NCBI GenBank assembly: GCA_029867005.1
Contig: CP123443.1
Location: 1,984,001-2,048,000 of the forward strand
From: Candidatus Haliotispira prima
GTDB taxonomy: Bacteria > Spirochaetota > Spirochaetia > SP-2023
Reading direction: 5' to 3'
Length of the DNA: 64,000 bases
Shown: piece after piece, positions 1 to 64,000 of the stretch
How the letters are laid out: each line of letters opens with the position of its first letter
How positions within the stretch are numbered: the stretch's first letter is position 1
Notes under the pieces: model-generated
The model's database searches: none
Told to the model about the DNA's origin: nothing
What the model saw: only the letters and a program-made list of their open reading frames with translations
Made by a program: the position numbers and the translations under genes

Positions 1-1
1 G

Positions 2-565
2 CTGGATAATGCCGAAAAAGGCTACGCCGCTTACAGTGTCAAACTGAGGAAAATTAAGAACTACCCGAATGCCGGATACAAAGAGTATTACCTTTCCCAC
101 AGTTGGCGGCGGGAAGTTCCCAACATTACCCGCAAGAACAAGCGCATCCATTTTGCCCAGCAAGGTTGGATCCGCTTGCTGTCTCGGCCCGACCAGGCAT
201 CTGCGGGCAGACCGATTCCGTCCCAGATTAACGCCTTGATTATGGATGTTTCTCTGGGTGGTTGCAGTCTGGTGCTAAAGTCAAAATCCCGGGACATCTT
301 CGCCAAGAACCAGCGAGTCCTGATTCGTTGCAACAACCCCAATGCCCGACGCTCCCATCCGGGCCGGAGAATCAGCGAAGAACCGTTCTACCAGATAGAG
401 GGGTCTGTCACCAGAGTCAGCATTGCCTCCAACAAGAGAAATGACAATCTTTGTACCATTCATGTAAAGTTCGGCAAACTGGAACCCCAGACCAGAAACA
501 GCTTGGGTTCATTGATTTATGGCCTGGAAATAATCCGGTCGCGCAGCAGAGTTCTGAGAGGATAG
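2..565 (+). CDS. PilZ-domain protein, 5' end outside window
   Basis: The frame is open from base 2, so the N-terminus is missing; 187 residues are visible. A PilZ domain is indicated by the arginine motif RKNKR (visible residues 44-48) and the downstream DVSLGG motif (82-87), the two elements that bind cyclic di-GMP in PilZ proteins. The protein ends in a basic tail. PilZ proteins are cyclic di-GMP receptors that in spirochaetes commonly affect motility; the specific target cannot be told from this fragment. The missing N-terminus could carry a YcgR-like or other domain. The gene lies upstream of eno on the same strand, but eno has its own promoter. Confidence 0.75.
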   Translation: MDNAEKGYAAYSVKLRKIKNYPNAGYKEYYLSHSWRREVPNITRKNKRIHFAQQGWIRLLSRPDQASAGRPIPSQINALIMDVSLGGCSLVLKSKSRDIFAKNQRVLIRCNNPNARRSHPGRRISEEPFYQIEGSVTRVSIASNKRNDNLCTIHVKFGKLEPQTRNSLGSLIYGLEIIRSRSRVLRG

Positions 566-656
566 TCCTACGGGAAGGAGGAGCATCTTTCCCGTGTGCG
601 AATTGTATATTTCATTGTGATGAGTTTGTACGTAAAGACTTAAAGGGTTTGAATCC

Positions 657-684
657 TTGACCTAAAGCCCATACTGTCTATACT
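657..684 (+). promoter_or_regulatory. sigma70-type promoter of eno
   Basis: TTGACC (657-662) and TATACT (679-684) are separated by 16 bp, each one mismatch from the sigma70 consensus. They lie about 80 bp upstream of the eno ATG. Inferred from sequence only. Confidence 0.5.
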
Positions 685-759
685 CGCCGGCGAGGACTCC
701 GGTTACAGAATAGTAGGGAGGGTCTCCGCAAGAGAACGTCAAGAGAACGTAAGGAGTAA

Positions 760-2067
<1,308 letters not shown>

Positions 2068-2216
2068 TTCTGTAGTCCTCTCTCCCCTTTTCGCTTTTCC
2101 CGGTGGTGACACAGGTTGTCCCCCCTCACTAGAGTAGCGCGTATGACTTGTGTTACACTCAGTGCGCCGGGAAAGGGCGGGGAGCTGAGGCACCGGAACC
2201 CCTCTAATTACCCCTA

Positions 2217-2245
2217 TTGCCAAGCCTCTTAAATGAGTATACAAT
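2217..2245 (+). promoter_or_regulatory. Promoter of lipoprotein copy A1
   Basis: TTGCCA (2217-2222), 17-bp spacer, TACAAT (2240-2245). The -10 box ends 46 nt before the leader ATG. Same layout in all 15 paralogous genes. Confidence 0.7.
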
Positions 2246-2291
2246 TCAGACCGCAAATCATATTTATCCATTTTCTCAAAGGAGCACCCCC

Positions 2292-3310
2292 ATGGAAAAA
2301 CAAGATCAGATATTGACTGATATTGGCATAAACGGTACAATATCCAATATCCAATATCCAATATCCAATATCACACTACTTTAGAAAACAAGCAGTTACT
2401 TAGATCCCCTACAAACCGTCCCAGACCTTTTTATTCATTTCTCTACCGTCTTTTACCCTTCTTTTTTCTCTCCGTTCTCGGTCTGTCTCTGCACGCCTGC
2501 GCCCCGATCTCGGACACGAGTGACCCGGCGGCCAAACCCGCCGATATTTCCTTTTCCGTCACCGCCGTGGCTTCCTCTGTGCAATTTGAGGTGACCGGTG
2601 TTCCCGCCCTTACCGATGTGGGGGCCGTTATCCGCTTAGCGGCGGAAGCCGCTCCCACCCAAACCGAAGCCCAAGCGAGCAAGGGCTATGTCAGCCTGAG
2701 TATCGAGGCAAACAGCACCCGCAAATTTAGCATCAGCCAACACTACGGCAGCAATTTTGAAGATGGTGGCTTTACTCTGGACGATGTCCTCACGCCCAAT
2801 ACAAAATACAAATTGTATCTGTATATGCCTTCGACTATTGACTTAGGACAAACAGGGATTAAAGGCGGAGCAATTAAGGGGAATACAGTCGAAATTTCTT
2901 TTACTACGGCGAGTTTACCCGCTGAGGGAGATGCCGTATGGAGCGAGAAACGGACAGCTAAAGAATATGTTGCCAGTCTCAACGAATACCACTTTATGGA
3001 AAACCAAACAGGTGTATTTGTGGCCTACTTTTGGTCATCATCTAGGCCTGTTCTTATTGATACTGTTACTAAAGATGATAACAACAAAAATTATGGTTTA
3101 GGAAGCCATGCTAGTCGTATTGTAACACCAATTTCCGATTTTTACTATAATGGAGGAGTAATTACAGGTTATGATTCTAAGGTATCTCAATACACCTACT
3201 CCATAGGTGCCGACAGAGTAGTTTCTCCAATTCTAAGAAACTCTGTCGGCATCTCTGTCACTACTCACAGCTCATCCATAAAGTATGATACTGTCGTTAA
3301 TGGCTATTAG
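2292..3310 (+). CDS. Phase-variable lipoprotein, family A copy A1, OFF (n=4)
   Basis: ATG 2292 follows AAAGGAG and begins a 30-residue leader that runs through the heptamer tract and stops at TAG 2382-2384. The lipoprotein is in another frame, open from within the tract to 3310: a basic, hydrophobic signal segment (LLPFFFLSVLGLSL), lipobox HAC with the cysteine codon at 2498-2500, and a mature domain of about 270 residues. No ATG, GTG or TTG occurs in that frame between tract and cysteine, so it should not be made as it stands. One extra unit (n=5) would fuse the parts into a 341-residue lipoprotein. The mature domain contains a LTPNTKYKLYLYMP segment recalling fibronectin type III strands (weak inference). 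The C-terminal third is class W (YFWSS...VVNGY). Function unknown, probably a surface lipoprotein. Confidence 0.8.
2339..2372 (+). repeat. Heptamer tract A1: (AATATCC)4 plus 6 nt
   Basis: Four perfect units and a partial fifth, starting 47 nt after the first base of the ATG. The distance from ATG to the cysteine codon is 206 nt (2 mod 3), so the gene is OFF; n of 2, 5 or 8 would be ON. Confidence 0.95.
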
Positions 3311-3527
3311 TGGTACAATGTTATTGGAGTTACAATAAATTATGGTATGGGGATACACCCTTACAGTTCGACAGGCTCACCCCCCGGTCTAATCGACTCA
3401 AATAATCCCCACTACTGTAATTCCCCTCCCTTGGAGGGGTGCCCTTCAGGGCGGGGTGGTCCATGGCCCTCCCTTGGCAAGGAGACCAATTAGGGGTCTT
3501 GACACTCAAACCCCTCTAAGGCCCCCC
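3311..3527 (+). repeat. Intergenic short repeats after A1
   Basis: Contains the conserved 3' flank (TTATTGGAGTTACAATAAA, directly after the stop), one copy of the TTCGACAGGCTCACC element, and one GC-rich double-hairpin element (CCCCTCC-CTT-GGAGGGG followed by GCCC-TTCA-GGGC). No gene seen. Confidence 0.7.
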
Positions 3528-3556
3528 TTGCCAAGCCTCTTAAATGAGTATACAAT
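3528..3556 (+). promoter_or_regulatory. Promoter of lipoprotein copy A2
   Basis: TTGCCA (3528-3533), 17-bp spacer, TACAAT (3551-3556); 46 nt from -10 to the ATG. Confidence 0.7.
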
Positions 3557-3602
3557 TCAGGCTGCAAATCATATTTATCCATTTTCTCAGAGGAGCACCC
3601 CC

Positions 3603-4642
3603 ATGAAAAAGCAAAAGGACATATTGACGGACATTGGTATAAACAGTATAATATCCAATATCCAATATCCAATATCCAATATCACACTACTTTAGAAAAC
3701 AAGCAGTTATTTCACCCCCCTACAAACCGTCCCAGACCTTTTTATTTATTTCTCTACCGTCTTTTACCCCTCCTTTTTCTGTCCGTTCTCGGTCTGTTTC
3801 TGCACGCCTGCGTGCCGCTGTCAGACAGTAAGGACCCGGCGGCCAAACCCGCCGATATTTCCTTTTCCGTCACCGCCGTGGCTTCCTCTGTGCAATTCGA
3901 GGTGACCGGTGTTCCCGCCCTTACCGATGTGGGGGCCGTTATCCGCTTAGCGGCGGAAGCCGCTCCGACTCAAACCGAAGCCCAAGCGAGCAAGGGCTAT
4001 GTCAGCCTGAGTATCGAGGCGGGCAGTACCCGCAAATTTAGCATCAGCCAACATTACCGCAGCAATTTTGAAGATGGTGGCTTTACTCCGGCCGATGTCC
4101 TCACACCCAATACAAAATACAAATTGTATCTGTATATGCCTTCGACTATTGACTTAGGCCAAACAGTAATTAAAGGCGGAGAGATTCAGGGCGATACAGT
4201 TGAAATTTCTTTTACTACGGCGAGCTTGCCCGCTCCGGGGGATACAGTATGGAGCCGAAAATGGACAGCTAAAGAATATGTTGCCAGTCTCAACGAATAC
4301 CACTTTATGGAAAACCAAACAGGTGTATTTGTGGCTTACCTCCAAAGCCCCTATATACCTTTTTTAAATGAGTTTAACGTTAATGTGGATAGCAGGTCCG
4401 GGGCTATCCGGGAAATAGGTCATTACAGCCCCGGTTCAAGTACCTCAGCAACACCGGCAATTAATTTTTATTATAATGCAGGGATAGTAACGGGTTATCC
4501 CTCTACGGCAACGAGCCACACGATTTATATAATTGCGGCAGACAAAGTGGCTACTCCAATTCTTCGAAATCTGCTAAAAAATGCTTCCAGTCCTTTCAGC
4601 GGACCTCCTCATAATATTAATACTCCCATATCCCGTTATTAG
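3603..4642 (+). CDS. Phase-variable lipoprotein, family A copy A2, OFF (n=4)
   Basis: AGAGGAG precedes ATG 3603. The leader stops at a TAG just after the tract (3693-3695). The lipoprotein frame, with signal segment LLPLLFLSVLGLFL and lipobox HAC, is open from the tract to 4642; its first possible start codon is a GTG directly after the cysteine, which would lose the signal peptide. With n=5 the product would be 348 residues. The first part of the mature domain is nearly identical by eye to copy A1, while the last third is class P (LQSPYIPF...PISRY). Expected to be lipid-anchored when ON. Function unknown. Confidence 0.8.
3650..3683 (+). repeat. Heptamer tract A2: (AATATCC)4 plus 6 nt
   Basis: Same tract as A1, entered from AAACAGTAT. 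Frame OFF; one added unit would turn it ON. Confidence 0.95.
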
Positions 4643-4857
4643 CGGAATAGTTTTATTGGGCTACAATAAAGAAAGGGGCTCGACCAAGGCCCTGCGCAGG
4701 GTTCGACAGGCTCACCCCCAGTCTAGTGGACTCAAATCCCCCCACTGTTGTAATTCCCCTCCCTTGGAGGGGTGCCTTTCAGGGCGGGGTGGTCCATTCC
4801 TCTCCCTTGGCAAAGGGACTAATTAGGGATGGTGGCACCAGAACCCCTCTAACCCCC

Positions 4858-4886
4858 TTGCCAAGCCTCTTAAATGAGTATACAAT
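4858..4886 (+). promoter_or_regulatory. Promoter of lipoprotein copy A3
   Basis: TTGCCA (4858-4863), 17-bp spacer, TACAAT (4881-4886); 46 nt to the ATG. The gap from 4643 holds the conserved 3' flank, one TTCGACAGGCTCACC element and one GC-rich double hairpin. Confidence 0.7.
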
Positions 4887-4932
4887 TCAGACCGCAAATC
4901 ATATTTATCCATTTTCTCAGAGGAGCACCCCC

Positions 4933-5963
4933 ATGAAAAAACAAAAGGACATATTGACGGACATTGGCATAAACAGTATAATATCCAATATCCAATATCC
5001 AATATCCAATATCACACTACTTTAGAAAACAAGCAGTTATTTCACCCCCCTACAAACCGTCCCAGACCTTTTTATTCATTTCTCTACCGTCTTTTACCCT
5101 TCTTTTTTCTCTCCGTTCTCGGTCTGTTTCTGCACGCCTGCGCCCCGATCTCGGACACGAGTGACCCGGCGGCCAAACCCGCCGATATTTCCTTTTCTGT
5201 TAATGCGGTCGCTTCCTCTGTCCAATTCGAGGTGACCGGTGTTCCCGCCCTTACCGATGTGGGGGCCGTTATCCACTTAGCGGCGGAAGCCGCTCCCACC
5301 CAAACAGAAGCCCGGGCGAGCAAGGGCTATGTCAGCCTGAGTCTAGAGGCAAACAGCACTCGCAAATTTAGCATCAGCCAACACCACGGCAGTGATTTTA
5401 CGGATGGTGGTTTTACTCTGGCGGATGTCCTCACACCCAATACAAAATACAAATTATATCTGTATATGCCTTCGACTATTGACTTAGGCCAAACAGTAAT
5501 TAAAGGCGGAGAGATTCAGGGCGATACAGTTGAAATTTCTTTTACTACGGCAAGCTTGCCCGCTCCGGGAGATGCCGTATGGAGTCGGAAATGGACAGCG
5601 AAAGAATATGTTGCCAGTCTCAACAAATACCACTTTATGGAGAGCCAAACAGGTGTATTTGTGGCTTATTTTGAAAGCCCCTATATACCTTTTACTAATG
5701 AATTCTCCATTGATATAGACGGATTTCCTCAACCGGTGGGTTATTACAATCCCATTTCAGCTCCCGCAGTAAGACCAGCAGCTAACTTTTATTTGAATAT
5801 GGGACTAATAACAGGATACCCCTCCAGCACAACAAGCCAAACAACCTATTTGATTATTGCAGATAAAGTGGCTTCTTCTGTTCTTCGGGAGATACTAAAA
5901 AATTCTTCCACTCCTTCCGTTGGACTTTCTTATAATCTTCTTACTCCCATATCCCGTTATTAG
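4933..5963 (+). CDS. Phase-variable lipoprotein, family A copy A3, OFF (n=4)
   Basis: ATG 4933 after AGAGGAG. Promoter, UTR and leader are almost the same as in A2, so the 5' cassettes appear to share recent ancestry. The leader terminates after the tract at TAG 5023-5025. The lipoprotein frame (lipobox HAC, then APISDTSDPAAK) is open to 5963 and would give 345 residues at n=5. Mature domain: conserved first half, class P C-terminal third ending PISRY. Without a frame change only weak internal starts within the mature part exist, such as GTG 5232. Function unknown. Confidence 0.8.
4980..5013 (+). repeat. Heptamer tract A3: (AATATCC)4 plus 6 nt
   Basis: Four full units and a partial. OFF; n=5 would be ON. 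Confidence 0.95.
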
Positions 5964-6076
5964 CGGGATAGTTTTATTGAGATTACAATAAAGAAAGGAC
6001 CTCTGCCAAGGCCCTGCGCAAGGTTCGACAGGCTCACCTACCGATCCGACAGGCTCAAATAATCCCCACAGTTGTA

Positions 6077-6230
6077 ATTCCCCTCCCTTGGAGGGGTGCC
6101 CTTCAGGCCGGGGTGGTCTATTCCCCTCCCTTGGAGGGGTGCTCTTCAGGGCGGGGTGGTCTATTCCCCTCCTCCGGAGGGGTGCCCTTCAGGGCGGGGT
6201 GGTCTATCCCCCTCCCTTGGAGGGGTCGGG
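6077..6230 (+). repeat. 43-bp GC-rich tandem repeat, 3 units plus partial
   Basis: Three 43-bp units (6077-6205) and a truncated fourth. Each unit can form two adjacent hairpins, CCCCTCC/GGAGGGG and GCCC/GGGC. Same family as the large array at 8643. Lies between A3 and the family D gene. Confidence 0.85.
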
Positions 6231-6250
6231 GTGATCGTCTGTGACACCCC

Positions 6251-6279
6251 TTGACAAAACTCCAAAACGAATATATAGT
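6251..6279 (+). promoter_or_regulatory. Promoter of lipoprotein copy D1
   Basis: TTGACA (6251-6256, perfect consensus), 17-bp spacer, TATAGT (6274-6279). The flanking sequence differs from the family A promoters but the spacing is the same. Confidence 0.75.
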
Positions 6280-6316
6280 CAATTCGTAAATTCACTTTGA
6301 CCAAAGGAGCATTTTC

Positions 6317-7343
6317 ATGAAAAAAAAAGACGAACTGTTGACTGATATTGGCATAAACAGTATAATATCCAATATCCAATATCCAATATCCAATATCCAA
6401 CCAATTACTAAAATCTTCATTAATTAATTTTGGCCTTTTATTCAAATCCCCCCCATTATTTTCTCGATTATTTCCCTCTCTTTTTTGCTTTTTTTCCATT
6501 TTTTTCATTCATCTGTTTTTTGCCGCCTGTGTCGATCTTGGCACAGAATCTGCTACGACATACACCGTCAGCTTCCAAACGGACGGAGGCAGCCCAATGC
6601 CTTCAGTGAAGGTCACCGGCGGCACTACACTTGACACTACACTAAGCAAAACCATAACGGCCCCGACTAAGGCGGCAAGTGGCACCATTACCTACTACTT
6701 TGGAGACTGGTACACCGTGGACAAAGCGAAGGGACATACGGGCAAGACCAAGTATGATTATACCAAGCCGGTAACGGGCGATATAACCCTCTACGCTCGC
6801 TGGTACACCGAACAACCTGCCGACAAGGCCTCTTTACAGGCACTGATTGCCGGCTTGGGAGATACTGCCGACCTCAACCACATTGACGTGCGTAAAATAA
6901 CCGATATGAATAAACTCTTCGAAGATAAGAAGACCTTTAATGGGGATATCACGGGTTGGGATGTCTCCAACGTTACTGATATAAACATAATGTTTCATGG
7001 TGCTTTAGAATTTAATCAACCCATAGGAGATTGGGATGTCTCCGGTGTTACTAATATGGAGAAGATCTTTAGCAATGCTGTAAAATTTAATCAACCCATA
7101 GGAAATTGGGAGGTCTCCGGTGTCACCAACATGGATGGTATGTTTAGTAATGCGTTAGAATTCAATCAACCTATAGGAAATTGGGATGTCTCCGGTGTCA
7201 CCAACATGAATAGTATGTTCTATATTGCCAAAGCCTTTGACCAGGATATTTCAGGTTGGACCGTAAGCCAGGTAACGGATTATCCATTTATTTTCGGAGG
7301 TAGTGGTATTAGCACGGCTCATAAACCCCCCAAATTTCGATAG
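6317..7343 (+). CDS. Phase-variable BspA/DUF285-type lipoprotein, copy D1, OFF (n=5)
   Basis: AAAGGAG precedes ATG 6317 (MKKKDELLTDIGIN leader). The leader frame stops at TAA 6425-6427. The lipoprotein frame is open through the tract and encodes a long hydrophobic segment ending FFAAC (cysteine codon 6528-6530), then a TYTVSFQTDGG segment like an InlB B-repeat, and four or so repeats of about 25 residues with the pattern FNQPIGxWDVSGVTNM, typical of DUF285/BspA-like leucine-rich repeat surface proteins. The distance from ATG to cysteine is 211 nt (1 mod 3), so n of 4 or 7 would be ON; n=4 gives 339 residues. ATG 6597 could start a signal-less 248-residue product. BspA-like proteins are usually adhesins; here the role is inferred. 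Confidence 0.8.
6364..6398 (+). repeat. Heptamer tract D1: (AATATCC)5
   Basis: Five perfect units followed by AACC. Because the flanks differ in length from family A, n=5 is OFF here and loss of one unit would be ON. Confidence 0.95.
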
Positions 7344-7428
7344 CATACGGTACGGAAACTTCCAACTGCGTGCGATGCCGGCACGCAGTTGGCTGAATAT
7401 CTGAGTACCCCCTCTCCCAACGCCCCCC

Positions 7429-7457
7429 TTGCCAAGCCTCTTAAATGAGTATACAAT
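7429..7457 (+). promoter_or_regulatory. Promoter of lipoprotein copy A4
   Basis: TTGCCA (7429-7434), 17-bp spacer, TACAAT (7452-7457); 46 nt to the ATG. The gap between D1 and this promoter is only about 85 bp and lacks the GC-rich repeats. Confidence 0.7.
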
Positions 7458-7503
7458 TCAGGCTGCAAATCACATTTATCCATTTTCTCAGAGGAGCACC
7501 CCC

Positions 7504-8528
7504 ATGAAAAAACAAAAGGACATATTGACGGATATTGGCATAAACGGTACAATATCCAATATCCAATATCCAATATCCAATATCACACTACTTTAGAAAA
7601 CAAGCAGTTACTACTTTCTCTCCCAAACCGTTCCAAACCTTTTTATTCATTTCTTTCTCGTATTTTACCTCTCTTTTTTCTGTCCGTTCTCGGTCTGTCT
7701 CTGCCGGCCTGTGCCCCGATCTCGGACACGAGTGACCCGGCGGCCAAACCCGCCGATATTTCCTTTTCTGTTAATGCGGTCGCTTCCTCTGTGCAATTCG
7801 AGGTGACCGGTGTTCCGGCTGTTACCGATTTGGGGGCCGTTATCCGCTTAGCGGCGGAAGCTGCTCCGACTCAAACCGAAGCCCAAGCGAGCAAGGGCTA
7901 TGTCAGCCTGAGTATAGAGGCGAGCAGCACCCGCAAATTTAGCATCAGCCAACATTACCGCAGTGATTTTACAGATGACGGCTTTACTCTGGCCGATGTC
8001 CTCACGCCCAATACAAAATACAAATTGTATCTGTATATGCCATCGGCTATTGACTTAACACAAACAGGGATTAAAGGCGGAGCAATTAAGGGCGATACAG
8101 TTGAAATTTCCTTTACCACTGCGAGTTTACCCGCTGCGGGGGATACAGTATGGAGCGAGAAATGGACAGCTAAAGAATATGTTGCCAGTCTCAACGAGTA
8201 CCACTTTATGGAGAACCAAACAGGTATCATTGTACTTTACTTTGAAAGCCCCTATATACCTTTCTTTCATGAGATCACCATTGATGTGGATGGGACTATC
8301 CAACCGGTAGGCCGTTACACAGGCAGTTCAATGACCGCAACACCGCTCTACAACTTTTATTTTAATTATGGGTCGGTAGCGGGTTATCCTTCTACAGCAA
8401 CGAGCCACACCTTCCATATGATTATGGCAGACAACGGGACTTCTGTTCTTCAGAATCGACTAAAAACGTCTTCCATTCCTTCCGGTGGTCCTTCTTACGA
8501 TCTTCTTATTCCCATATCCCGTTATTAG
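7504..8528 (+). CDS. Phase-variable lipoprotein, family A copy A4, OFF (n=4)
   Basis: ATG 7504 after AGAGGAG; the leader ends shortly after the tract at TAG 7594-7596. The lipoprotein frame has lipobox PAC (LSLPACAPISD) and is open to 8528, giving 343 residues at n=5. Class P C-terminus (FESPYIPFFHE...PISRY). The mature first half matches the other A copies with scattered substitutions. The family D gene immediately upstream has an unrelated body, so cassettes of different families are interleaved. Function unknown. Confidence 0.8.
7551..7584 (+). repeat. Heptamer tract A4: (AATATCC)4 plus 6 nt
   Basis: Four units, entered from AAACGGTAC as in A1. OFF; n=5 would be ON. Confidence 0.95.
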
Positions 8529-8642
8529 TTGGCTGGTTTTATTCGAGTTACAATAAAGAAAGGATCTCTGCCAAGGCCCTGCTCAAGGTTCGACAGGCTC
8601 ACCTACCCGGTCTAATGGACTCAAATAATCCCCACTGCTGTA

Positions 8643-9090
8643 ATTCCCCTCCTGTGGAGAGGTGCCCTTCTGGGCAGGGTAGTCCATTCCCCTCCCTCGG
8701 AGGGGTGCCCTTCTGGGCGGGGTGGTCCATTCCCCTCCTGTGGAGGGGTGCCCTTCAGCGCAGGGTGGTCCATTCCCCTCCTGTGGAGGGGTGCCCTTCT
8801 GGGCGGGGTGGTCCATTCCCCTCCTGTGGAGGCGTGCCCTTCTGGGCGGGATGGTCCATTCCCCTCCTGTGGAGGCGTGCCCTTCAGGGCGGGGTAGTCC
8901 ATTCCCCTCCCTCGGAGGCGTGCCCTTCAGGGCGGGATGGTCCATTCCCCTCCCTCGGAGGCGTGCCCTTCAGGGCGGGATGGTCCATTCCCCTCCCTCG
9001 GAGGCGTGCCCTTCAGGGCGGGATGGTCCATTCCCCTCCCTCGGAGGCGTGCCCTTCAGGGCGGGGTGGTCCATTCCCCTCCCTTGGCAA
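8643..9090 (+). repeat. 43-bp GC-rich tandem array, 10 units plus partial
   Basis: Ten 43-bp units in direct head-to-tail order (8643-9072) and a degenerate partial. Variants inside the unit (CTGTGG versus CTCGG, GGGG versus GGCG, TTCTGGG versus TTCAGGG) change step by step along the array, as expected of local duplication. Each unit can form two hairpins. Long overlapping open frames on both strands here are a by-product of repeats without stop codons. The array fills most of the 8529-9136 gap. Confidence 0.95.
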
Positions 9091-9136
9091 AGGGACTAAT
9101 TAGGGATGGTGGCACCGGAACCCCTCTAAGGCCCAC

Positions 9137-9165
9137 TTGTCAAATATCCGAAATGAATATACAAT
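9137..9165 (+). promoter_or_regulatory. Promoter of lipoprotein copy B1
   Basis: TTGTCA (9137-9142), 17-bp spacer, TACAAT (9160-9165); 35 nt to the ATG. Confidence 0.7.
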
Positions 9166-9200
9166 AGGCTAAAATTACATAAGTTCGGAGGAGTTTTCTT

Positions 9201-10299
9201 ATGAAATATCAAAAAATACTGTTGACCGTTAACCGGCCAAGTGATATAATATCCCATATCCCATATCCCATATCCCATATCCCATATCCTTACCAGTTCT
9301 AAAACATATATACAGCTATTTTATCTTTTTCTACTGCCAAATAAATTGAAACTTTCCCAACCTTTTTCCTTTTTCTGTTTGTTTTCCATTCTTCTTATTC
9401 ATTTGGTTCTCTCCGCCTGTGCCCCGATCTCCGGCGACAGTAAGGACCCGGAACCCCCCGCTCCGATTGTCCTAGACACTTCCGTGGCTTGGGTCTCCAT
9501 GCGGGAGGGCCTGGTGCAATTTAACAATGGCACCCAAGGAGTCAGAACCATTGGCGTTGTGGCAAGTAAAGAGGCCACAGCCCCTGCCTATGCCAACGTC
9601 AGAGACTTGCCCGGTTTTTACACCAGAAAAACCAAAGTGGATGGAACACCGAGAACCGTTTATCTTTCGATGACCGATAAAATGACCACCGCCAAGTTTA
9701 ATGCGAATGTAACCGTTTCTGTTAATGGACAAGCTACAGACTTTGTCAGTGCCATTGCCGCCGCTCCCGAACTGCTGCACCCGAACACCAACTACTACGC
9801 TCATTTTTATGAGATCACAGGCACGACAGGCACAGCCATAAAAAAACTGGAATTTACGACAGAAAATTTTCCTGCCGTCTACCCAAGCTCGGAAGGAACG
9901 TACAGCAATGTTTATAACCAAATCAGGGCCGACAGCAGCTCTCCGGCTATAGAATACAAGACTTCTGAAAGTTATTTAATTCCGGCGAGATTTTATTACG
10001 TTTCAGTAAGTGGAGCAATGGATCATCAATTCCTACGGGAAACTAATTTCTATCGTATCAGTACAGTTACGGGAACAACACGCCCTTTGGGAAATCCCAT
10101 GCCGGCAATTTTATTTTATGACTTGTACAATATGACTCCCTCAGGACCTGAGGAGAATTTAACTCTTTGGGACGAAATGATAGGGATAGGTCCGCTTAAT
10201 ACGTATAACTTGAGTGAGCACTGGAGAATTGATCACGCATTTGGGGGGCGAGCCTTTTTATTTTACGACAATAAGAAGGCGGTATCAGTGACCGAGTAG
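9201..10299 (+). CDS. Phase-variable lipoprotein, family B copy B1, OFF (n=5)
   Basis: GGAGGAG lies upstream of ATG 9201. The leader (MKYQKILLTVNRPSD) is divergent and crosses a variant tract of ATATCCC units before a TAA. The lipoprotein frame is open through the tract to 10299. It has a signal segment FCLFSILLIHLVL, lipobox SAC, CAPISGDSKDPEPP, and about 290 mature residues with an LHPNTNYYAHFYEI segment resembling fibronectin type III strands. ATG to body is 1 mod 3, so n of 4 or 7 would be ON (363 residues at n=4). A TTG at 9346 is in frame but has no recognisable ribosome binding site. Close paralogue of B2. Function unknown. Confidence 0.78.
9249..9289 (+). repeat. Variant heptamer tract B1: (ATATCCC)5 plus 6 nt
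   Basis: The unit differs by one base from the AATATCC of the other genes but is also 7 bp and stop-free in all three frames. Five full units; OFF. Confidence 0.95.
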
Positions 10300-10325
10300 C
10301 TGTCCTTCAACAGCTATATTTTATA
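10297..10325 (+). terminator. Terminator overlapping the B1 stop codon
   Basis: TAGCTGT (10297-10303), loop CCTTCA, ACAGCTA (10310-10316), followed by a T/A-rich run TATTTTATAT. The stem begins with the stop codon itself. Confidence 0.6.
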
Positions 10326-10374
10326 TCCCTGCGGGGCAGGGGTGGCCGCACCCCTGCCCCGTCCAAGGCCCCCC

Positions 10375-10403
10375 TTGTCAAATCACCTAAATGAACATAC
10401 AAT
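10375..10403 (+). promoter_or_regulatory. Promoter of lipoprotein copy B2
   Basis: TTGTCA (10375-10380), 17-bp spacer, TACAAT (10398-10403); 64 nt to the ATG. Confidence 0.7.
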
Positions 10404-10467
10404 CAACCTGCAAATCGGCTTTGTTCATTTGCCTATCTTATTCCATTTTCTCCAAAGGAGCACTTTT

Positions 10468-11575
10468 ATGAAAAAACGAGATGATATGTTGACGGCTATC
10501 GGTATAAAGAGTAGAATATCCAATATCCAATATCCAATATCCAATATCCAATATCCTTTCAAAATTAGGCTTTCAGCAAACTAAGCCCCTTCTTTTATTT
10601 CCCAATATATTCAAATTTCCCTTATTATTTTCCCCATTTTTTTGCCTTTTTTCCATCTTTTTCATTCATCTGTTCTTGGCTTCCTGTGCCCCGATCTCCG
10701 GCGACAGTAAGGACCCGGAACCCCCCGCTCCGATTGTCCTAAACACTTCCGTAGCTTGGGTCTCCATGCGGGAGGGCCTGGTGCAATTTGACAATGGTAC
10801 CCAAGGAGCCGGAACAGTTGGCGTTGTAGTCAGCAAAGAAGATACACCTCCTACTTATGCAAGTGTAAAAGACTTGCCCGGTTTTTACACCAGAAAAACC
10901 AAAGCGGACGGGACAGCCAGAACCGTCTATCTTTCGATGACCGATAAAATGACCACCGCCAAGTTTAATGCGAATGTAACCGTTTCTGTTAATGGACAAG
11001 CTACAGACTTTGTCAGTGCCATTACTGCCGCTCCGGAACTGCTGCACCCAAATACCAACTACTATGCTTATTTCTACGAGATCACAGGCACGACAGGCAC
11101 AGCCATAAAAAAACTGGAATTTACAACGGAAAACTGCCCTGCCGTCTACCCAAGCACGGAAGGAACGTACAGCAATGTTTATAACCAAATCAGGGCCGAC
11201 AGCAGCTCTCCGACTATAGAATACAAGACTTCTGAAAGTTATTTAATTCCGGCGAGGTTTTATTATGTTTCAGTAAGTGGGGCAACGACTCATCAATTCC
11301 AACGGAATACTACGTTCTATACTATAAGTACAATTGCCGGAACAACACGCCCTTTAGGCTCTTTAGGAAATTTCGGTCTGGCAAATTTATTTTATGACTT
11401 GTACAATATGACTCCCTCAGGACCTGACGAAAACTTAACTCTTTGGGACGAAATGATAGGGATAGGTCCTCTTAATACGCACAATTTGAGTGAGTTCTGG
11501 AAAATTGATCACCGATTTGGGGGGAGAGATTTTTTATTTTACGACAATAAGAAGGCGGTATTAGTGACCGAATAG
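10468..11575 (+). CDS. Phase-variable lipoprotein, family B copy B2, OFF (n=6)
   Basis: AAAGGAG precedes ATG 10468. The leader MKKRDDMLTAIGIKSR crosses the tract and stops at TAA 10582-10584. The lipoprotein frame is open from the tract to 11575: hydrophobic segment FCLFSIFFIHLFL, lipobox ASC, then a mature domain nearly identical to B1 over its first two thirds, with differences clustered near the C-terminus. ATG to body is 208 nt (1 mod 3), so n of 5 or 8 would be ON (366 residues at n=5). TTG 10676 lies inside the signal peptide and would not give export. Function unknown. Confidence 0.8.
10515..10556 (+). repeat. Heptamer tract B2: (AATATCC)6
   Basis: Six perfect units followed by TTTC. 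OFF; n=5 would be ON. B1 and B2 share a body but have different units and counts, so the tracts change independently of the bodies. Confidence 0.95.
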
Positions 11576-11600
11576 CTGGCCTTAAACAGCTATATTTTAT
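11573..11600 (+). terminator. Terminator overlapping the B2 stop codon
   Basis: TAGCTG (11573-11578) pairs with CAGCTA (11587-11592), followed by TATTTTATAT; the same arrangement as after B1. Confidence 0.55.
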
Positions 11601-11677
11601 ATCCCTGCGGGTTGGGGGTCGGCGGCACCCCTACCCCGTCCAAGACCCACTTGCCATTCAACAAGCTCACCCCCCCA

Positions 11678-12160
11678 GTCTATGGACTCAAATAATCCCC
11701 TCTGTTGTAATTCCCCTCAGCCGGAGGGGTGCCCTTCAGGGCGGGGTGGTCTATCTCCCTCTCTTGGAGGGGGCGGGGGTGGTCACACTCAAATTTGTCT
11801 AAGGCCCACTTGTCAAGGTTCGACAAGCTCACCCCCCAGTCTATGGACTCAAATAATCCCCTCTGTTGTAATTCCCCTCCGGCGGAGGGCTGCCCTTCAG
11901 GGCGGGGTGGTCTATCCCCCTCTCTTGGAGGGGTCGGGGGTGGTCACACTCAAATTTGTCTAAGGCCCACTTGTCAAGGTTCGACAGGCTCACCCCCCCA
12001 GTCTATGGACTCAAATAATCCCCTCTGTTGTAATTCCCCTCCAGCGGAGGGCTGCCCTTCAGGGCGGGGTGGTCTATGCCCCTCTCTTGGAGGGGGCGGG
12101 GGTGGTTACACTCAAATTTGTCCAAGGCCCACTTGTCAAGGTTCGACAGGCTCACCTACC
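11678..12160 (+). repeat. 161-162 bp composite unit repeated three times
   Basis: Starts of equivalent positions at 11678, 11839 and 12001. Each unit holds a GC-rich double hairpin, a CTCTTGGAGGG hairpin, and a TTGTCAAGGTTCGACARGCTC element. It fills the 11.6-12.2 kb gap between B2 and the ON gene. No gene supported here. Confidence 0.9.
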
Positions 12161-12176
12161 ACCGACAGGCTACCTC

Positions 12177-12205
12177 TTGCCAAACCTTTTAAATGAGTAT
12201 ACAAT
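12177..12205 (+). promoter_or_regulatory. Promoter of lipoprotein copy C1 (the ON gene)
   Basis: TTGCCA (12177-12182), 17-bp spacer, TACAAT (12200-12205); 62 nt to the ATG. Indistinguishable in quality from the promoters of the OFF genes. Confidence 0.7.
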
Positions 12206-12267
12206 TTAGGTAGCAAATCAACTTTGCCCATTTTCGCATTTTCGTATCTTCTCAGAGGAGCACCCCC

Positions 12268-13263
12268 ATGAAAAAACAAGACCCAATATTGACTGATATT
12301 GGCATAAGCAGTCCAATATCCAATATCCAATATCCAATATCCAATATCCAATATCCAATATCCAATATCCAATATCACACTACTTTAGAAAGCAAGCAGC
12401 TATTTCCACCCCCTACAAACCGTCTTAAACCTTTTTATTCATTTCCCTATTGTCTTTTACTCTCCCTTTCTCTCTCCGTTCTCGGTCTGTTTCTGCCGGC
12501 CTGTGCCCCGCTGTCGGACAGCGAGAACCCGCCGGCCAAACTCCCCGATATTTCTCTCAGTAACACCTTGTATGCTCCGCACTTCATCTACTTTGAAATA
12601 ACTGTAAATAAAGCCATTGATACCAACTTGGAAGTCGGTTTTCTGATTGGCACCGATGCCGTAGTACCGCAAAATCCGGAAAACAATCAGGGCTATATCA
12701 GCAGAACTTTTAGCAGCAGCAATAAAAAACGGCAAGTCTTTTTGTTTATGCACGATACCACCGGCTATACCAACTCGGACGTAGAAAATACCTTTGACAG
12801 TTCCGACTTCCTACAAGTAGATACCAATTACTACCTGCATATTGTCAACAGCAGCCTGACAACTTCACCGCAAGCATTCACAACCATGAGCTACGAAACT
12901 CTCAATGCTATTGGCAATCCCGTTACAGCACTAAACGGCTTAGCAAGTACCGATCCTGTCGCCATCACCGGAATTATAGAGCGCAAGGCCGATGAACCGA
13001 CCATCTTCCCCTCTGTAATCTTTGGTAGCGGTTATCGTGCTGCTACAATTCGACAGGGAACCACCGATATAATACTCTGTACGTATACAGCACAAACATG
13101 TTACCCTAGTTTTGCCGGTTTGAAAGACTACCGGCACTACCGGAGTGCCGTCGATTATATTACCTTGTTAATAGCCCCAAATGCCCGTACCGGCTCCGGC
13201 ACATGGTCGGTGGTGACAACCAGTTCAACATATTATCTCCAAATTAACACCATCACAGAGTAA
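12268..13263 (+). CDS. Phase-variable lipoprotein, family C copy C1, ON (n=8)
   Basis: The only one of the 15 switch genes in this window whose ATG is in frame with its lipoprotein: 331 codons run uninterrupted from ATG 12268 (AGAGGAG upstream) to TAA 13263. The leader MKKQDPILTDIGIS is followed by heptapeptide repeats SNIQYPI made by the tract, a hydrophilic stretch, the hydrophobic segment LLLSLSLSVLGLF, and lipobox PAC with cysteine at residue 79. The segment before the cysteine is therefore unusually long, its first 55 or so residues being the switch. The mature domain of about 250 residues is unlike families A, B and D and I do not recognise it. The equivalent frame in the other copies reads the same YHTTLExKQL junction, which shows this is the intended reading. 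Confidence 0.85.
   Translation: MKKQDPILTDIGISSPISNIQYPISNIQYPISNIQYHTTLESKQLFPPPTNRLKPFYSFPYCLLLSLSLSVLGLFLPACAPLSDSENPPAKLPDISLSNTLYAPHFIYFEITVNKAIDTNLEVGFLIGTDAVVPQNPENNQGYISRTFSSSNKKRQVFLFMHDTTGYTNSDVENTFDSSDFLQVDTNYYLHIVNSSLTTSPQAFTTMSYETLNAIGNPVTALNGLASTDPVAITGIIERKADEPTIFPSVIFGSGYRAATIRQGTTDIILCTYTAQTCYPSFAGLKDYRHYRSAVDYITLLIAPNARTGSGTWSVVTTSSTYYLQINTITE
12315..12376 (+). repeat. Heptamer tract C1: (AATATCC)8 plus 6 nt
   Basis: Eight full units, the longest tract in the window. Relative to the n=4 genes this adds 28 nt (1 mod 3), which brings the lipoprotein into frame. Confidence 0.97.
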
Positions 13264-13391
13264 GGAAAAGAGTTCTGCTTTGGCTCAACGATCCGTTATG
13301 GGGGCGATCCCTTATGGGGGAGTTGGCTCCCCATGCGTTACGGCTAATCAACCTGCGAGCAAGAGCAACACTTGCTCAATTCTTGCGGCTT

Positions 13392-14972
13392 TTAGCCTGG
13401 GGCCAACTGCTGACGTTTGCCCATCTCTCCGTAATAGATAGCAAACTGAGAGGTTGAAAAGTCCACCTCTAACGTAGCCTCAAAACACCTGCCGGAAACG
13501 TCCTTAGTCCACCGAAAATGTAACGTACCTTCACTTGGCGCACTCAGGTCCAGCTTTGCACCGGAGTCTTTGTTGCCGAAGGCCGGGTAACTATTGCGGA
13601 AACGCAGCAAGGCCAACTGCTGTAAAACCAATCGGTTTTCCAATCGATCTTCCAATCGATCTTCCAGGTCCGCCAACGATAAGTTCGTCCGGTTAATCTC
13701 CTTGTGGCCTTCCCTGTCAGCCTTTTCCGTATCGTTACAGCCGGCAAACAGATCCAGATACCAGACCTGTGGAACCCCCGGCAAAAACAATTGTACGGCT
13801 CGCGCCAGTAGCATTTTATTTTCGTCTCCGCCAAGGGCACTAAAAAATGTAGCGTTGACTTGATAATACGAGATTTTCTTGCCGGCAGAATCATACAAAT
13901 CCTTGATCCGGCCGCCGCGCTGTTGAATCTTTTCTATCAGTGCCGCTATTTCCTCTTCCTCAATCAGACCTTTGATATCCAGCAGGGGAATGCCATCGTG
14001 GCAGCCCAGCATGTTGACCGTGCGATAATCGTTCTGCTGAATTTCTGCAATCCATTGCTGCAATTTGCCGGCATTGCCATACTCCAGGCTATAGATGATC
14101 AGGCTGGGAAAGAAAAAGTCGTAGATCATATAGCCGGCCTCAGATAGCTGACAGTGAATCATTTCGCTATATGTCGCATGAATCTCCGGCAGCAGCTCCA
14201 GGTTGAACTGCCGGGCAATTTCCTGCAATCGGGCCAGGTAGCCCCAGGTGCCCGGCTTGTTGAAAAAATTGCTCTGCCCGGCCTCTTTGTGCAAGTAGGC
14301 AAAAGCATCCAGACGTACAATATCAGCTCCATAGTCTTTCAGTTGCCGCAAAGTCTGCTCGTAAAACTGCCAGACCTGCTCGGATTCGGCGTTCAGGTCC
14401 ATCTGTCCCAAATACACCGTCTTACCTGTCGCATCTTTATCCACACTCTGATAGAACGTATTCCAATAGTAGCGGGAGTTGTCGGCGGAAACAGACGGGC
14501 CGTCATCGGGAAGGCGCAAAACCGGCAAGCCGGGTTTGCGCATGAACAGCTTTTCTAAATATTGCGGCTCCGGCACAATGCAGCCTTCCGCATTGTATTG
14601 ACCCTTTCCGGCCCAAAATTTGTTCCAATCAATAAAAAAATCGACATACGGCGACTCGGGACCTTTTGCCAACAAGTCCTGAAACTGGGGAGACTGCACC
14701 GAAAGATGGTTTAAGACAAAATCCAGCTTCAAACGGATACCCATCTGCCCCAATGCTTGCAGATCAGCCCTGCCGGCCAGTGTTTCTTCCAACATATAAC
14801 TTTGGATAGAGAAACCGCGGTCTAAGTCCGACCGGAATAGCGATGGCAAAATGTAAAACGCCGAGAACGCCCCGGCAAATTTGGGATGTTGCAACAACTC
14901 CACAATATTAGATAACTTGCCACCACAACTATCGGGATAGGCATTGAATATTACGCCGTTACCGTTAATCAT
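13392..14972 (-). CDS. GH13 sucrose-phosphorylase-like glycosidase
   Basis: A 526-residue alpha-amylase superfamily enzyme. All GH13 catalytic motifs are visible: region I DFVLNH (84-89), nucleophile D222 in DIVRLDAF, acid/base E263 in LPEIH, and HD (325-326) in MLGCHDG. The overall form (short N-terminus reaching FNAYPDS quickly, no extra domains) resembles subfamily 18 phosphorylases, which cleave sucrose, glucosylglycerate or related glucosides with phosphate; substrate not assignable. ATG 14972 overlaps the stop of the upstream kinase gene (ATGATTAA), suggesting translational coupling; GTG 14996 is an alternative. An in-frame 12-bp duplication gives LEDRLEDRLENR near residue 455. Convergent with the ON lipoprotein gene. 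Confidence 0.85.
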   Translation of the reverse strand: MINGNGVIFNAYPDSCGGKLSNIVELLQHPKFAGAFSAFYILPSLFRSDLDRGFSIQSYMLEETLAGRADLQALGQMGIRLKLDFVLNHLSVQSPQFQDLLAKGPESPYVDFFIDWNKFWAGKGQYNAEGCIVPEPQYLEKLFMRKPGLPVLRLPDDGPSVSADNSRYYWNTFYQSVDKDATGKTVYLGQMDLNAESEQVWQFYEQTLRQLKDYGADIVRLDAFAYLHKEAGQSNFFNKPGTWGYLARLQEIARQFNLELLPEIHATYSEMIHCQLSEAGYMIYDFFFPSLIIYSLEYGNAGKLQQWIAEIQQNDYRTVNMLGCHDGIPLLDIKGLIEEEEIAALIEKIQQRGGRIKDLYDSAGKKISYYQVNATFFSALGGDENKMLLARAVQLFLPGVPQVWYLDLFAGCNDTEKADREGHKEINRTNLSLADLEDRLEDRLENRLVLQQLALLRFRNSYPAFGNKDSGAKLDLSAPSEGTLHFRWTKDVSGRCFEATLEVDFSTSQFAIYYGEMGKRQQLAPG

Positions 14973-15900
14973 GGGACGCACCCATATCCGGCTCACAAAT
15001 ATCAGCAGCTTGCAGCATTACGTTGTCCTTGCTGACAATCCATTTCGCCCTGTTTTTTTGGCTCAACAATTGTTGCTGTTCCAGTTCTAATGCCAGCTCA
15101 ATGAGCGGCGAATCTATGTTGGTATCACGCCCGCGCTTGCGGCGATGCTCCAGCGTTTCCGCCGGCGAGCTGTATAAGTAAATAGGGTAATCAACCCCTT
15201 CCAGCCTGACGTTGTTACCGTGTGTCCACTCAATCACCAGAACCTGAATTTGTGTGGCATCAATTTTTTCGTAGGTGACATCTTCCGGACTGCGCCCCAT
15301 ACGTTTCAGTACCAAGCCGGGCTTACCTGCCTTGAAATTGGCAATGACTCGGTTGAGGTAAGAAAAATTAATTTCCTTTTCGCTGCCGAGATAGCCGGCT
15401 AAAGCCGCCTTGCCGGCTTCGCGGTACGTTTTGAGCCAGTCGGTCTCCGTTGCACCGGCAAGATCCAGCATTTCCGGTTTCATTTGGGCCAGCTCCCGCA
15501 TCCAATCGTTAGAAAAATCATCGCGCAGGGAAAGCGCAGTCAACCCATGGTCTCGGTAGCGGCGCAGCCGCTCTTCATCGTTGACAGCAGGTCTGCGATG
15601 CGGGTAGTTGTCGCCCGAAAGGACATAGCCCGGACGGCCTTCAAGCCGGAGAAAATGCGCCAACAACGCACCTGTTTCCGACTTGCCGACACCGGAACCA
15701 CCGTACACCGAAATTACTATTTTGTTCGCACCGTTTATACCTTCTGTACGATCCTGTATTTTGGGGTATCTTTCCAACTCTTGGCTCAATATCGGATGGA
15801 GAGTCCGGGCTATGGCAATATGTTGCTCCGTGATCAGAACTTTATCGCCGGGCATGTCCCCTATTTTAATTTGTCGGGTATCATACCATTCCGGATTCAT
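14965..15900 (-). CDS. P-loop kinase, uridine-kinase-like
   Basis: A 311-residue cytoplasmic protein. A Walker A motif GGSGVGKSE lies at residues 67-75 and a SGDNYPHR segment about 25 residues later occupies the position of the substrate-binding aspartate in uridine kinase and phosphoribulokinase-like enzymes. The start at 15900 is preferred over ATG 15915 because GGAGA sits 8 bp before it and overlaps the earlier ATG. It is transcribed ahead of, and overlaps by 8 nt with, the GH13 gene, so it probably acts on a sugar or sugar phosphate in the same pathway; this is inference. An adenylylsulfate or nucleoside kinase cannot be excluded. Confidence 0.65.
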   Translation of the reverse strand: MNPEWYDTRQIKIGDMPGDKVLITEQHIAIARTLHPILSQELERYPKIQDRTEGINGANKIVISVYGGSGVGKSETGALLAHFLRLEGRPGYVLSGDNYPHRRPAVNDEERLRRYRDHGLTALSLRDDFSNDWMRELAQMKPEMLDLAGATETDWLKTYREAGKAALAGYLGSEKEINFSYLNRVIANFKAGKPGLVLKRMGRSPEDVTYEKIDATQIQVLVIEWTHGNNVRLEGVDYPIYLYSSPAETLEHRRKRGRDTNIDSPLIELALELEQQQLLSQKNRAKWIVSKDNVMLQAADICEPDMGASHD

Positions 15901-16078
15901 CGTACTGTTCTCCATTGGTCGGCATATTTTAGTAATGTATACGCTCGCAAGAAACTTGACAATGGGTTTGTCATTCCCCTGTCTTTTCGGCCACCTGCAC
16001 CACTTTGTACAGCAGCGAAGAAGAACCCCGCAAACCCTGCCCTTCTTTTAGAAACCAAAGTATACAAAGTATAAAGGA

Positions 16079-16651
16079 CTACTGGCCGAAGGTATTGGCT
16101 TCTTTTAGGTAAGCCAGCTCTTCCGTTGTGGATTCTCGTCCTACTATCCGATTGCGGTGCGGAAAACGGCCAAACTGCTTTATGATTTGATAATGCTCTA
16201 CGGCGGAATCAAGAGCCGTTGAGTCTTGTTGTTCTACAGCCAACTCGGCCATATACAGTACAGCTTCCATTTGATCTTCCATTTTTTCACTGTGTTCCAG
16301 TGGCATGAAAGCAAACAGTCGTTGCATCGGGCTAAGCTGCTGAATAGCACTCTTGTCATTTGAATCCAGCATGGATCGAGTCATAGCCAAAGCTTTTTCT
16401 CCATACGCAAAGGCCTGTGCCGTACCACGGAAAATATTGCGGGGGAACTGATCCAACACAATAATCGCCGCCAAAATCTCTTCCGGGCTCTCCCCTGTAA
16501 ATGTATCTGCTTCTGCATTGAGTTCATCCAGCAAGGTACCAAAATTCTCCTGAATCTGTCGGTCTACATCATCGCTGCGGTGAAACCACTGTTTCAGGGA
16601 AAGTTCCTCAAACCAAAATTGCAAGACCTTCTTTTCCCAACCTTTTTGCAT
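16079..16651 (-). CDS. DUF924 family protein
   Basis: 190 residues. Hallmark VLDQFPRNIFRGT segment and FMPLEHSE segment of the DUF924 family (soluble alpha-helical proteins with TPR-like folds, function not established). Start chosen at ATG 16651 because AAGGAG lies 7 bp upstream; an upstream extension would read through TTCGACAGGCTCACC repeat sequence. Last gene of the minus-strand block inserted among the lipoprotein genes. Confidence 0.85.
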   Translation of the reverse strand: MQKGWEKKVLQFWFEELSLKQWFHRSDDVDRQIQENFGTLLDELNAEADTFTGESPEEILAAIIVLDQFPRNIFRGTAQAFAYGEKALAMTRSMLDSNDKSAIQQLSPMQRLFAFMPLEHSEKMEDQMEAVLYMAELAVEQQDSTALDSAVEHYQIIKQFGRFPHRNRIVGRESTTEELAYLKEANTFGQ

Positions 16652-16705
16652 AAGCAACTCCTTTCCACAACGTACTCTCGAATGTATAGGAATCACCATC
16701 CTTTG

Positions 16706-16788
16706 CCAAGGTTCGACAGGCTCACCTACCATTTAACAGGCTCACCTGCCATTTGACAGCCTCACCTGCCATTCGACAGGCTCACCTC
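16706..16788 (+). repeat. 20-bp element CGACAGGCTCACCTACCATT, four degenerate copies
   Basis: Imperfect tandem copies between the DUF924 gene and the A5 promoter. The same element recurs in most intergenic gaps of the region. Confidence 0.8.
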
Positions 16789-16817
16789 TTGCCAAGCCTC
16801 TTAAATGAGTATACAAT
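16789..16817 (+). promoter_or_regulatory. Promoter of lipoprotein copy A5
   Basis: TTGCCA (16789-16794), 17-bp spacer, TACAAT (16812-16817); 70 nt to the ATG, which is three 8-bp steps longer than in A1. Confidence 0.7.
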
Positions 16818-16887
16818 TCAGGCAGCAAATCGACTTTGCCCGTTTTCGCATTTTCGTATCTTCCTATCTTCTCAGAGGAGTTCCCCC

Positions 16888-17903
16888 ATGGAAAAACAAA
16901 ACCAAATATTGACTGACATTGGCATAAACAGTATAATATCCAATATCCAATATCCAATATCCAATATCACACTACTTTAGAAAACAAGCAGTTATTTCAC
17001 CCCCCTACAAACCATCCTAAACCTTTTTACTCTTTTTTCTGTCGTCTTTTACCACTATTTTTTCTGTCCGTTCTCGGTCTGTTTCTCCCGGCCTGTGCCC
17101 CAATTTCGGACAGTAAAGACCCGGAACCCAACCCCGATATTTCCTTTTCCGTCACCGCTGTGGCCTCCTCTCTCCAATTAGAGGTGACCGGTGTTCCGGC
17201 TGTTACAGATGTGGGGGCCGTTATCCGCTTAGCGGCGGAAGCCGCTCCGACTCAGACTGAAGCCCGGGCGAGCAAAGGCTATGTCAGCCTCAGTATAGAG
17301 GCGGGCAGCACCCGCAAATTCAGTATCAGCCAACATTACGCCAGTGATTTTACGGATGGTGGCTTTACTCTGGACGATGTCCTCACACCCAATGCAAAAT
17401 ACAAATTGTACCTGTATATGCCTTCGACTATTGACCTGGGGCAAACGGAGATTAAAGGCGGAACGATTAAGGGGGATACAGTTGAAATTTCTTTTACCAC
17501 CGCGAGCTTGCCCGCTGCGGGGGATGCCGTATGGAGCGAGAAACTGGCTGCCAAAGAATATGTTGCCAGTCTCAACGAATACCATTTTATGGAAAACCAA
17601 ACAGGTGTATTTGTCGCCTATTTTTGGTCATCATTTATACCTCCTGTTATTGATATTGCCACTAAAGATAACAACATAAATCGTGGTTTAGGAAGTCTTG
17701 TAGGTAGTATCGTAACACCAGGTCCCGATTATTACTATAATGGAGGAGTAATTACAGGTTATGATTCTACGGTGTCTCAATACACCTACTCAATAGGTGC
17801 CGACAAAGTAACTTCTCCAACCATAAGAAACCATATAAAAGTGACTGTCACTCCTCAAAGCGGCCCATTCGTACGATATAATACTGTCGTTAATCGCTAT
17901 TAG
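16888..17903 (+). CDS. Phase-variable lipoprotein, family A copy A5, OFF (n=4)
   Basis: AGAGGAG precedes ATG 16888. The leader MEKQNQILTDIGIN stops after the tract at TAG 16978-16980. The lipoprotein frame has signal segment LLPLFFLSVLGLFL, lipobox PAC, DSKDPEPNPDIS, and is open to 17903 (340 residues at n=5). Class W C-terminus ending VVNRY, nearly the same by eye as in A9. GTG 17160 is the first start in frame but lies within the mature domain. Function unknown. Confidence 0.8.
16935..16968 (+). repeat. Heptamer tract A5: (AATATCC)4 plus 6 nt
   Basis: Four units. OFF; n=5 would be ON. Confidence 0.95.
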
Positions 17904-18158
17904 TCGTATAATTTTACTGGGGTTACAATAAAATTAAGGTATGAGGATACACCGTTACATATGGTGTAAGGTTCACCAAACTAACCTACCATTCCCCTCC
18001 CTTGAAGGGGTCAGGGGTGGTGGGCAAAGGGACTAATTAGGGGGGGGCACTCAAACCCGCTCTAAGGCCACCCCTTGCCAAGGTTCGACAGGCTCACCTA
18101 CCATTTGACAGGCTCACCTACCATTCGACAGGCTCACCTACCACCGACAGGCTACCCC
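17904..18158 (+). repeat. Intergenic repeats between A5 and A6
   Basis: Conserved 3' flank (TTTTACTGGGGTTACAATAAA-like), a short CCCTCCCTTGAAGGGG hairpin, and three copies of the 20-bp CGACAGGCTCACCTACCATT element from about 18085. No gene seen. Confidence 0.75.
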
Positions 18159-18187
18159 TTGCCAAGCCTCTTAAATGAGTATACAAT
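18159..18187 (+). promoter_or_regulatory. Promoter of lipoprotein copy A6
   Basis: TTGCCA (18159-18164), 17-bp spacer, TACAAT (18182-18187); 62 nt to the ATG. Confidence 0.7.
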
Positions 18188-18249
18188 CCAGGCTGCAAAT
18201 CGACTTTGCCCATTTTCGCATTTTCGTATCTTCTCAGAGGAGCACCCCC

Positions 18250-19262
18250 ATGGAAAAACAAAACCAAATATTGACTGATGTTGGCATAAACAGTATAATA
18301 TCCAATATCCAATATCCAATATCCAATATCATACTACTTTAGAGAGAAAGCAGTTATTTTCTTGTATATCAACTAGTTACAATCTTTTCCATCCATTTTT
18401 CTTACGCCTTCTTCCCTTCCTCTTGCTGTCCGTTCTCGGTCTGTTTCTGCCGGCCTGTGCCCCGATTTCGGACAGTAAAAACCCGGAACCCAACCCCGAT
18501 ATTTCCTTTTCCGTCACCGCTGTGGCCTCCTCTGTGCAATTCGAGGTGACTGGTGTTCCGGCTGTTACCGATATGGGGGCCGTTATCCGCCAGGCGGCGG
18601 AAGCCGCTCCGACTCAGACCGAAGCCCGGGCAAGCAAGGGATATGTCAGTCTGAGTATAGAGGCGGGCAGCACCCGCAAATTTAGCATCAGCCAACATTA
18701 CGGCAGCAACTTTGAAGATGGCGGTTTTACTCTGGACGATGTTCTCACACCCAACACAAAATACAAATTGTACCTGTATATGCCTTCTGCTATTGACTTA
18801 GCACAAACAGCCATTAAAGGCGGAGCAATTAAGGGGGATACAGTTGAAATTTCTTTTACTACGGCGAGCTTGCCCGCTGCGGGGGATGCCGTATGGAGCG
18901 AGAAGTTGGCAGCCGAAGAATATACAGCAAGCCTCAACGAATACCACTTTATGGAAAACCAAACAGGTGTATTTGTCGCCTACTTTTGGTCATCGTCTAT
19001 ACCTGTTCTTATTGAGAGTAGTACTGCAAACCTCGACAACCGTAATGGTCTGGGAACTTATACTGGTGGCATGCCAAGACTGAATCCTAATTTTTACTAT
19101 AATGGCGGGGTCATTTCGGGTTATATATCTGCGGAGAATCAATACAGCTATATACTAAGTGCCGACAAATTAGCTTCTTCAATCTTAAGAGACGATATTA
19201 AAATGCATGTCACTCTCACGAGAGGAAGCACAAATTATACGACTCTCGTTAATCGCTATTAG
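18250..19262 (+). CDS. Phase-variable lipoprotein, family A copy A6, OFF (n=4)
   Basis: ATG 18250 after AGAGGAG. The leader stops at the TAG just after the tract. The lipoprotein frame (339 residues at n=5) carries a signal-peptide variant with TSYNLFHPFFLRLLPF that is shared only with A11, then lipobox PAC. A TTG at 18423 lies inside the signal peptide in frame and could give a weak, shortened signal sequence. Class W C-terminus of a second subtype (IPVLIESST...TLVNRY), similar to A8. Its mix of an A11-like front and an A8-like back points to recombination between copies. Confidence 0.8.
18297..18330 (+). repeat. Heptamer tract A6: (AATATCC)4 plus 6 nt
   Basis: Four units. OFF; n=5 would be ON. 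Confidence 0.95.
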
Positions 19263-19487
19263 TGGTATAATCTATTTGGGTTACAATAAATAATGAACTA
19301 CGGCCCCTCTAACCCACCCCTTGCCAAGGTTCGACAACCTCACCTACCATTGCCCTCCCCTGGCAGAGGGATTAATATAGGGGTGGTCGTCCAATAGACT
19401 CAAATTGTTGTAATTCCCCTCTTTTGGCAAGGTTCGACAGGCTCACCTACCATTCGACAGGCCCACCTGCCACCGACAGGTCACCCC

Positions 19488-19516
19488 TTGCCAAGCCTCT
19501 TAAATGAGTATACAAT
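19488..19516 (+). promoter_or_regulatory. Promoter of lipoprotein copy A7
   Basis: TTGCCA (19488-19493), 17-bp spacer, TACAAT (19511-19516); 54 nt to the ATG. The preceding gap (19263-19487) holds the conserved 3' flank and scattered TTCGACAGGCTCACC elements only. Confidence 0.7.
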
Positions 19517-19570
19517 TCAGGCTGCAAATCGACTTTGCCCATTTTCGTATCTTCTCAGAGGAGCACCCCC

Positions 19571-20604
19571 ATGAAAAAACAAGATCAGATATTGACTGAT
19601 ATTGGCATAAACAGTATAATATCCAATATCCAATATCCAATATCCAATATCACACTACTTTAGAAAACAAGTACTTACAACTTTCTCTCTCCAACCGTCC
19701 TAAACTCCTTTATCCATTTCTCTACCGCCTTTTACCACTATTTTTTCTGTCTGTTTTCGGTCTGTTTCTGCCGGCCTGTGCCCCGATTTCGGACACGAGT
19801 GACCCGGCGGCCAAAGCCACGGATATGTCCTTTTCCGTCACCGCTGTGGCCTCCTCTGTCCAATTCGAGGTGACCGGTGTTCCGGCCGTTACCGATATGG
19901 GGGCCGTTATTCGCTTAGCGGCGGAAGCCGCTCCCACCAAGACTGAAGCGCAAGCGAGCAAGGGCTATGTCAGCCTCAGTATAGAGGCCAACAGCACCCG
20001 CAAATTTAGCATCAGCCAACACTATGGCAGTGATTTTACGGATGGCGGTTTTACTCTGGACGATGTCCTCACACCCAATACAAAGTACAAACTGTATCTG
20101 TATATGCCTTCTGCTATTGACTTAGCGCAAACAGCTATTAAAGGCGGAGAAATTAAGGAGAACAAGATTGAAATTTCTTTTACCACCGTGAGCTTGCCCG
20201 CTGCGGGGGATGCCGTATGGAGCGAAAAATTCGCAGCCAAAGAATATGTTGCCAGTCTAAACGAGTGTCATTTTATGGAAACACAAACGGGTGTAATTGT
20301 GGTTTACTTTCAAAGCCCCTATATACCTTTTCTTCAGGAATTCGTCATGAATAATGTAGACGGAATTGCCCGACCGGTGGGTCGTTACGATCCCATTCTA
20401 ACTCCCGCAGCAAGGCCAACAGCTAATTTTTATTTTAATATGGGACTAATAGCAGGGTATCCCTCTACCGCAGTGAGCCAAACATTCTATATGATTGCGG
20501 CAGACAACGGGACTTCTATTCTTAGAGATCTACTGGGAAATGGTATCAGTCCTCCCAGTGGACCTGCTCATGACATCAATAATCCTCCCATATTCCGCTA
20601 TTAG
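19571..20604 (+). CDS. Phase-variable lipoprotein, family A copy A7, OFF (n=4)
   Basis: ATG 19571 after AGAGGAG. The leader MKKQDQILTDIGIN stops after the tract (TAG 19661-19663). The lipoprotein frame has signal segment LLPLFFLSVFGLFL and lipobox PAC and would give 346 residues at n=5. Class P C-terminus (FQSPYIPFLQE) ending PPIFRY, a small departure from the usual PISRY. The strand following FMPS (IKENKIEISFTTV) also differs from other copies. Function unknown. Confidence 0.8.
19618..19651 (+). repeat. Heptamer tract A7: (AATATCC)4 plus 6 nt
   Basis: Four units. OFF; n=5 would be ON. Confidence 0.95.
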
Positions 20605-20817
20605 TTGGATAGTTTTATTGGGGTCACAATAAATAAGGGACCACGGCCCTGCGCAAGGTTCGACAGGCTCACCTACCACCGACAGGCCACCTACCATTTC
20701 CCTCCCTTTCAGAGGTTGGGGGTCGTAGCACTAGTCCCCCTCTAAGGCCCCCCTCGCCAAGGTTCGACAAGCTCACCTACCATTCGACAGGCTCACCTGC
20801 CACCGACAGGTCACCCC

Positions 20818-20846
20818 TTGCCAAGCCTCTTAAATGAGTATACAAT
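20818..20846 (+). promoter_or_regulatory. Promoter of lipoprotein copy A8
   Basis: TTGCCA (20818-20823), 17-bp spacer, TACAAT (20841-20846); 62 nt to the ATG. The gap 20605-20817 holds the conserved 3' flank and several 20-bp elements. Confidence 0.7.
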
Positions 20847-20908
20847 TCAGGCTGCAAATCGACTTTGTCCATTTTCGTACTTTCCCATTCTCTCAGAGGA
20901 GCACCCCC

Positions 20909-21927
20909 ATGAAAAAACAAGATCAGATATTGACTGATATTGGTATAAGCAGTATAATATCCAATATCCAATATCCAATATCCAATATCACACTACTTTA
21001 GAAAACAAGCATTTACGACTTTCTCTCCCACACCGTCCTAAACTCCTTTACTCATTTCTTTGTCGTCTTTTACCCTTATTTTTCCTGTCCGTTTTCGGCC
21101 TGTTTCTGCCGGCCTGTGCCCCGATCCCGGACACGAGTGACCCGGCGGCCAAAGCCACCGATATCTCCTTTTCCGTCACTGCCGTGGCTTCTTCTGTCCA
21201 ATTCGAGGTGACCGGTGTTCCGGCTGTTACCGATATGGGGGCCGTTATCCGCCTGGCGGCGGAAGCCGCTCCGACCCAGACCGAAGCCCGGGCGAGCAAG
21301 GGCTATGTCAGCCTCAGTATAGAGGCGGGCAGTACGCGCAAATTTAGCATCAGCCAACATTACGGCAGTGATTTTACGGATGGCGGTTTTACGCTTTCAG
21401 ATGTCCTCACGCCCAATACAAAGTACAAACTGTACCTGTATATGCCTTCGGCTATTGACATGGGGCAAACAGAGATTAAAGGCGGAACGATTAAAGGAGA
21501 TACAGTTGAAATTTCTTTTACCACCGCGAGCTTACCTGCTGCGGGGAATGCGGTCTGGAGCGAGAAACTGGCAGCCAAAGAATACGTTGCCGGTCTCAAC
21601 GAATACCATTTTATGGAAAACCAAACGGGTGTATTTGTCTCCTACTTTTGGTCATCGTCTATACCTATCTTGATTGAAGCCAGTACTATAGACCTTATCA
21701 ACCGTATAGGTCTGGGAAATTATGTCAGTGGTACCTCAACACCGGATTCTCGTTTTTACTATAATAGTGGGGTCATTCCAGGTTATATATCTACGGAGAA
21801 TCAATACAGCTACATCATCAGTGCTGACAAAATAGCTTCTCCAACCCTAAAAAATGATGTCAAAGTGGTTGTAACTCTCCTACTCAAACCATCCGTACAA
21901 TATAAGACTATCATTACTCGCTATTAG
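20909..21927 (+). CDS. Phase-variable lipoprotein, family A copy A8, OFF (n=4)
   Basis: ATG 20909 after AGAGGAG. The leader MKKQDQILTDIGIS stops after the tract. The lipoprotein frame has signal segment LLPLFFLSVFGLFL, lipobox PAC (CAPIPDTSDPAAKATD) and is open to 21927 (341 residues at n=5). Class W C-terminus (IPILIEASTIDLINR), ending IITRY, closest to A6. GTG 21184 is the first in-frame start and is past the signal. Function unknown. Confidence 0.8.
20956..20989 (+). repeat. Heptamer tract A8: (AATATCC)4 plus 6 nt
   Basis: Four units. OFF; n=5 would be ON. Confidence 0.95.
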
Positions 21928-22000
21928 CGGTATAATTTTATTGGGGTTACACCACATAAGGTGCCACGGCCCCTCTAACCCACTCCCTTGCCAAGGTTCG

Positions 22001-22160
22001 ACAGGCTCACCTACCATTCGACAGGCTCACCTACCATTCGACAGGCTCACCTACCATTCGACAGGCTCACCTACCATTCGACAGGCTCACCTACCATTCG
22101 ACAGGCTCACCTACCATTCGACAGGCTCACCTACCATTCGACAGGCTCACCTACCACCGA
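22001..22160 (+). repeat. 20-bp tandem array, 8 copies
   Basis: Eight direct copies of CGACAGGCTCACCTACCATT (read with phase ACAGGCTCAC...), seven of them perfect. There are no spacers between copies, so it is not a CRISPR array. The same element occurs in one to four copies in other gaps, so this is a local expansion. It sits between A8 and A9. Confidence 0.97.
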
Positions 22161-22296
22161 CAGGTTCACCTACCATTCCCCTCCCTTTCAGAGGTTGGGG
22201 GTCGTAGCACTAGTCCCCCTCTAAGGCCCCCCTTGCCAAGGTTCGACAAGCTCACCTACCATTTGGCAGACTCACCTACCACCGACAGGCGACCTC

Positions 22297-22325
22297 TTGC
22301 CAAGCCTCTTAAATGAGTATACAAT
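22297..22325 (+). promoter_or_regulatory. Promoter of lipoprotein copy A9
   Basis: TTGCCA (22297-22302), 17-bp spacer, TACAAT (22320-22325); 78 nt to the ATG, the longest UTR in family A. Confidence 0.7.
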
Positions 22326-22348
22326 TCAGGCTGTAAATCGACTTTGTC

Positions 22349-22388
22349 CATTTTCGCATTTTCTCATTTTCTCATTTTCGTATCTTCT
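22349..22388 (+). repeat. Octamer tract in the A9 5' UTR, five 8-bp units
   Basis: CATTTTCG, CATTTTCT, CATTTTCT, CATTTTCG, TATCTTCT in direct order between the -10 box and the ribosome binding site. Other family A genes have one to four units of the same kind, giving UTR lengths that differ in exact steps of 8. Confidence 0.9.
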
Positions 22389-22403
22389 CAGAGGAGCACC
22401 CCC

Positions 22404-23422
22404 ATGAAAAAACAAAACCAAATATTGACTGATGTTGGTATAAGCAGTATAATATCCAATATCCAATATCCAATATCCAATATCACACTACTTTAGAAAA
22501 CAAGCATTTACGACTTTCTCTCCCACACCGTCCTAAACTCCTTTACTCATTTCTCTGTCGTCTTTTACCCTTCTTTTTTCTGTCCGTTTTCGGTCTGTCT
22601 CTGCCGGCCTGTGCCCCAATCCCGGACACGAGTGACCCGGCGGCCAAACCCGCCGATATTTCCTTTTCCGTCAATGCCGTGGCTTCCTCTGTCCAATTCG
22701 AGGTGACCGGTGTTTCGGCCGTTACCGATATGGGGGCCGTTATCCGCCTGGCGGCGGAAGCCGCTCCGACCCAGACCGAAGCCCGGGCAAGCAAGGGCTA
22801 TGTCAGCCTGAGTATAGAGGCGGGCAGCACCCGCAAATTTAGCATCAGCCAACATTACAGCAGCAACTTTGAAGATGATGGCTTTACCCTCGCCGATGTC
22901 CTCACACCCGATACAAAATACAAATTGTACCTGTATATGCCTTCGGCTATTGACCTGGGGCAAACGGAGATTAAAGGCGGAACGATTAAGGGGGATACAG
23001 TTGAAATTTCTTTTACCACCGCGAGCTTGCCCGCTGCGGGGGATGCCGTATGGAGCGAGAAACTGGCAGCCAAAGAATATGTTGCCAGTCTCAACGAATA
23101 CCATTTTATGGAGAACCAAACGGGTGTATTTGTCGCCTATTTTTGGTTATCGTTTATACCTCCTGTTATTGATATTGCCACCAAAGATAACAACATAAAT
23201 CGTGGTTTAGGAAGTATTGTAGGTAATATCGTAACACCAGGCACTGATTATTACTATAATGGAGGAGTAATTACAGGTTATGATTCTACTGTGTCTCAAT
23301 ACACCTACTCAATAGGTGCCGACAAAGTAACTTCTCCAACCATAAGAAACCATATAAAAGTGACTATCACTCCTCAAAGCGGCTCATTCATACGATATAA
23401 TACTGTCGTTAATCGCTATTAG
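22404..23422 (+). CDS. Phase-variable lipoprotein, family A copy A9, OFF (n=4)
   Basis: ATG 22404 after AGAGGAG. The leader MKKQNQILTDVGIS stops after the tract. The lipoprotein frame has signal segment LLPFFFLSVFGLSL and lipobox PAC (CAPIPDTSDPAAKPAD) and would give 341 residues at n=5. Class W C-terminus (FIPPVIDIATKDNN) ending VVNRY, nearly the same by eye as A5 although A5 has a different signal region and UTR. Function unknown. Confidence 0.8.
22451..22484 (+). repeat. Heptamer tract A9: (AATATCC)4 plus 6 nt
   Basis: Four units. OFF; n=5 would be ON. Confidence 0.95.
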
Positions 23423-23659
23423 TCGCATAATTTTATTGGGGTTACAATAAAATTATGGTATGAGGTTCACCAAGCTCACCTACCATTCCCCTCCTTTGGA
23501 GGGGTCAGGGGTGGTGGGCAAAGGGACTAATTAGGGGCGGTGGTGCTCAAACCCGCTCTAAGGCCACCCCTTGCCAAGGTTCGACAGCCTCACCTACCAT
23601 TTGACAGGCCACCTCTTGCCAAGGTTCGACAAGCTCACCTACCACCGACAGGCCACCTC

Positions 23660-23688
23660 TTGCCAAACTCTTTAAATGAGTATACAAT
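23660..23688 (+). promoter_or_regulatory. Promoter of lipoprotein copy A10
   Basis: TTGCCA (23660-23665), 17-bp spacer, TACAAT (23683-23688); 46 nt to the ATG. The gap 23423-23659 has the conserved 3' flank, a CCCTCCTTTGGAGGGG hairpin and several TTCGACARGCTCACC elements. Confidence 0.7.
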
Positions 23689-23734
23689 TCAGACTGCAAA
23701 TCGACTTTGCCCATCTTCTCAGAGGAGCACCCCC

Positions 23735-24762
23735 ATGAAAAAACAAAATCAAATATTGACTGATGTTGGTATAAGCAGTATAATATCCAATATCCAATAT
23801 CCAATATCCAATATCACACTACTTTAGAAAACAAGCATTTACGACTTTCTCTCCCATACCGTCCTAAACTCCTTTATTCATTTTTTTACCGTCTTTTACC
23901 CTTCTTTTTTCTGTCCGTTCTCGGTCTGTTTCTGCCGGCCTGTGCCCCGATCTCGGACACGAATGACCCGGCGGCCAAAGCCACCGATATTTCCTTTTCC
24001 GTCACCGCTGTGGCCTCCTCTGTGCAATTCGAGGTGACCGGTGTTCCGGCTGTTACCGATATGGGGGCCGTTATCCGCTTAGCGGCGGAAGCCGCTCCGA
24101 CTCAGACTGAAGCCCGGGCCAGCAAGGGCTATGTCAGCCTGAGTATAGAGGCGGGCAGCACCCGCAAATTTAGCATCAGCCAACACTATGGTAGTAACTT
24201 TACGGATGATGGCTTTACTCTGACCGATGTCCTCACACCCAATACAAAATACAAACTGTACCTGTATATGCCTTCGGTTATTGACTTAGTTCAAACGGAG
24301 ATTAAAGGCGGAACAATTAAGGGGGATACAGTTGAAATTTCTTTTACTACCTCGAGCTTGCCCCCTGCGAGGGATCCACTATGGAGCGAAAAATTCGCAG
24401 CCAAAGAATATGTTGCCAGTCTCAATGAATACCATTTTATGGAGAATCAAACGGGTGTCATTGTACTTTACGTTCAAAGCCCCTATATACCTTTTCAGCA
24501 TGAGTTTGCCGTTAATAATGTGAATGGGACTATTGAAACGATAGGCCGTTACACCGGCAGTTTAATGACCGCAACAGCAGTCCACAACTTTTATTTTAAT
24601 TATGGGTTAGTCGGAGGTTATCCCTCTACGGCAACGAGCCACACGTTCTATATGATTGCGGCAGACAACGGAACTGCGGTTCTTCGGAATCTGCTAAAAA
24701 CTTCTTCCATTCCTCCCAGAGGACTTTCTACTGACATTTTAATTCCCATATCCCGTTATTAA
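23735..24762 (+). CDS. Phase-variable lipoprotein, family A copy A10, OFF (n=4)
   Basis: ATG 23735 after AGAGGAG. The leader MKKQNQILTDVGIS stops after the tract. The lipoprotein frame has signal segment LLPFFFLSVLGLFL and lipobox PAC (CAPISDTNDPAAKATD), open to 24762 (344 residues at n=5). Class P C-terminus (VQSPYIPFQHE) ending PISRY. About 100 bp of 3' flank is almost the same as the flank after A11, although the signal regions of A10 and A11 differ. Function unknown. Confidence 0.8.
23782..23815 (+). repeat. Heptamer tract A10: (AATATCC)4 plus 6 nt
   Basis: Four units. OFF; n=5 would be ON. Confidence 0.95.
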
Positions 24763-25010
24763 TTGGGTCGTTTTTATTGTTTTTATTGGAGTTACAGTAA
24801 AGAAAAGATCTCTGCCAAGACCCTGCCCAAGGTTCGACAGGCTCACCTACCATTCGACAGGCTCACCTACCATTTGACAGGCTCACCTACCACGGACAGG
24901 CACCTCTTGCCAAGGTTCGACAAGCTCACCTACCACCGACAGGCCACCTACCATTCCCCTCCCTTTCAGAGGTTGGGGGTCGTAGCACTAGCCCCCCTCT
25001 AAGGCCCCCC
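24763..25010 (+). repeat. Intergenic repeats between A10 and A11
   Basis: Extended 3' flank (TTTTTATTGTTTTTATTGG), then four or five 20-bp CGACAGGCTCACCTACCATT elements from about 24833, and a TTTCAGAGGTTGGGGGTCGT block also seen before A8 and A9. No gene seen. Confidence 0.75.
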
Positions 25011-25039
25011 TTGCCAAGCCTCTTAAATGAGTATACAAT
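25011..25039 (+). promoter_or_regulatory. Promoter of lipoprotein copy A11
   Basis: TTGCCA (25011-25016), 17-bp spacer, TACAAT (25034-25039); 70 nt to the ATG. Confidence 0.7.
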
Positions 25040-25109
25040 TCAGACTGCAAATTGACTTTGCCCATTTTCGCATTTTCGTATCTTCGTATCTTCTCAGAGG
25101 AGTTCTCCC

Positions 25110-26134
25110 ATGGAAAAACAAAACCAAATATTGACTGACATTGGTATAAACAGTATAATATCCAATATCCAATATCCAATATCCAATATCATACTACTTT
25201 AGAGAGAAAGCAGTTATTTTCTTGTATATCAACTAGTTACAATCTTTTCCATTCATTTTTCTTACGCCTTCTTCCCTTCCTTTTGCTGTCCGTTCTCGGT
25301 CTGTCTCTGCCGGCCTGTGCCCCGATTTCAGACAGTAAAGACCCGGAACCCAACCCCGATATTTCCTTTTCCGTCACCGCTGTAGCCTCCTCTGTCCAAT
25401 TCGAGGTGACCGGTGTTCCGGCCGTTACCGATATGGGGGCCGTTATCCGTCTCGCGGCGGAAGCCGCTCCCACCAAGACTGAAGCCCAAGCGAGCAAGGG
25501 CTATGTCAGCCTCAGTATAGAGGCGGGCAGTACCCGCAAATTTAGTATCAGCCAACATTACGGCAGTGATTTTACGGATGGCGGTTTTACTCTGGCCGAT
25601 GTCCTCACACCCAATACAAAATACAAATTGTACCTGTATATCCCTTCGGCTATTGACCCGGGGCAAACAGAGATTAAAGGCGGAACGATTAAGGGGGATA
25701 CAGTTGAAATTTCTTTTACTACCGCGAGCTTACCCCCTGCGGGGGATGCCGTATGGAGCGAAAAATTCGCATCCAAAGAATCTGTTGCCAGTCTCAACGA
25801 ATACCATTTTATGGAAAACCAAACAGGTGTATTTGTCGCTTATTTTGAAAGCCCCTATATACCTTTTCTGCATGAGCTCTCCATTGATAATGTAGATGGT
25901 TCTTCGACAGCAGTTGGTCGTTATAGTGGCAGTTCAATGACAGCAACACCACGTTCCAACTTTTATTTTAATTATGAATTAATAGCCGGTTATCCCTCTA
26001 CAGCAACGAGCCACACGTTCTATATGATTGCGGCAGACAACGGAACTTCTATTCTTCGAGATCTACTAAAAAATTCTAACACTCCTGACAGTGGACCTAG
26101 TTATATCATTACCATTCCCATATCCCGTTATTAA
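25110..26134 (+). CDS. Phase-variable lipoprotein, family A copy A11, OFF (n=4)
   Basis: ATG 25110 after AGAGGAG. The leader MEKQNQILTDIGIN stops after the tract. The lipoprotein frame has the same signal-region variant as A6 (TSYNLFHSFFLRLLPF), lipobox PAC, and is open to 26134 (343 residues at n=5). A TTG at 25283 falls inside the signal peptide. Class P C-terminus (FESPYIPFLHE) ending PISRY, whereas A6 is class W, so the two share a front but not a back. It is the last switch gene in the window. Confidence 0.8.
25157..25190 (+). repeat. Heptamer tract A11: (AATATCC)4 plus 6 nt
   Basis: Four units. OFF; n=5 would be ON. Confidence 0.95.
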
Positions 26135-26522
26135 TTGGGTCGTTTTTATTGTTTTTATTGGAGTTACAGTAAAGAAAAGATCTCTGCCAAGACCCTGCCC
26201 AAGGTTCGACAGGCTCACCTACCATTCGACAGGCCACCTACCCTTCCACTCCCTTGGAAGGGGTCAGGGGTGGCGGGCAAGAGGGCTAATATAGGGGTGG
26301 TGGTTCGGGGTGGTCGTCTTACGCTGTAATCCGTCGATTGATTTTGGGTCTGTCAAAAAATGTCTGTTCCGCAGAGACTGCACCTATAGCAAATGATTCG
26401 GTAAACTCCGTTGCGGGGAAAAACGGTGACGGCACTGTAACAACACGGTAACTATGCCGGATGCAAAATCTTCGATAATCCAACCAAAAGTAACCGAAAA
26501 TAACTTTGAGGAGATAATTTCT
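26135..26522 (+). other. Gap between A11 and ridA
   Basis: The first half holds the A11 3' flank, two 20-bp elements and a CCCTTGGAAGGGG hairpin; this is the right border of the repeat-rich region. From about 26330 the repeats stop. No gene or convincing promoter seen. Confidence 0.5.
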
Positions 26523-26900
26523 ATGAGCAAAGAACGTATCCATACCGATGCCGCCCCGGCGGCAGTCGGCCCCTACTCACAGGCAAACGCTTTGGGTAAT
26601 TTGGTCTTCACTTCGGGGCAGATTCCCCTGAATGTGGCCGGCGAAGTCGAGGGACAAGACATCGGAGAGCAGAGCCACCGGGTGATGCTCAACCTGAAAG
26701 CCGTGCTGGAGGCTGCCGGTTCATCCCTGGAAAAAGTGCTGAAAACGACCTGCTACCTGAGTGACATCCAATCTTTTGCCGAATTTAATGCCGTCTATGC
26801 TGCCTACTTTAAGGAACCGTTTCCGGCCCGCAGTTGCTTTGCTGTCAAGGACCTGCCCAAAGGTGTACTGGTCGAAGTGGAAGCTATCGCCTACCGTTAG
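26523..26900 (+). CDS. ridA: RidA family enamine/imine deaminase
   Basis: 125 residues, full length. Hydrolyses reactive enamine/imine intermediates released by PLP enzymes such as threonine dehydratase; cytoplasmic trimer. Typical segments: AVGPYSQA, FTSGQIPL, arginine in PARSCFAV (substrate carboxylate), and the end VEVEAIA. Start chosen at ATG 26523 with GAGGAG 9 bp upstream. Followed by hisS 61 bp downstream on the same strand. Confidence 0.92.
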   Translation: MSKERIHTDAAPAAVGPYSQANALGNLVFTSGQIPLNVAGEVEGQDIGEQSHRVMLNLKAVLEAAGSSLEKVLKTTCYLSDIQSFAEFNAVYAAYFKEPFPARSCFAVKDLPKGVLVEVEAIAYR

Positions 26901-26961
26901 CGGACTATATCCCGAACTGCTCCGGCCCCGGAGCAGTTCGGGAAGAATATGGAGGAATACT

Positions 26962-28407
26962 ATGGCCAAACTGATTCAACCTCGTGTTTTGAAAGGCTTT
27001 CGAGACTCTCTGCCCTACGGCCCGCAGGGCGAAAAACGCCGCCGCCGCATGATTTCCAAACTGGGTGATTTGTTTGAACTGGGCGGCTTTGACCCCATTG
27101 ATACGCCGGCGTTGGAGCTGGCGGAAATCCTGCTGGGCAAGGCCGGCGGCGAAACAGAAAAGCAGGTCTACCGCTTTCAGGACAATGGCGGGCGCGATGT
27201 GGCATTGCGTTTTGACCTGACGGTACCATTCTCCCGTTTTGTGGTGCAACATGCCGGGGACTTGGACTTTCCGTTCAAGCGTTACCACATTGCCAAGGTC
27301 TGGCGCGGCGAAAACGCCCAGCGAGGCCGCTACCGCGAATTTTTCCAGTGTGACTTTGATATTGTCGGAGATGGGAGTATCCTGGCCGATTTATGCATAT
27401 TGCAGATGGTCCACAATGCCCTCCGCGCATTGCAGCAAGACTACCCCGCCTTGGGACCCATGCGCATCCACGTCAATCACCGGGGTCTGTTGGCCGCCTT
27501 CTGGAACGTTTGCGGGGTGGAGCCTGAGCGGCGCAGCCCGGCACTGCGAATCATCGACAAGCTGCACAAAATTGGTTGCGAAGCCGCGCGCCGGGAATTG
27601 GAGGCCCTTCTGGGGCCGAAAATTACGGAGGCTCTGCTGGCCTGTCTGGGCCTGTCTTCCGAAGAAACAGGGCAAGACCGTTCCGCACTTGTCAAGCTTT
27701 CGGAGTCTCCGGACGAACCGGAACGTCTGCGAGTTCTGTTGCAGGAATTAGCCGGCGGTGAGCTGCCCGTTGAGGCCCAAAACGCCTTGGCCGAACTGCG
27801 CCAAATAGCCGCCTTTGCCAAAGAAAGCAGCCTAAATCTGTACTTTGACCCGAGCATTGCCCGCGGTTTGGATTACTATACCGGCATGGTCTTTGAAACA
27901 TTTCCGGAGAATTTGCCGGATCTGGGTTCTGTTTGCTCCGGCGGCCGCTACGACAAATTGACGCAGATGTACAGCAAGGCCGAAATACCGGGTGTCGGTG
28001 GCTCCATTGGGCTGGACCGCCTACTGGCAGGGCTGGAGGAACTGGAGCAGAGCCATGCCCCGGACAAAGCTGCCACACCGGATTCTGACGAGTCTTCTTT
28101 GATTATCAGCCTTGATCCGGACTGGAAGACCGCCAATATTGACGGCGAAAAAGAAGATCAGGCCCGGTTGGCCTGTATTCAGTTGAGCCGGGAATTGCAG
28201 CAAAATCATTTGTCCTGTGATGTGGTGCCACTTGTCAAAAAAATGAATGCTTTGTTTCAGCGAGCGGAAAACAGAAACTGCCGCTACCTGCTGCTGTTGA
28301 AACCGGATTTCCGCTGGCAGTTGCGCAACTTGCAAAACCGGGAAAGCAAGCTACTACAATCGGCTGTGGAAATTTTGCAAACAATTCGGCCGGAATCCGG
28401 GCCGTAG
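26962..28407 (+). CDS. hisS: Histidine--tRNA ligase
   Basis: 481 residues, class II aminoacyl-tRNA synthetase charging tRNA-His. Motif 2 region (VWRGENAQRGRYREFFQCDFDI, split here as RYREFFQ and CDFDI), histidine-specific GLDYYTGMVFE, and glycine-rich GVGGSIGLDRLL are visible, with a C-terminal anticodon-binding domain. Start ATG 26962 with GGAGGA 6 bp upstream; an open extension upstream overlaps ridA and is rejected. Somewhat longer than the common 420-430 residues because of the middle insertion. Confidence 0.93.
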   Translation: MAKLIQPRVLKGFRDSLPYGPQGEKRRRRMISKLGDLFELGGFDPIDTPALELAEILLGKAGGETEKQVYRFQDNGGRDVALRFDLTVPFSRFVVQHAGDLDFPFKRYHIAKVWRGENAQRGRYREFFQCDFDIVGDGSILADLCILQMVHNALRALQQDYPALGPMRIHVNHRGLLAAFWNVCGVEPERRSPALRIIDKLHKIGCEAARRELEALLGPKITEALLACLGLSSEETGQDRSALVKLSESPDEPERLRVLLQELAGGELPVEAQNALAELRQIAAFAKESSLNLYFDPSIARGLDYYTGMVFETFPENLPDLGSVCSGGRYDKLTQMYSKAEIPGVGGSIGLDRLLAGLEELEQSHAPDKAATPDSDESSLIISLDPDWKTANIDGEKEDQARLACIQLSRELQQNHLSCDVVPLVKKMNALFQRAENRNCRYLLLLKPDFRWQLRNLQNRESKLLQSAVEILQTIRPESGP

Positions 28408-28424
28408 TCAGGCCCGGACCGGGC

Positions 28425-29933
28425 TCAATCCCGGGCATACTTGGGGCTCTCGCGAGCCCAGTGTTTGGCCCAGTGCCCGGTTGCGTAACGCAGGACAAAG
28501 GCCCCGTTGCAAACCAAGACAAATACAACAAAAAAAGTCCAAATCGGGATGGCCCCCAAGCCAAGCACTTTCAGCATTATCAACGTCCCTGCCAACAGCA
28601 AAAAATGCATAGATACGGCAATCAACATCACGGCAAAAGTGTCTCCGGCCCCGGTTAGGGCACCACGCATCACCATGCCCAAAGCATCGGCCAGCAGATA
28701 GAACGTTGCCAGACGCAGCATTGTGCGGCTCATGTCCAGCAAAGCCTCTTGATTTGCCGTGCCTTCAGGGATAAAGGCACGGCTGAGCAAATCCGGTGCA
28801 AAAATAAACCACAGACTGATGAAACCGGAAAATGCCAGCGCGGCCCCCAGAATTAGCTTGGTGAAGTGCCGGGCCATGGCCACATCTCCGGCTCCCAGGC
28901 TCCGGCCCACCAAGGTCGTGGTGGCCGTACCAATGCCCATCAGCAAAGTGAAGTTACACAAGTCCCAACTAAAAGTGATGGTGCCCGCTGCCGCCACCAA
29001 AGGGCTGATAGAGTAAAGCAGCATCAAAAAGGCGTTAAAGGAGAAGACGGTCAGGAAACCTTCCAGCGAGGCCGGAAGGCCGAAGCGCAGCATCTCCCGG
29101 TGGATATTGGGGCGGAAACGCCAAGCTTCCCTGATCCGGTACTCGCGCTTCTGGCGCAGAAATAGCAGCATCAGCAGGCTGAATGTCAGGAATTGGGCCA
29201 CCACTGTGGCCGCAGCCGCACCGGCTATGCCGGTGGGAAGCCCCAGATCCCCGGGTCGCAGCCCCCGGGCACCAAGGCCAAACCCCTCAAACAGGCCGGG
29301 CAGCAAGGGCACGTCAAAAATGAACCAGTAGTCCAGAGGGATATTGAGAGCCATCCCAATGAAGGAAACCTTCATGACCAAGCCGGAGCGATTGCTTGCG
29401 ATAAAAAAGCTGTTCAAAGGCAGGCGCAGCAAGGCAAAGACAGCTCCGCCAATCAAAACTCGCGAATATTGCCATTCGGCCCCGGCCAAGGCCGGGTCAT
29501 GTTTCATCCACTCCAGCGCAGCGGGCACAAAGCGGGAGAAAAAAAGCATTAACGGGTAGTAGAGGATGGCCCAGTACATGGCCTGTGTCACCACTTGGGC
29601 ACAGCGCGGCAGGTCTTTCCTGCCAAAGTTTTGGGAAGCTATGGCATTGGTGTATAGGAGCAGGCCCATCACCGGAGCCTGTGCCAGCAGGGTAATAACA
29701 GCACCACCCATAGAGCCGCCCAGCAATATTCCGCCCTCAGCCCCCTCGCCGAAGCGGGACAGGAACAGCCGATCCACCATCATCATCACGGTGTCAACGG
29801 CATTGACGAGCACGACAGGATAGGCCAGACGAAATATTTTTTTATAACTGTCGAGCACAACCAGCCGGTTTGCCTGATCGGCACCTATTTTCGGTTTTGT
29901 CGTTGAATCGAACAGGTTTTTATAGTCTGGCAT
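28425..29933 (-). CDS. MATE family efflux transporter
   Basis: 502 residues with about twelve hydrophobic segments in two similar halves, typical of MATE (MatE) cation-coupled multidrug or metabolite exporters. The second half contains GAGDVAMARH and MRGALTGAGDTFAVM, and the first half SQNFGRKD, which are the usual inter-helix signatures. N-terminal 30 residues are hydrophilic. Convergent with hisS (18 bp apart). Weak ribosome binding site. Substrate unknown. Confidence 0.88.
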   Translation of the reverse strand: MPDYKNLFDSTTKPKIGADQANRLVVLDSYKKIFRLAYPVVLVNAVDTVMMMVDRLFLSRFGEGAEGGILLGGSMGGAVITLLAQAPVMGLLLYTNAIASQNFGRKDLPRCAQVVTQAMYWAILYYPLMLFFSRFVPAALEWMKHDPALAGAEWQYSRVLIGGAVFALLRLPLNSFFIASNRSGLVMKVSFIGMALNIPLDYWFIFDVPLLPGLFEGFGLGARGLRPGDLGLPTGIAGAAAATVVAQFLTFSLLMLLFLRQKREYRIREAWRFRPNIHREMLRFGLPASLEGFLTVFSFNAFLMLLYSISPLVAAAGTITFSWDLCNFTLLMGIGTATTTLVGRSLGAGDVAMARHFTKLILGAALAFSGFISLWFIFAPDLLSRAFIPEGTANQEALLDMSRTMLRLATFYLLADALGMVMRGALTGAGDTFAVMLIAVSMHFLLLAGTLIMLKVLGLGAIPIWTFFVVFVLVCNGAFVLRYATGHWAKHWARESPKYARD

Positions 29934-30169
29934 ATCTCGGCAGCATAGTGTTTTTATTATGGTGCCGGAAGCAGATCAATTTCTTTATTCTGCCGGATCT
30001 TGCCCTTTAGACTTTATCACTTAGACTTTATCACTTGGACTTTAGTACTTAGATTTTGTCGGGTCTGTTTCTCGTATGCAATGCCAAAGAGACTATACGG
30101 CCGCCCTTATTATCGTCCATGCCATTTTCCTTGTTGCGGTTCTTGCTATTGCCCTTGCTCAGGCCCTTG
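29934..30169 (-). other. Gap with 14-bp tandem repeat and low-complexity sequence
   Basis: 30007-30062 holds four direct 14-bp units (TTAGACTTTATCAC, last ones degenerate). Further on is a T/G/C-rich low-complexity stretch next to the end of the TPR gene. No gene supported. Confidence 0.7.
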
Positions 30170-31114
30170 TTATTGTCCTTGCTTCGGCCTGTCCAAGAGT
30201 TTCTGTGCTGCCGAACGCTGGCTGCCCTTCAGTTGCCTTACCAGATTTTCCAGACGCTCCTGATCCCTGAAGCCTCGCTGAATTGCGACCTTGAGGTTTT
30301 GCTGCCCCAACACCGGATTATTCAACTTCAAATAATAGAGCTCTGCCAACAAATAAGAAGCAAGAGGAGTATTGGACAAGGATTTTTCAAACAGCTTAAA
30401 AACTTCCGGAACCTTCTCGTACAAATCTTTTCCCGTATAAAAATCATAGGCATCCTGAAAAACCTTCTCATTGCTGCTGCTCTCGGAAAAATACTCCTCG
30501 TACAGAACCATCGATTTCTCTTCATTACCCAGATAAAGCTCGTTTAAAGCCGAAAAGCGACGCAACTCTTTCGGCATATTATTGGCCGGCTGCAACTCCG
30601 TCACCTTATCGAACGCTTTCTGAGAAGCCTCATAATCACCGACACGCTGCTCGACAATCCCCAGATTGTAGTACGTCTGCGGATTATATTCATTTATTGC
30701 TATCGATCTGCGGTACCAGGTTGCCGCAGTATCATATTTCTCCGCCCGAAAGTTAAGGTAACCCAAAGCAGACAGACACAACGTATTGCGTGCATCAACT
30801 CCATAGGACCGCAACAACTGCTGTTCTGCTTTCTCATAGTCTCTCACCTCGATCAGGGCCAAACCATAATTCAAATGTATGACTTTCAGGTTCCGGTCCT
30901 GCTTCAAGGCTAAATCATAATAGGAAACCGCTCGTTTATAGTCTTTATCATTATAGTAGTCGGTTGCAATATTGTAGTAACGCTCCGCAAACTGACGGTT
31001 CACAGTACTCGCGCAGGAGAAAAGCACCAAAAACACAAGCACCGGGAGGCTCCGGCAAGCTCCAAAAATAACAGACCGTAAAACTGTCGGCAAGTTCATA
31101 ATCAACCCCAACAT
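30170..31114 (-). CDS. TPR-repeat lipoprotein
   Basis: 314 residues. An N-terminal hydrophobic segment ends in LFSC (cysteine 34), a spirochaete-type lipobox, so the protein is probably lipid-anchored. It is followed by at least four tetratricopeptide repeats (YYNDKDYKRAVSYYDLALK; NYGLALIEVRDYEKAEQQL; YNLGIVEQRVGDYEASQKAF). TPR arrays bind partner proteins; the partner is unknown. The ATG overlaps the stop of the upstream UPRT-like gene (TGATG), so the two are translationally coupled. Low-complexity QRS/KQGQ tail. Confidence 0.8.
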   Translation of the reverse strand: MLGLIMNLPTVLRSVIFGACRSLPVLVFLVLFSCASTVNRQFAERYYNIATDYYNDKDYKRAVSYYDLALKQDRNLKVIHLNYGLALIEVRDYEKAEQQLLRSYGVDARNTLCLSALGYLNFRAEKYDTAATWYRRSIAINEYNPQTYYNLGIVEQRVGDYEASQKAFDKVTELQPANNMPKELRRFSALNELYLGNEEKSMVLYEEYFSESSSNEKVFQDAYDFYTGKDLYEKVPEVFKLFEKSLSNTPLASYLLAELYYLKLNNPVLGQQNLKVAIQRGFRDQERLENLVRQLKGSQRSAAQKLLDRPKQGQ

Positions 31115-32193
31115 CAACCGAGTACACTTTGTTCAATACAGCGAATCTGTCGACGATACAATGAAGATATATTGCTGCCATAATCAGCAATGAGCTGGAT
31201 CAAATTGCGTGGTTGAAACAGATCGACACCGTTCAGTCTGTCCCCCGCATCTCCCAGCCCGGGCATAATGTAAGAATGTTCGTTGAGCATTGGATCCATC
31301 CACAGAGTGTAGAGGGAAACCCAAGGTATGACCCGCGCAATATTAATCGCACCCGAAAGGTTGGTAATCACGTGAATCAGAGACACCTTGCGCGGCCGGA
31401 TATTCATTTCCTCTAAGTAGCGCAGAATAGTCAGAATGCTCCCGCCGGTGGCGTGCATCGGGTCCGCAAACAACAGGTGGGCATCGGCCAGATCCTCCTT
31501 GCGGAAATAGGAATGGTCCAAGTCAATAACATAATTTAACTCCGGGCCTTCTTCATCCCGCTTAATGCGAAACAAGGCAAACGGAGTCATGTGGGAGGAC
31601 GAAGAATACTCCTCAATTTCCTTGCTCAGGATCATGGACGGCAGCAGAGCCCCGCGCAGCATTACGCACATCACCGTCTTTTCAATCTGCCTGTCGACAC
31701 TCGGGACGCGGTGCACTGCGTAATTTGGGCACGGGTCAGTCACCGGTGTTTCTGCCAAAATATAGTTTCGTTCTGCCGGATGACTGCGTATGAACACCTG
31801 TTTGAACAATAGCTCATAAGCCCGCTGAATATAATAGGTAAACTCTTCCTGCCTTGTCTGAGTACTGCGCAATTTGGCAATCAAACGCGAAACTTCACCC
31901 CGCTGCTCTTCATTCTCGGTATCAAAAGAATAGACGTGCAGATTGGGCTCTCTGCCAACCATGGCCTCAATCTTTTTGCCCAGCAGTTCATAGCTCCGAA
32001 TCAGCTCTTCTTTCACTGCGTCTTGTTCCGGCTTTACCATCATCAGACCTTGGCCCCGGCCTCCGGCCAACTGCGCCGAACTTGGCAATATCTGGTCTTG
32101 GTACAGCTCGGCAATCTCCCGCAAGGCCTCGCGGTCCTCCTTGCTCAGGGCACTCTCTATTTCGCCGGCTGCAATCGAATACGTCTGTGTCAT
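31114..32193 (-). CDS. Uracil phosphoribosyltransferase-like protein with N-terminal extension
   Basis: 359 residues. The C-terminal ~215 residues match type I phosphoribosyltransferases of the uracil PRTase kind: PRPP loop LLFADPMHATGGS and uracil-site segment MPGLGDAGDRLNG, plus an early RTQxxEFTYYIQRAYELL region. Classical UPRTases are about 208 residues, so the first ~145 residues are extra and have no domain I recognise. Start chosen at ATG 32193 after GGACGGAGG; ATG 32232 is possible. Likely pyrimidine salvage (uracil plus PRPP to UMP), but the extension could mean a regulatory role. Confidence 0.75.
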   Translation of the reverse strand: MTQTYSIAAGEIESALSKEDREALREIAELYQDQILPSSAQLAGGRGQGLMMVKPEQDAVKEELIRSYELLGKKIEAMVGREPNLHVYSFDTENEEQRGEVSRLIAKLRSTQTRQEEFTYYIQRAYELLFKQVFIRSHPAERNYILAETPVTDPCPNYAVHRVPSVDRQIEKTVMCVMLRGALLPSMILSKEIEEYSSSSHMTPFALFRIKRDEEGPELNYVIDLDHSYFRKEDLADAHLLFADPMHATGGSILTILRYLEEMNIRPRKVSLIHVITNLSGAINIARVIPWVSLYTLWMDPMLNEHSYIMPGLGDAGDRLNGVDLFQPRNLIQLIADYGSNISSLYRRQIRCIEQSVLG

Positions 32194-32356
32194 CGGCCTC
32201 CGTCCTATAATCTCTTTCGGTTTCGCTATCATACCTGTTTTGCCGCCGTCTGTCTTCCTGAAGCCGGACGGACTTCTCTAACAGAGCCCCGTACTTCCCC
32301 TACGGACCTTCCTATCAACCTTCTCTACGGACCTTCCCACAGACCTCCCTGCCTGC

Positions 32357-33406
32357 CTAGCCTCCATGCTCCGCCCAAAACAAACGCAGGTCTTCGCGGT
32401 ACTCCCGGCGCAGCACATCCTCAATGTAACAGCCCGACTGCGGGGTTGCGGCGGCATACAATTCAAAAAGCTGAAAATCGAGCACCGAAACAATCTCCCC
32501 AAGGTCTGCGGGCCGTTCTGTGGCCAGACGCTCTGTGGATGTCCCCGCCTCACTCCGATCGGGTTGCGCCGTGCCGTCCGGACTAAGTCCGCAAAGCCGG
32601 GACAGAGGTCCAAAAGCCAAAAACAATAACAGCTCCGCAGCACTGCAACGGAAGCCGGAACCGGAAGCCGGGCCGGAACTGTTTTCCCTGCCTCGGAGCC
32701 GAAACAGCAGCAAAGACTTGGCCCTGGGGCTGAAGCGCGGAAGGCTCCAAGGCAGTGGCAAAAAAAGCGGTCCGCAAGCCAAGCCATCCGATACCGCTTC
32801 GGACACCACTTCCGGCAACATCCCACAAATATAATTTTTGATCCGGGCCCCGGAACCGGCCAGACTTTGTCCTGCCGGTTCCGGACTGAGTACCAAGGCA
32901 CTGCGCGATTGGGCGACAAAATGATTTTCGTACCAGAGAGGGAGTGCAGACTTCTCGGCAAAAAAACACTCGATTAACTGCCTCTGTCCCTGTAGTTTGA
33001 GGCTGAGCAGCAAACCGAGAGGGATCTGCCGGAGCAGCAGCGCAGCGCGTTGCTCCGGCAGATCCCTCTCGGCCGACCGCAGCAGGCTGCGGTACTTCTG
33101 CATCTCGGAACGCAGTCCGGCGAGCAGGACCCTGATATGTGCGTCTTTGTCGTCTTTCTCGCCTTGGCTATCTTTATTATCTTGGCCACCTTGCCCATCT
33201 TGGCAACCTTGGACAACAGAAGCCAAGCCGAACGGGCCTTGCAGCAGAAAATACAAACTACTCTGCAACAAAATATTCAAATCGCTGCCGCAATCTGTGG
33301 CTAACCCAATAAGCTCCGATTGAAGAAACTCCGCCAAGCCCGGCGAGGCTTCCGAAGACAAACACGGCAGAAAAGACGGCATTGTGTGATTCAAATCCGG
33401 CGACAT
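32357..33406 (-). CDS. Hypothetical protein
   Basis: About 349 residues from ATG 33406; not recognised. No signal peptide. It has a run of short acidic/polar repeats (GQGGQDNKDSQGEKDDKD) near residue 90 and a Pro/Ser/Gly-rich central part, giving a low-complexity, G+C-rich character unlike its neighbours. The C-terminus (EDVLRREYREDLRLFW) is a plausible amphipathic helix. The frame extends upstream to 33514, overlapping the preceding gene. Weak ribosome binding site, so the start is uncertain. Supported mainly by the long frame and position in a co-directional run of genes. Confidence 0.55.
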   Translation of the reverse strand: MSPDLNHTMPSFLPCLSSEASPGLAEFLQSELIGLATDCGSDLNILLQSSLYFLLQGPFGLASVVQGCQDGQGGQDNKDSQGEKDDKDAHIRVLLAGLRSEMQKYRSLLRSAERDLPEQRAALLLRQIPLGLLLSLKLQGQRQLIECFFAEKSALPLWYENHFVAQSRSALVLSPEPAGQSLAGSGARIKNYICGMLPEVVSEAVSDGLACGPLFLPLPWSLPRFSPRAKSLLLFRLRGRENSSGPASGSGFRCSAAELLLFLAFGPLSRLCGLSPDGTAQPDRSEAGTSTERLATERPADLGEIVSVLDFQLFELYAAATPQSGCYIEDVLRREYREDLRLFWAEHGG

Positions 33407-33425
33407 AATCGATTCAAGGCCAAAA

Positions 33426-34901
33426 TCAAGGAAAGAAATTGGGGATGGTATAACGGGGAAAAGGGAGAGGCACCCATTTCCGTAAATCGCGCAGCGGCGT
33501 TCGGGCCCAGCCAATGTATATTTTTGCCGTCAACTCACCGATCAAATAGCGGTTTTTATACCAACTGATCACAATCCCGTTGTATTTTTTAAACTTTCTG
33601 CGGTTTCGTTTTGTGCTGTATCTTTGGGCCAGCAGCTCCTGTTTGACACCCAATTCTTCCACCCCGACCAACAATTGCGAATATTCGGGCGAATACAAGA
33701 TTAGCCCACTGTGCTGGAAATGCGAAATCAACATGACGTAGATCAGAGCCAACGTTTCAATGTTTCCGACTCCCGCAGCCAAGGCATCCCCGGGCAATTC
33801 CAGAGGCACCTTTAGCGAGGCCGCCTTCTTCCTGTCCGAATCCAGCAGCATTACCTGCAAGTCGTAAAGCAAATATTCATAGGTAGGCAGCCTTTCCTTC
33901 CTCGGCTCAGCACTGGCCAATTCCCGGTATTTATTTTCCAGAAACTTGGCCAGATTCCGGAAAAATTGGTAGTTCTGGCGAAAATTCATATAGTAAAAGC
34001 GCACAAGCGCGTAAGAGTACAACTTGGGTATCGTCGCGTCCAAAATCCGCTTCTCGCGCTTCAACACATCCCGGGCCACCTGCTCTGCCGTCGGTTTCTG
34101 CTGAGTGCGGAAACTGTGCGGGCCCAAGTACCAAGTGGTAAATCGCATTGGAGTCCGGCCGGAATCAACCCTCGGTGCTTTGCCACTCCCCGCCCCGCCT
34201 GCTCCGTCCTCAGATTCCGGATTCTGCGCTTTCTCTTGCGCCTGCGTCTTTCGGTGCAGGAAAAAACCGGAAACAGGGCCTTGGTTCCAGTGGTTATGGC
34301 CTTCAAAGCCGAACGAATCCAATACGGAATACTGGATATCCAGTTCCAGAGGGGTTGCATTTCGAGGTCCGATACTGGCTACCCGGTAAGCATATTGCGC
34401 ACCATAAAAATAAAAGACATAGGCGACAGCGTTCGCTTTCTCTTTATTGGGCTCCGCATCTTCCTTACTTTCGGCCGTCTCCAACCGACCTTCCAACTCC
34501 AGGGGTAAATCTTCTCCGGCACTTCTTGCCGGCGGGATGGTCGGATTCTCCGGCATCTCCTCGGAGTGATAATCAATGCGGGCCAACAGTACATCGTAAC
34601 CCAGATGCCTGTAGCGGCTCACCACGCCATCGCCCTTAAGCTCCTGTAAATGGCGTGTGTACATCGTGTTGGAGCTTTCCACCTCACGACGCTCCCAAGC
34701 TACAATCTCCAAGCTCAAACGCCGGTCCAGGCTCCTAAAGAGTTGTAAACGCCCACTGTCATCACCGACCTCGGGCAGCCAACTGGCCAATACATTCACC
34801 GAATACCGCCAACGGTAATTGTTAATTTCTTTAGCCCACAGGGACGCAGTGCCCAAAGAGCAAAAAACAATAAGGGAGAGAATGTACTTAACGCGTACCA
34901 T
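33426..34901 (-). CDS. Exported hypothetical protein
   Basis: 491 residues starting with a clear Sec signal peptide (VRVKYILSLIVFCSLGTASLWA, cleavage after SLWA likely). Mature part soluble, with a Gly/Ser-rich acidic segment (ESEDGAGGAGSGKAPR) around residue 250. ATG 34901 overlaps the end of the upstream NHL/TPR gene, implying coupling. Probably periplasmic. The C-terminal part (IETLALIYVMLISHF, then GIVISWYKNRYLIGE) vaguely recalls transglutaminase-like proteins, but I would not assign that. Confidence 0.7.
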   Translation of the reverse strand: MVRVKYILSLIVFCSLGTASLWAKEINNYRWRYSVNVLASWLPEVGDDSGRLQLFRSLDRRLSLEIVAWERREVESSNTMYTRHLQELKGDGVVSRYRHLGYDVLLARIDYHSEEMPENPTIPPARSAGEDLPLELEGRLETAESKEDAEPNKEKANAVAYVFYFYGAQYAYRVASIGPRNATPLELDIQYSVLDSFGFEGHNHWNQGPVSGFFLHRKTQAQEKAQNPESEDGAGGAGSGKAPRVDSGRTPMRFTTWYLGPHSFRTQQKPTAEQVARDVLKREKRILDATIPKLYSYALVRFYYMNFRQNYQFFRNLAKFLENKYRELASAEPRKERLPTYEYLLYDLQVMLLDSDRKKAASLKVPLELPGDALAAGVGNIETLALIYVMLISHFQHSGLILYSPEYSQLLVGVEELGVKQELLAQRYSTKRNRRKFKKYNGIVISWYKNRYLIGELTAKIYIGWARTPLRDLRKWVPLPFPRYTIPNFFP

Positions 34902-36978
34902 TGATCGAAGACAGGGGAGCAAAAAAACCAAGCTCATCCTTGCCGCTGCGGCGCACATAGCGCACCGAAACCTCCACCGGGATATAGCGTCTGGCGAGGT
35001 CTGTGTAAACCGTTGAGTCATAATTCAGAGTATAATAGCCGGCCAGTGCTTTGCGATTCTCTTTTATATCCTGACCAAAGTTTCTGACATTGGCGTTGGT
35101 ATACAGTTTGCCATTCGTGTTATTCACCAAGTAGGAAACGATCTTATTATCTTCTGAAAGAATCCCATACATATTGCTATTCTGCAATTTCAGGTAACTT
35201 TTCAGGTCAGAAATGTTATACGTTTCCGCAGCAATCTTATCCGTATCACCGGAGACAAAAACAATAATTTTCTTCTGACGAAACTGAACCATACTGTCGA
35301 GCGTAAAGCGCAGAGAAATATCAAAATTTGCCTCGGGCGAGTCACCGCCTTCCGGTTCACGATAATTGCTAAGCTTATCGTCCACATCCCGAGTGAAATT
35401 TGTCAGAACACGCGGATCCTTGCCCCCCTGTACCAACAGAAAGCTGTCAGAAGGCAGGACTTTCCCTGTAATCTCCTCAATCGCATCTCTGTACCCCTCA
35501 ATTTTACTGCCCAAAATAATGGCCAAAGCAATCGAGGGGTCACCGACACCGGTGTAGATCAAGTCCACCAATTGCGCCTTGTTATTCTCCATAATTTGGA
35601 AATTCTTTCTTCCAAGTCCCACAATAGGAGTACCTTCTCGATCTTCCACTAAAACATCAACACTAATCTTTGGATACTTACGAGTTATAACACGATCAAT
35701 TTGAACAAATAAATCCGTATATAATTTATTAATCGGTGTGATAAAATCAATTTCTTTATTAGAAAAGTCAACAGCAAAAATATTTAGATTACGGTCATAA
35801 TTCAAATCTATGTATTTTTGTTTTTTATCACCCGTATAAATAGTTTTCAGAACATTCCTGTCAAAATCGTAGAGCTTAATTCGGTTGCCGTCTGCAATGA
35901 GCAAATTGCCTTCCAATGTCACTAGCAGAGACTCCGGGGAGCTTAGCTCAGAGTTCGGAAAAGTCTCCAGATAGCCGCCTTCCTGATCAAAAACGAATAT
36001 TCTCTGCTGTAAAGTGTCAGAGACATAAACCTTGTTCTCCCGTACAACCAATCCTGTCGGGCCTTTCAAACCGGGAAAACGGCCCTGCGCCGCACCAAAA
36101 GTGAAGATGAAATTTCCATCATAGTCCATCTTGACAATGCGTCGGTTGCCCCAGTCTGTGACATAGAAGTAACCATCACCCGAATCAGTCAAATGTTGCG
36201 GACCCAGAAAATTCTCCGGGCCGTTGCCCTTGCTGCCAACTTCCTTGTAGGGGTAGCCCCTCTCATCACAGAACAGCAGGGAATTGGTACCCTCTTGGCT
36301 AAGAATGAAACCCTGGCCTTTCGGCCGCAACAAAATATCAAACGGATGGTCGTAGACTTGTGTCAGAGAACCACGGAGCAGAGACTTTACAGCACCATTG
36401 GTATCCAAGGTGACGACCTTGCTGTCCCGATAATCGACAATATAAATCTCGTCGCGGTCCGGAGATGTCCGGGCCGCAGTCGGACCCACGAAATAGGCTC
36501 TGCGCCTACTCGGTTCCAATTTCATAAACAGCGAATATTGGTCAGGTGCATTCAATTGCGAAGCTTGGCGATAACGATAGTCCAAAGTCTCGTAGAAACT
36601 CTTCAAACTGGCCTTTGCTTCGTTCCGGTCAATCAGAGTTTTCCACTGCTCCAACCCAAGCCACACATAACCGCTGGAGTAGTAGCTGCGGCCCAACCAA
36701 AATACCGCATCCGGGTTTTCCGGGCGCAGGGCCAACGAATGTTCCAAAGCAACGATTGCACGGTTATAATAACCATAGTTAAAGGCATTCACACCCAATC
36801 GGAAATTTTCTCTGGCCTGAATGGTATCGTATTCAGCCCGGCCCTCTCCGCTCTGGGCAAACAGCAGACTCCTTGCAGCAAAATACGCAATGACGGAAAT
36901 ACCGAAAAGCAGCAGCAGTCGAACAGTAAGAACTCTTGCGATACTGAGACCAGACAGGACTGAAACATGGGCTCTCAT
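34888..36978 (-). CDS. Exported TPR / NHL beta-propeller / VWA-like protein
   Basis: 696 residues. N-terminal membrane or signal segment (VLTVRLLLLFGISVIAYFAA), then two TPR-like units (residues 50-115), then a six-bladed NHL-type propeller (repeats like GPQHLTDSGDGYFYVTDWGNRRIVKMDYDG, divided by GNFIFTFG and GLVVRENKVYVSDTLQQRI), and a C-terminal domain with VWA-like strands (SIALAIILGSKI, KKIIVFVSGDTDKI). Such proteins occur in Treponema; function not established, probably a periplasmic scaffold. GAGGAGAG precedes ATG 36978. First gene of a coupled pair with the exported protein downstream. Confidence 0.75.
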   Translation of the reverse strand: MRAHVSVLSGLSIARVLTVRLLLLFGISVIAYFAARSLLFAQSGEGRAEYDTIQARENFRLGVNAFNYGYYNRAIVALEHSLALRPENPDAVFWLGRSYYSSGYVWLGLEQWKTLIDRNEAKASLKSFYETLDYRYRQASQLNAPDQYSLFMKLEPSRRRAYFVGPTAARTSPDRDEIYIVDYRDSKVVTLDTNGAVKSLLRGSLTQVYDHPFDILLRPKGQGFILSQEGTNSLLFCDERGYPYKEVGSKGNGPENFLGPQHLTDSGDGYFYVTDWGNRRIVKMDYDGNFIFTFGAAQGRFPGLKGPTGLVVRENKVYVSDTLQQRIFVFDQEGGYLETFPNSELSSPESLLVTLEGNLLIADGNRIKLYDFDRNVLKTIYTGDKKQKYIDLNYDRNLNIFAVDFSNKEIDFITPINKLYTDLFVQIDRVITRKYPKISVDVLVEDREGTPIVGLGRKNFQIMENNKAQLVDLIYTGVGDPSIALAIILGSKIEGYRDAIEEITGKVLPSDSFLLVQGGKDPRVLTNFTRDVDDKLSNYREPEGGDSPEANFDISLRFTLDSMVQFRQKKIIVFVSGDTDKIAAETYNISDLKSYLKLQNSNMYGILSEDNKIVSYLVNNTNGKLYTNANVRNFGQDIKENRKALAGYYTLNYDSTVYTDLARRYIPVEVSVRYVRRSGKDELGFFAPLSSINGTR

Positions 36979-37640
36979 GCACTCTCCTCACGGCCATAAG
37001 CCGGAAATAACGCTAAATCCCTCAGAGGATACTCTCCCGGAGTACATCCCCTCCCCTCCAAAAATCCCCGTTGCTTTACTACGTCTTACACCTTACAACG
37101 GCAGGTTTTTACAACAGCGCGTTTCCCCGGCACGTTGAGCAGCGGGAAAGCCTCGCCGCTCGGCAAGATTTGTACCGGAGATAAGAATCGGAGTTTCACT
37201 TTTTCACTATTGCCAAAAATGTTGTTAAATCGTCCGTCCGGTATCGAAAATAATTTTAAAAGAAACCTTAAAAAAAACCTTTAAAATTGTACTGCAAAAT
37301 TACACTGCAAGGGACTGCAAGCGGGTCCAACACACAAAATGAGCGAACGGCCAAAGATTATCATTTTTCTGCTGTTTAGCAAAGTGAAAACGAATATCCG
37401 CCATAAATCCGCCGGAAACATGGGAGAACATTCAACCGAACAGGGCTTGGCAAGGGCGTTCCGTACACCGCCGCTGCGCGGTGCTGTAATTCCCTCTCCG
37501 AATACGAACCCGAATACTTCTAAATATTTGCAAAAAGCCCGGATTCCTTTGATCCATCACTCTTCCCTTCTCAACTCTCCGCAGCTCCCTTGCTCTATCT
37601 GCTCTCTTTCTCAGGGGCAGGCCCCACCAAACACTTTTAT
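36979..37640. other. Non-coding gap between surE and the NHL gene
   Basis: About 660 bp. The stretch 37190-37320 is A+T-rich and runs T/A homopolymers, a likely promoter zone for the minus-strand gene. The part nearest surE is more G+C-rich with the small palindrome AGGGGCAGGCCCC. No convincing gene on either strand. Confidence 0.45.
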
Positions 37641-38516
37641 TTATTTTGTCCCGAAGATTCCCGCCCGGACAATCTGTGTCATCGCCCGCTCTGCCCTTTC
37701 TGACGGACGCAGGCACAAAGGTTCGGGCAAGGAGCCGTCTGCCTGGTTCGAGGCCGAATACAAGGCCGACTGATAAGGCAGCGGCTGCAAAGCGTGAAAC
37801 GAACCCAAACTGATACTAATCTGAGAACGTGCATCAATTAACGTATCCACGCCCGGGGAGGGCGACCGTTTGGGGTCAATTTTGCCGCAAAGCATGTATT
37901 GGTCTTCGCCAACTTTCTGTAGGGTGTTCTGATAATGTCTCTGTTCAAACCGACCGGCAAGACAGATTTCCCCACTATTGCAGTCCGCCGGGATATTGAC
38001 ATTCAGAAAGCCCATAAAAGAGCCGCTCTCAGCTCCGCTGCTTTCCGTCAATTCACAGGCTTGAAACAAGTTGTCGAGATGCTGCTCCAACAGTGCGGCA
38101 AAGGCGATAAAGTCTGGCTCCCGGTAGGGAGGGGAGGCACTGTAAGACAGTGCCAGAGACGGCAAACCCCACTTACAGGCTTCGCGCGCAGCCCCGGCAG
38201 TCCCCGAATACCAAAGGTCATCGCTCAGGTTGGCACCGGCATTGATGCCGGAAATCACGGCATCCGGGCGAAACGGCAGAATGCCGTGCAGAGCAAACAG
38301 TACGCAGTCCACCGGCGTGCCGGAGCAGGACCAACTGCGCCGATCCAATACCTGAAATTCCAGACTCTTGCCCAGAGTCAGCTTCATGCCGACACCGCTC
38401 TGATTCTCCCGAGGCGCAATACTCCAGACCTCATGGCCCAATTTTTCGAGGATCTTTCTGAGGCTGCGATGGCCCGGATGGCCGTAGCCATCGTCATTAG
38501 TGATTAATATTTTCAT
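37641..38516 (-). CDS. surE: 5'/3'-nucleotidase SurE
   Basis: 291 residues from MKILITNDDG. SurE dephosphorylates nucleoside monophosphates in stationary phase; cytoplasmic, metal-dependent. Metal ligands D8 and D9, GTPVDCV, the SGINAGAN segment and YSGTAGAAREA are visible. The usual APG after NDDG is replaced by HPG (NDDGYGHPG). Weak ribosome binding site. Downstream of the sensor kinase on the same strand (54 bp gap). Confidence 0.88.
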   Translation of the reverse strand: MKILITNDDGYGHPGHRSLRKILEKLGHEVWSIAPRENQSGVGMKLTLGKSLEFQVLDRRSWSCSGTPVDCVLFALHGILPFRPDAVISGINAGANLSDDLWYSGTAGAAREACKWGLPSLALSYSASPPYREPDFIAFAALLEQHLDNLFQACELTESSGAESGSFMGFLNVNIPADCNSGEICLAGRFEQRHYQNTLQKVGEDQYMLCGKIDPKRSPSPGVDTLIDARSQISISLGSFHALQPLPYQSALYSASNQADGSLPEPLCLRPSERAERAMTQIVRAGIFGTK

Positions 38517-38570
38517 AGAAAACTGCAACAAACAACGTACGGCCTGATAGTCGACCGTATCCTGTAAATC

Positions 38571-41180
38571 TTAAGGGATTTCGTCTCCCGGCAAGTTTGT
38601 TTCAGGGGAACAAGGCAGGGCAAAACAGAATTTGGCACCAACCCTCTGAATATCCGAATACTCAGGAAATGGATACGTAGACAAATGGCTTTCATCAGCC
38701 CATATCCGGCCACCATGCAGCTCCACAAAACTCTTCGAGATGGCCAAACCCAAGCCGCTGCCACCGGATTTGTGATTGCGGTCATCGTCGACGCGGAAAA
38801 ACCGCTCAAATACCGGTTCTCTCTTTTCCTCAGAGATACCACAACCCGTATCTGCCACTGAAAACAGCACATAATCTTTATCCGGATCCAAGCACCGGCC
38901 ATACTTCTCTGTCTCCGCACAATGGCTAGGATGCCTGCGATCCAGGTACCAACCCGCCAGTTCAACCTGCCCTCCTTCCGGAGTATAGCGCATGGCATTG
39001 ACCAGGCAGTTGGCAAAAACCTGGTGCAAACGGCGGGCATCTCCATGAATGTACATCTTCTCTTTAGAAATAGTAGAGTCCAACTGTAGAGAGAATTCGA
39101 TGCCTTTCTGTTTCATTTGGGTCTGAAACGCTAAAAATGCCTCTTCGAGCAATCGAGAAGCGAGGATATGTTCAAAATAGACGATCTCCCGTTCAGAGGT
39201 TTTCTCTTGCTGCGAAACTTTATACAGAATCTCCAAGTCCTGAACGATGCCCTGCATTTGCTGAATTTGGTTGATCAGGCCCTGAATCTTTTCTTCATCT
39301 GCCCGGTAGACACCTTCCTGAATTAGTTGCAGCTCACCACTGATAATGGTGATCGGGGTCCGCAGCTCATGGGCCATATCGCGATACTGCTGCTCGCGCA
39401 GCATCACCTCGTGGGCCAGAGAATCCAACATTTTGTTGAATTGCTCGGTCACCAGAGCCAGCTCTGCCTCCTTCGGAATCTTCTCGACCCGAGCCTTCGT
39501 ATTGCCCTTTCGTACCTCTCCGGCAACATTGCTGAGAGAACGCAAAGGCATAAATAATTTGCGCATGTGAAAGCGGTCAATCAACCAGTAGATCAGAGCA
39601 ATGATCAGACAAGATAACAGCGCAACCTTGATAATAACAGTATTTACCTCATAATTCAGGTCCTTCCACATTGGACTGACAATACTTTCCGCATACAAAA
39701 AGCCCACAGGTTGCCTGCGGCTGCCATTAATGACAAAGATATTTTGGTCATCCTCCAGTGCCGGCGACGCAGCAAAAAAACCGATGGATGAACGAAAACG
39801 TCTGTTGATTGAGGTATTATTGACCTCCTTCACGGTACCTTTGGCCGGGACCCTGTCGGGCTTATATCCGGAAATATATTTTTGCAGTCGGACCCACCTG
39901 GACCCAAGCTCTTTCACCAGAACATCCTCCGGCAGATTGCTGGCAATAACATGGCTCTCAAGGTCGAGCAACACGAACATCTGCTCATTGTGGCCCGGCA
40001 TATTTGTGTAGCGCGGTTGTAAGCGCTCCAGTAAATTATCAGAATTTATCTGTCCCTTACCATTCGTAAATAAATCAGGCCTGTATTCACTATACATCCA
40101 GCCGGGAAAACCCTCCGCCCGGAGGAAATCTTGTAGTGAATTGCCGTCCGGCAAATTCAGTTCATAATCCGTCAGCTCTGTGGAGCTAAGGCCCCCCCGA
40201 CGAAAAAACATCCGAAACCACAAATCAAACAGCGGACCCGGGTCCTCATCAGAAACACTCTCGGCTTTACCCATCGGATTCAATAAGCTGACCGAAGCCG
40301 CCAACCCGGCCGGACTGCCGCTCAGAGAACAAAAAGGGTCGACGAGGCAAAACGAAAGCAATGCAGAGTCCGGATATTCTCGCTCCAACAGTTTGTCGCT
40401 GACCGCCAAATTCTGCGCACCCGGCTCGGCCATGAAGTAGAATTGCACACTGGGGACACTCGGGTTTGGAACCTGGAAATAGGGCACGCCATCCTGATTG
40501 ACAAACAGCCCCACATTCGGATCGTCAACTTCGCCGGCCCCAAAATGTCCGGCATCCTGAGTCAGGAACATCGGAATCTGAGCCCAGTCCCGATAAAACA
40601 TGAAATTCTGTAGGTCACCCAGGCTGTGTTCCATTGGAGACCATATGTCCATACCAAAGCCCAGCCTGTGTTTGTGGGGTCGATGCCGCCTGTCAAATAC
40701 CCTGTCCGAACCCCGGGTACCGATGTACATTCGGGACACCGGCCTCAGATCCGGACCTATATTCCGGGCGACGCTAAACCCGGACTCAACCGAAGACTCG
40801 CCCTCGAAATCCTGCACTACAACGCGGGCATGATCAGTAATGCTGTCTTCAGACGTAAAGTTTTCTTGCAGCCACGTGTCTACTCCCTGCCAAGACCTTT
40901 GGGTGTTGTAGTATACTTCCAGAACCCGAGCCAACTGCACCGCATACTGGTGCCCGACAAACTGGGTGTAACGTTGTAACTGGTAGTTAAAGGCCAGCAG
41001 CAAAGAGCTTCCGGCAATGGAAATAAAGACAATAAATGAAATCAGAAAAACGGTAGTAATACGACTGTGTAAATTGGGTTGTCTACGGGCTAAAAGGCGG
41101 CGCAGCCGTACCCAATTTTTTCTGAACCGGAATAACAATCGCCGGGAAAATCCGGTTATCCGAATTGAAATTTGGCTCAT
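38571..41180 (-). CDS. Sensor histidine kinase
   Basis: 869 residues from ATG 41180, which has AGGGAG 7 bp upstream; the open extension to 41306 lacks support. Two membrane segments (about 41-63 and 513-533) enclose a very large extracytoplasmic sensor region of 450 residues. Then come HAMP, HisKA with H604 in MAHELRTP, N box (N724/N728 in ANCLVNA), G1 (D777 in VADTGCGIS), F box (FERFFRVDD) and G2 (GGSGLGLAI). Encoded 167 bp after its response regulator on the same strand. Signal unknown; the sensor region is not a recognised domain. Confidence 0.92.
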   Translation of the reverse strand: MSQISIRITGFSRRLLFRFRKNWVRLRRLLARRQPNLHSRITTVFLISFIVFISIAGSSLLLAFNYQLQRYTQFVGHQYAVQLARVLEVYYNTQRSWQGVDTWLQENFTSEDSITDHARVVVQDFEGESSVESGFSVARNIGPDLRPVSRMYIGTRGSDRVFDRRHRPHKHRLGFGMDIWSPMEHSLGDLQNFMFYRDWAQIPMFLTQDAGHFGAGEVDDPNVGLFVNQDGVPYFQVPNPSVPSVQFYFMAEPGAQNLAVSDKLLEREYPDSALLSFCLVDPFCSLSGSPAGLAASVSLLNPMGKAESVSDEDPGPLFDLWFRMFFRRGGLSSTELTDYELNLPDGNSLQDFLRAEGFPGWMYSEYRPDLFTNGKGQINSDNLLERLQPRYTNMPGHNEQMFVLLDLESHVIASNLPEDVLVKELGSRWVRLQKYISGYKPDRVPAKGTVKEVNNTSINRRFRSSIGFFAASPALEDDQNIFVINGSRRQPVGFLYAESIVSPMWKDLNYEVNTVIIKVALLSCLIIALIYWLIDRFHMRKLFMPLRSLSNVAGEVRKGNTKARVEKIPKEAELALVTEQFNKMLDSLAHEVMLREQQYRDMAHELRTPITIISGELQLIQEGVYRADEEKIQGLINQIQQMQGIVQDLEILYKVSQQEKTSEREIVYFEHILASRLLEEAFLAFQTQMKQKGIEFSLQLDSTISKEKMYIHGDARRLHQVFANCLVNAMRYTPEGGQVELAGWYLDRRHPSHCAETEKYGRCLDPDKDYVLFSVADTGCGISEEKREPVFERFFRVDDDRNHKSGGSGLGLAISKSFVELHGGRIWADESHLSTYPFPEYSDIQRVGAKFCFALPCSPETNLPGDEIP

Positions 41181-41347
41181 CTTACAGCTCCCTGTCGCCT
41201 TCCTAAGTTTCCTTGGGACACTCAACCCAAGTTTGCCGTTTCCTTCCTCTGTCTCAGATTCGCCGACTCTTCCGGCTTTTTCCATTTCCTCCGCTCTGCC
41301 TGCCACTATTCTCGCAGCTAAACCGGTGAAATGCTCCTGAAATATTT

Positions 41348-42124
41348 TTAGGTCCGAACGACAAATTTATAACCGACACCTCGCACAGTTTCAATGATAT
41401 TTCCGTCACAACCGGTCGCTTGCAAAGCTTTGCGCAGATTCTTGATGTGGGCATCAATCGTGCGGTGAAAACCCTCATAGGCCCCGTTCATACTTAGGGT
41501 GTCCCCGATTTGGTTCCGGTTAAAAACGCGACCGGCCCCTTCCATCAACAGGCGCAAAATATTGAACTGCATCGCCGTCAGACGGACTTCCTGCCCCCCG
41601 TAGGTGCAGCTGTGGAATGCAGTATTCAGACAAAGTCCCCCCGATTCGATTTTCAGGTCGTCCTCACCCACCCCATGGCCGGAGCCATGGCTGTATTCAT
41701 GCCCATTCCGGCCGGACCCTCCGGCCGTATCGGCAGCAGGACCGCGCTGCGGATAACGCAAATTAGCCAAAAGGCGGGATTCCAGTTCCTTAAACGAAAA
41801 TGGCTTGCAAACATAATCGTCCGCTCCGGCGTTCAGACCCTTGATACGGTCCTCGATATCTACCCGGGCAGTTATCATAATCACAGGGACAAAACTGCAC
41901 TCACGGATTTTGGCCAACACGGAAAAACCGTCTTCTCCGGGCATCATCACATCCAATAACACAATATCCGGTTCCGCAGTGAAAAACTTTTTCACCCCTT
42001 CCGTCCCGTCCGCAGCAAGTCCAACTTCAAAACCTTTTGAACTGAGAAAATCGAACAGTAGTTTACGTATCCGGCTCTCGTCTTCGACCAACAGAATTTT
42101 CTTGCCTTCTGCCTTTGTAATCAT
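41348..42124 (-). CDS. OmpR-family response regulator
   Basis: 258 residues. Receiver domain with acidic pocket E14/D15, phosphoacceptor D58 (LLDVMMPGEDG), T/S switch in MITAR, and K107 in CKPFS. A long Gly/His-rich linker (GGSGRNGHEYSHGSGHGVG) separates it from a winged-helix DNA-binding domain ending ETVRGVGYKF. Start ATG 42124 with GGGGGA upstream. First gene of a two-gene operon with the histidine kinase. Confidence 0.93.
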   Translation of the reverse strand: MITKAEGKKILLVEDESRIRKLLFDFLSSKGFEVGLAADGTEGVKKFFTAEPDIVLLDVMMPGEDGFSVLAKIRECSFVPVIMITARVDIEDRIKGLNAGADDYVCKPFSFKELESRLLANLRYPQRGPAADTAGGSGRNGHEYSHGSGHGVGEDDLKIESGGLCLNTAFHSCTYGGQEVRLTAMQFNILRLLMEGAGRVFNRNQIGDTLSMNGAYEGFHRTIDAHIKNLRKALQATGCDGNIIETVRGVGYKFVVRT

Positions 42125-43049
42125 GAGACATCCCCCATCTTCCTATTAAGATTTGTTATGCACCCCTTCTTTATGAAACAGACTTCCTCTATTGCGAGAC
42201 ATATTTCTAATGGCTTCATTCTACCAACCTAAAATGAATGGAGCATGAAAAGATCACCAAGAGAGTCAACGGTGTCTTTCCGCCGACCGATTTCTGTCTT
42301 GTCTACCCTGCTTCGTTCTGATAATAAACCATTTGCCGACAACCATCAAACTTTCCGAAATCCGCAGAATCTTACTACCCAAAGTTTGTCTTTGTGTCCG
42401 AGATTTTCTTCCTGCAACAAACCTGCAACGGAAACCGGGAATCTGAAATCTTACTATTAAGACCATTCCGGAGAAATCCGATTCCACATCAGACCAGGAC
42501 TCACTCCCTTCGCGAAACAAAAATTTTACCTTATACCAAAATTTGCACCAAAACTTGCACTCCAAAGCCCTGGCATCATGAGCCTGCTACTTAAAGATCT
42601 CTTCCCGAGAGTGCCTGTCCCCGGAGTATTTTTGCTTAGCATCCAAGACAATCCAATATCATCTAAGAACGATTCAAAGACGAGCCAAGGCAATCCAAAA
42701 GCAACTGTTGGACAATTGTTAACGATACCTCAAAAAAATTTTGCTGATGCTTATTTTATACCGTACCTGTATTGTCTTTATTGTCCATAAGTTTAACATA
42801 GAATCAACGCTGGCACGGGTGCACCTTTCCACCGAAGTTAAGCACAGATTTGGCAAATATCTTCACAGTCTTTTTCCCTGCGGTTCTTGTTCTCCCTGCT
42901 ACCATTTGTCATTACCGGAAAGCGTTCACGACAATGGCAGAAAGAATTCATGGCTCATATCGGCCGGGGCCGCTACCAAATATAGCGTTGAAACTTTACG
43001 AAAAGCCCTTACCAAGGGGAGAGATTCTAAGGGGAGAGATTCCGGAAAG
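42125..43049. other. Long divergent intergenic region
   Basis: About 925 bp between the response regulator (minus) and the exported protein (plus). Several short frames exist but none has a good ribosome binding site and codon-like composition. A 15-bp direct duplication (GGGGAGAGATTCTAA / GGGGAGAGATTCCGG) at about 43013-43042 adjoins the next gene's start. No RNA gene recognised. Confidence 0.45.
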
Positions 43050-45137
43050 ATGGGGAAACACCGAAACCAAGGCGGCAGAAATATATACAAAGAACCATTG
43101 CTCTATAGGCTGGGGCGCAGTGTATTAATCCTCGCAGGGCCACTCATCTACCTCATACTGTCTGCCGCACCTTGGGTTGGGGATGACGAACTCCGCGTTC
43201 TCCGTTCTCCGTTCTCTTCCCTGCAACTGCCCAAAGCCTTCAATTTGCCAAAGATTCCCTATTCTTTCTTCAAGCTGAAAATGCCCGGCCTGTCGCAGGA
43301 AAGCCGCTATCAGGCCGGCTCTCTGGAGTTGCACATTGACTCCCGCACCATCGAGTTTGGCTCAGAGGGCAGTCCGAGTTACAAATCGGCGGTTCTGCAA
43401 GCCGGTAATTTTGGCCTGCGTTGGAATAAGAAACGGCCCCTGCTTCTGAGCATGGCTGACGGCAGTCAGCAAGAGAGTCTGCCCACCGGTTATAAGCAAC
43501 TGGCCGACGGTTTCACGCTTCAATTCCCCCGACAATTGGAACTGCGGTTTCACAATCGCGGCACAGCGGTACCCGATTCCCAAGAACAGGCCCAACAGCA
43601 GGAAGGCCCGGCCAACTTTGAGATCGAACTGATTTGGCCTGCCGACCGTACCCTGCCAACCCGGATTAGCTTGCCTTGGGACATGCGGAGCGACGGCGAG
43701 ATTCTGCACGAGATTCTGCATACGGGCAGGCAGGTACGGGTTACATTAGACTCCGAGAGTGCAGAGCAAGGTACTGACAGCCATTTTTTTGCCATTAACC
43801 GGCTCAACATTACATCGGAGAGCTACCTGGAAATACCCTTGGAGTACTACGCCATCCTTGATAGGCCAGAAGAATCCGGTACAGAGCCAAACCGCAAAAT
43901 ACTACCCCTGTTGTGGCAACAAAGCGAGCCCGCATCCCGAGACGACGGGACGGCTTTATACCAAAAGCTCTATCTGTCCTACTCCGACAGGCTGTTCCGA
44001 CAAATGCAACAAAAATTTCAGAGTGGGGACATCCCCAACCCAGACTGGCTGGCCTTATATCTGGGACTCATTTTAGAACGAAATCAGGAAGATTCCTTCC
44101 GGGAATCTCTGCCGGACCCCGATCTGAGCTATGAAGAAATCCGCAAGCAAGTGGCGACCATCGTTCAGACCAATAATTGGAACAGCCCGACTCTGATCCC
44201 CTATCTGGGCATTGACTACCCCGTCCTGGAACAATATATCCGAGACGACTACGACCGCATCGACCGAGTGCGGAGCAGCTACTACTCTCCCGAATGGAAC
44301 TTCGTGGGCGAGGCAGACCTGGCAAGTTTGCTGTTTAATTATGGCTATCTCAAACTGTTGCTCGGAGTGGTACAACGTGCCATAGAAATGAAGCAAGACA
44401 GTACTTTGAGCGAGAAAGAACGCTTTTATCTGCTTGGTTTTCTCTGGCAAACAACCAAGCTCTACCCCTTCAACGGCATAGTATCGCCACAGGATGCCCA
44501 ACGGGAATTCACCGAATTGTTGGACCGCCTTAGCTCTTCCTGGAAGCAGGAACTTCCCGAAGGGCTCTCGCTCACATACGCACTTGACGTGCTCCAAACC
44601 CTTAAGAATCCGGAGTTGAGCCTGACGGCACAGGGTTATTCCCTCGGTATCCGGTTATTTCAGCTGATGGATGCGGAAGGCAATCTGCCACAGAATTATT
44701 CTCCATCTTCCGGAGAAACACAGGCTGAGAAAGAGTGGCCTGCCGATGCAAATCAAGCCGAGTTTATCCCCTATTTTGCCTCTGCCCGCGTCTTGGCACC
44801 GGATCAGACTCGGCATCCGCAAAATACAACTGTCGTCCCCGGATTTTGGCTTTGGACGGCCGGCAGTGCCAGCATATTTTACGAAGCAGGCCAACCCATT
44901 GAGATCAACGCCGACAATTTTCCTACCGCCCAAGGCAATAAGCTGCTACTGCTGCGCGGCATCTACTTTTATCCGCAGGAAGTCAGTGTCAATAACAGCC
45001 TGGCTGCTGCCACCGGAAAAATCCCGACACCCCAACTGAACCAACAACCGAGTTGGTATTACGATTCCGAAAATAAATTGCTTGCTATTGAAATCACCGC
45101 AAGCAGTCGAGCCCGCACAAAGCTAATCATTCGTTAG
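43050..45137 (+). CDS. Large exported or membrane-anchored hypothetical protein
   Basis: 695 residues from ATG 43050. An early basic region is followed by one hydrophobic segment (SVLILAGPLIYLILSAA, about residues 25-41), so it is exported or N-terminally anchored. The rest is soluble, rich in Gln/Glu, with a helical middle (SYEEIRKQVATIVQTNNW). Not recognised. The frame extends upstream to 42741 but that part lacks features. GGGGAGA upstream is part of a duplicated 15-mer. The stop lies 10 bp before apt, so the two are probably co-transcribed. Confidence 0.7.
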   Translation: MGKHRNQGGRNIYKEPLLYRLGRSVLILAGPLIYLILSAAPWVGDDELRVLRSPFSSLQLPKAFNLPKIPYSFFKLKMPGLSQESRYQAGSLELHIDSRTIEFGSEGSPSYKSAVLQAGNFGLRWNKKRPLLLSMADGSQQESLPTGYKQLADGFTLQFPRQLELRFHNRGTAVPDSQEQAQQQEGPANFEIELIWPADRTLPTRISLPWDMRSDGEILHEILHTGRQVRVTLDSESAEQGTDSHFFAINRLNITSESYLEIPLEYYAILDRPEESGTEPNRKILPLLWQQSEPASRDDGTALYQKLYLSYSDRLFRQMQQKFQSGDIPNPDWLALYLGLILERNQEDSFRESLPDPDLSYEEIRKQVATIVQTNNWNSPTLIPYLGIDYPVLEQYIRDDYDRIDRVRSSYYSPEWNFVGEADLASLLFNYGYLKLLLGVVQRAIEMKQDSTLSEKERFYLLGFLWQTTKLYPFNGIVSPQDAQREFTELLDRLSSSWKQELPEGLSLTYALDVLQTLKNPELSLTAQGYSLGIRLFQLMDAEGNLPQNYSPSSGETQAEKEWPADANQAEFIPYFASARVLAPDQTRHPQNTTVVPGFWLWTAGSASIFYEAGQPIEINADNFPTAQGNKLLLLRGIYFYPQEVSVNNSLAAATGKIPTPQLNQQPSWYYDSENKLLAIEITASSRARTKLIIR

Positions 45138-45147
45138 GAAGTGCCTC

Positions 45148-45675
45148 ATGAATCTGGATAACTATATACGCAAATTCCCTAATTTCCCTAAACAGGGAGT
45201 TTTATATTACGATATTACCAACGTACTGACCAAGCCGGATGTGTTTCGCCAAGTCGTGGACCGGATGCTGGAACTCTACAAAGACATCGAATTTGATGCC
45301 GTAGCCGGCATCGAATCCCGGGGTTTTATTTTTGCAACTGCGTTTGCCTTACGCCGCGAGATCCCGCAAATCTTGGTGCGCAAGGCCGGAAAACTCCCCG
45401 GAGTCACACTGAAAAAAGCGTATCAACTGGAGTACGGCAAAGCCGAAGTCGAAGTCCACCTTGCCGATGTCACAAAAGGAGCCCGCATTCTCCTGGTCGA
45501 TGACCTGATCGCAACAGGGGGAACAATGAAGGCGGCCTACGAATTACTCAATGAAGCCGGTGCCTCCGTCCGGCACGCTTTTGGCATGATTGGCCTGCCT
45601 TTTCTAAACTTTGCCGAAGCTGTACCCGACCTCCAACTGCAAACTCTGATCAATTACCATAGCGAAACTATATAA
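45148..45675 (+). CDS. apt: Adenine phosphoribosyltransferase
   Basis: 175 residues, normal length. Converts adenine and PRPP to AMP (purine salvage); cytoplasmic. Typical segments: FPNFPKQGVLYYDIT, AGIESRGFIF, and PRPP loop LLVDDLIATGGTM. GGAAG lies 7 bp before the ATG. The 3' end is followed by an imperfect 14-bp duplication (AGCGAAACTATATA / AGCGAAACTGTATA) that spans the stop codon. Ends ahead of a strong terminator. Confidence 0.96.
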   Translation: MNLDNYIRKFPNFPKQGVLYYDITNVLTKPDVFRQVVDRMLELYKDIEFDAVAGIESRGFIFATAFALRREIPQILVRKAGKLPGVTLKKAYQLEYGKAEVEVHLADVTKGARILLVDDLIATGGTMKAAYELLNEAGASVRHAFGMIGLPFLNFAEAVPDLQLQTLINYHSETI

Positions 45676-45762
45676 GCGAAACTGTATAGATGAGCCTCTG
45701 ATTCATTCTTACTCACCCGTTTCTTATCCGTTCTCTTGCCTGATTTTTCTGTCTTCACGGAG

Positions 45763-45815
45763 AAAACAAAAAAGAGAGAGGCCGACAAGATATCGGCCTC
45801 TCTCTTTTTTGTTTT
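45763..45815. terminator. Bidirectional intrinsic terminator between apt and glnN
   Basis: A perfect 23-bp stem (45763-45785 and 45793-45815) with loop CAAGATA. A-rich and T-rich ends (AAAACAAAAAAG / CTTTTTTGTTTT) provide a U-tract in either direction, so it can serve both convergent genes. Confidence 0.95.
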
Positions 45816-45888
45816 GGTGACAATCTTCCGGTACGACCTTCGCGCAGAACAAGCTACTTTAGCAGCGTACGCTCAGGTTTCAAGCCGG

Positions 45889-48012
45889 CTACAGTGTGAA
45901 CAACAACTCTTCGTAAGAAGGATACGGCCAAGTTCGGCGGTCACATAAGTGTTCCAGTCCGTCAATCTGTTCCCGCAAATCCTCCATCAGAGGAATCATC
46001 TTGTTATAAACAAACTCCGCCTGCCGCTGTAGGTCATCACTCATAGCTTCAGACTCCCTGCGCACCGTATTCAACCGGCACGACAGCTCAATAATTTCTT
46101 CCAACAAATCGTTCACCGTTCCAATCCGGTTCTTCTGTTGCGCAACATTCAAGCCCAACTTCTCTTGCCGACAAATCGACTTAACATCGGAGGCCAACTG
46201 CTTCTGCCCCGCTGGGATCACCCCTGTATTCGCCATTTCTTCCAATATCAGGGCTTCAATATTGAGTAACTTATTGTACGTCTCCAGTCGAATTTCGTAA
46301 CGCGAGTGCAATTCTTCCTTTGACAATATCTCGTGCTTCTCGAATAACTCTGTGACCGGAGAACTAAGCAAAGTCGGCAGCACAGCCGGCGTGTTCTTCA
46401 GGTTGGGCAACCCACGTTTTGCAGCTTCTTCCTGCCATTCGTCAGCATAGCCATTGCCATTAAAGATCACCCGCTTGTGGTCACTATAGACCTTGGCAAC
46501 CAGCTCTTGAATCGTTTTGTTGACATCCGGGCTTTTTTCCAGGACATCGGCAAATTCGGCCAGGATTTCGGCGACCGCCGTATTCAGGACAATATTGGGG
46601 TCTGCGATGGACATGGCCGAGCCAACCATGCGAAACTCAAACTTATTCCCCGTAAAAGCAAACGGCGAAGTCCGGTTGCGATCGGTGTTATCCTTTGGCA
46701 AGTCCGGCACAAATGGCGAACCAACGTCAATGACATTTTGACTCTGCGCTACCTGAGACTTACCACCCGCAAAATCTGCCAAACTCTGTTCCATTTCTTT
46801 GCCCAGAAAGACAGAGATGATGGCCGGAGGTGCTTCGTTGGCACCCAGACGGTGGTCATTGCCCGCAGAACTGGCCGTCAGGCGCAACAACGCTGCATAT
46901 TTATCCACAGCCTTCAACACGGCTGCAACAAAGAGCAGGAAGCGGCGATTATCTTCGGCATTTTTGCCGGGATCCAGCAAGTTAACTCCTGTATTGGTAC
47001 TCAGTGACCAGTTGTTGTGCTTACCCGAGCCATTAACTCCGGCGTAAGGCTTTTCGTGCAACAGACAGACCAAGTCATTCCGTTCGGCAACCCGTTTTAA
47101 GGTTTCCATCGTAATCTGATTCTGATCGGTCGCCAAGTTTGAAGAGCTAAAGATTGGAGCCAGTTCAAACTGATTGGGAGCAACTTCATTATGCTGCGTC
47201 CGAACGGCGACCCCTAAGTCCCAGAGTTCTTCATTTAGCTCAGCCATAAATGCCGAGACTTTCTCCGCAATGCTGCCAAAGTAGTGATCTTCCAGCTCCT
47301 GACCTTTTGCCGGCATCGAACCAATCATGGTTCGGCCGGTCAAACGCAGATCCGGACGATTGTTAAACAATTCCCGGCTAACCAAAAAATATTCCTGCTC
47401 TGCGCCTACCGTACTGTCGACATGAGAGACAGCCTTTTCCCCAATGGCTTGCAGTACCCGCACCGCTTGCTTGGAAACCACCGCCATGGAACGTAACAAT
47501 GGAGCTTTCTTGTCCAAAGCTTCTCCGGTGTAAGAGACAAACACGGTGGGAATGCACAGTACCAGTGAATTGGCACTGTTCTTCTTCAAAAAAGCCGGCG
47601 AAGATGTATCCCAAGCCGTATAGCCACGAGCCTCAAACGTATTACGCAAACCGCCGTTGGGAAAAGACGAGGCATCCGGTTCTCCCATGATCAGTTCTTT
47701 ACCCGAAAACTCCGAAATTACCGTACCGTCTTTTTGCGGTACAATAAAAGCTTCGTGCTTTTCCGCCGTAGAGCCTGTCAGGGGATGGAACCAATGGCTG
47801 AAATGCGTTGCCCCATTTTCCAGAGCCCAGTCTTTCATGGCCGTGGCAATGACATCCGCCGTCTGCAAGTCCAATGGTTTCTCACCACTGCCGACAGCCA
47901 GCAATGCTTTGTAGCAAGACTTGGGCAATCTGTTTTGCAGTTGGTAATCTGTAAAACAAGACTTCCCAAATGCTTCCTCAAAGTTGTAGTTTTTATTCTC
48001 TTTTTCCGACAT
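45889..48012 (-). CDS. glnN: Glutamine synthetase type III
   Basis: 707 residues, the size of GSIII (GlnN) rather than GSI (~470). Makes glutamine from glutamate, ammonia and ATP; cytoplasmic dodecamer. Signature segments: GAEQEYFLV, NEVAPNQFELAPIF, HEKPYAGVNGSGKHNNWS, and NRTSPFAFTGNKFEFR, with the C-terminal helical extension typical of the type. AAAGGAGAG lies 5 bp before the ATG. A near-consensus sigma54 promoter sits just upstream. Confidence 0.95.
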   Translation of the reverse strand: MSEKENKNYNFEEAFGKSCFTDYQLQNRLPKSCYKALLAVGSGEKPLDLQTADVIATAMKDWALENGATHFSHWFHPLTGSTAEKHEAFIVPQKDGTVISEFSGKELIMGEPDASSFPNGGLRNTFEARGYTAWDTSSPAFLKKNSANSLVLCIPTVFVSYTGEALDKKAPLLRSMAVVSKQAVRVLQAIGEKAVSHVDSTVGAEQEYFLVSRELFNNRPDLRLTGRTMIGSMPAKGQELEDHYFGSIAEKVSAFMAELNEELWDLGVAVRTQHNEVAPNQFELAPIFSSSNLATDQNQITMETLKRVAERNDLVCLLHEKPYAGVNGSGKHNNWSLSTNTGVNLLDPGKNAEDNRRFLLFVAAVLKAVDKYAALLRLTASSAGNDHRLGANEAPPAIISVFLGKEMEQSLADFAGGKSQVAQSQNVIDVGSPFVPDLPKDNTDRNRTSPFAFTGNKFEFRMVGSAMSIADPNIVLNTAVAEILAEFADVLEKSPDVNKTIQELVAKVYSDHKRVIFNGNGYADEWQEEAAKRGLPNLKNTPAVLPTLLSSPVTELFEKHEILSKEELHSRYEIRLETYNKLLNIEALILEEMANTGVIPAGQKQLASDVKSICRQEKLGLNVAQQKNRIGTVNDLLEEIIELSCRLNTVRRESEAMSDDLQRQAEFVYNKMIPLMEDLREQIDGLEHLCDRRTWPYPSYEELLFTL

Positions 48013-48057
48013 AGACTCTCCTTTACAGTCGTATATTCTGTTTTTTCATCGCAATTA

Positions 48058-48073
48058 AGCAAATAACATGCCA
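48058..48073 (-). promoter_or_regulatory. Sigma54 promoter of glnN
   Basis: On the minus strand TGGCATG-TTAT-TTGCT, one mismatch from TGGCACG-N4-TTGCW, ending 46 nt upstream of the glnN ATG. Position and spacing fit a nitrogen-controlled promoter. Confidence 0.75.
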
Positions 48074-48421
48074 ATATTTACCAAGTTCCATCAAGCTTCA
48101 TAAAGGTCCGCCAAAACTCGCACACAGTCAATATCAGTCATCACAATATCCGAAACGGCCTTGTACCGTAACAGAAAGCCCTCAAACGACAGTGGGCTCC
48201 ATTCCTTATAAATTACAATTATGTTATTAATTGGAAATTAGAGGAGCTTATTAGTTGCATTTTTGTATTTTATTATCAATACACTTACACCTTCTTGGCA
48301 AACCTTATCGTGAAATTGGCATGAAAGATCCAAAATCAGAGGGAACAATTCTTCCGTATTTCAGCCTGAAGACCATTCCTCAGCAGCGAATGACCTGAAA
48401 AATAGCAATATATAGTAAAAC
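48074..48421. other. A+T-rich gap upstream of glnN
   Basis: About 350 bp between the glnN promoter and the flaA2 terminator. Could hold an enhancer site for the sigma54 activator, but I see no clear palindrome. No gene. Confidence 0.4.
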
Positions 48422-48446
48422 GCGCTCTAAGCATTGCTTAGAGCGC
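48422..48446 (-). terminator. Terminator of the flaA operon
   Basis: An 11-bp perfect stem GCGCTCTAAGC / GCTTAGAGCGC with a 3-nt loop, followed on the minus strand by GTTTTACTATATATT. Located 60 bp after the flaA2 stop. Confidence 0.75.
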
Positions 48447-48505
48447 GGGAAAAGGGTCAACATTCCGTTGTTTTTATGGCCATTAGACAACCGAACTGAC
48501 AAATT

Positions 48506-49240
48506 CTACCAGTTATCAGAGGGGTCGTCGGGATCTTTTGCATCTGTACCAAAAAGATCCGTGGTGGCACGAAGATCATCAAAGTAAACGTAGAAGGTAC
48601 CAAGGGAATCCTTCAGACTCGTCTCAATTTTGAAAGACTCAATCAGGAGTCCGGTACCCGTATTGCTGTAGTGAAAGTCACGCTGTTTCAGGTAAGGAGG
48701 TACCGTAGCTGTCAATTTTTTCCAGCCCAGGAAATTCAGCTTACCCATATAAAGCTCAGCGTTGTTCCCAAAGCGATCACGAACGACCAGCTTTAAAACG
48801 TGGGTGGAATTTCGTCCGGCGACCCAAATCGAGACCGTCTTTACTGTGCCTTCAATGGGAATAGGACGCATCGGCAAAATATAGGCTTCGCCAATCGCAC
48901 GACGCTTGAAGTCCAAACGCACACCCAAGATGTGAGAATCTTCACTCGCGCTGCTATCGTCCCCTTCCCCTTCCACAGTTTCAAGAACAGGCTTTGCCTG
49001 AGGACCGGCAGAAATACGCGTACGAACCTGAATCAGACCATTATCCCGGGAGAAATAACCTCTCCAGAAGCCTTCATCCTCAAAACTGCGGATAGCTGTT
49101 TCTTTAATACTCTGCTGGGCCTGCGTCTGTTCCAAAGAAGTCGGATCGGCACCGGCATCTTGAGCAAACAGGACTGGGTTGGCAAAACTTAACAGTATTA
49201 AACTCAGAAAGCTAAGCAATGTCACACGATATTTATTCAT
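48506..49240 (-). CDS. FlaA-family flagellar filament sheath protein (second copy)
   Basis: 244 residues with a Sec signal peptide (LLSFLSLILLSFANPVLFAQ). FlaA proteins form the outer layer of spirochaete periplasmic flagella. The body shows the FlaA pattern: ILPMRPIPIEGTVKTVSIWVAGRN, KLVVRDRFGN, FLGWKKLTATVPPYLKQ, FYVYFDDLRATTDLFG. An acidic end (DAKDPDDPSDNW). 27 bp downstream of the other flaA, with AAGGAG before the ATG; clearly one operon. Confidence 0.88.
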   Translation of the reverse strand: MNKYRVTLLSFLSLILLSFANPVLFAQDAGADPTSLEQTQAQQSIKETAIRSFEDEGFWRGYFSRDNGLIQVRTRISAGPQAKPVLETVEGEGDDSSASEDSHILGVRLDFKRRAIGEAYILPMRPIPIEGTVKTVSIWVAGRNSTHVLKLVVRDRFGNNAELYMGKLNFLGWKKLTATVPPYLKQRDFHYSNTGTGLLIESFKIETSLKDSLGTFYVYFDDLRATTDLFGTDAKDPDDPSDNW

Positions 49241-49267
49241 CTCTTTTTAGTTCTCCTTTTCCTAAGT

Positions 49268-50167
49268 TTACTGTCCACCTGAGGTCTGGGCATCGTCACC
49301 TTCGGCGGCATCTGTCCCCCAGACATTCGCGATGTGATCCGGCCGGGCGAGATTCTTACCATCATAAAAGTTGGAGTATACATCGACGATAACCTGCATT
49401 TGATCGAAGTAAATATAAAAATCATCTACACGCTCGTAGGGATCAGTCCGGACGACAAACTTGACAAACTGCAACCGATAATCCTGTAAGTTATAGCGGC
49501 TGTCCTGCGGTACACTGTTGGGAACAGCGGCAGCCATTTTACGCCAACCGGTAAATCTCAGGCTGCCCGAGCGATATTTCTTTCGATCGACACCGGAAAC
49601 GACACGCATAGGCAGAACATGAGGCACACCCTGGTAGTCCCGAACATGCATCTCAATTGTATAATTGTAGTGCGCACCCCAAACCCAAACGTTGATATTC
49701 TTGATGCGACCCGGCAGGTTGTCCGGAGACAAAGGCATAGCTTGTGCAGACCATTCGCCATCAAGTTCAGTACCGACATGAACGGCAAAGTAATTATAAC
49801 CCTGACGGTCAAACTTCGCGCGGACACCGAGGGCTTGCAATTCTTCTGCATTTTCAGGGTCTATGCCAAAAAGATCAATGGGCCAACTGTTAACGTACCT
49901 TGAAGTCGGAAATCCTTCTGTCGCGTAACGACTGGCTAAAGAGTTATCTACACGCCAGATAACATCCTTTCCGGAGATGTCAACAATTTTGGTGCTGCCG
50001 TCTTCCTGGAGTATCCTTGCAGTAGCCCCCTTGTGGAACTTACTCACACTCGGACCATCAAAACTTTCAACTATAACGTTTTCATAAAGGGGATCTTCCG
50101 CCCAAAGTGAAACTCCGTTTACTAGAAAAAATGCAGTCGCAAACAGAATAGATACGGCTTGCTTCAT
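49268..50167 (-). CDS. flaA: FlaA flagellar filament outer layer protein
   Basis: 299 residues, signal peptide ILFATAFFLVNGVSLWAE. The mature part has the FlaA hallmarks KNINVWVWGAHYNYTIEMHV (split as VWVWGAHYNY and IEMHVRDYQG), LRFTGWRKMAAAVPN and DFYIYFDQMQVIVDVYSN. Periplasmic flagellar sheath. AAAGGAG precedes the ATG. A sigma28-like promoter lies upstream. Direct evidence that the organism is a spirochaete. Confidence 0.95.
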   Translation of the reverse strand: MKQAVSILFATAFFLVNGVSLWAEDPLYENVIVESFDGPSVSKFHKGATARILQEDGSTKIVDISGKDVIWRVDNSLASRYATEGFPTSRYVNSWPIDLFGIDPENAEELQALGVRAKFDRQGYNYFAVHVGTELDGEWSAQAMPLSPDNLPGRIKNINVWVWGAHYNYTIEMHVRDYQGVPHVLPMRVVSGVDRKKYRSGSLRFTGWRKMAAAVPNSVPQDSRYNLQDYRLQFVKFVVRTDPYERVDDFYIYFDQMQVIVDVYSNFYDGKNLARPDHIANVWGTDAAEGDDAQTSGGQ

Positions 50168-50225
50168 ATAAACTCCTTTTAAATTTTATCTAAGCATTTT
50201 GACCAAAAAGCGTCATCGACTTAAG

Positions 50226-50253
50226 ACATCGTATCAAACGTTGGAAAACTTTA
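50226..50253 (-). promoter_or_regulatory. Possible sigma28 promoter of flaA
   Basis: Minus strand TAAAGTTT (50253-50246), 12 bp, TACGATGT (50233-50226). The -35 is a perfect match to TAAAGTTT; the -10 shares CGAT with GCCGATAA, and the spacer is 12 rather than 11. Ends 58 nt before the ATG. Confidence 0.5.
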
Positions 50254-50294
50254 CGAAGTATTCTCCTGAAAGCAAAATATTTCCATATTTCTCA

Positions 50295-53200
50295 CTATTT
50301 TTGCGCCAAATTAATCGCGGGTAATACATCCTGAAGGGCCAGTACCTGCACCTCATTTTTGTGATACCAACTAATCGCTTTGACCAGAGCCTGTGCGCCG
50401 TTCAATGTCGTTGTATACGGAATATCATGGGCAACCGCAATCCGGCGGATTTTGCGATGCTCACTGGTGTGGGCCTCATCCTTGGCCGTCTGGTTTAAGA
50501 TCAGCACAACCTGATCGTCAATAATAATGTCCAGCACATTGGGCCGCTGCGCCTCAACCGAAGGGACGGTACGAAAAGGTATCCCTTCCTCGCTAAACCG
50601 ATCTTCAATTCCTCGCGTTGCCAAAAGTCCAATAGAAAACTCCAAGTGATGCAGCTGCAAAGCGAGCTCCTGCCACACCTGCAACTGCTCTATATCCTGA
50701 AGCACAAACAATATCAAACCATCTTTGGGCAAGTGCTGGTCTCCTGCCAAATAGGCTTTGCTAAAAGCCTCGGCAAAATCCGTGCTGATACCCATAACTT
50801 CACCGGTCGATTTCATCTCCGGACCCAACAGGGTCGTAGATTCCGGAAAGCGACGAAACGGCAACACGACCTCTTTAACAGCATAGTGCGGCACGCCCGT
50901 ACCGGCAATTATTTCCGGCGGCAACACCTCATCCAGCGTTTTGCCGACCATGATCTGGGCCCCGATTTGAGCGACGGGCAAGCCCGTTGCTTTCGCGACA
51001 AACGGTGTGGTTCGACTGGCACGCGGATTGACTTCCAGCAGGTAGATTTCCCCGTTAGCCAAGGCAAACTGCATGTTAATCAGACCCTTGGCATCCAACT
51101 CCGCCGCTAACCTTTCCACAATCGCCACGATCTTATCCAACACAGTCTGTGCAATAGAAAAAGGAGGCAGAGAGCAGGCCGAATCACCCGAATGGATACC
51201 CGCTTCCTCGATATGTTCCATGATCCCGGCAATGTGTACTCTGTGCCCGTCATAGATGGCATCAACATCCAGTTCCGTGGCCATTTCCAGGTAGGAATCA
51301 ATCAGCAGGGGCCCAACACTGTAGTCAATTTGGGCCATGCCCAAGTACTCCAGCAGCTCCGTTTCCGAATGCAGGATACGCATTTTGGCCCCACCCAGCA
51401 CGAAGCTGGGTCGCACCAGAACCGGATAGCCCAAGTCTCCGGCCACGGTGCAGGCTATATCCGCATCCATCGCTGTGCCGTGTGGTGCCTGGGTGATGTC
51501 CAACCGGGAAAGCAGCCGGCTAAACTCTTCCCGATCTTCCGTCAAATCAATCGTCTGCGGGGACGGGCCCAACAGCGGTACACCCGCAGCCTCCAGACCC
51601 CGGGCCAATTTTAACGGTGTCTGGCCCCCGTACTGAACAATCACACCTTTGAGTGTCCCCCGGCTTTGCTCCACAGCGACAATATCCAGCACATACTCCA
51701 GTTCGACCGATTCGAGATACAGGCGGTCGGCGATGTCGTAGTCTGTAGAGACGGTTTCCGGGTTGCAATTGACAATAATGACTTCATAGCCCAACCGCTG
51801 CAAACCAAAAATGCCCTGGACGCAAACATAGTCAAACTCAATCCCCTGACCGATACGATTGGGGCCACTGCCCAAAATGATAATTTTGTCCCGCTCACCG
51901 GGCCGGGCCTCACAGTAGGAAAACCCAACCGGAGGCGGAGGATCGCCCACAACCAAGAATCGCCGCTCCCAAGTGCTGTAAAAATACGATGTGCTGCTGG
52001 CAAACTCTGCGGCACAAGTGTCAATACGTTTGTAGACCCGCTCCAAGCCGAAATCACGATATTTCCGGCGCAGACTGGCCAGGCCGAGACCTTTCAGCTC
52101 GGCTATGCGCTTTTGGCTGAAACCATGCTGCGCCACCCGCAACAGCAACTCCCCGTCCAACCCGTCCACCGGGACGGTTTTCAACTCGTTCTCCAAGGCC
52201 ACAAACTGTGTAAACTGCTCCAAATACCAAGGGTCAAAGTGTGTGACCCGATGGATTTGCTCTGTACTGACTCCCTCGCGAATCGCCTGAACAATATTCA
52301 ACAGACGTTCCGGAAAAGCTTTAGCTAAAATATTAGAAATTTCTTCCTCTGATCGGCCTTGCAAAGCCGGCTGTTCGCTCAAAGTCGAATGGCCTTCTTC
52401 CAGCGACTGATACGCCTTTTGCAGGCTTTCCAGAAAATTGCGGCCAATGGCCATAACCTCCCCCACGGCCTTCATGGAAGAACCGAGGATGCGGGGACTT
52501 TCCGGAAATTTTTCAAAATTAAAACGTGGTATCTTGGTGACGACATAGTCCAGAGTCGGCTCAAACGAAATTGGTGTCACACCACCGGTACAGGTATTGG
52601 GAATCTGTTCCAGGGTATAGCCCACCGCCAGCAGAGCCGCGACCTTTGCAATCGGAAATCCGGTAGCCTTGCTGGCCAAGGCCGAAGAGCGCGAAACTCG
52701 GGGGTTCATCTCAATGACCATCAACTCACCGTCAGCCGGGTTTACAGTAAACTGCACGTTTGAGCCGCCGGTCTCGACCCCGACAGCACGCAGAATGGCA
52801 AATGCTGCGTCACGCATCTGCTGGTATTCTTTGTCCGTCAGGGTCAGTGCCGGGGCCACGGTGATACTGTCTCCGGTATGCACGCCCATCGGATCCACAT
52901 TTTCAATCGAACAGACGATAATGCAGTTGTCGTTTTTGTCCCGCACCACCTCCAGTTCGTATTCTTTCCAGCCCAACAGTGATTCATCGATCTGTATCTG
53001 ATGAGTCGGGGAAGTGGCCAGGCCATTCCGGACAATGCGTTCAAACTCTTCGTGGTTATAGGCCACCCCGCCGCCGCCGCCGCCCAGCGTAAACGAAGGA
53101 CGGATAATCGCCGGCAAACCGACAAACGCCAAGGCCTTGTAGGCCTCACTTACACTGTTCACGACCTGATTCTTCGGTGTCCGCAAACCAATTCCGCGCA

Positions 53201-53642
53201 CCAGCTCATCAAACAACCGGCGATCCTCCGCCTTGCGGATTGCTTCGACCGTAATGCCGATCAGCTTACAGTTGTGCCGCTGCAAAATGCCCAAGCGATC
53301 CAGCTCCACGGCACAATTCAATGCTGTCTGCCCTCCCAAAGTCGGCAGCACGGCTTCGATCTTCTCATCGGAAATAATCTGTTCGATAATGTTGGGTCGT
53401 ATTGGTTCAATATAGGTGCGGTGCGCCAAGTCCGGGTCGGTCATAATTGTCGCCGGATTGGAGTTGATCAGCACAACCCGGAAACCGACCTCTTTCAGCA
53501 CGCGACAGGCCTGAGAGCCAGAATAATCAAACTCACAGGCTTGGCCAATCACAATCGGCCCGGCACCGATGACCAGAATATTGCGAAAATCTGCCGGTGA
53601 AGATGCCGAATCCACAGGAAACCGTTTAGTTACTGAAGACAT
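50295..53642 (-). CDS. carB: Carbamoyl-phosphate synthase large subunit
   Basis: 1115 residues from ATG 53642 (GAGAGG upstream); an open extension to 53780 overlaps carA. Two ATP-grasp halves, each starting with a nucleotide-binding region ([19 protein letters not shown] and [17 protein letters not shown]), and a C-terminal MGS-like regulatory domain. With CarA it makes carbamoyl phosphate for pyrimidine and arginine synthesis. Its start overlaps the end of carA by 17 nt. flaA lies 127 bp downstream. Confidence 0.96.
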
Positions 53643-55029
53643 TTGGGTGCCTCTCTGCCAAATCGATAAAATCACGAAATAAATACATGCTGTCGTGGGG
53701 GCCCGGCGATGACTCAGGGTGGTACTGTACGGAAAAGGCCGGATAATCGAGACTGCGAACGCCTTCAATGCTCGAATCAAACAGAGAACGGTGGGTCACC
53801 TCCAAGCTGCTTGGCAGGCCCTCTTCGGCAACGCAAAATCCGTGATTTTGCGAAGTGATTTCGACCGTATTGCCCAAAATGTTCAGCACCGGGTGATTGG
53901 TTCCCCGGTGTCCATGGTGTATGTGCTCCGTCTTGGCCCCCAAGCTCAGGGCCAGTATTTGGTGCCCCAGGCAAATACCAAAAATGGGTAATCGTACGGC
54001 AAACGCCTGCTCCAGCACCCCGGCAATCTGCCGAAAGACCGGCTCCGGGTCACCCGGCCCGTTGGACAGGAACAAGCCATCCGGACGGGTGCCGGCAATA
54101 TCCTGCCAGCTACTGTGCAAAGGGAATACCGTAACTTTAGCGGCAAAGCGTTCCAACGAGCGCAAGATATTTTCTTTGATACCAAAATCAAGCACGGCAA
54201 TGTGCAGTGCCCGACCCTTTGCCTCCCGAGAAGGGCCCTCCCGAGAAGGGCCCTTGCTCTGCCCATGCCCGGATTCGGGCCCGGGAGGACGAAGGCTATA
54301 GCCGGAATGCGTTTCCATCGGCAGCCATTTCTCCGACAGTCTCGGACTACCCGCTTCAGTTTTACACGCTTCTTTATACGTTTCGACCTCGCGTCGAGTC
54401 ACCTCCGAGCTCAGTTCCCGTCCGGTCATCTGCGGACTGCGGCGCAAATGCTCCAAAAGCAGTTGTAAAACGTCAGGTTTCAGCAGCAAAGTTCCGGAAC
54501 CCGAAGAACCGGCAGGACAACCCAGATCCTCTTCCCGACCTTCTTCCGCGCGGAACGTACCCACCATGGCCCGCATCGAACCATTCTCCCGCAGATGATG
54601 TATCAGGGCCCGGGTATCCATACCACAAATACCGCTGATCCTATGCCGCTCCAGCCAAGGAATCAAACCGCCGCCACTGCGCCAATTGGACGGCCCCGTG
54701 GGATATTCACGGCTAATCAGTGCCAAAGCGTGAGGAGTGGGACATTCATAATCTTCGCCATTGGTACCCACATTACCTATGTGAGGAAAACTAAAGCAAA
54801 TCATCTGGCCTGCATAAGATGGGTCACTCAGAACTTCCTGATAACCGCTCATACCGGTATTGAAGCACAGTTCACCACACAATCGGTCAAGGTCTGTAGC
54901 CTCTATAGCTTCTGCTCCAGAATCCGTCACGGTAATCTGATTGGAAAACCCAAAACTGTGACCCAAAAAATAATGGCCATCTTCCAGTAACAACAGACCC
55001 GTCCGGCCCGATACCTGCTCATGCATCAT
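53626..55029 (-). CDS. carA: Carbamoyl-phosphate synthase small subunit
   Basis: 467 residues, against about 360-390 usual. N-terminal domain ([26 protein letters not shown] split as [14 protein letters not shown] and [14 protein letters not shown]) and C-terminal class I glutaminase with nucleophile in FGICLGHQ and [10 protein letters not shown]. The extra length is a polar, low-complexity linker between the domains (around residues 220-290) that includes a 15-bp tandem duplication encoding [13 protein letters not shown] 55029 chosen (GAGAGGA upstream); a second ATG follows immediately. Supplies ammonia to CarB. Confidence 0.93.
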
Positions 55030-55249
55030 AAAAAAATTCCTCTCGGTTGGCCGCAGCCGGGGAGGTGAACCTAACACAGAACTTTTATTGTTCGGCAATA
55101 CGGCCGCAATACACAAAAGCAGGGAAATGCTGCCCGGTTACCCGGGAACCGAAACGGGAAGGAGCCACCAAGCCCGCAACCAAGCCCATAGAAGGTTCTG
55201 AATAAATTGGCGGCATTGTAATGGAACAACGGGCAATCCGCAATAAGGT

Positions 55250-55417
55250 TTACGGTCGAATATTATATAAAAGCCAGTAAATCAAGCACAGCGAGACCAG
55301 TCCGCCGGCCACCAGAAAGAAGAACGAGACGCTTATGAAAAAATGTCGCATTTTTTCAGCGAAACCTGTTGAATGCTTCAAATTCTTCGCATACCCGGAA
55401 TTCTTACCTCTGACCAT
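55250..55417 (-). CDS. Small membrane protein (55 residues)
   Basis: MVRGKNSGYAKNLKHSTGFA start, then one membrane segment (FFISVSFFFLVAGGLVSLCLI) and a short aromatic tail (YWLLYNIRP). AAAGGA precedes ATG 55417. It begins 37 bp after the exported protein upstream, in the same direction, so it is probably part of that operon. Basic N-terminus suggests an N-in single-pass protein. Not recognised. Confidence 0.6.
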   Translation of the reverse strand: MVRGKNSGYAKNLKHSTGFAEKMRHFFISVSFFFLVAGGLVSLCLIYWLLYNIRP

Positions 55418-55453
55418 ACGACTCTATTCCTTTACGACTTAACGACAAAACGG

Positions 55454-56563
55454 TCAACGAATCCGAACTTGATACTCATTAATACTGTGACTGCCGTCGA
55501 TGTATTCTTCATCCACAAAAATCCGCACAGAACTATTAACATTGTCCTGCAAGTTAATCGTTCCCAAAAAGAACCGGCCTTCCCGGCCATCCCAAATATA
55601 CAAATCCTGCAAGTCCCGGTCATTGATAATCAACTTCGAATTAATGCCGTAAACCTGATCAAACAACTCGCTGTACACTTTTTTTTCATCAATATTGACG
55701 TGAAGCTGCAAGGGCGGGCCCTGGCTCTGCAAGAAACGAAAACTTAGGTTATAGATGCCGTTTACCAACTGATCAGAACGCCGCAACGGCCTGCTAACCA
55801 CAGCAGAAGATTCATCTGTTATCCCGGCATCACCTTCATTCAAACCGCTCAAAACGACAGACTCCAAGTGGGGTTGGCTGCTCCGTTTCCCGTCATTCAC
55901 ACCGGGCATGATCAGCTTTGGGTTAATCACCGTCTGAAACTGGGTGTCAAAGACTTCCATGTACAGACGGGGTTTGATCTTGTCTTCTTTCGGTTCCTCT
56001 TCATCCGACTCGGAAGCAACCTCATCACCCCGGCTTTTGGTCTCCGGAGTGAAAAGCACGTCGTCGCTGTCGACCCGATATCCATCCTGCAAGCGAATTT
56101 TTAACTTGTCTCCGGAATAGCGAAACAGCAATTTCCCGTGTTCTATGATCATCGTGTGATAGATATTCCTCGGAATCGTACCCAACGTATCCATGTCCGA
56201 ACTCGTCTCAAAGTAGATAATTTCACCCGAATGGTATGGCCGAACGGCCCCGTTTTGGGACTCTTCATCATCCAGCTCAAACCAGAGGCCCAAATTGGGC
56301 AGCGCGTGCTGAGTCGCAGCATAGTCCCCGGTTGCACGATTTCCGATCGGGCGGTTGGCCAAAAAGCCCTGCACCACTTGCTTTGATGGCAAGGGCCACC
56401 GGTACGCACCCAGATGGCCAAGTGCGTCAAAGAACAAGAGTTCGCCCAAAAACACCGCAAAGAGGAAACACAAGACGGACACCGACTTTCCGCCACAAAA
56501 TTTGCCGACAGGCAGGAAATATTGGCGACACTTTGCCGGTGCCCGACAAGACTTTTTCATCAC
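55454..56563 (-). CDS. Exported or anchored hypothetical protein
   Basis: 369 residues with one N-terminal hydrophobic segment (SVLCFLFAVFLGELLFF, about 29-45) and a soluble remainder, probably periplasmic. Contains an acidic run (SESDEEEPKEDK) and beta-rich C-terminal half ending YQVRIR. The start overlaps the preceding gene by 4 nt (ATGA), indicating coupling. Family not recognised; the two genes probably work together. Confidence 0.7.
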   Translation of the reverse strand: MMKKSCRAPAKCRQYFLPVGKFCGGKSVSVLCFLFAVFLGELLFFDALGHLGAYRWPLPSKQVVQGFLANRPIGNRATGDYAATQHALPNLGLWFELDDEESQNGAVRPYHSGEIIYFETSSDMDTLGTIPRNIYHTMIIEHGKLLFRYSGDKLKIRLQDGYRVDSDDVLFTPETKSRGDEVASESDEEEPKEDKIKPRLYMEVFDTQFQTVINPKLIMPGVNDGKRSSQPHLESVVLSGLNEGDAGITDESSAVVSRPLRRSDQLVNGIYNLSFRFLQSQGPPLQLHVNIDEKKVYSELFDQVYGINSKLIINDRDLQDLYIWDGREGRFFLGTINLQDNVNSSVRIFVDEEYIDGSHSINEYQVRIR

Positions 56564-57696
56564 AGGTACTCCGTCCGATACGAGGCAATCAAGTTGTCCT
56601 GCCCAAAATACATTGTATCTCCCTGCACTTGCAGAGAGTAATCGTGCCCCCGCAGTTGCAGGCGCAACAATTCACCTTTGGTACCGTGTATCCCAATTAG
56701 GCTGCCACCCTCGTCCGAACCGAAGACAAAAAATTGAATATCAGATTCTTCCTGCTCGCCAAACTGGTTTAGGTAGCCCCCTTCCCGGTACAACCGGTTC
56801 TCCTCATAGCGGAAGTCGTACACCGAGATACCCGCAGAGCTGTTGTAAAATACATAGGGGTTATAATCGGAAAAACTCAGCCACTGCGAGTTCCTTAGCT
56901 GATTAGGTAGTTCTTTCGCATATTGGAACAGGTAGGTACCCTGCTGCTTTTTCAGAAAGACAAAACGCTGCCGGTCCAATCCGGCAATCAGGGCAATATT
57001 TTGCGAATCCGTTGACAGTGCAACTCCGTAGACGCTGTTGATCCGGCTGCCGGAACTAATATATTCGTTGTCCAGCTTGCCCTCCTGATTCAGCAGAATG
57101 ACCCGACCATTGACGTAGGAAATTAAGGTATCGCCCAGTACATTGTTGTCCAAACCGCTGATGTAGGGCAGTAGGTCACTTCGCCATTCCGGCTCGCCTT
57201 TGCGATTGTATCGGTAGAGGCTGTGTCCTTCGTTGCGGAATTGGTAAATCGTATTTTTGACGATATGAGCGTTGGCCGAACCGGGAAAACGTCCTATTTC
57301 TCTGCGGGCCACATCGCGGATTACAACGTAGCCGGGCTCGCCGGAGAAATCCAGGTAAAAGTCGCGGCCCAGAATTTGATGACTCAATGGCAGTTGCCCT
57401 CTCAGCACATCGAAACTGAGTAGATTCAGATCCCTGTCGTGAAAACCGTAGTATAGACCCAACCGGAATGGCACGGTCAAACCGGAGTAGTCGTTCGGAT
57501 CTTCCGAGTCGGCTTGGACATTCAGTTTGCCGATGGCATTGACATAGCTGGTTCCGACCTGGTATTTGGACAGGAACAAAACTTTTTGTGGCCGAAGGCT
57601 GATTTCCAAGTCTCCCCATCTGGGCAGAAAAATTTCCAGCAGCAGGACAAAAAATAACAGTGAGAAAAACAGAAGCCGATTCATAAGCAACGCCAC
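56560..57696 (-). CDS. Exported beta-propeller-like protein
   Basis: 378 residues. Signal or anchor segment LLFFSLLFFVLLLEIFL at the N-terminus, then repeated strand pairs such as GKLDNEYISSG, SVYGVALSTDSQNIALIAG and NRVILLNQEG-like units, suggesting a propeller of six or seven blades; inference only. GTG 57696 or ATG 57684 may be the start. It follows tsaB by 63 bp and overlaps the next exported gene by 4 nt. Confidence 0.7.
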   Translation of the reverse strand: MALLMNRLLFFSLLFFVLLLEIFLPRWGDLEISLRPQKVLFLSKYQVGTSYVNAIGKLNVQADSEDPNDYSGLTVPFRLGLYYGFHDRDLNLLSFDVLRGQLPLSHQILGRDFYLDFSGEPGYVVIRDVARREIGRFPGSANAHIVKNTIYQFRNEGHSLYRYNRKGEPEWRSDLLPYISGLDNNVLGDTLISYVNGRVILLNQEGKLDNEYISSGSRINSVYGVALSTDSQNIALIAGLDRQRFVFLKKQQGTYLFQYAKELPNQLRNSQWLSFSDYNPYVFYNSSAGISVYDFRYEENRLYREGGYLNQFGEQEESDIQFFVFGSDEGGSLIGIHGTKGELLRLQLRGHDYSLQVQGDTMYFGQDNLIASYRTEYL

Positions 57697-57759
57697 ACTA
57701 GCGGTTTTCCATTGAAAAGTCCAGCCGGTCTTTTCCCCTAAATGTCTAAAATAAAGGCT

Positions 57760-58668
57760 TCAAATACCCTTCTTCAAATCGGTATCGACCTGGCGCGAAT
57801 CGCGTTGCTCTTCGGCATCGCTCTTGCGCAAATACAACGGCCCGTCCGAAGCCTGCATATAATTTTGCGCACGGTATTTGTGGCCGGCCAGCTTCAACAT
57901 GCCGGAAGCCAATGCAGCCCGATCCGGCGGCGGGCAGAGCCTCAGGTTCCGGCCAAAATCCGCATCGGCTTCCAACGCATCAGCCTCCAACGCATCGATT
58001 TCCAAATCAGGTAATTCTCCGGCGGCCCGGTTCCCACCGGCCAGTTCTTCCAGAAACAGCGGTGCGCCCGGGCCGCTGATACAAAGTCCGGACAGAAACT
58101 CTGCGCCGTATTGGCGCAGCAGCAGGTGCCAAAGGTCTTTACTGCTTAAATCCCAAGTCCGTTCCCAAGCGCGTTCCCAAGTATGTTCCGAAGCACGTCC
58201 GGATCGAATCGGGGAATCTTCCACAAAAAGTTTGGCATAAAAGCGGCGTTTGCGCCCGTCAATCAGTATCAACAGGGGGTCCCCCCTATAATCGCGGCCA
58301 AGCGCGTGCCGCCCGAGTGCATGCGCCCAAAAACAAAAAGTACCAAAACCCACTAACGGCTTCGCCAGAGCCAAACTCAGGCCCTTGGCAAAGGACAGCG
58401 AAATGCGCTGCCCGGTAAACGAACCTGGGCCCAAATCCACCCCAATGGCATCTACATCCTGCACCCGAAATTTCGCCTCGGCAAAAAGTGACTCACATAG
58501 CCCCACAAGCTGCTCATTGTGTTGAAAGCCCTGCCCATCGGGCTTAGGTTCATGGCCACGGTAGAAACTCCGGCCGGATTCATCCTGCAAGGCACTCAGC
58601 AGCAGTTCATTCGACCCGCTGATCGCCAAGATTCGGGCGGGCTTCACCTCTACATTATTGCTTTCCAT
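57760..58668 (-). CDS. tsaB: tRNA t6A biosynthesis protein TsaB
   Basis: 302 residues. TsaB is the non-catalytic ASKHA-fold partner of TsaD for N6-threonylcarbamoyladenosine at tRNA A37. Hallmark GPGSFTGQRISLSFAKGL plus the N-terminal ILAISGSNELLL strand. Longer than the usual ~230 residues, partly through 12-bp repeats (WERAWERTW) and 15-bp repeats (DALEADALEADAD) within the gene. Adjacent to tsaE on the same strand, as is common. Confidence 0.9.
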   Translation of the reverse strand: MESNNVEVKPARILAISGSNELLLSALQDESGRSFYRGHEPKPDGQGFQHNEQLVGLCESLFAEAKFRVQDVDAIGVDLGPGSFTGQRISLSFAKGLSLALAKPLVGFGTFCFWAHALGRHALGRDYRGDPLLILIDGRKRRFYAKLFVEDSPIRSGRASEHTWERAWERTWDLSSKDLWHLLLRQYGAEFLSGLCISGPGAPLFLEELAGGNRAAGELPDLEIDALEADALEADADFGRNLRLCPPPDRAALASGMLKLAGHKYRAQNYMQASDGPLYLRKSDAEEQRDSRQVDTDLKKGI

Positions 58669-58835
58669 ATAATTATCTCAAAACGGCCGGATCGTTTGGC
58701 TCTATGAAATTTTCTGAATTTCTCTGAACCTCTCCGAGCTTCCCTGATCTTCCTTTATCTCCCGCATACTTTCCACATACTTTCTCATATTTTCCCCGGA
58801 TTTTTCAATCTCACCATTCCCCAAGCAATACCCTG

Positions 58836-59372
58836 CTATAGCGATACAGAACGAACATTAATGAAACGCCTCTGGTAATCCGGGGCCTGTTCCTGTATCT
58901 CGGCACCTTCCTTGCCAAGCTCCCGGCCACTTTCCCACGGAAACCGCAGTTCTACCAGGAAGCAGGGCACCACCGCAGTCCGGCCCCCCCGGTCCAAACG
59001 TTCGGGCCACTCGATCAGGGAAAGGCCCGGCCCATAAGAACCACCGCTGAACAAAATGTCTTCTCCGCCGATCAGGTCAAATTCTTCGCTGCCGCCGAGG
59101 CGGTACAGGTCGAAATGGTACAGCGGCACCCGGACTCCGGGATATTCCAGCAGAATTGGGAATGTCGGGCTTTGGACCGGCTCCTCAATGCCCAAGCCCC
59201 GTGCCACACCTCTCCCGAAAACAGTCTTGCCCGCTCCTATATTCCCGCTGAGCAGAATGATGCACGGAAGTACACCCCGCACCACAACCTGCTCCGCCAG
59301 ACGGAAGCCCAGGGCTTCCGTCTCTTCCGCACTGGCACAGTTGTGCAAATGGTCAACGAGGGAGCTTGTCAT
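58836..59372 (-). CDS. tsaE: tRNA t6A biosynthesis ATPase TsaE
   Basis: 178 residues from ATG 59372. Walker A GNIGAGKT, then SPTFPILLEYPG, YHFDLYRL and SLIEWPERL, all diagnostic of TsaE. It is the ATPase that resets the TsaBD complex. The start overlaps the upstream small gene by 20 nt. Slightly longer than usual (~150) through a polar C-terminal tail. Confidence 0.93.
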   Translation of the reverse strand: MTSSLVDHLHNCASAEETEALGFRLAEQVVVRGVLPCIILLSGNIGAGKTVFGRGVARGLGIEEPVQSPTFPILLEYPGVRVPLYHFDLYRLGGSEEFDLIGGEDILFSGGSYGPGLSLIEWPERLDRGGRTAVVPCFLVELRFPWESGRELGKEGAEIQEQAPDYQRRFINVRSVSL

Positions 59373-59625
59373 GGTCGGCAAGGTCCTGCAACATTTCCAA
59401 AAGGACTTTTTGCCCTTCCGGTCCCAAATTCTCCGGCGCGTTGTCAAAATCCCAGTAGACCGAATATTCCCCCAACGGGCTGAGTTCCGTCACAAAAAAG
59501 ACCTTTGTCATCCCTGTTGTTGTCTCATTGTCGAAGAAACCGGCAACCTCACAGTGGTACTTCAAACGGTACAATATCTGACTATCCGGTTCTGTTCGGC
59601 TGATGTTGCTAATGCTTAGTGCCAT
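59353..59625 (-). CDS. Small hypothetical protein upstream of tsaE
   Basis: 90 residues from ATG 59625, chosen because AAGGAGG lies 5 bp before it. Compact alpha/beta-looking sequence (TKVFFVTELSPLGEYSVYWDFDNAPENLG) with no signal peptide or membrane segment. Overlaps tsaE, so expression is coupled. Not recognised. Confidence 0.65.
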   Translation of the reverse strand: MALSISNISRTEPDSQILYRLKYHCEVAGFFDNETTTGMTKVFFVTELSPLGEYSVYWDFDNAPENLGPEGQKVLLEMLQDLADHDKLPR

Positions 59626-59997
59626 AACCCCTCCTTGGCTCATCCGTCCCCCTCATTGAATATCCAGTGAAGGCTCCGTTTTGAGTTGACCAATCATCTA
59701 AAAAAATCACGGCCAATTCAACCCATATCAATCCATAAGAATCGCAGAATCTGTTTAAAATTCCTTTTTCGCTTTAAAACCTGGCTTTTGCTTTACAATC
59801 CGGCTTTTGCCTTGGTATCAAAGCTCGCCGGTCGATTCTACGGCCGGTTGAAAAATCCAAACGTCCGAAGATGCACGGATGAGGCCAAATCAGGGCAGAT
59901 TCTGCCTTCACAAACGAACCACGGACAACACTTTGGACAACACTTTGAAATGTTGTGAATTGTTGATTTGCCCGGCAAACTTCAATAGGATAAGGGC
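59626..59997. other. Divergent gap between the tsaE operon and the DinB-like gene
   Basis: About 370 bp. Contains local direct duplications (CCTGGCTTTTGCTTTA / CCGGCTTTTGCCTT; TTGGACAACACTTTGGACAACACTTTG). Should hold two divergent promoters; none is clear. No gene. Confidence 0.45.
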
Positions 59998-60513
59998 ATG
60001 ATCCGTCAATTAGCCCAAGAAAACATCGTTCTATTACAGCAAGGTATTGACTTGGTGAGACAGCTAAATGATGCCCAGTTTCGCTATGAAGACGATATTG
60101 CCCGTAGCAGTATAGGTAAGCACTTACGGCATATCCTGGATTTTTACACTGCATTTTTCCGGAATATGCCCGCAAGCCCCGATGAGCTGCACCAAATCGA
60201 TTACGACCGGCGGCACCGGGACCCGGTTCTGGAAACAGAACGGCCACAACTTTGCCGCAAGGCCGAAGATACACAACTGCGGCTGGCAAAACTGGAGAGA
60301 GACAGTTTGGCAGAAGTTGCTTCCTGTGAGGGACTTCGCAACTTTCCATCTGTGGCAAAGTCCCACCGCACGCGTGAGCTCCAATTTCTTTTGGGGCATA
60401 CTGTACACCATTATGCCTTGATTACGATGACACTAAGATTGCAGCAGCTTGAAGTTCCCAAAGATTTTGGCATAGCCTGTTCGACGCGTCTGTATCTGCA
60501 AAACCAGGCCTGA
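59998..60513 (+). CDS. DinB-like four-helix protein
   Basis: 171 residues. Possible metal-binding histidines in the pattern of DinB/YfiT proteins: H in SIGKHLRHILDFY and the HTVHH cluster of FLLGHTVHHYALI. Start ATG 59998 with AGGATAAGGG upstream. DinB-like proteins are four-helix bundles with thiol-transferase or unknown activity. Confidence 0.65.
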   Translation: MIRQLAQENIVLLQQGIDLVRQLNDAQFRYEDDIARSSIGKHLRHILDFYTAFFRNMPASPDELHQIDYDRRHRDPVLETERPQLCRKAEDTQLRLAKLERDSLAEVASCEGLRNFPSVAKSHRTRELQFLLGHTVHHYALITMTLRLQQLEVPKDFGIACSTRLYLQNQA

Positions 60514-60671
60514 CAGAAGGTCTTGCCCTTGTCTGCACTTGTGTTTTCTTCCGAGTTTTTTCCTATGTTTTCTCCTTGGTTTTCTTCTATGTTTTCTCCG
60601 ATGTCCCCTCTTTTGTTCTCCCCTTCGTCCTCTGCTTCGTGTGTGACCTTATCTGCAGCTGCGTTCTCCTT

Positions 60672-61547
60672 ATGTGTACGATGAGTTGGTGGCAGGAGGG
60701 GCCGGACTTCCACCTCCTGTTTAACCGCGATGAACTGCAAAGCCGCAAACCGGCCCGGCCGCCGCAGTATTCGCAGCGTGACGGTCAGCAACTCTTGGCC
60801 CCTGTCGATGCTGATGCCGGCGGCACTTGGCTGGGAGCCGGCAGTGCGGGCTTCCTCCTCTGCCTGCTCAACTACTACCCCCCCCATAATTCCCCCGGCT
60901 CCCTCAGCTACCTCGGCTCCCCGGAAGTTTCTTTTCGCTCGCGCGGCGAGCTCATTCCCCTGCTGCTGGCGAATCCGCAACTTTTGCAGTCACCGTTAGC
61001 AGATCGAAATCTGAGTTGCTACAGACCCTTCAGTCTGATTAGTTTTGACTTGCGCCGTGCGATTGTGCAGACCCAAGGTATCCGGTGGGACGGGAAAATG
61101 CTGCACAACTTGCCTTCGGCTCCCGGTGTTCTCAGCTCTTCTTCCTGTTTCTCTCAAGAAGTCGAAACCGCCCGTCTGGCCTATTTTGACCGGCTGGAAA
61201 AAGACCCAGGGGAAGGTCAAAAAGAAGATGATACTCTGAGTCGGCACCTGCGCTACCATACAAGCCACGGGCCGGAACTGAGGAGGACAGTCAAGGACAC
61301 CCATCCGGATGCCGACAGCCCAAATGCCAACAGCTCCGGAGGCAATGCGGCATCCGTGTGTATGCACCGGGGGCCAGACGTTGCGGGGCCAAAGCTTGCC
61401 GGAACTACGGTCAGCCTGAGCCATGTTACCGCGCGTGACAGACGGTTTCTGTTCCAATATTTTGCCGGTTCTCCCTGCCGGGGATTTACGAAAGATCTGG
61501 AGCGGCAAAACCCACAGAATTGGTTTACCGAAGGACTGGACTTTTGA
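60672..61547 (+). CDS. NRDE/TANGO2 family protein
   Basis: 291 residues. Starts MCTMSWW and contains the name-giving FNRDE (residues 18-22) followed by RKPARPP and DADAGGTWLGAG, all family hallmarks with the invariant Cys2. Family function is not settled (linked to metabolic homeostasis and haem in eukaryotes). The start is fixed by Cys2 despite a weak ribosome binding site. The central segment is poorly conserved. Confidence 0.8.
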   Translation: MCTMSWWQEGPDFHLLFNRDELQSRKPARPPQYSQRDGQQLLAPVDADAGGTWLGAGSAGFLLCLLNYYPPHNSPGSLSYLGSPEVSFRSRGELIPLLLANPQLLQSPLADRNLSCYRPFSLISFDLRRAIVQTQGIRWDGKMLHNLPSAPGVLSSSSCFSQEVETARLAYFDRLEKDPGEGQKEDDTLSRHLRYHTSHGPELRRTVKDTHPDADSPNANSSGGNAASVCMHRGPDVAGPKLAGTTVSLSHVTARDRRFLFQYFAGSPCRGFTKDLERQNPQNWFTEGLDF

Positions 61548-61870
61548 GGCAGCTACCAGTCCGCAAGGACAAGCAGAATCGACAAGCAGAATCGAATTTT
61601 TATTCTATGATGATTCATTTCGGTTAGCAATTTTACTCACTTGACGAGTGACTGAGAGTTCAGTTTTATTAGTGCAGATGCTAATCTGCCAAACCGTGTT
61701 TGAATACATGGAGGTTGATTACAACCGACAAAGGCGGCACAGTGTATCCGGTCATCTCCGCCCGGAGAATTACGAGAATAAATCCGTGGCTTAAATGGAA
61801 TGGTCCGTTTTACTCGGGCAGATCAGCAAAAGCCCACCGAAATAAAAAATACCCGAAGGAAAAGAGTGTT
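61548..61870 (+). other. Gap with small hairpin and 13-bp duplication
   Basis: A 13-bp direct duplication (CGACAAGCAGAAT, near 61570) and a hairpin GCAGAT-GCTA-ATCTGC at 61674-61689. An open frame continues upstream from the next gene to 61700 but lacks a ribosome binding site. No gene. Confidence 0.5.
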
Positions 61871-62932
61871 ATGCCACATTTAGAAAATCTGATAGCCGAA
61901 TACTATGATTGGAAAGGCTACCTAATAAAACAAAGTGTCAAAGTTGGCAAGCGTCCTGATGGTGGCTGGACAATGGAGCTGGACGTAATCGCTTTTGATC
62001 CGAACACGTATCATCTTATTCATTTGGAACCATCTCTTGATGCTCATTTATGGGACAAGCGAACTTCACGATTCAAAAAAAAGTTTGAGGCTGCCAAGAA
62101 GTATATTTTCACAGAAATATTTACCTGGCTTGATCCGACAACGGAAATAGAGCAAGTGGCCGTACTTCCTTCCCATCCCGGAAATCGTCATTTCCTTGCG
62201 GGCGGGAGAATCATATCTATTGATGAATTGTTGGTTGAAATACGAGAGAACGTCATTTCACATGGTATTGCTGCAAAGCATGCGATACCCGAGAAATACC
62301 CATTATTACGTACATTGCAGTTTTCTTACAGCGGCTACCACAAAGCATTAGAGAAGAGCGAAGTAAGACAAAAGCTATACATAGCTATCCCTACCCGTAA
62401 AATAAAAGAAACCATAAAAGAGTACACTACTCGCTTGGGTATGGAGCCTGCTGTATCCAGCCTCAATCCAAATGAGCTCTATGCAGTTTGGAAAACAGGC
62501 TCTTTCAATATCCACGTTCATGAAGATACTTCGGACGCGCCTGATGGCCTTCCCCATATAGGTTGGGAAGATCCGGCAGCCGATCCCTTTAGCGGAAAAG
62601 AGGAAGTGGACAAGTTACACGTAGCCGTCTCCAGCCATCAAATAGAAAAGACCATAGAAGAGTACACTATTCGGCTGGGTACAAAGCCATGCCTATCTGT
62701 TCCCAATGCATATGCGCTTTGGAGAACAGACTCTCTCAACATCTCTGTCCGTCAGGATACTGCGTGCCCGCCCGCTAAACTTCGACATATAGGTTGGGAA
62801 AACCCGACAGCCAGGTCCTTTAGCAAAAAGAAAGATGTGAATGGTCTTACCTGGGAGAAATTCAATGCGCGGCAACAGGCCGATGAAATTAATGCCTTAT
62901 GGCCGAAAGCAAAGTACCGGCCGGCGGAGTAA
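61871..62932 (+). CDS. Nuclease-like domain fused to two VOC-like repeats
   Basis: 353 residues from ATG 61871 (AAGGAAAAGAG upstream). Residues 1-150 have MPHLENLIAEYY, GGWTMELDVIAFDP and LIHLEPSLDAHLW, an arrangement like a PD-(D/E)XK nuclease core (E36-L-D38 and E53) although the usual lysine is not evident. Residues ~168-233 and ~248-310 are two similar repeats (IKETIKEYTTRLGMEP / IEKTIEEYTIRLGTKP, each ending HIGWE) that look like degenerate VOC/glyoxalase half-modules lacking metal ligands. Function unknown; could be a defence or mobile-element protein. Assignment is inference. Confidence 0.6.
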   Translation: MPHLENLIAEYYDWKGYLIKQSVKVGKRPDGGWTMELDVIAFDPNTYHLIHLEPSLDAHLWDKRTSRFKKKFEAAKKYIFTEIFTWLDPTTEIEQVAVLPSHPGNRHFLAGGRIISIDELLVEIRENVISHGIAAKHAIPEKYPLLRTLQFSYSGYHKALEKSEVRQKLYIAIPTRKIKETIKEYTTRLGMEPAVSSLNPNELYAVWKTGSFNIHVHEDTSDAPDGLPHIGWEDPAADPFSGKEEVDKLHVAVSSHQIEKTIEEYTIRLGTKPCLSVPNAYALWRTDSLNISVRQDTACPPAKLRHIGWENPTARSFSKKKDVNGLTWEKFNARQQADEINALWPKAKYRPAE

Positions 62933-62943
62933 ACTCCTCATCA

Positions 62944-62972
62944 GCAAGGGCGAATCTCGAATTCGCCCTTGC
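62944..62972 (+). terminator. Terminator-like hairpin after the nuclease-like gene
   Basis: A 12-bp perfect stem GCAAGGGCGAAT / ATTCGCCCTTGC with a 5-nt loop, 11 bp after the stop. Only a weak T-run follows. Confidence 0.5.
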
Positions 62973-63250
62973 CAAGATTTATACCGGCCATTTTTCTGCC
63001 GGCTATTCTACGAAGGATGACTATAAAACATGACAGAAGATTCTTTAAGATTCTCCTAATGAATAATCTATAGAAAAAATACCGTTTCAGCTAAGTTCAA
63101 CCCAATATTCAACAACATCACCAACCCGCCTGTATTAACTTCTACCTTCAAAATTATCACATACCCTTGAAGCAAAATTAGAATGTTGACAGCCCTGTAG
63201 TAATATTTTATGTTGCGCTGTTATTATTCCGGTATTTTTAAGAGGTTATT
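62973..63250 (+). promoter_or_regulatory. Promoter region of the acetolactate synthase gene
   Basis: TTGACA (63186-63191), 17 bp, TATGTT (63209-63214), 36 nt before the ATG. The rest of the gap is A+T-rich without other features. Confidence 0.55.
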
Positions 63251-64000
63251 ATGAAAGCATCTGATATTTTTGTTAAAGCATTAGAAAATGAAGGCGTGGA
63301 ATACATTTTTGGTATTCCGGGCGAAGAAAATTTGGATATGCTTGAATCCATTCGTAAATCTTCGATTAAATTTATACTTACCCGTCACGAACAGGGTGCG
63401 GGATTTATGGCGGCAACGTACGGGAGGCTCACCGGTAAAACAGGTGTTTGTCTGTCGACTCTGGGCCCGGGGGCAACAAACCTCATTACTCCCATTGCAT
63501 ATGCGTATTTGGGTGGAATGCCCATTTTAGTTATCACAGGGCAAAAACCCATTCGGCAAAGTAAACAAGGGCAGTTTCAAATTGTGAATATTGTCAACAT
63601 GATGAGGCCTATTACAAAATTTACACAACAAATTGTAGAGGGTTCGAGAATGGCCCCCTTGGTAAGGGATGCCTTTCGACTTGCCGAGTCTGAACGTCCG
63701 GGGCCCGTACATTTAGAGATACCTGAAGACATTGCCAGACAAGAGGTTCCGGAAGATGAATCGTTTATGTTTCCGGTGAATGAATCTCAAAGTCCCTACG
63801 CAAGTCAGGCGATGATTGAGAAAATAGCCCAACTTATTTTAGGAGCCAAACATCCACTTTTGCTTATTGGGGATGGTGGTAATAGACAACCTGCGCCAAA
63901 GGCTTTACGAGATTTTGTAGACCAAACAGGTATTCCCTTCCTGGTAACTCAGATGGGAAATGGGGTCATAGACGAACGTCTTGAGGGGTACCTTGGCACA
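63251..64000 (+). CDS. Acetolactate synthase-type TPP enzyme, 3' end outside window
   Basis: 250 codons are visible and the frame is open to the last base. N-terminal TPP pyrimidine-binding domain: FGIPGEENLDMLES, catalytic E47 in RHEQGAGFMAATYGRLTG (split as RHEQGAGFMAATYG and RLTG), CLSTLGPGATNL, and VITGQKPIRQSKQGQFQ; the central domain begins at about residue 195. This pattern fits acetolactate synthase large subunit, joining two pyruvates for valine/leucine or acetoin production; other TPP enzymes are possible. AAGAGG precedes the ATG. Composition is more A+T-rich than most of the window, possibly acquired. Confidence 0.85.
   Translation, partial: MKASDIFVKALENEGVEYIFGIPGEENLDMLESIRKSSIKFILTRHEQGAGFMAATYGRLTGKTGVCLSTLGPGATNLITPIAYAYLGGMPILVITGQKPIRQSKQGQFQIVNIVNMMRPITKFTQQIVEGSRMAPLVRDAFRLAESERPGPVHLEIPEDIARQEVPEDESFMFPVNESQSPYASQAMIEKIAQLILGAKHPLLLIGDGGNRQPAPKALRDFVDQTGIPFLVTQMGNGVIDERLEGYLGT

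Follow-up and report, generated by a model that had tools for sequence, protein, structure and literature searches.

A probable heptanucleotide translational switch in a large, mostly silent repertoire of predicted lipoprotein genes of Candidatus Haliotispira prima

Genes switched by slippage usually number tens per genome. For Neisseria meningitidis, one account lists 277 candidates, with variation seen in 115 (PMC5084427). Some described switches use a 7-bp unit. Thus, neuO of E. coli K1 (phage CUS-3), a single gene for an O-acetyltransferase, is reported to carry tandem AAGACTC heptanucleotides in its 5' coding region. Whether translation reaches full length is set by the count of units modulo three; between 3 and 53 units occur, 20 being commonest (PMC13001214). 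Similarly, pglE of N. meningitidis is described as phase-varying by a heptanucleotide repeat, while the other genes of its module use poly-G (PMC7157529). In Haemophilus, intragenic heptanucleotide candidates exist, and heptanucleotide repeats control the surface proteins encoded by hmw1A and hmw2A of H. influenzae. According to the same source, the latter repeat is mostly in the promoter, though one strain has a different heptamer far inside the gene (PMC2651432). Large lipoprotein families with a repeat at each gene are represented by vlhA of Mycoplasma gallisepticum, arranged in 3–5 cassettes of about ten genes. Here, a promoter GAA repeat with a count of 12 acts on transcription; one member was expressed at a time in the first experiments, and later work found others too (PMC6258824). 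Finally, Candidatus Mycoplasma girerdii is described as having eight genes for BspA-like (DUF285) surface proteins with dinucleotide repeats; for some, a frameshift turns the wild type OFF, and variants of other repeat length, which are rarer, are ON (PMC5476646).

We analysed a 64-kb stretch of the chromosome of Candidatus Haliotispira prima (hereafter, the window). A first-pass annotation had proposed that fifteen lipoprotein genes each carry a heptamer ON/OFF switch after the start codon. The anatomy bears this out: all 15 have a start ATG with its leader, then the heptamer tract, and a lipoprotein frame that stays open. Each start ATG is 44–48 bp upstream of its tract and is preceded by GGAG. 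The lipoprotein frame is uninterrupted through every tract, as claimed, and, measured from the tract onwards, is 316–352 codons long. Fourteen tracts are (AATATCC)n and one is (ATATCCC)n. All genes are on the forward strand. Gene 1 (2292–3310) has a promoter at 2217–2245, with a -35 element TTGCCA (2217–2222), a 17-bp spacer, and a -10 element TACAAT (2240–2245). Its leader begins with the ATG at 2292, the tract occupies 2338–2372 (5.0 units), and the lipoprotein frame runs to 3310; read unaltered, the gene is OFF, with a stop at 2384. Nine further OFF genes have tracts of 4.9 units: gene 2 (3603–4642, tract 3650–3683), gene 3 (4933–5963, tract 4980–5013), gene 9 (16888–17903, tract 16935–16968), gene 10 (18250–19262, tract 18297–18330), gene 11 (19571–20604, tract 19618–19651), gene 12 (20909–21927, tract 20956–20989), gene 13 (22404–23422, tract 22451–22484), gene 14 (23735–24762, tract 23782–23815), and gene 15 (25110–26134, tract 25157–25190). 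Also OFF are gene 4 (6317–7343, tract 6364–6400, 5.3 units), which encodes a DUF285 lipoprotein (Pfam DUF285, E 2.1e-63), gene 5 (7504–8528, tract 7550–7584, 5.0 units), gene 6 (9201–10299, tract 9249–9289, 5.9 units of the variant ATATCCC), and gene 7 (10468–11575, tract 10515–10556, 6.0 units). The sole ON gene of the window is gene 8 (12268–13263, tract 12312–12376, 9.3 units), which reads from leader into lipoprotein for 331 codons. The 14 others, read unaltered, stop after 30–38 codons. In silico, whole-unit gain or loss produced an open gene in 14 cases; the earlier statement that every gene is restored in this way holds for these, and for gene 6 it extends to the frame relation only, which was scored separately. 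Inspection of the four unit variants confirmed that none has a stop codon in any frame. Note that, because the unit is only a 7-mer, this carries little information.

Though real, the set of fifteen proved far too small, and the first-pass annotation missed both the scale and the prevailing OFF state. Across the 3.25-Mb chromosome, we counted 396 tracts with at least 3 perfect AATATCC units (1107 matches to a three-unit pattern, 711 to a four-unit one). The reversed control pattern gave 0 matches. Period-7 arrays are far above chance: in 864 kb, perfect arrays with three or more copies numbered 98 at period 7 and 13 at the remaining periods of 2–12 combined. In 1.213 Mb of other genomes' loci there were 6 seven-bp arrays, and the tract pattern had 0 matches in 59 relatives and 0 in viral contigs. 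We then examined a sample of 1.092 Mb, containing 187 tracts, of which 184 were scorable and 3 were dropped; locus 828437, in which a stop precedes the tract end, was left out of ON/OFF scoring. Most tracts have 5–6 units. The ATG is usually 44–50 bp upstream, so the repeat is downstream of the start codon rather than in a vlhA-type promoter location. A GGAG ribosome site precedes 181 of the 184 genes, and a sigma-70-like promoter precedes 163, with a spacer of exactly 17 in 161. A protein search with the leader region returned 10 matches on the same contig and 8 proteins elsewhere, which were unrelated except for similar repeat peptides.

The arrangement resembles neuO in having tandem 7-bp units early in the coding sequence and pglE in its putatively phase-variable heptanucleotide, and the kind of switch is known. 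Given these reports and the Haemophilus candidates, the earlier assertion that comparable intragenic switches use only 1–5 bp units is not supported. The scale and the near-universal OFF state look new. Unlike neuO and pglE, each a single gene and the latter in a different phylum, about 400 loci with mostly 5–6 units encode predicted lipoproteins. As a large set of lipoprotein genes that each have a repeat, the repertoire recalls vlhA, and frameshifted OFF genes recall Candidatus Mycoplasma girerdii. Unlike the BspA-like set of the latter, only 13 of 174 genes here belong to a DUF285-type family, as assigned by similarity clustering.

Among the 184 scored genes, 176 were OFF, with the lipoprotein out of frame, and 8 were ON, against a chance expectation of one third (p = 7e-22). 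The 40 spaced stretches alone gave 2 ON genes among 80, and OFF genes were the majority in all 32 tandem clusters. In OFF genes, the frame of the leader ATG runs through the tract and stops a median of 12 bp beyond. In ON genes, this frame leads on into a signal peptide that has a lipobox-like cysteine, followed by a mature protein of about 200–370 residues. Four of the 11 tracts of at least 48 bp were ON, compared with four of 173 shorter tracts (Fisher 4e-4); within the largest family, the figures were 2/5 and 1/143. The ON state partly tracks family and not tract length only, with 4 of 13 genes ON in the DUF285 family. Random slippage would give many more ON genes, so the account needs a further element, either selection against the ON state or descent from OFF copies.

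We consider a slipped-strand translational switch (phase variation) of a largely silent lipoprotein repertoire to be the probable explanation of this arrangement. The window anatomy supports an ON/OFF frame switch of the kind first proposed, which remains the best explanation. Tract turnover is shown by tracts whose units have been exchanged wholesale for a mutated version and by unit differences between sister genes. Seven of the 187 tracts consist wholly of a variant unit: ATATCCC (5), ATATCCT (1), or TCCACTA (1). The neighbours at 428311 and 429628 have similar leaders and units that differ by one base in every copy. Gene pairs whose flanks are 88% or more alike number 40; tract lengths differ by 7 or 14 bp (one or two whole units) in 7 of them and by 1–2 bp in 3. 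Three of the seven pairs share one gene, giving at least 5 changes, and two consist of an ON and an OFF sister. Loss of the MutS gene was considered as a source of the tracts, but the genome has a match to the MutS domain, and such a loss does not account for them. The remaining 30 pairs have tracts of equal length even though dS averages 0.41 among OFF–OFF pairs; this counts against short tracts switching rapidly. A further point against the switch is that most tracts, at 5–6 units, are shorter than the 20 units commonest in neuO. Such stability suits a different, rather unlikely reading, a fixed archive whose frames shift on evolutionary time only, the silent copies being mainly gene-conversion donors for the few ON genes. 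The shortness of the tracts and the small number of ON genes fit too, as does the one subfamily inspected (37 genes), in which the mature protein is conserved in its first two thirds and variable in its last third, and silent cassettes of other antigen-varying bacteria are a precedent. Donors, however, would need no promoter, ribosome site, or start, and yet 181 of the 184 genes here are preceded by GGAG and 163 by a promoter with the usual spacing. Moreover, the 8 ON genes are at 8 separate places, not at one expression site, and are not copies of OFF genes: for the 7 of them that were compared, the nearest paralogue in the examined third of the genome is at 65–94%.

Complete OFF frames have at least 200 open codons in 168 of 169 cases, so that unit number sets the frame of an otherwise intact gene. 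For OFF–OFF pairs, dN/dS was below 1 in all 79 independent pairs (median 0.31), and the pooled value was 0.33 in the lipoprotein frame, compared with 0.93 and 1.18 in the wrong frames. The open frames and these substitution patterns show that the OFF genes are not dead but under purifying selection. The leader stretch (0.65, 0.66, and 0.81) and the signal-peptide stretch (0.47, 0.47, and 0.89) did not single out the expected frame. Selection on a frame that is mostly out of register could also mean that OFF genes are expressed, by ribosomal frameshifting on the repeat or from an unusual start codon, with the short leader peptide as a regulator. This we regard as improbable. An in-frame upstream start is available in 10 of 167 OFF genes, while the other 157 have no in-frame ATG, GTG, or TTG upstream of the tract. 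Of 174 genes, 4 have an ordinary start in frame 15 or more codons ahead of the lipobox and 170 lack one; a rare start such as ATT or CTG may still be used. Each of the two wrong frames occurs often (100 and 77 times); hence, no single frameshift would serve all OFF genes. Tract-less relatives provide further evidence, since in 10 of 11 the leader runs straight into the lipoprotein in frame (446–1299 aa), and the leader thus belongs to the protein. As a separate observation, TTG makes up 108 of 1672 leucine codons in the signal-peptide stretch and 645 of 3207 in the mature part. Such depletion of TTG would be consistent with internal starts being selected against; however, base composition is a confounder, and we place no weight on the figure.

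Another proposal is that the repeat binds a translational regulator, as suggested for intergenic TAACTGA heptamers in Beggiatoaceae. In one genome, most of those sets are described as just upstream of putative start codons, at genes without common function (PMC4679880). One heptamer does recur in pure form in hundreds of genes here, while the leader sequences show a mean difference of 33% (152 in the comparison). Even so, this idea has very little chance of being right: the repeat is usually 44–50 bp inside the reading frame instead of ahead of the start codon, variant units occupy whole tracts uniformly, and the repeat leaves the frame broken. Errors of assembly or base calling that altered unit numbers, making intact genes only look OFF, are barely credible. 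Assembling hundreds of similar genes is difficult, and the completeness rating of the genome is 89.55%, but the open OFF frames and in-frame tract-less genes described above both argue against such errors.

The products of the putative switch are predicted lipoproteins, since 174 of 176 complete frames satisfy a simple lipobox rule. A Pfam DUF285 match was found in 1 of 7 window proteins scanned. The largest family had no accepted Pfam match where scanned, no homologue outside its own contig among the best 120 of 130 matches, and no member in 296 other genomes of the class, with at most 8 candidates scored per genome. An AlphaFold model of one window ORF was mostly beta (mean pLDDT 75, pTM 0.54). 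The best Foldseek matches were mainly two-domain immunoglobulin-like chains; with TM at most 0.30 among the 50 matches listed, and rmsd of 14.6–23, the likeness is a hint of fold class only. For window gene 2, the called ORF, with a GTG start, begins beyond the signal peptide, which hides the lipoprotein nature of the product.

Our data suggest the following model. With a tract just after the leader ATG throwing 176 of 184 genes out of frame, gain or loss of whole units, presumably by replication slippage and reversibly, would likely switch single surface proteins on. Switching itself we infer from one genome. The proteins would be lipidated and surface-exposed, and the silent store may serve to change the cell surface, either for immune evasion in a host or for escape from phage or predators. 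Tracts of 5–6 units might switch rarely, forming a nearly locked archive, while those of at least 7 units might switch freely. More tentatively, and at slightly worse than even chances, the system could be a bacterial equivalent of the surface-coat archive of trypanosomes, built from one heptamer. Some 400 complete lipoprotein genes, each under a promoter of its own, would be kept OFF by near-locks of 5–6 units, and the few genes of at least 7 units would run freely and supply the current coat. If true, this would be, to our knowledge, the largest repeat-switched repertoire in one bacterium. For annotators, there is a warning that gene calls starting past the signal peptide mask lipoproteins. 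About 400 places share a single repeat and a single kind of leader, and the examined genes are almost all silent yet intact. This raises the question of how slippage switches are set: by a tract-length lock, by selection against the ON state, or by some other factor that keeps genes OFF.

Fifteen lipoprotein genes occupy the window between positions 2217 (-35 box) and 26134 (stop). The elements follow one order: promoter, GGAG, ATG, a roughly 15-codon leader, a tract of 7-bp units (mostly AATATCC), a hydrophobic stretch with a lipobox-like cysteine at its end, then the mature protein. The promoter of the first gene comprises TTGCCA and TACAAT, 17 bp apart. As assembled, the leader ATG is in frame with the lipoprotein (ON) in one gene and out of frame (OFF) in the other 14. 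Other repeats lie between the genes. Some arrays have a unit of 43 bp (ATTCCCCTCCCTTGGAGGGGTGCCCTTCAGGGCGGGGTGGTC-like) or 162 bp, at 6077-6226, 8643-9084 and 11657-12156. Between several genes there are also arrays of 20-bp units (TTCGACAGGCTCACCTACCA-like), at 16715-16787, 18084-18153, 21997-22178 and 24833-24956, which might cause the lipoprotein genes to recombine or duplicate more readily.

The host chromosome is a single contig of 3,251,735 bases, of which the window is bases 1984001-2048000. Note that the record is 3,251,835 bases long in the protein database, compared with 3,251,735 in the genome collection; a 100-base difference. For 59 other genomes offered as relatives, class is the only rank in common with the host. 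Of the 80 enolase loci retained, the closest, at 77% and 76% identity, belong to Spirochaetaceae and Spirochaetales MAGs. Hence, this spirochaete host has no close sequenced relative in the collections searched.

Across the chromosome, there are 1107 overlapping matches to three AATATCC units and 711 to four. Thus, 396 tracts (1107 minus 711) have at least three perfect units. A reversed control pattern had no match in the genome. We read 40 stretches of 20 kb, at nearly even spacing, the window, and 12 stretches targeted at long tracts or tract-rich regions. Together these amount to 1.092 Mb (33.6% of the chromosome). Within the first 864 kb there are 98 perfect arrays of at least three copies with period 7, compared with 13 for all other periods between 2 and 12, and 96 of the 98 are members of the heptamer tract family. 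The whole 1.092 Mb contains 187 family tracts; by extrapolation, tracts elsewhere on the chromosome would also be in such lipoprotein genes. NIQYPIS-like peptides occur in proteins from other contigs (matches P0007, P0008, P0010, P0011 and P0015-P0018 of the leader-region protein search), so similar heptamer arrays seem to be present elsewhere. Perhaps these are intergenic, and translated through by gene callers.

Three tracts were removed before scoring: 2505001 (truncated at a stretch boundary), 828437 (stop codon reached by the leader within the tract) and 79862 (just 52 codons in the lipoprotein frame). The remaining 184 are OFF in 176 cases and ON in 8, where random frames predict one third ON (p = 7e-22). 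Prior to the removals, OFF genes numbered 177, with 100 in one wrong frame and 77 in the other. Since neighbouring genes have common ancestry, we also counted tandem clusters. All 32 are majority OFF, 24 are wholly OFF, and the first gene is OFF in every one; with one gene per cluster, p = 4e-6. The targeted stretches are enriched in long tracts, so any bias is toward a higher ON count. The 40 evenly spaced stretches, by themselves, have 2 of 80 genes ON.

State varies with tract length. Genome-wide, 11 tracts contain 48 bp of repeat (six units and all but the last base of another), and all were read. Four of these 11 longest tracts are ON, equal to the random-frame expectation, compared with 4 of 173 shorter tracts (Fisher p = 4e-4). 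Within the largest family, the counts are 2 of 5 long and 1 of 143 shorter tracts (p = 0.003). The effects of family and length on the ON state cannot be fully separated, because 4 of the 13 DUF285-type genes are ON (2 of the 4 with long tracts, 2 of the 9 with short ones). In general, slippage rate is expected to increase with tract length. Judging from standing frequencies, tracts of 5-6 units would change rarely, and remain OFF, while longer ones would be near slippage equilibrium.

Evidence on turnover comes from 40 close gene pairs, in which similarity is 88% or more on each flank. Against a switch, most (30) have tracts of equal length. In seven the difference is 7 or 14 bp, and in three it is 1-2 bp. 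Gene 35113 is common to three of the seven unit-differing pairs, which represent at least 5 changes. Two of the seven are ON/OFF sisters: 829937/831427 (94% identical) and 292471/293696 (85%). These differences are between genes of a single genome; variation in unit number within the species would be a prediction of the switch. Some tracts consist entirely of a variant unit (ATATCCC in five, ATATCCT in one, TCCACTA in one). The leaders of neighbours 428311 and 429628 are similar, and their units are one base apart in every copy. The simplest origin of these homogeneous arrays would be unit loss then re-expansion. On the downstream side, which was the side examined, none of 187 tracts has a near-perfect continuation past its end. 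Mean divergence of 152 leaders is 33%.

The OFF genes are kept intact. Among those with complete frames, 168 of 169 are open for at least 200 codons. All 79 independent OFF-OFF pairs have dN/dS values under 1 (median 0.31). Pooled over mature parts, dN/dS is 0.33 in the lipoprotein frame, compared with 0.93 and 1.18 in the two others. Such open frames and low dN/dS are unlike what genes that are never expressed should show. The expected frame is not singled out in the leader (0.65, 0.66 and 0.81 in the three frames) or the signal peptide (0.47, 0.47 and 0.89). Hence, that part of the argument stands on anatomy.

A leader profile search of the first 864 kb found 108 places, 12 of them remote from any tract. 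We translated 11, leaving out 427813, a marginal match (E 0.0077). In 10 of 11, the frame of the ATG continues past the leader and on into signal-peptide-like sequence (proteins of 446-1299 residues); the other stops after 22 codons. Tract-less relatives with MQNRNKILTDTEIKYLKPKTQSAK-like leaders, in frame with large precursors (446-1299 aa), are at about 1890861-1901293, about 1069531 and 1075048, 827177, and 1640619 (stretches L134, L124, L121 and L131, respectively). The leader belongs to the lipoprotein precursor. In 157 of 167 OFF genes, there is no in-frame ordinary start codon upstream of the tract, and just 4 of 174 genes have an in-frame ordinary start that precedes the lipobox by 15 codons or more. 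In most OFF genes, the leader ATG is irreplaceable by an ordinary start codon. The protein-database gene calls compared start at an internal codon past the signal peptide; window gene 2 (3603..4642, forward strand) is an example. Several tract-less leaders contain just two or so degenerate 7-bp units, and the tract may descend from leaders of this kind. In a few ON genes, the leader before the tract is changed or foreign (270863 in stretch L163; proteins P0004 and P0013), with the result that a different repeat frame is used. This is a second route to ON.

By single linkage, the 174 mature proteins fall into five families (148, 13, 10, 2 and 1 members); at 90% identity, there are 155 clusters. 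The 37-gene subfamily that includes window gene 2 shows conservation over the first two thirds of the mature protein and variation in the last third. Members of the largest family that were scanned have no accepted Pfam domain, and the family has no relative beyond its own chromosome among the matches listed or the best candidates per genome of the class. Modelling suggests, with low confidence, beta-sandwich domains.

Switches of this type have precedents. The neuO gene has an intragenic heptanucleotide switch (PMC13001214), pglE is switched by a heptanucleotide repeat (PMC7157529) and Haemophilus has candidate intragenic heptanucleotide switches (PMC2651432). Similarly, vlhA genes are a repeat-controlled lipoprotein family with one dominant member (PMC6258824), and BspA-like genes of Candidatus Mycoplasma girerdii are OFF by frameshift, with ON variants rarer (PMC5476646). 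Most tracts here are short compared with neuO, which counts against the switch reading. Among the open-licence PubMed Central matches listed, there was no such switch in spirochaetes, nor at such scale; this is a weak absence. The switch type is already known, and what look new are the scale and the near-universal OFF state. The trypanosome surface repertoire offers a comparison. Here, the ON state is far rarer than random slippage predicts. Hence, to account for the silence, selection or an origin from OFF copies has to be assumed in addition to the switch.
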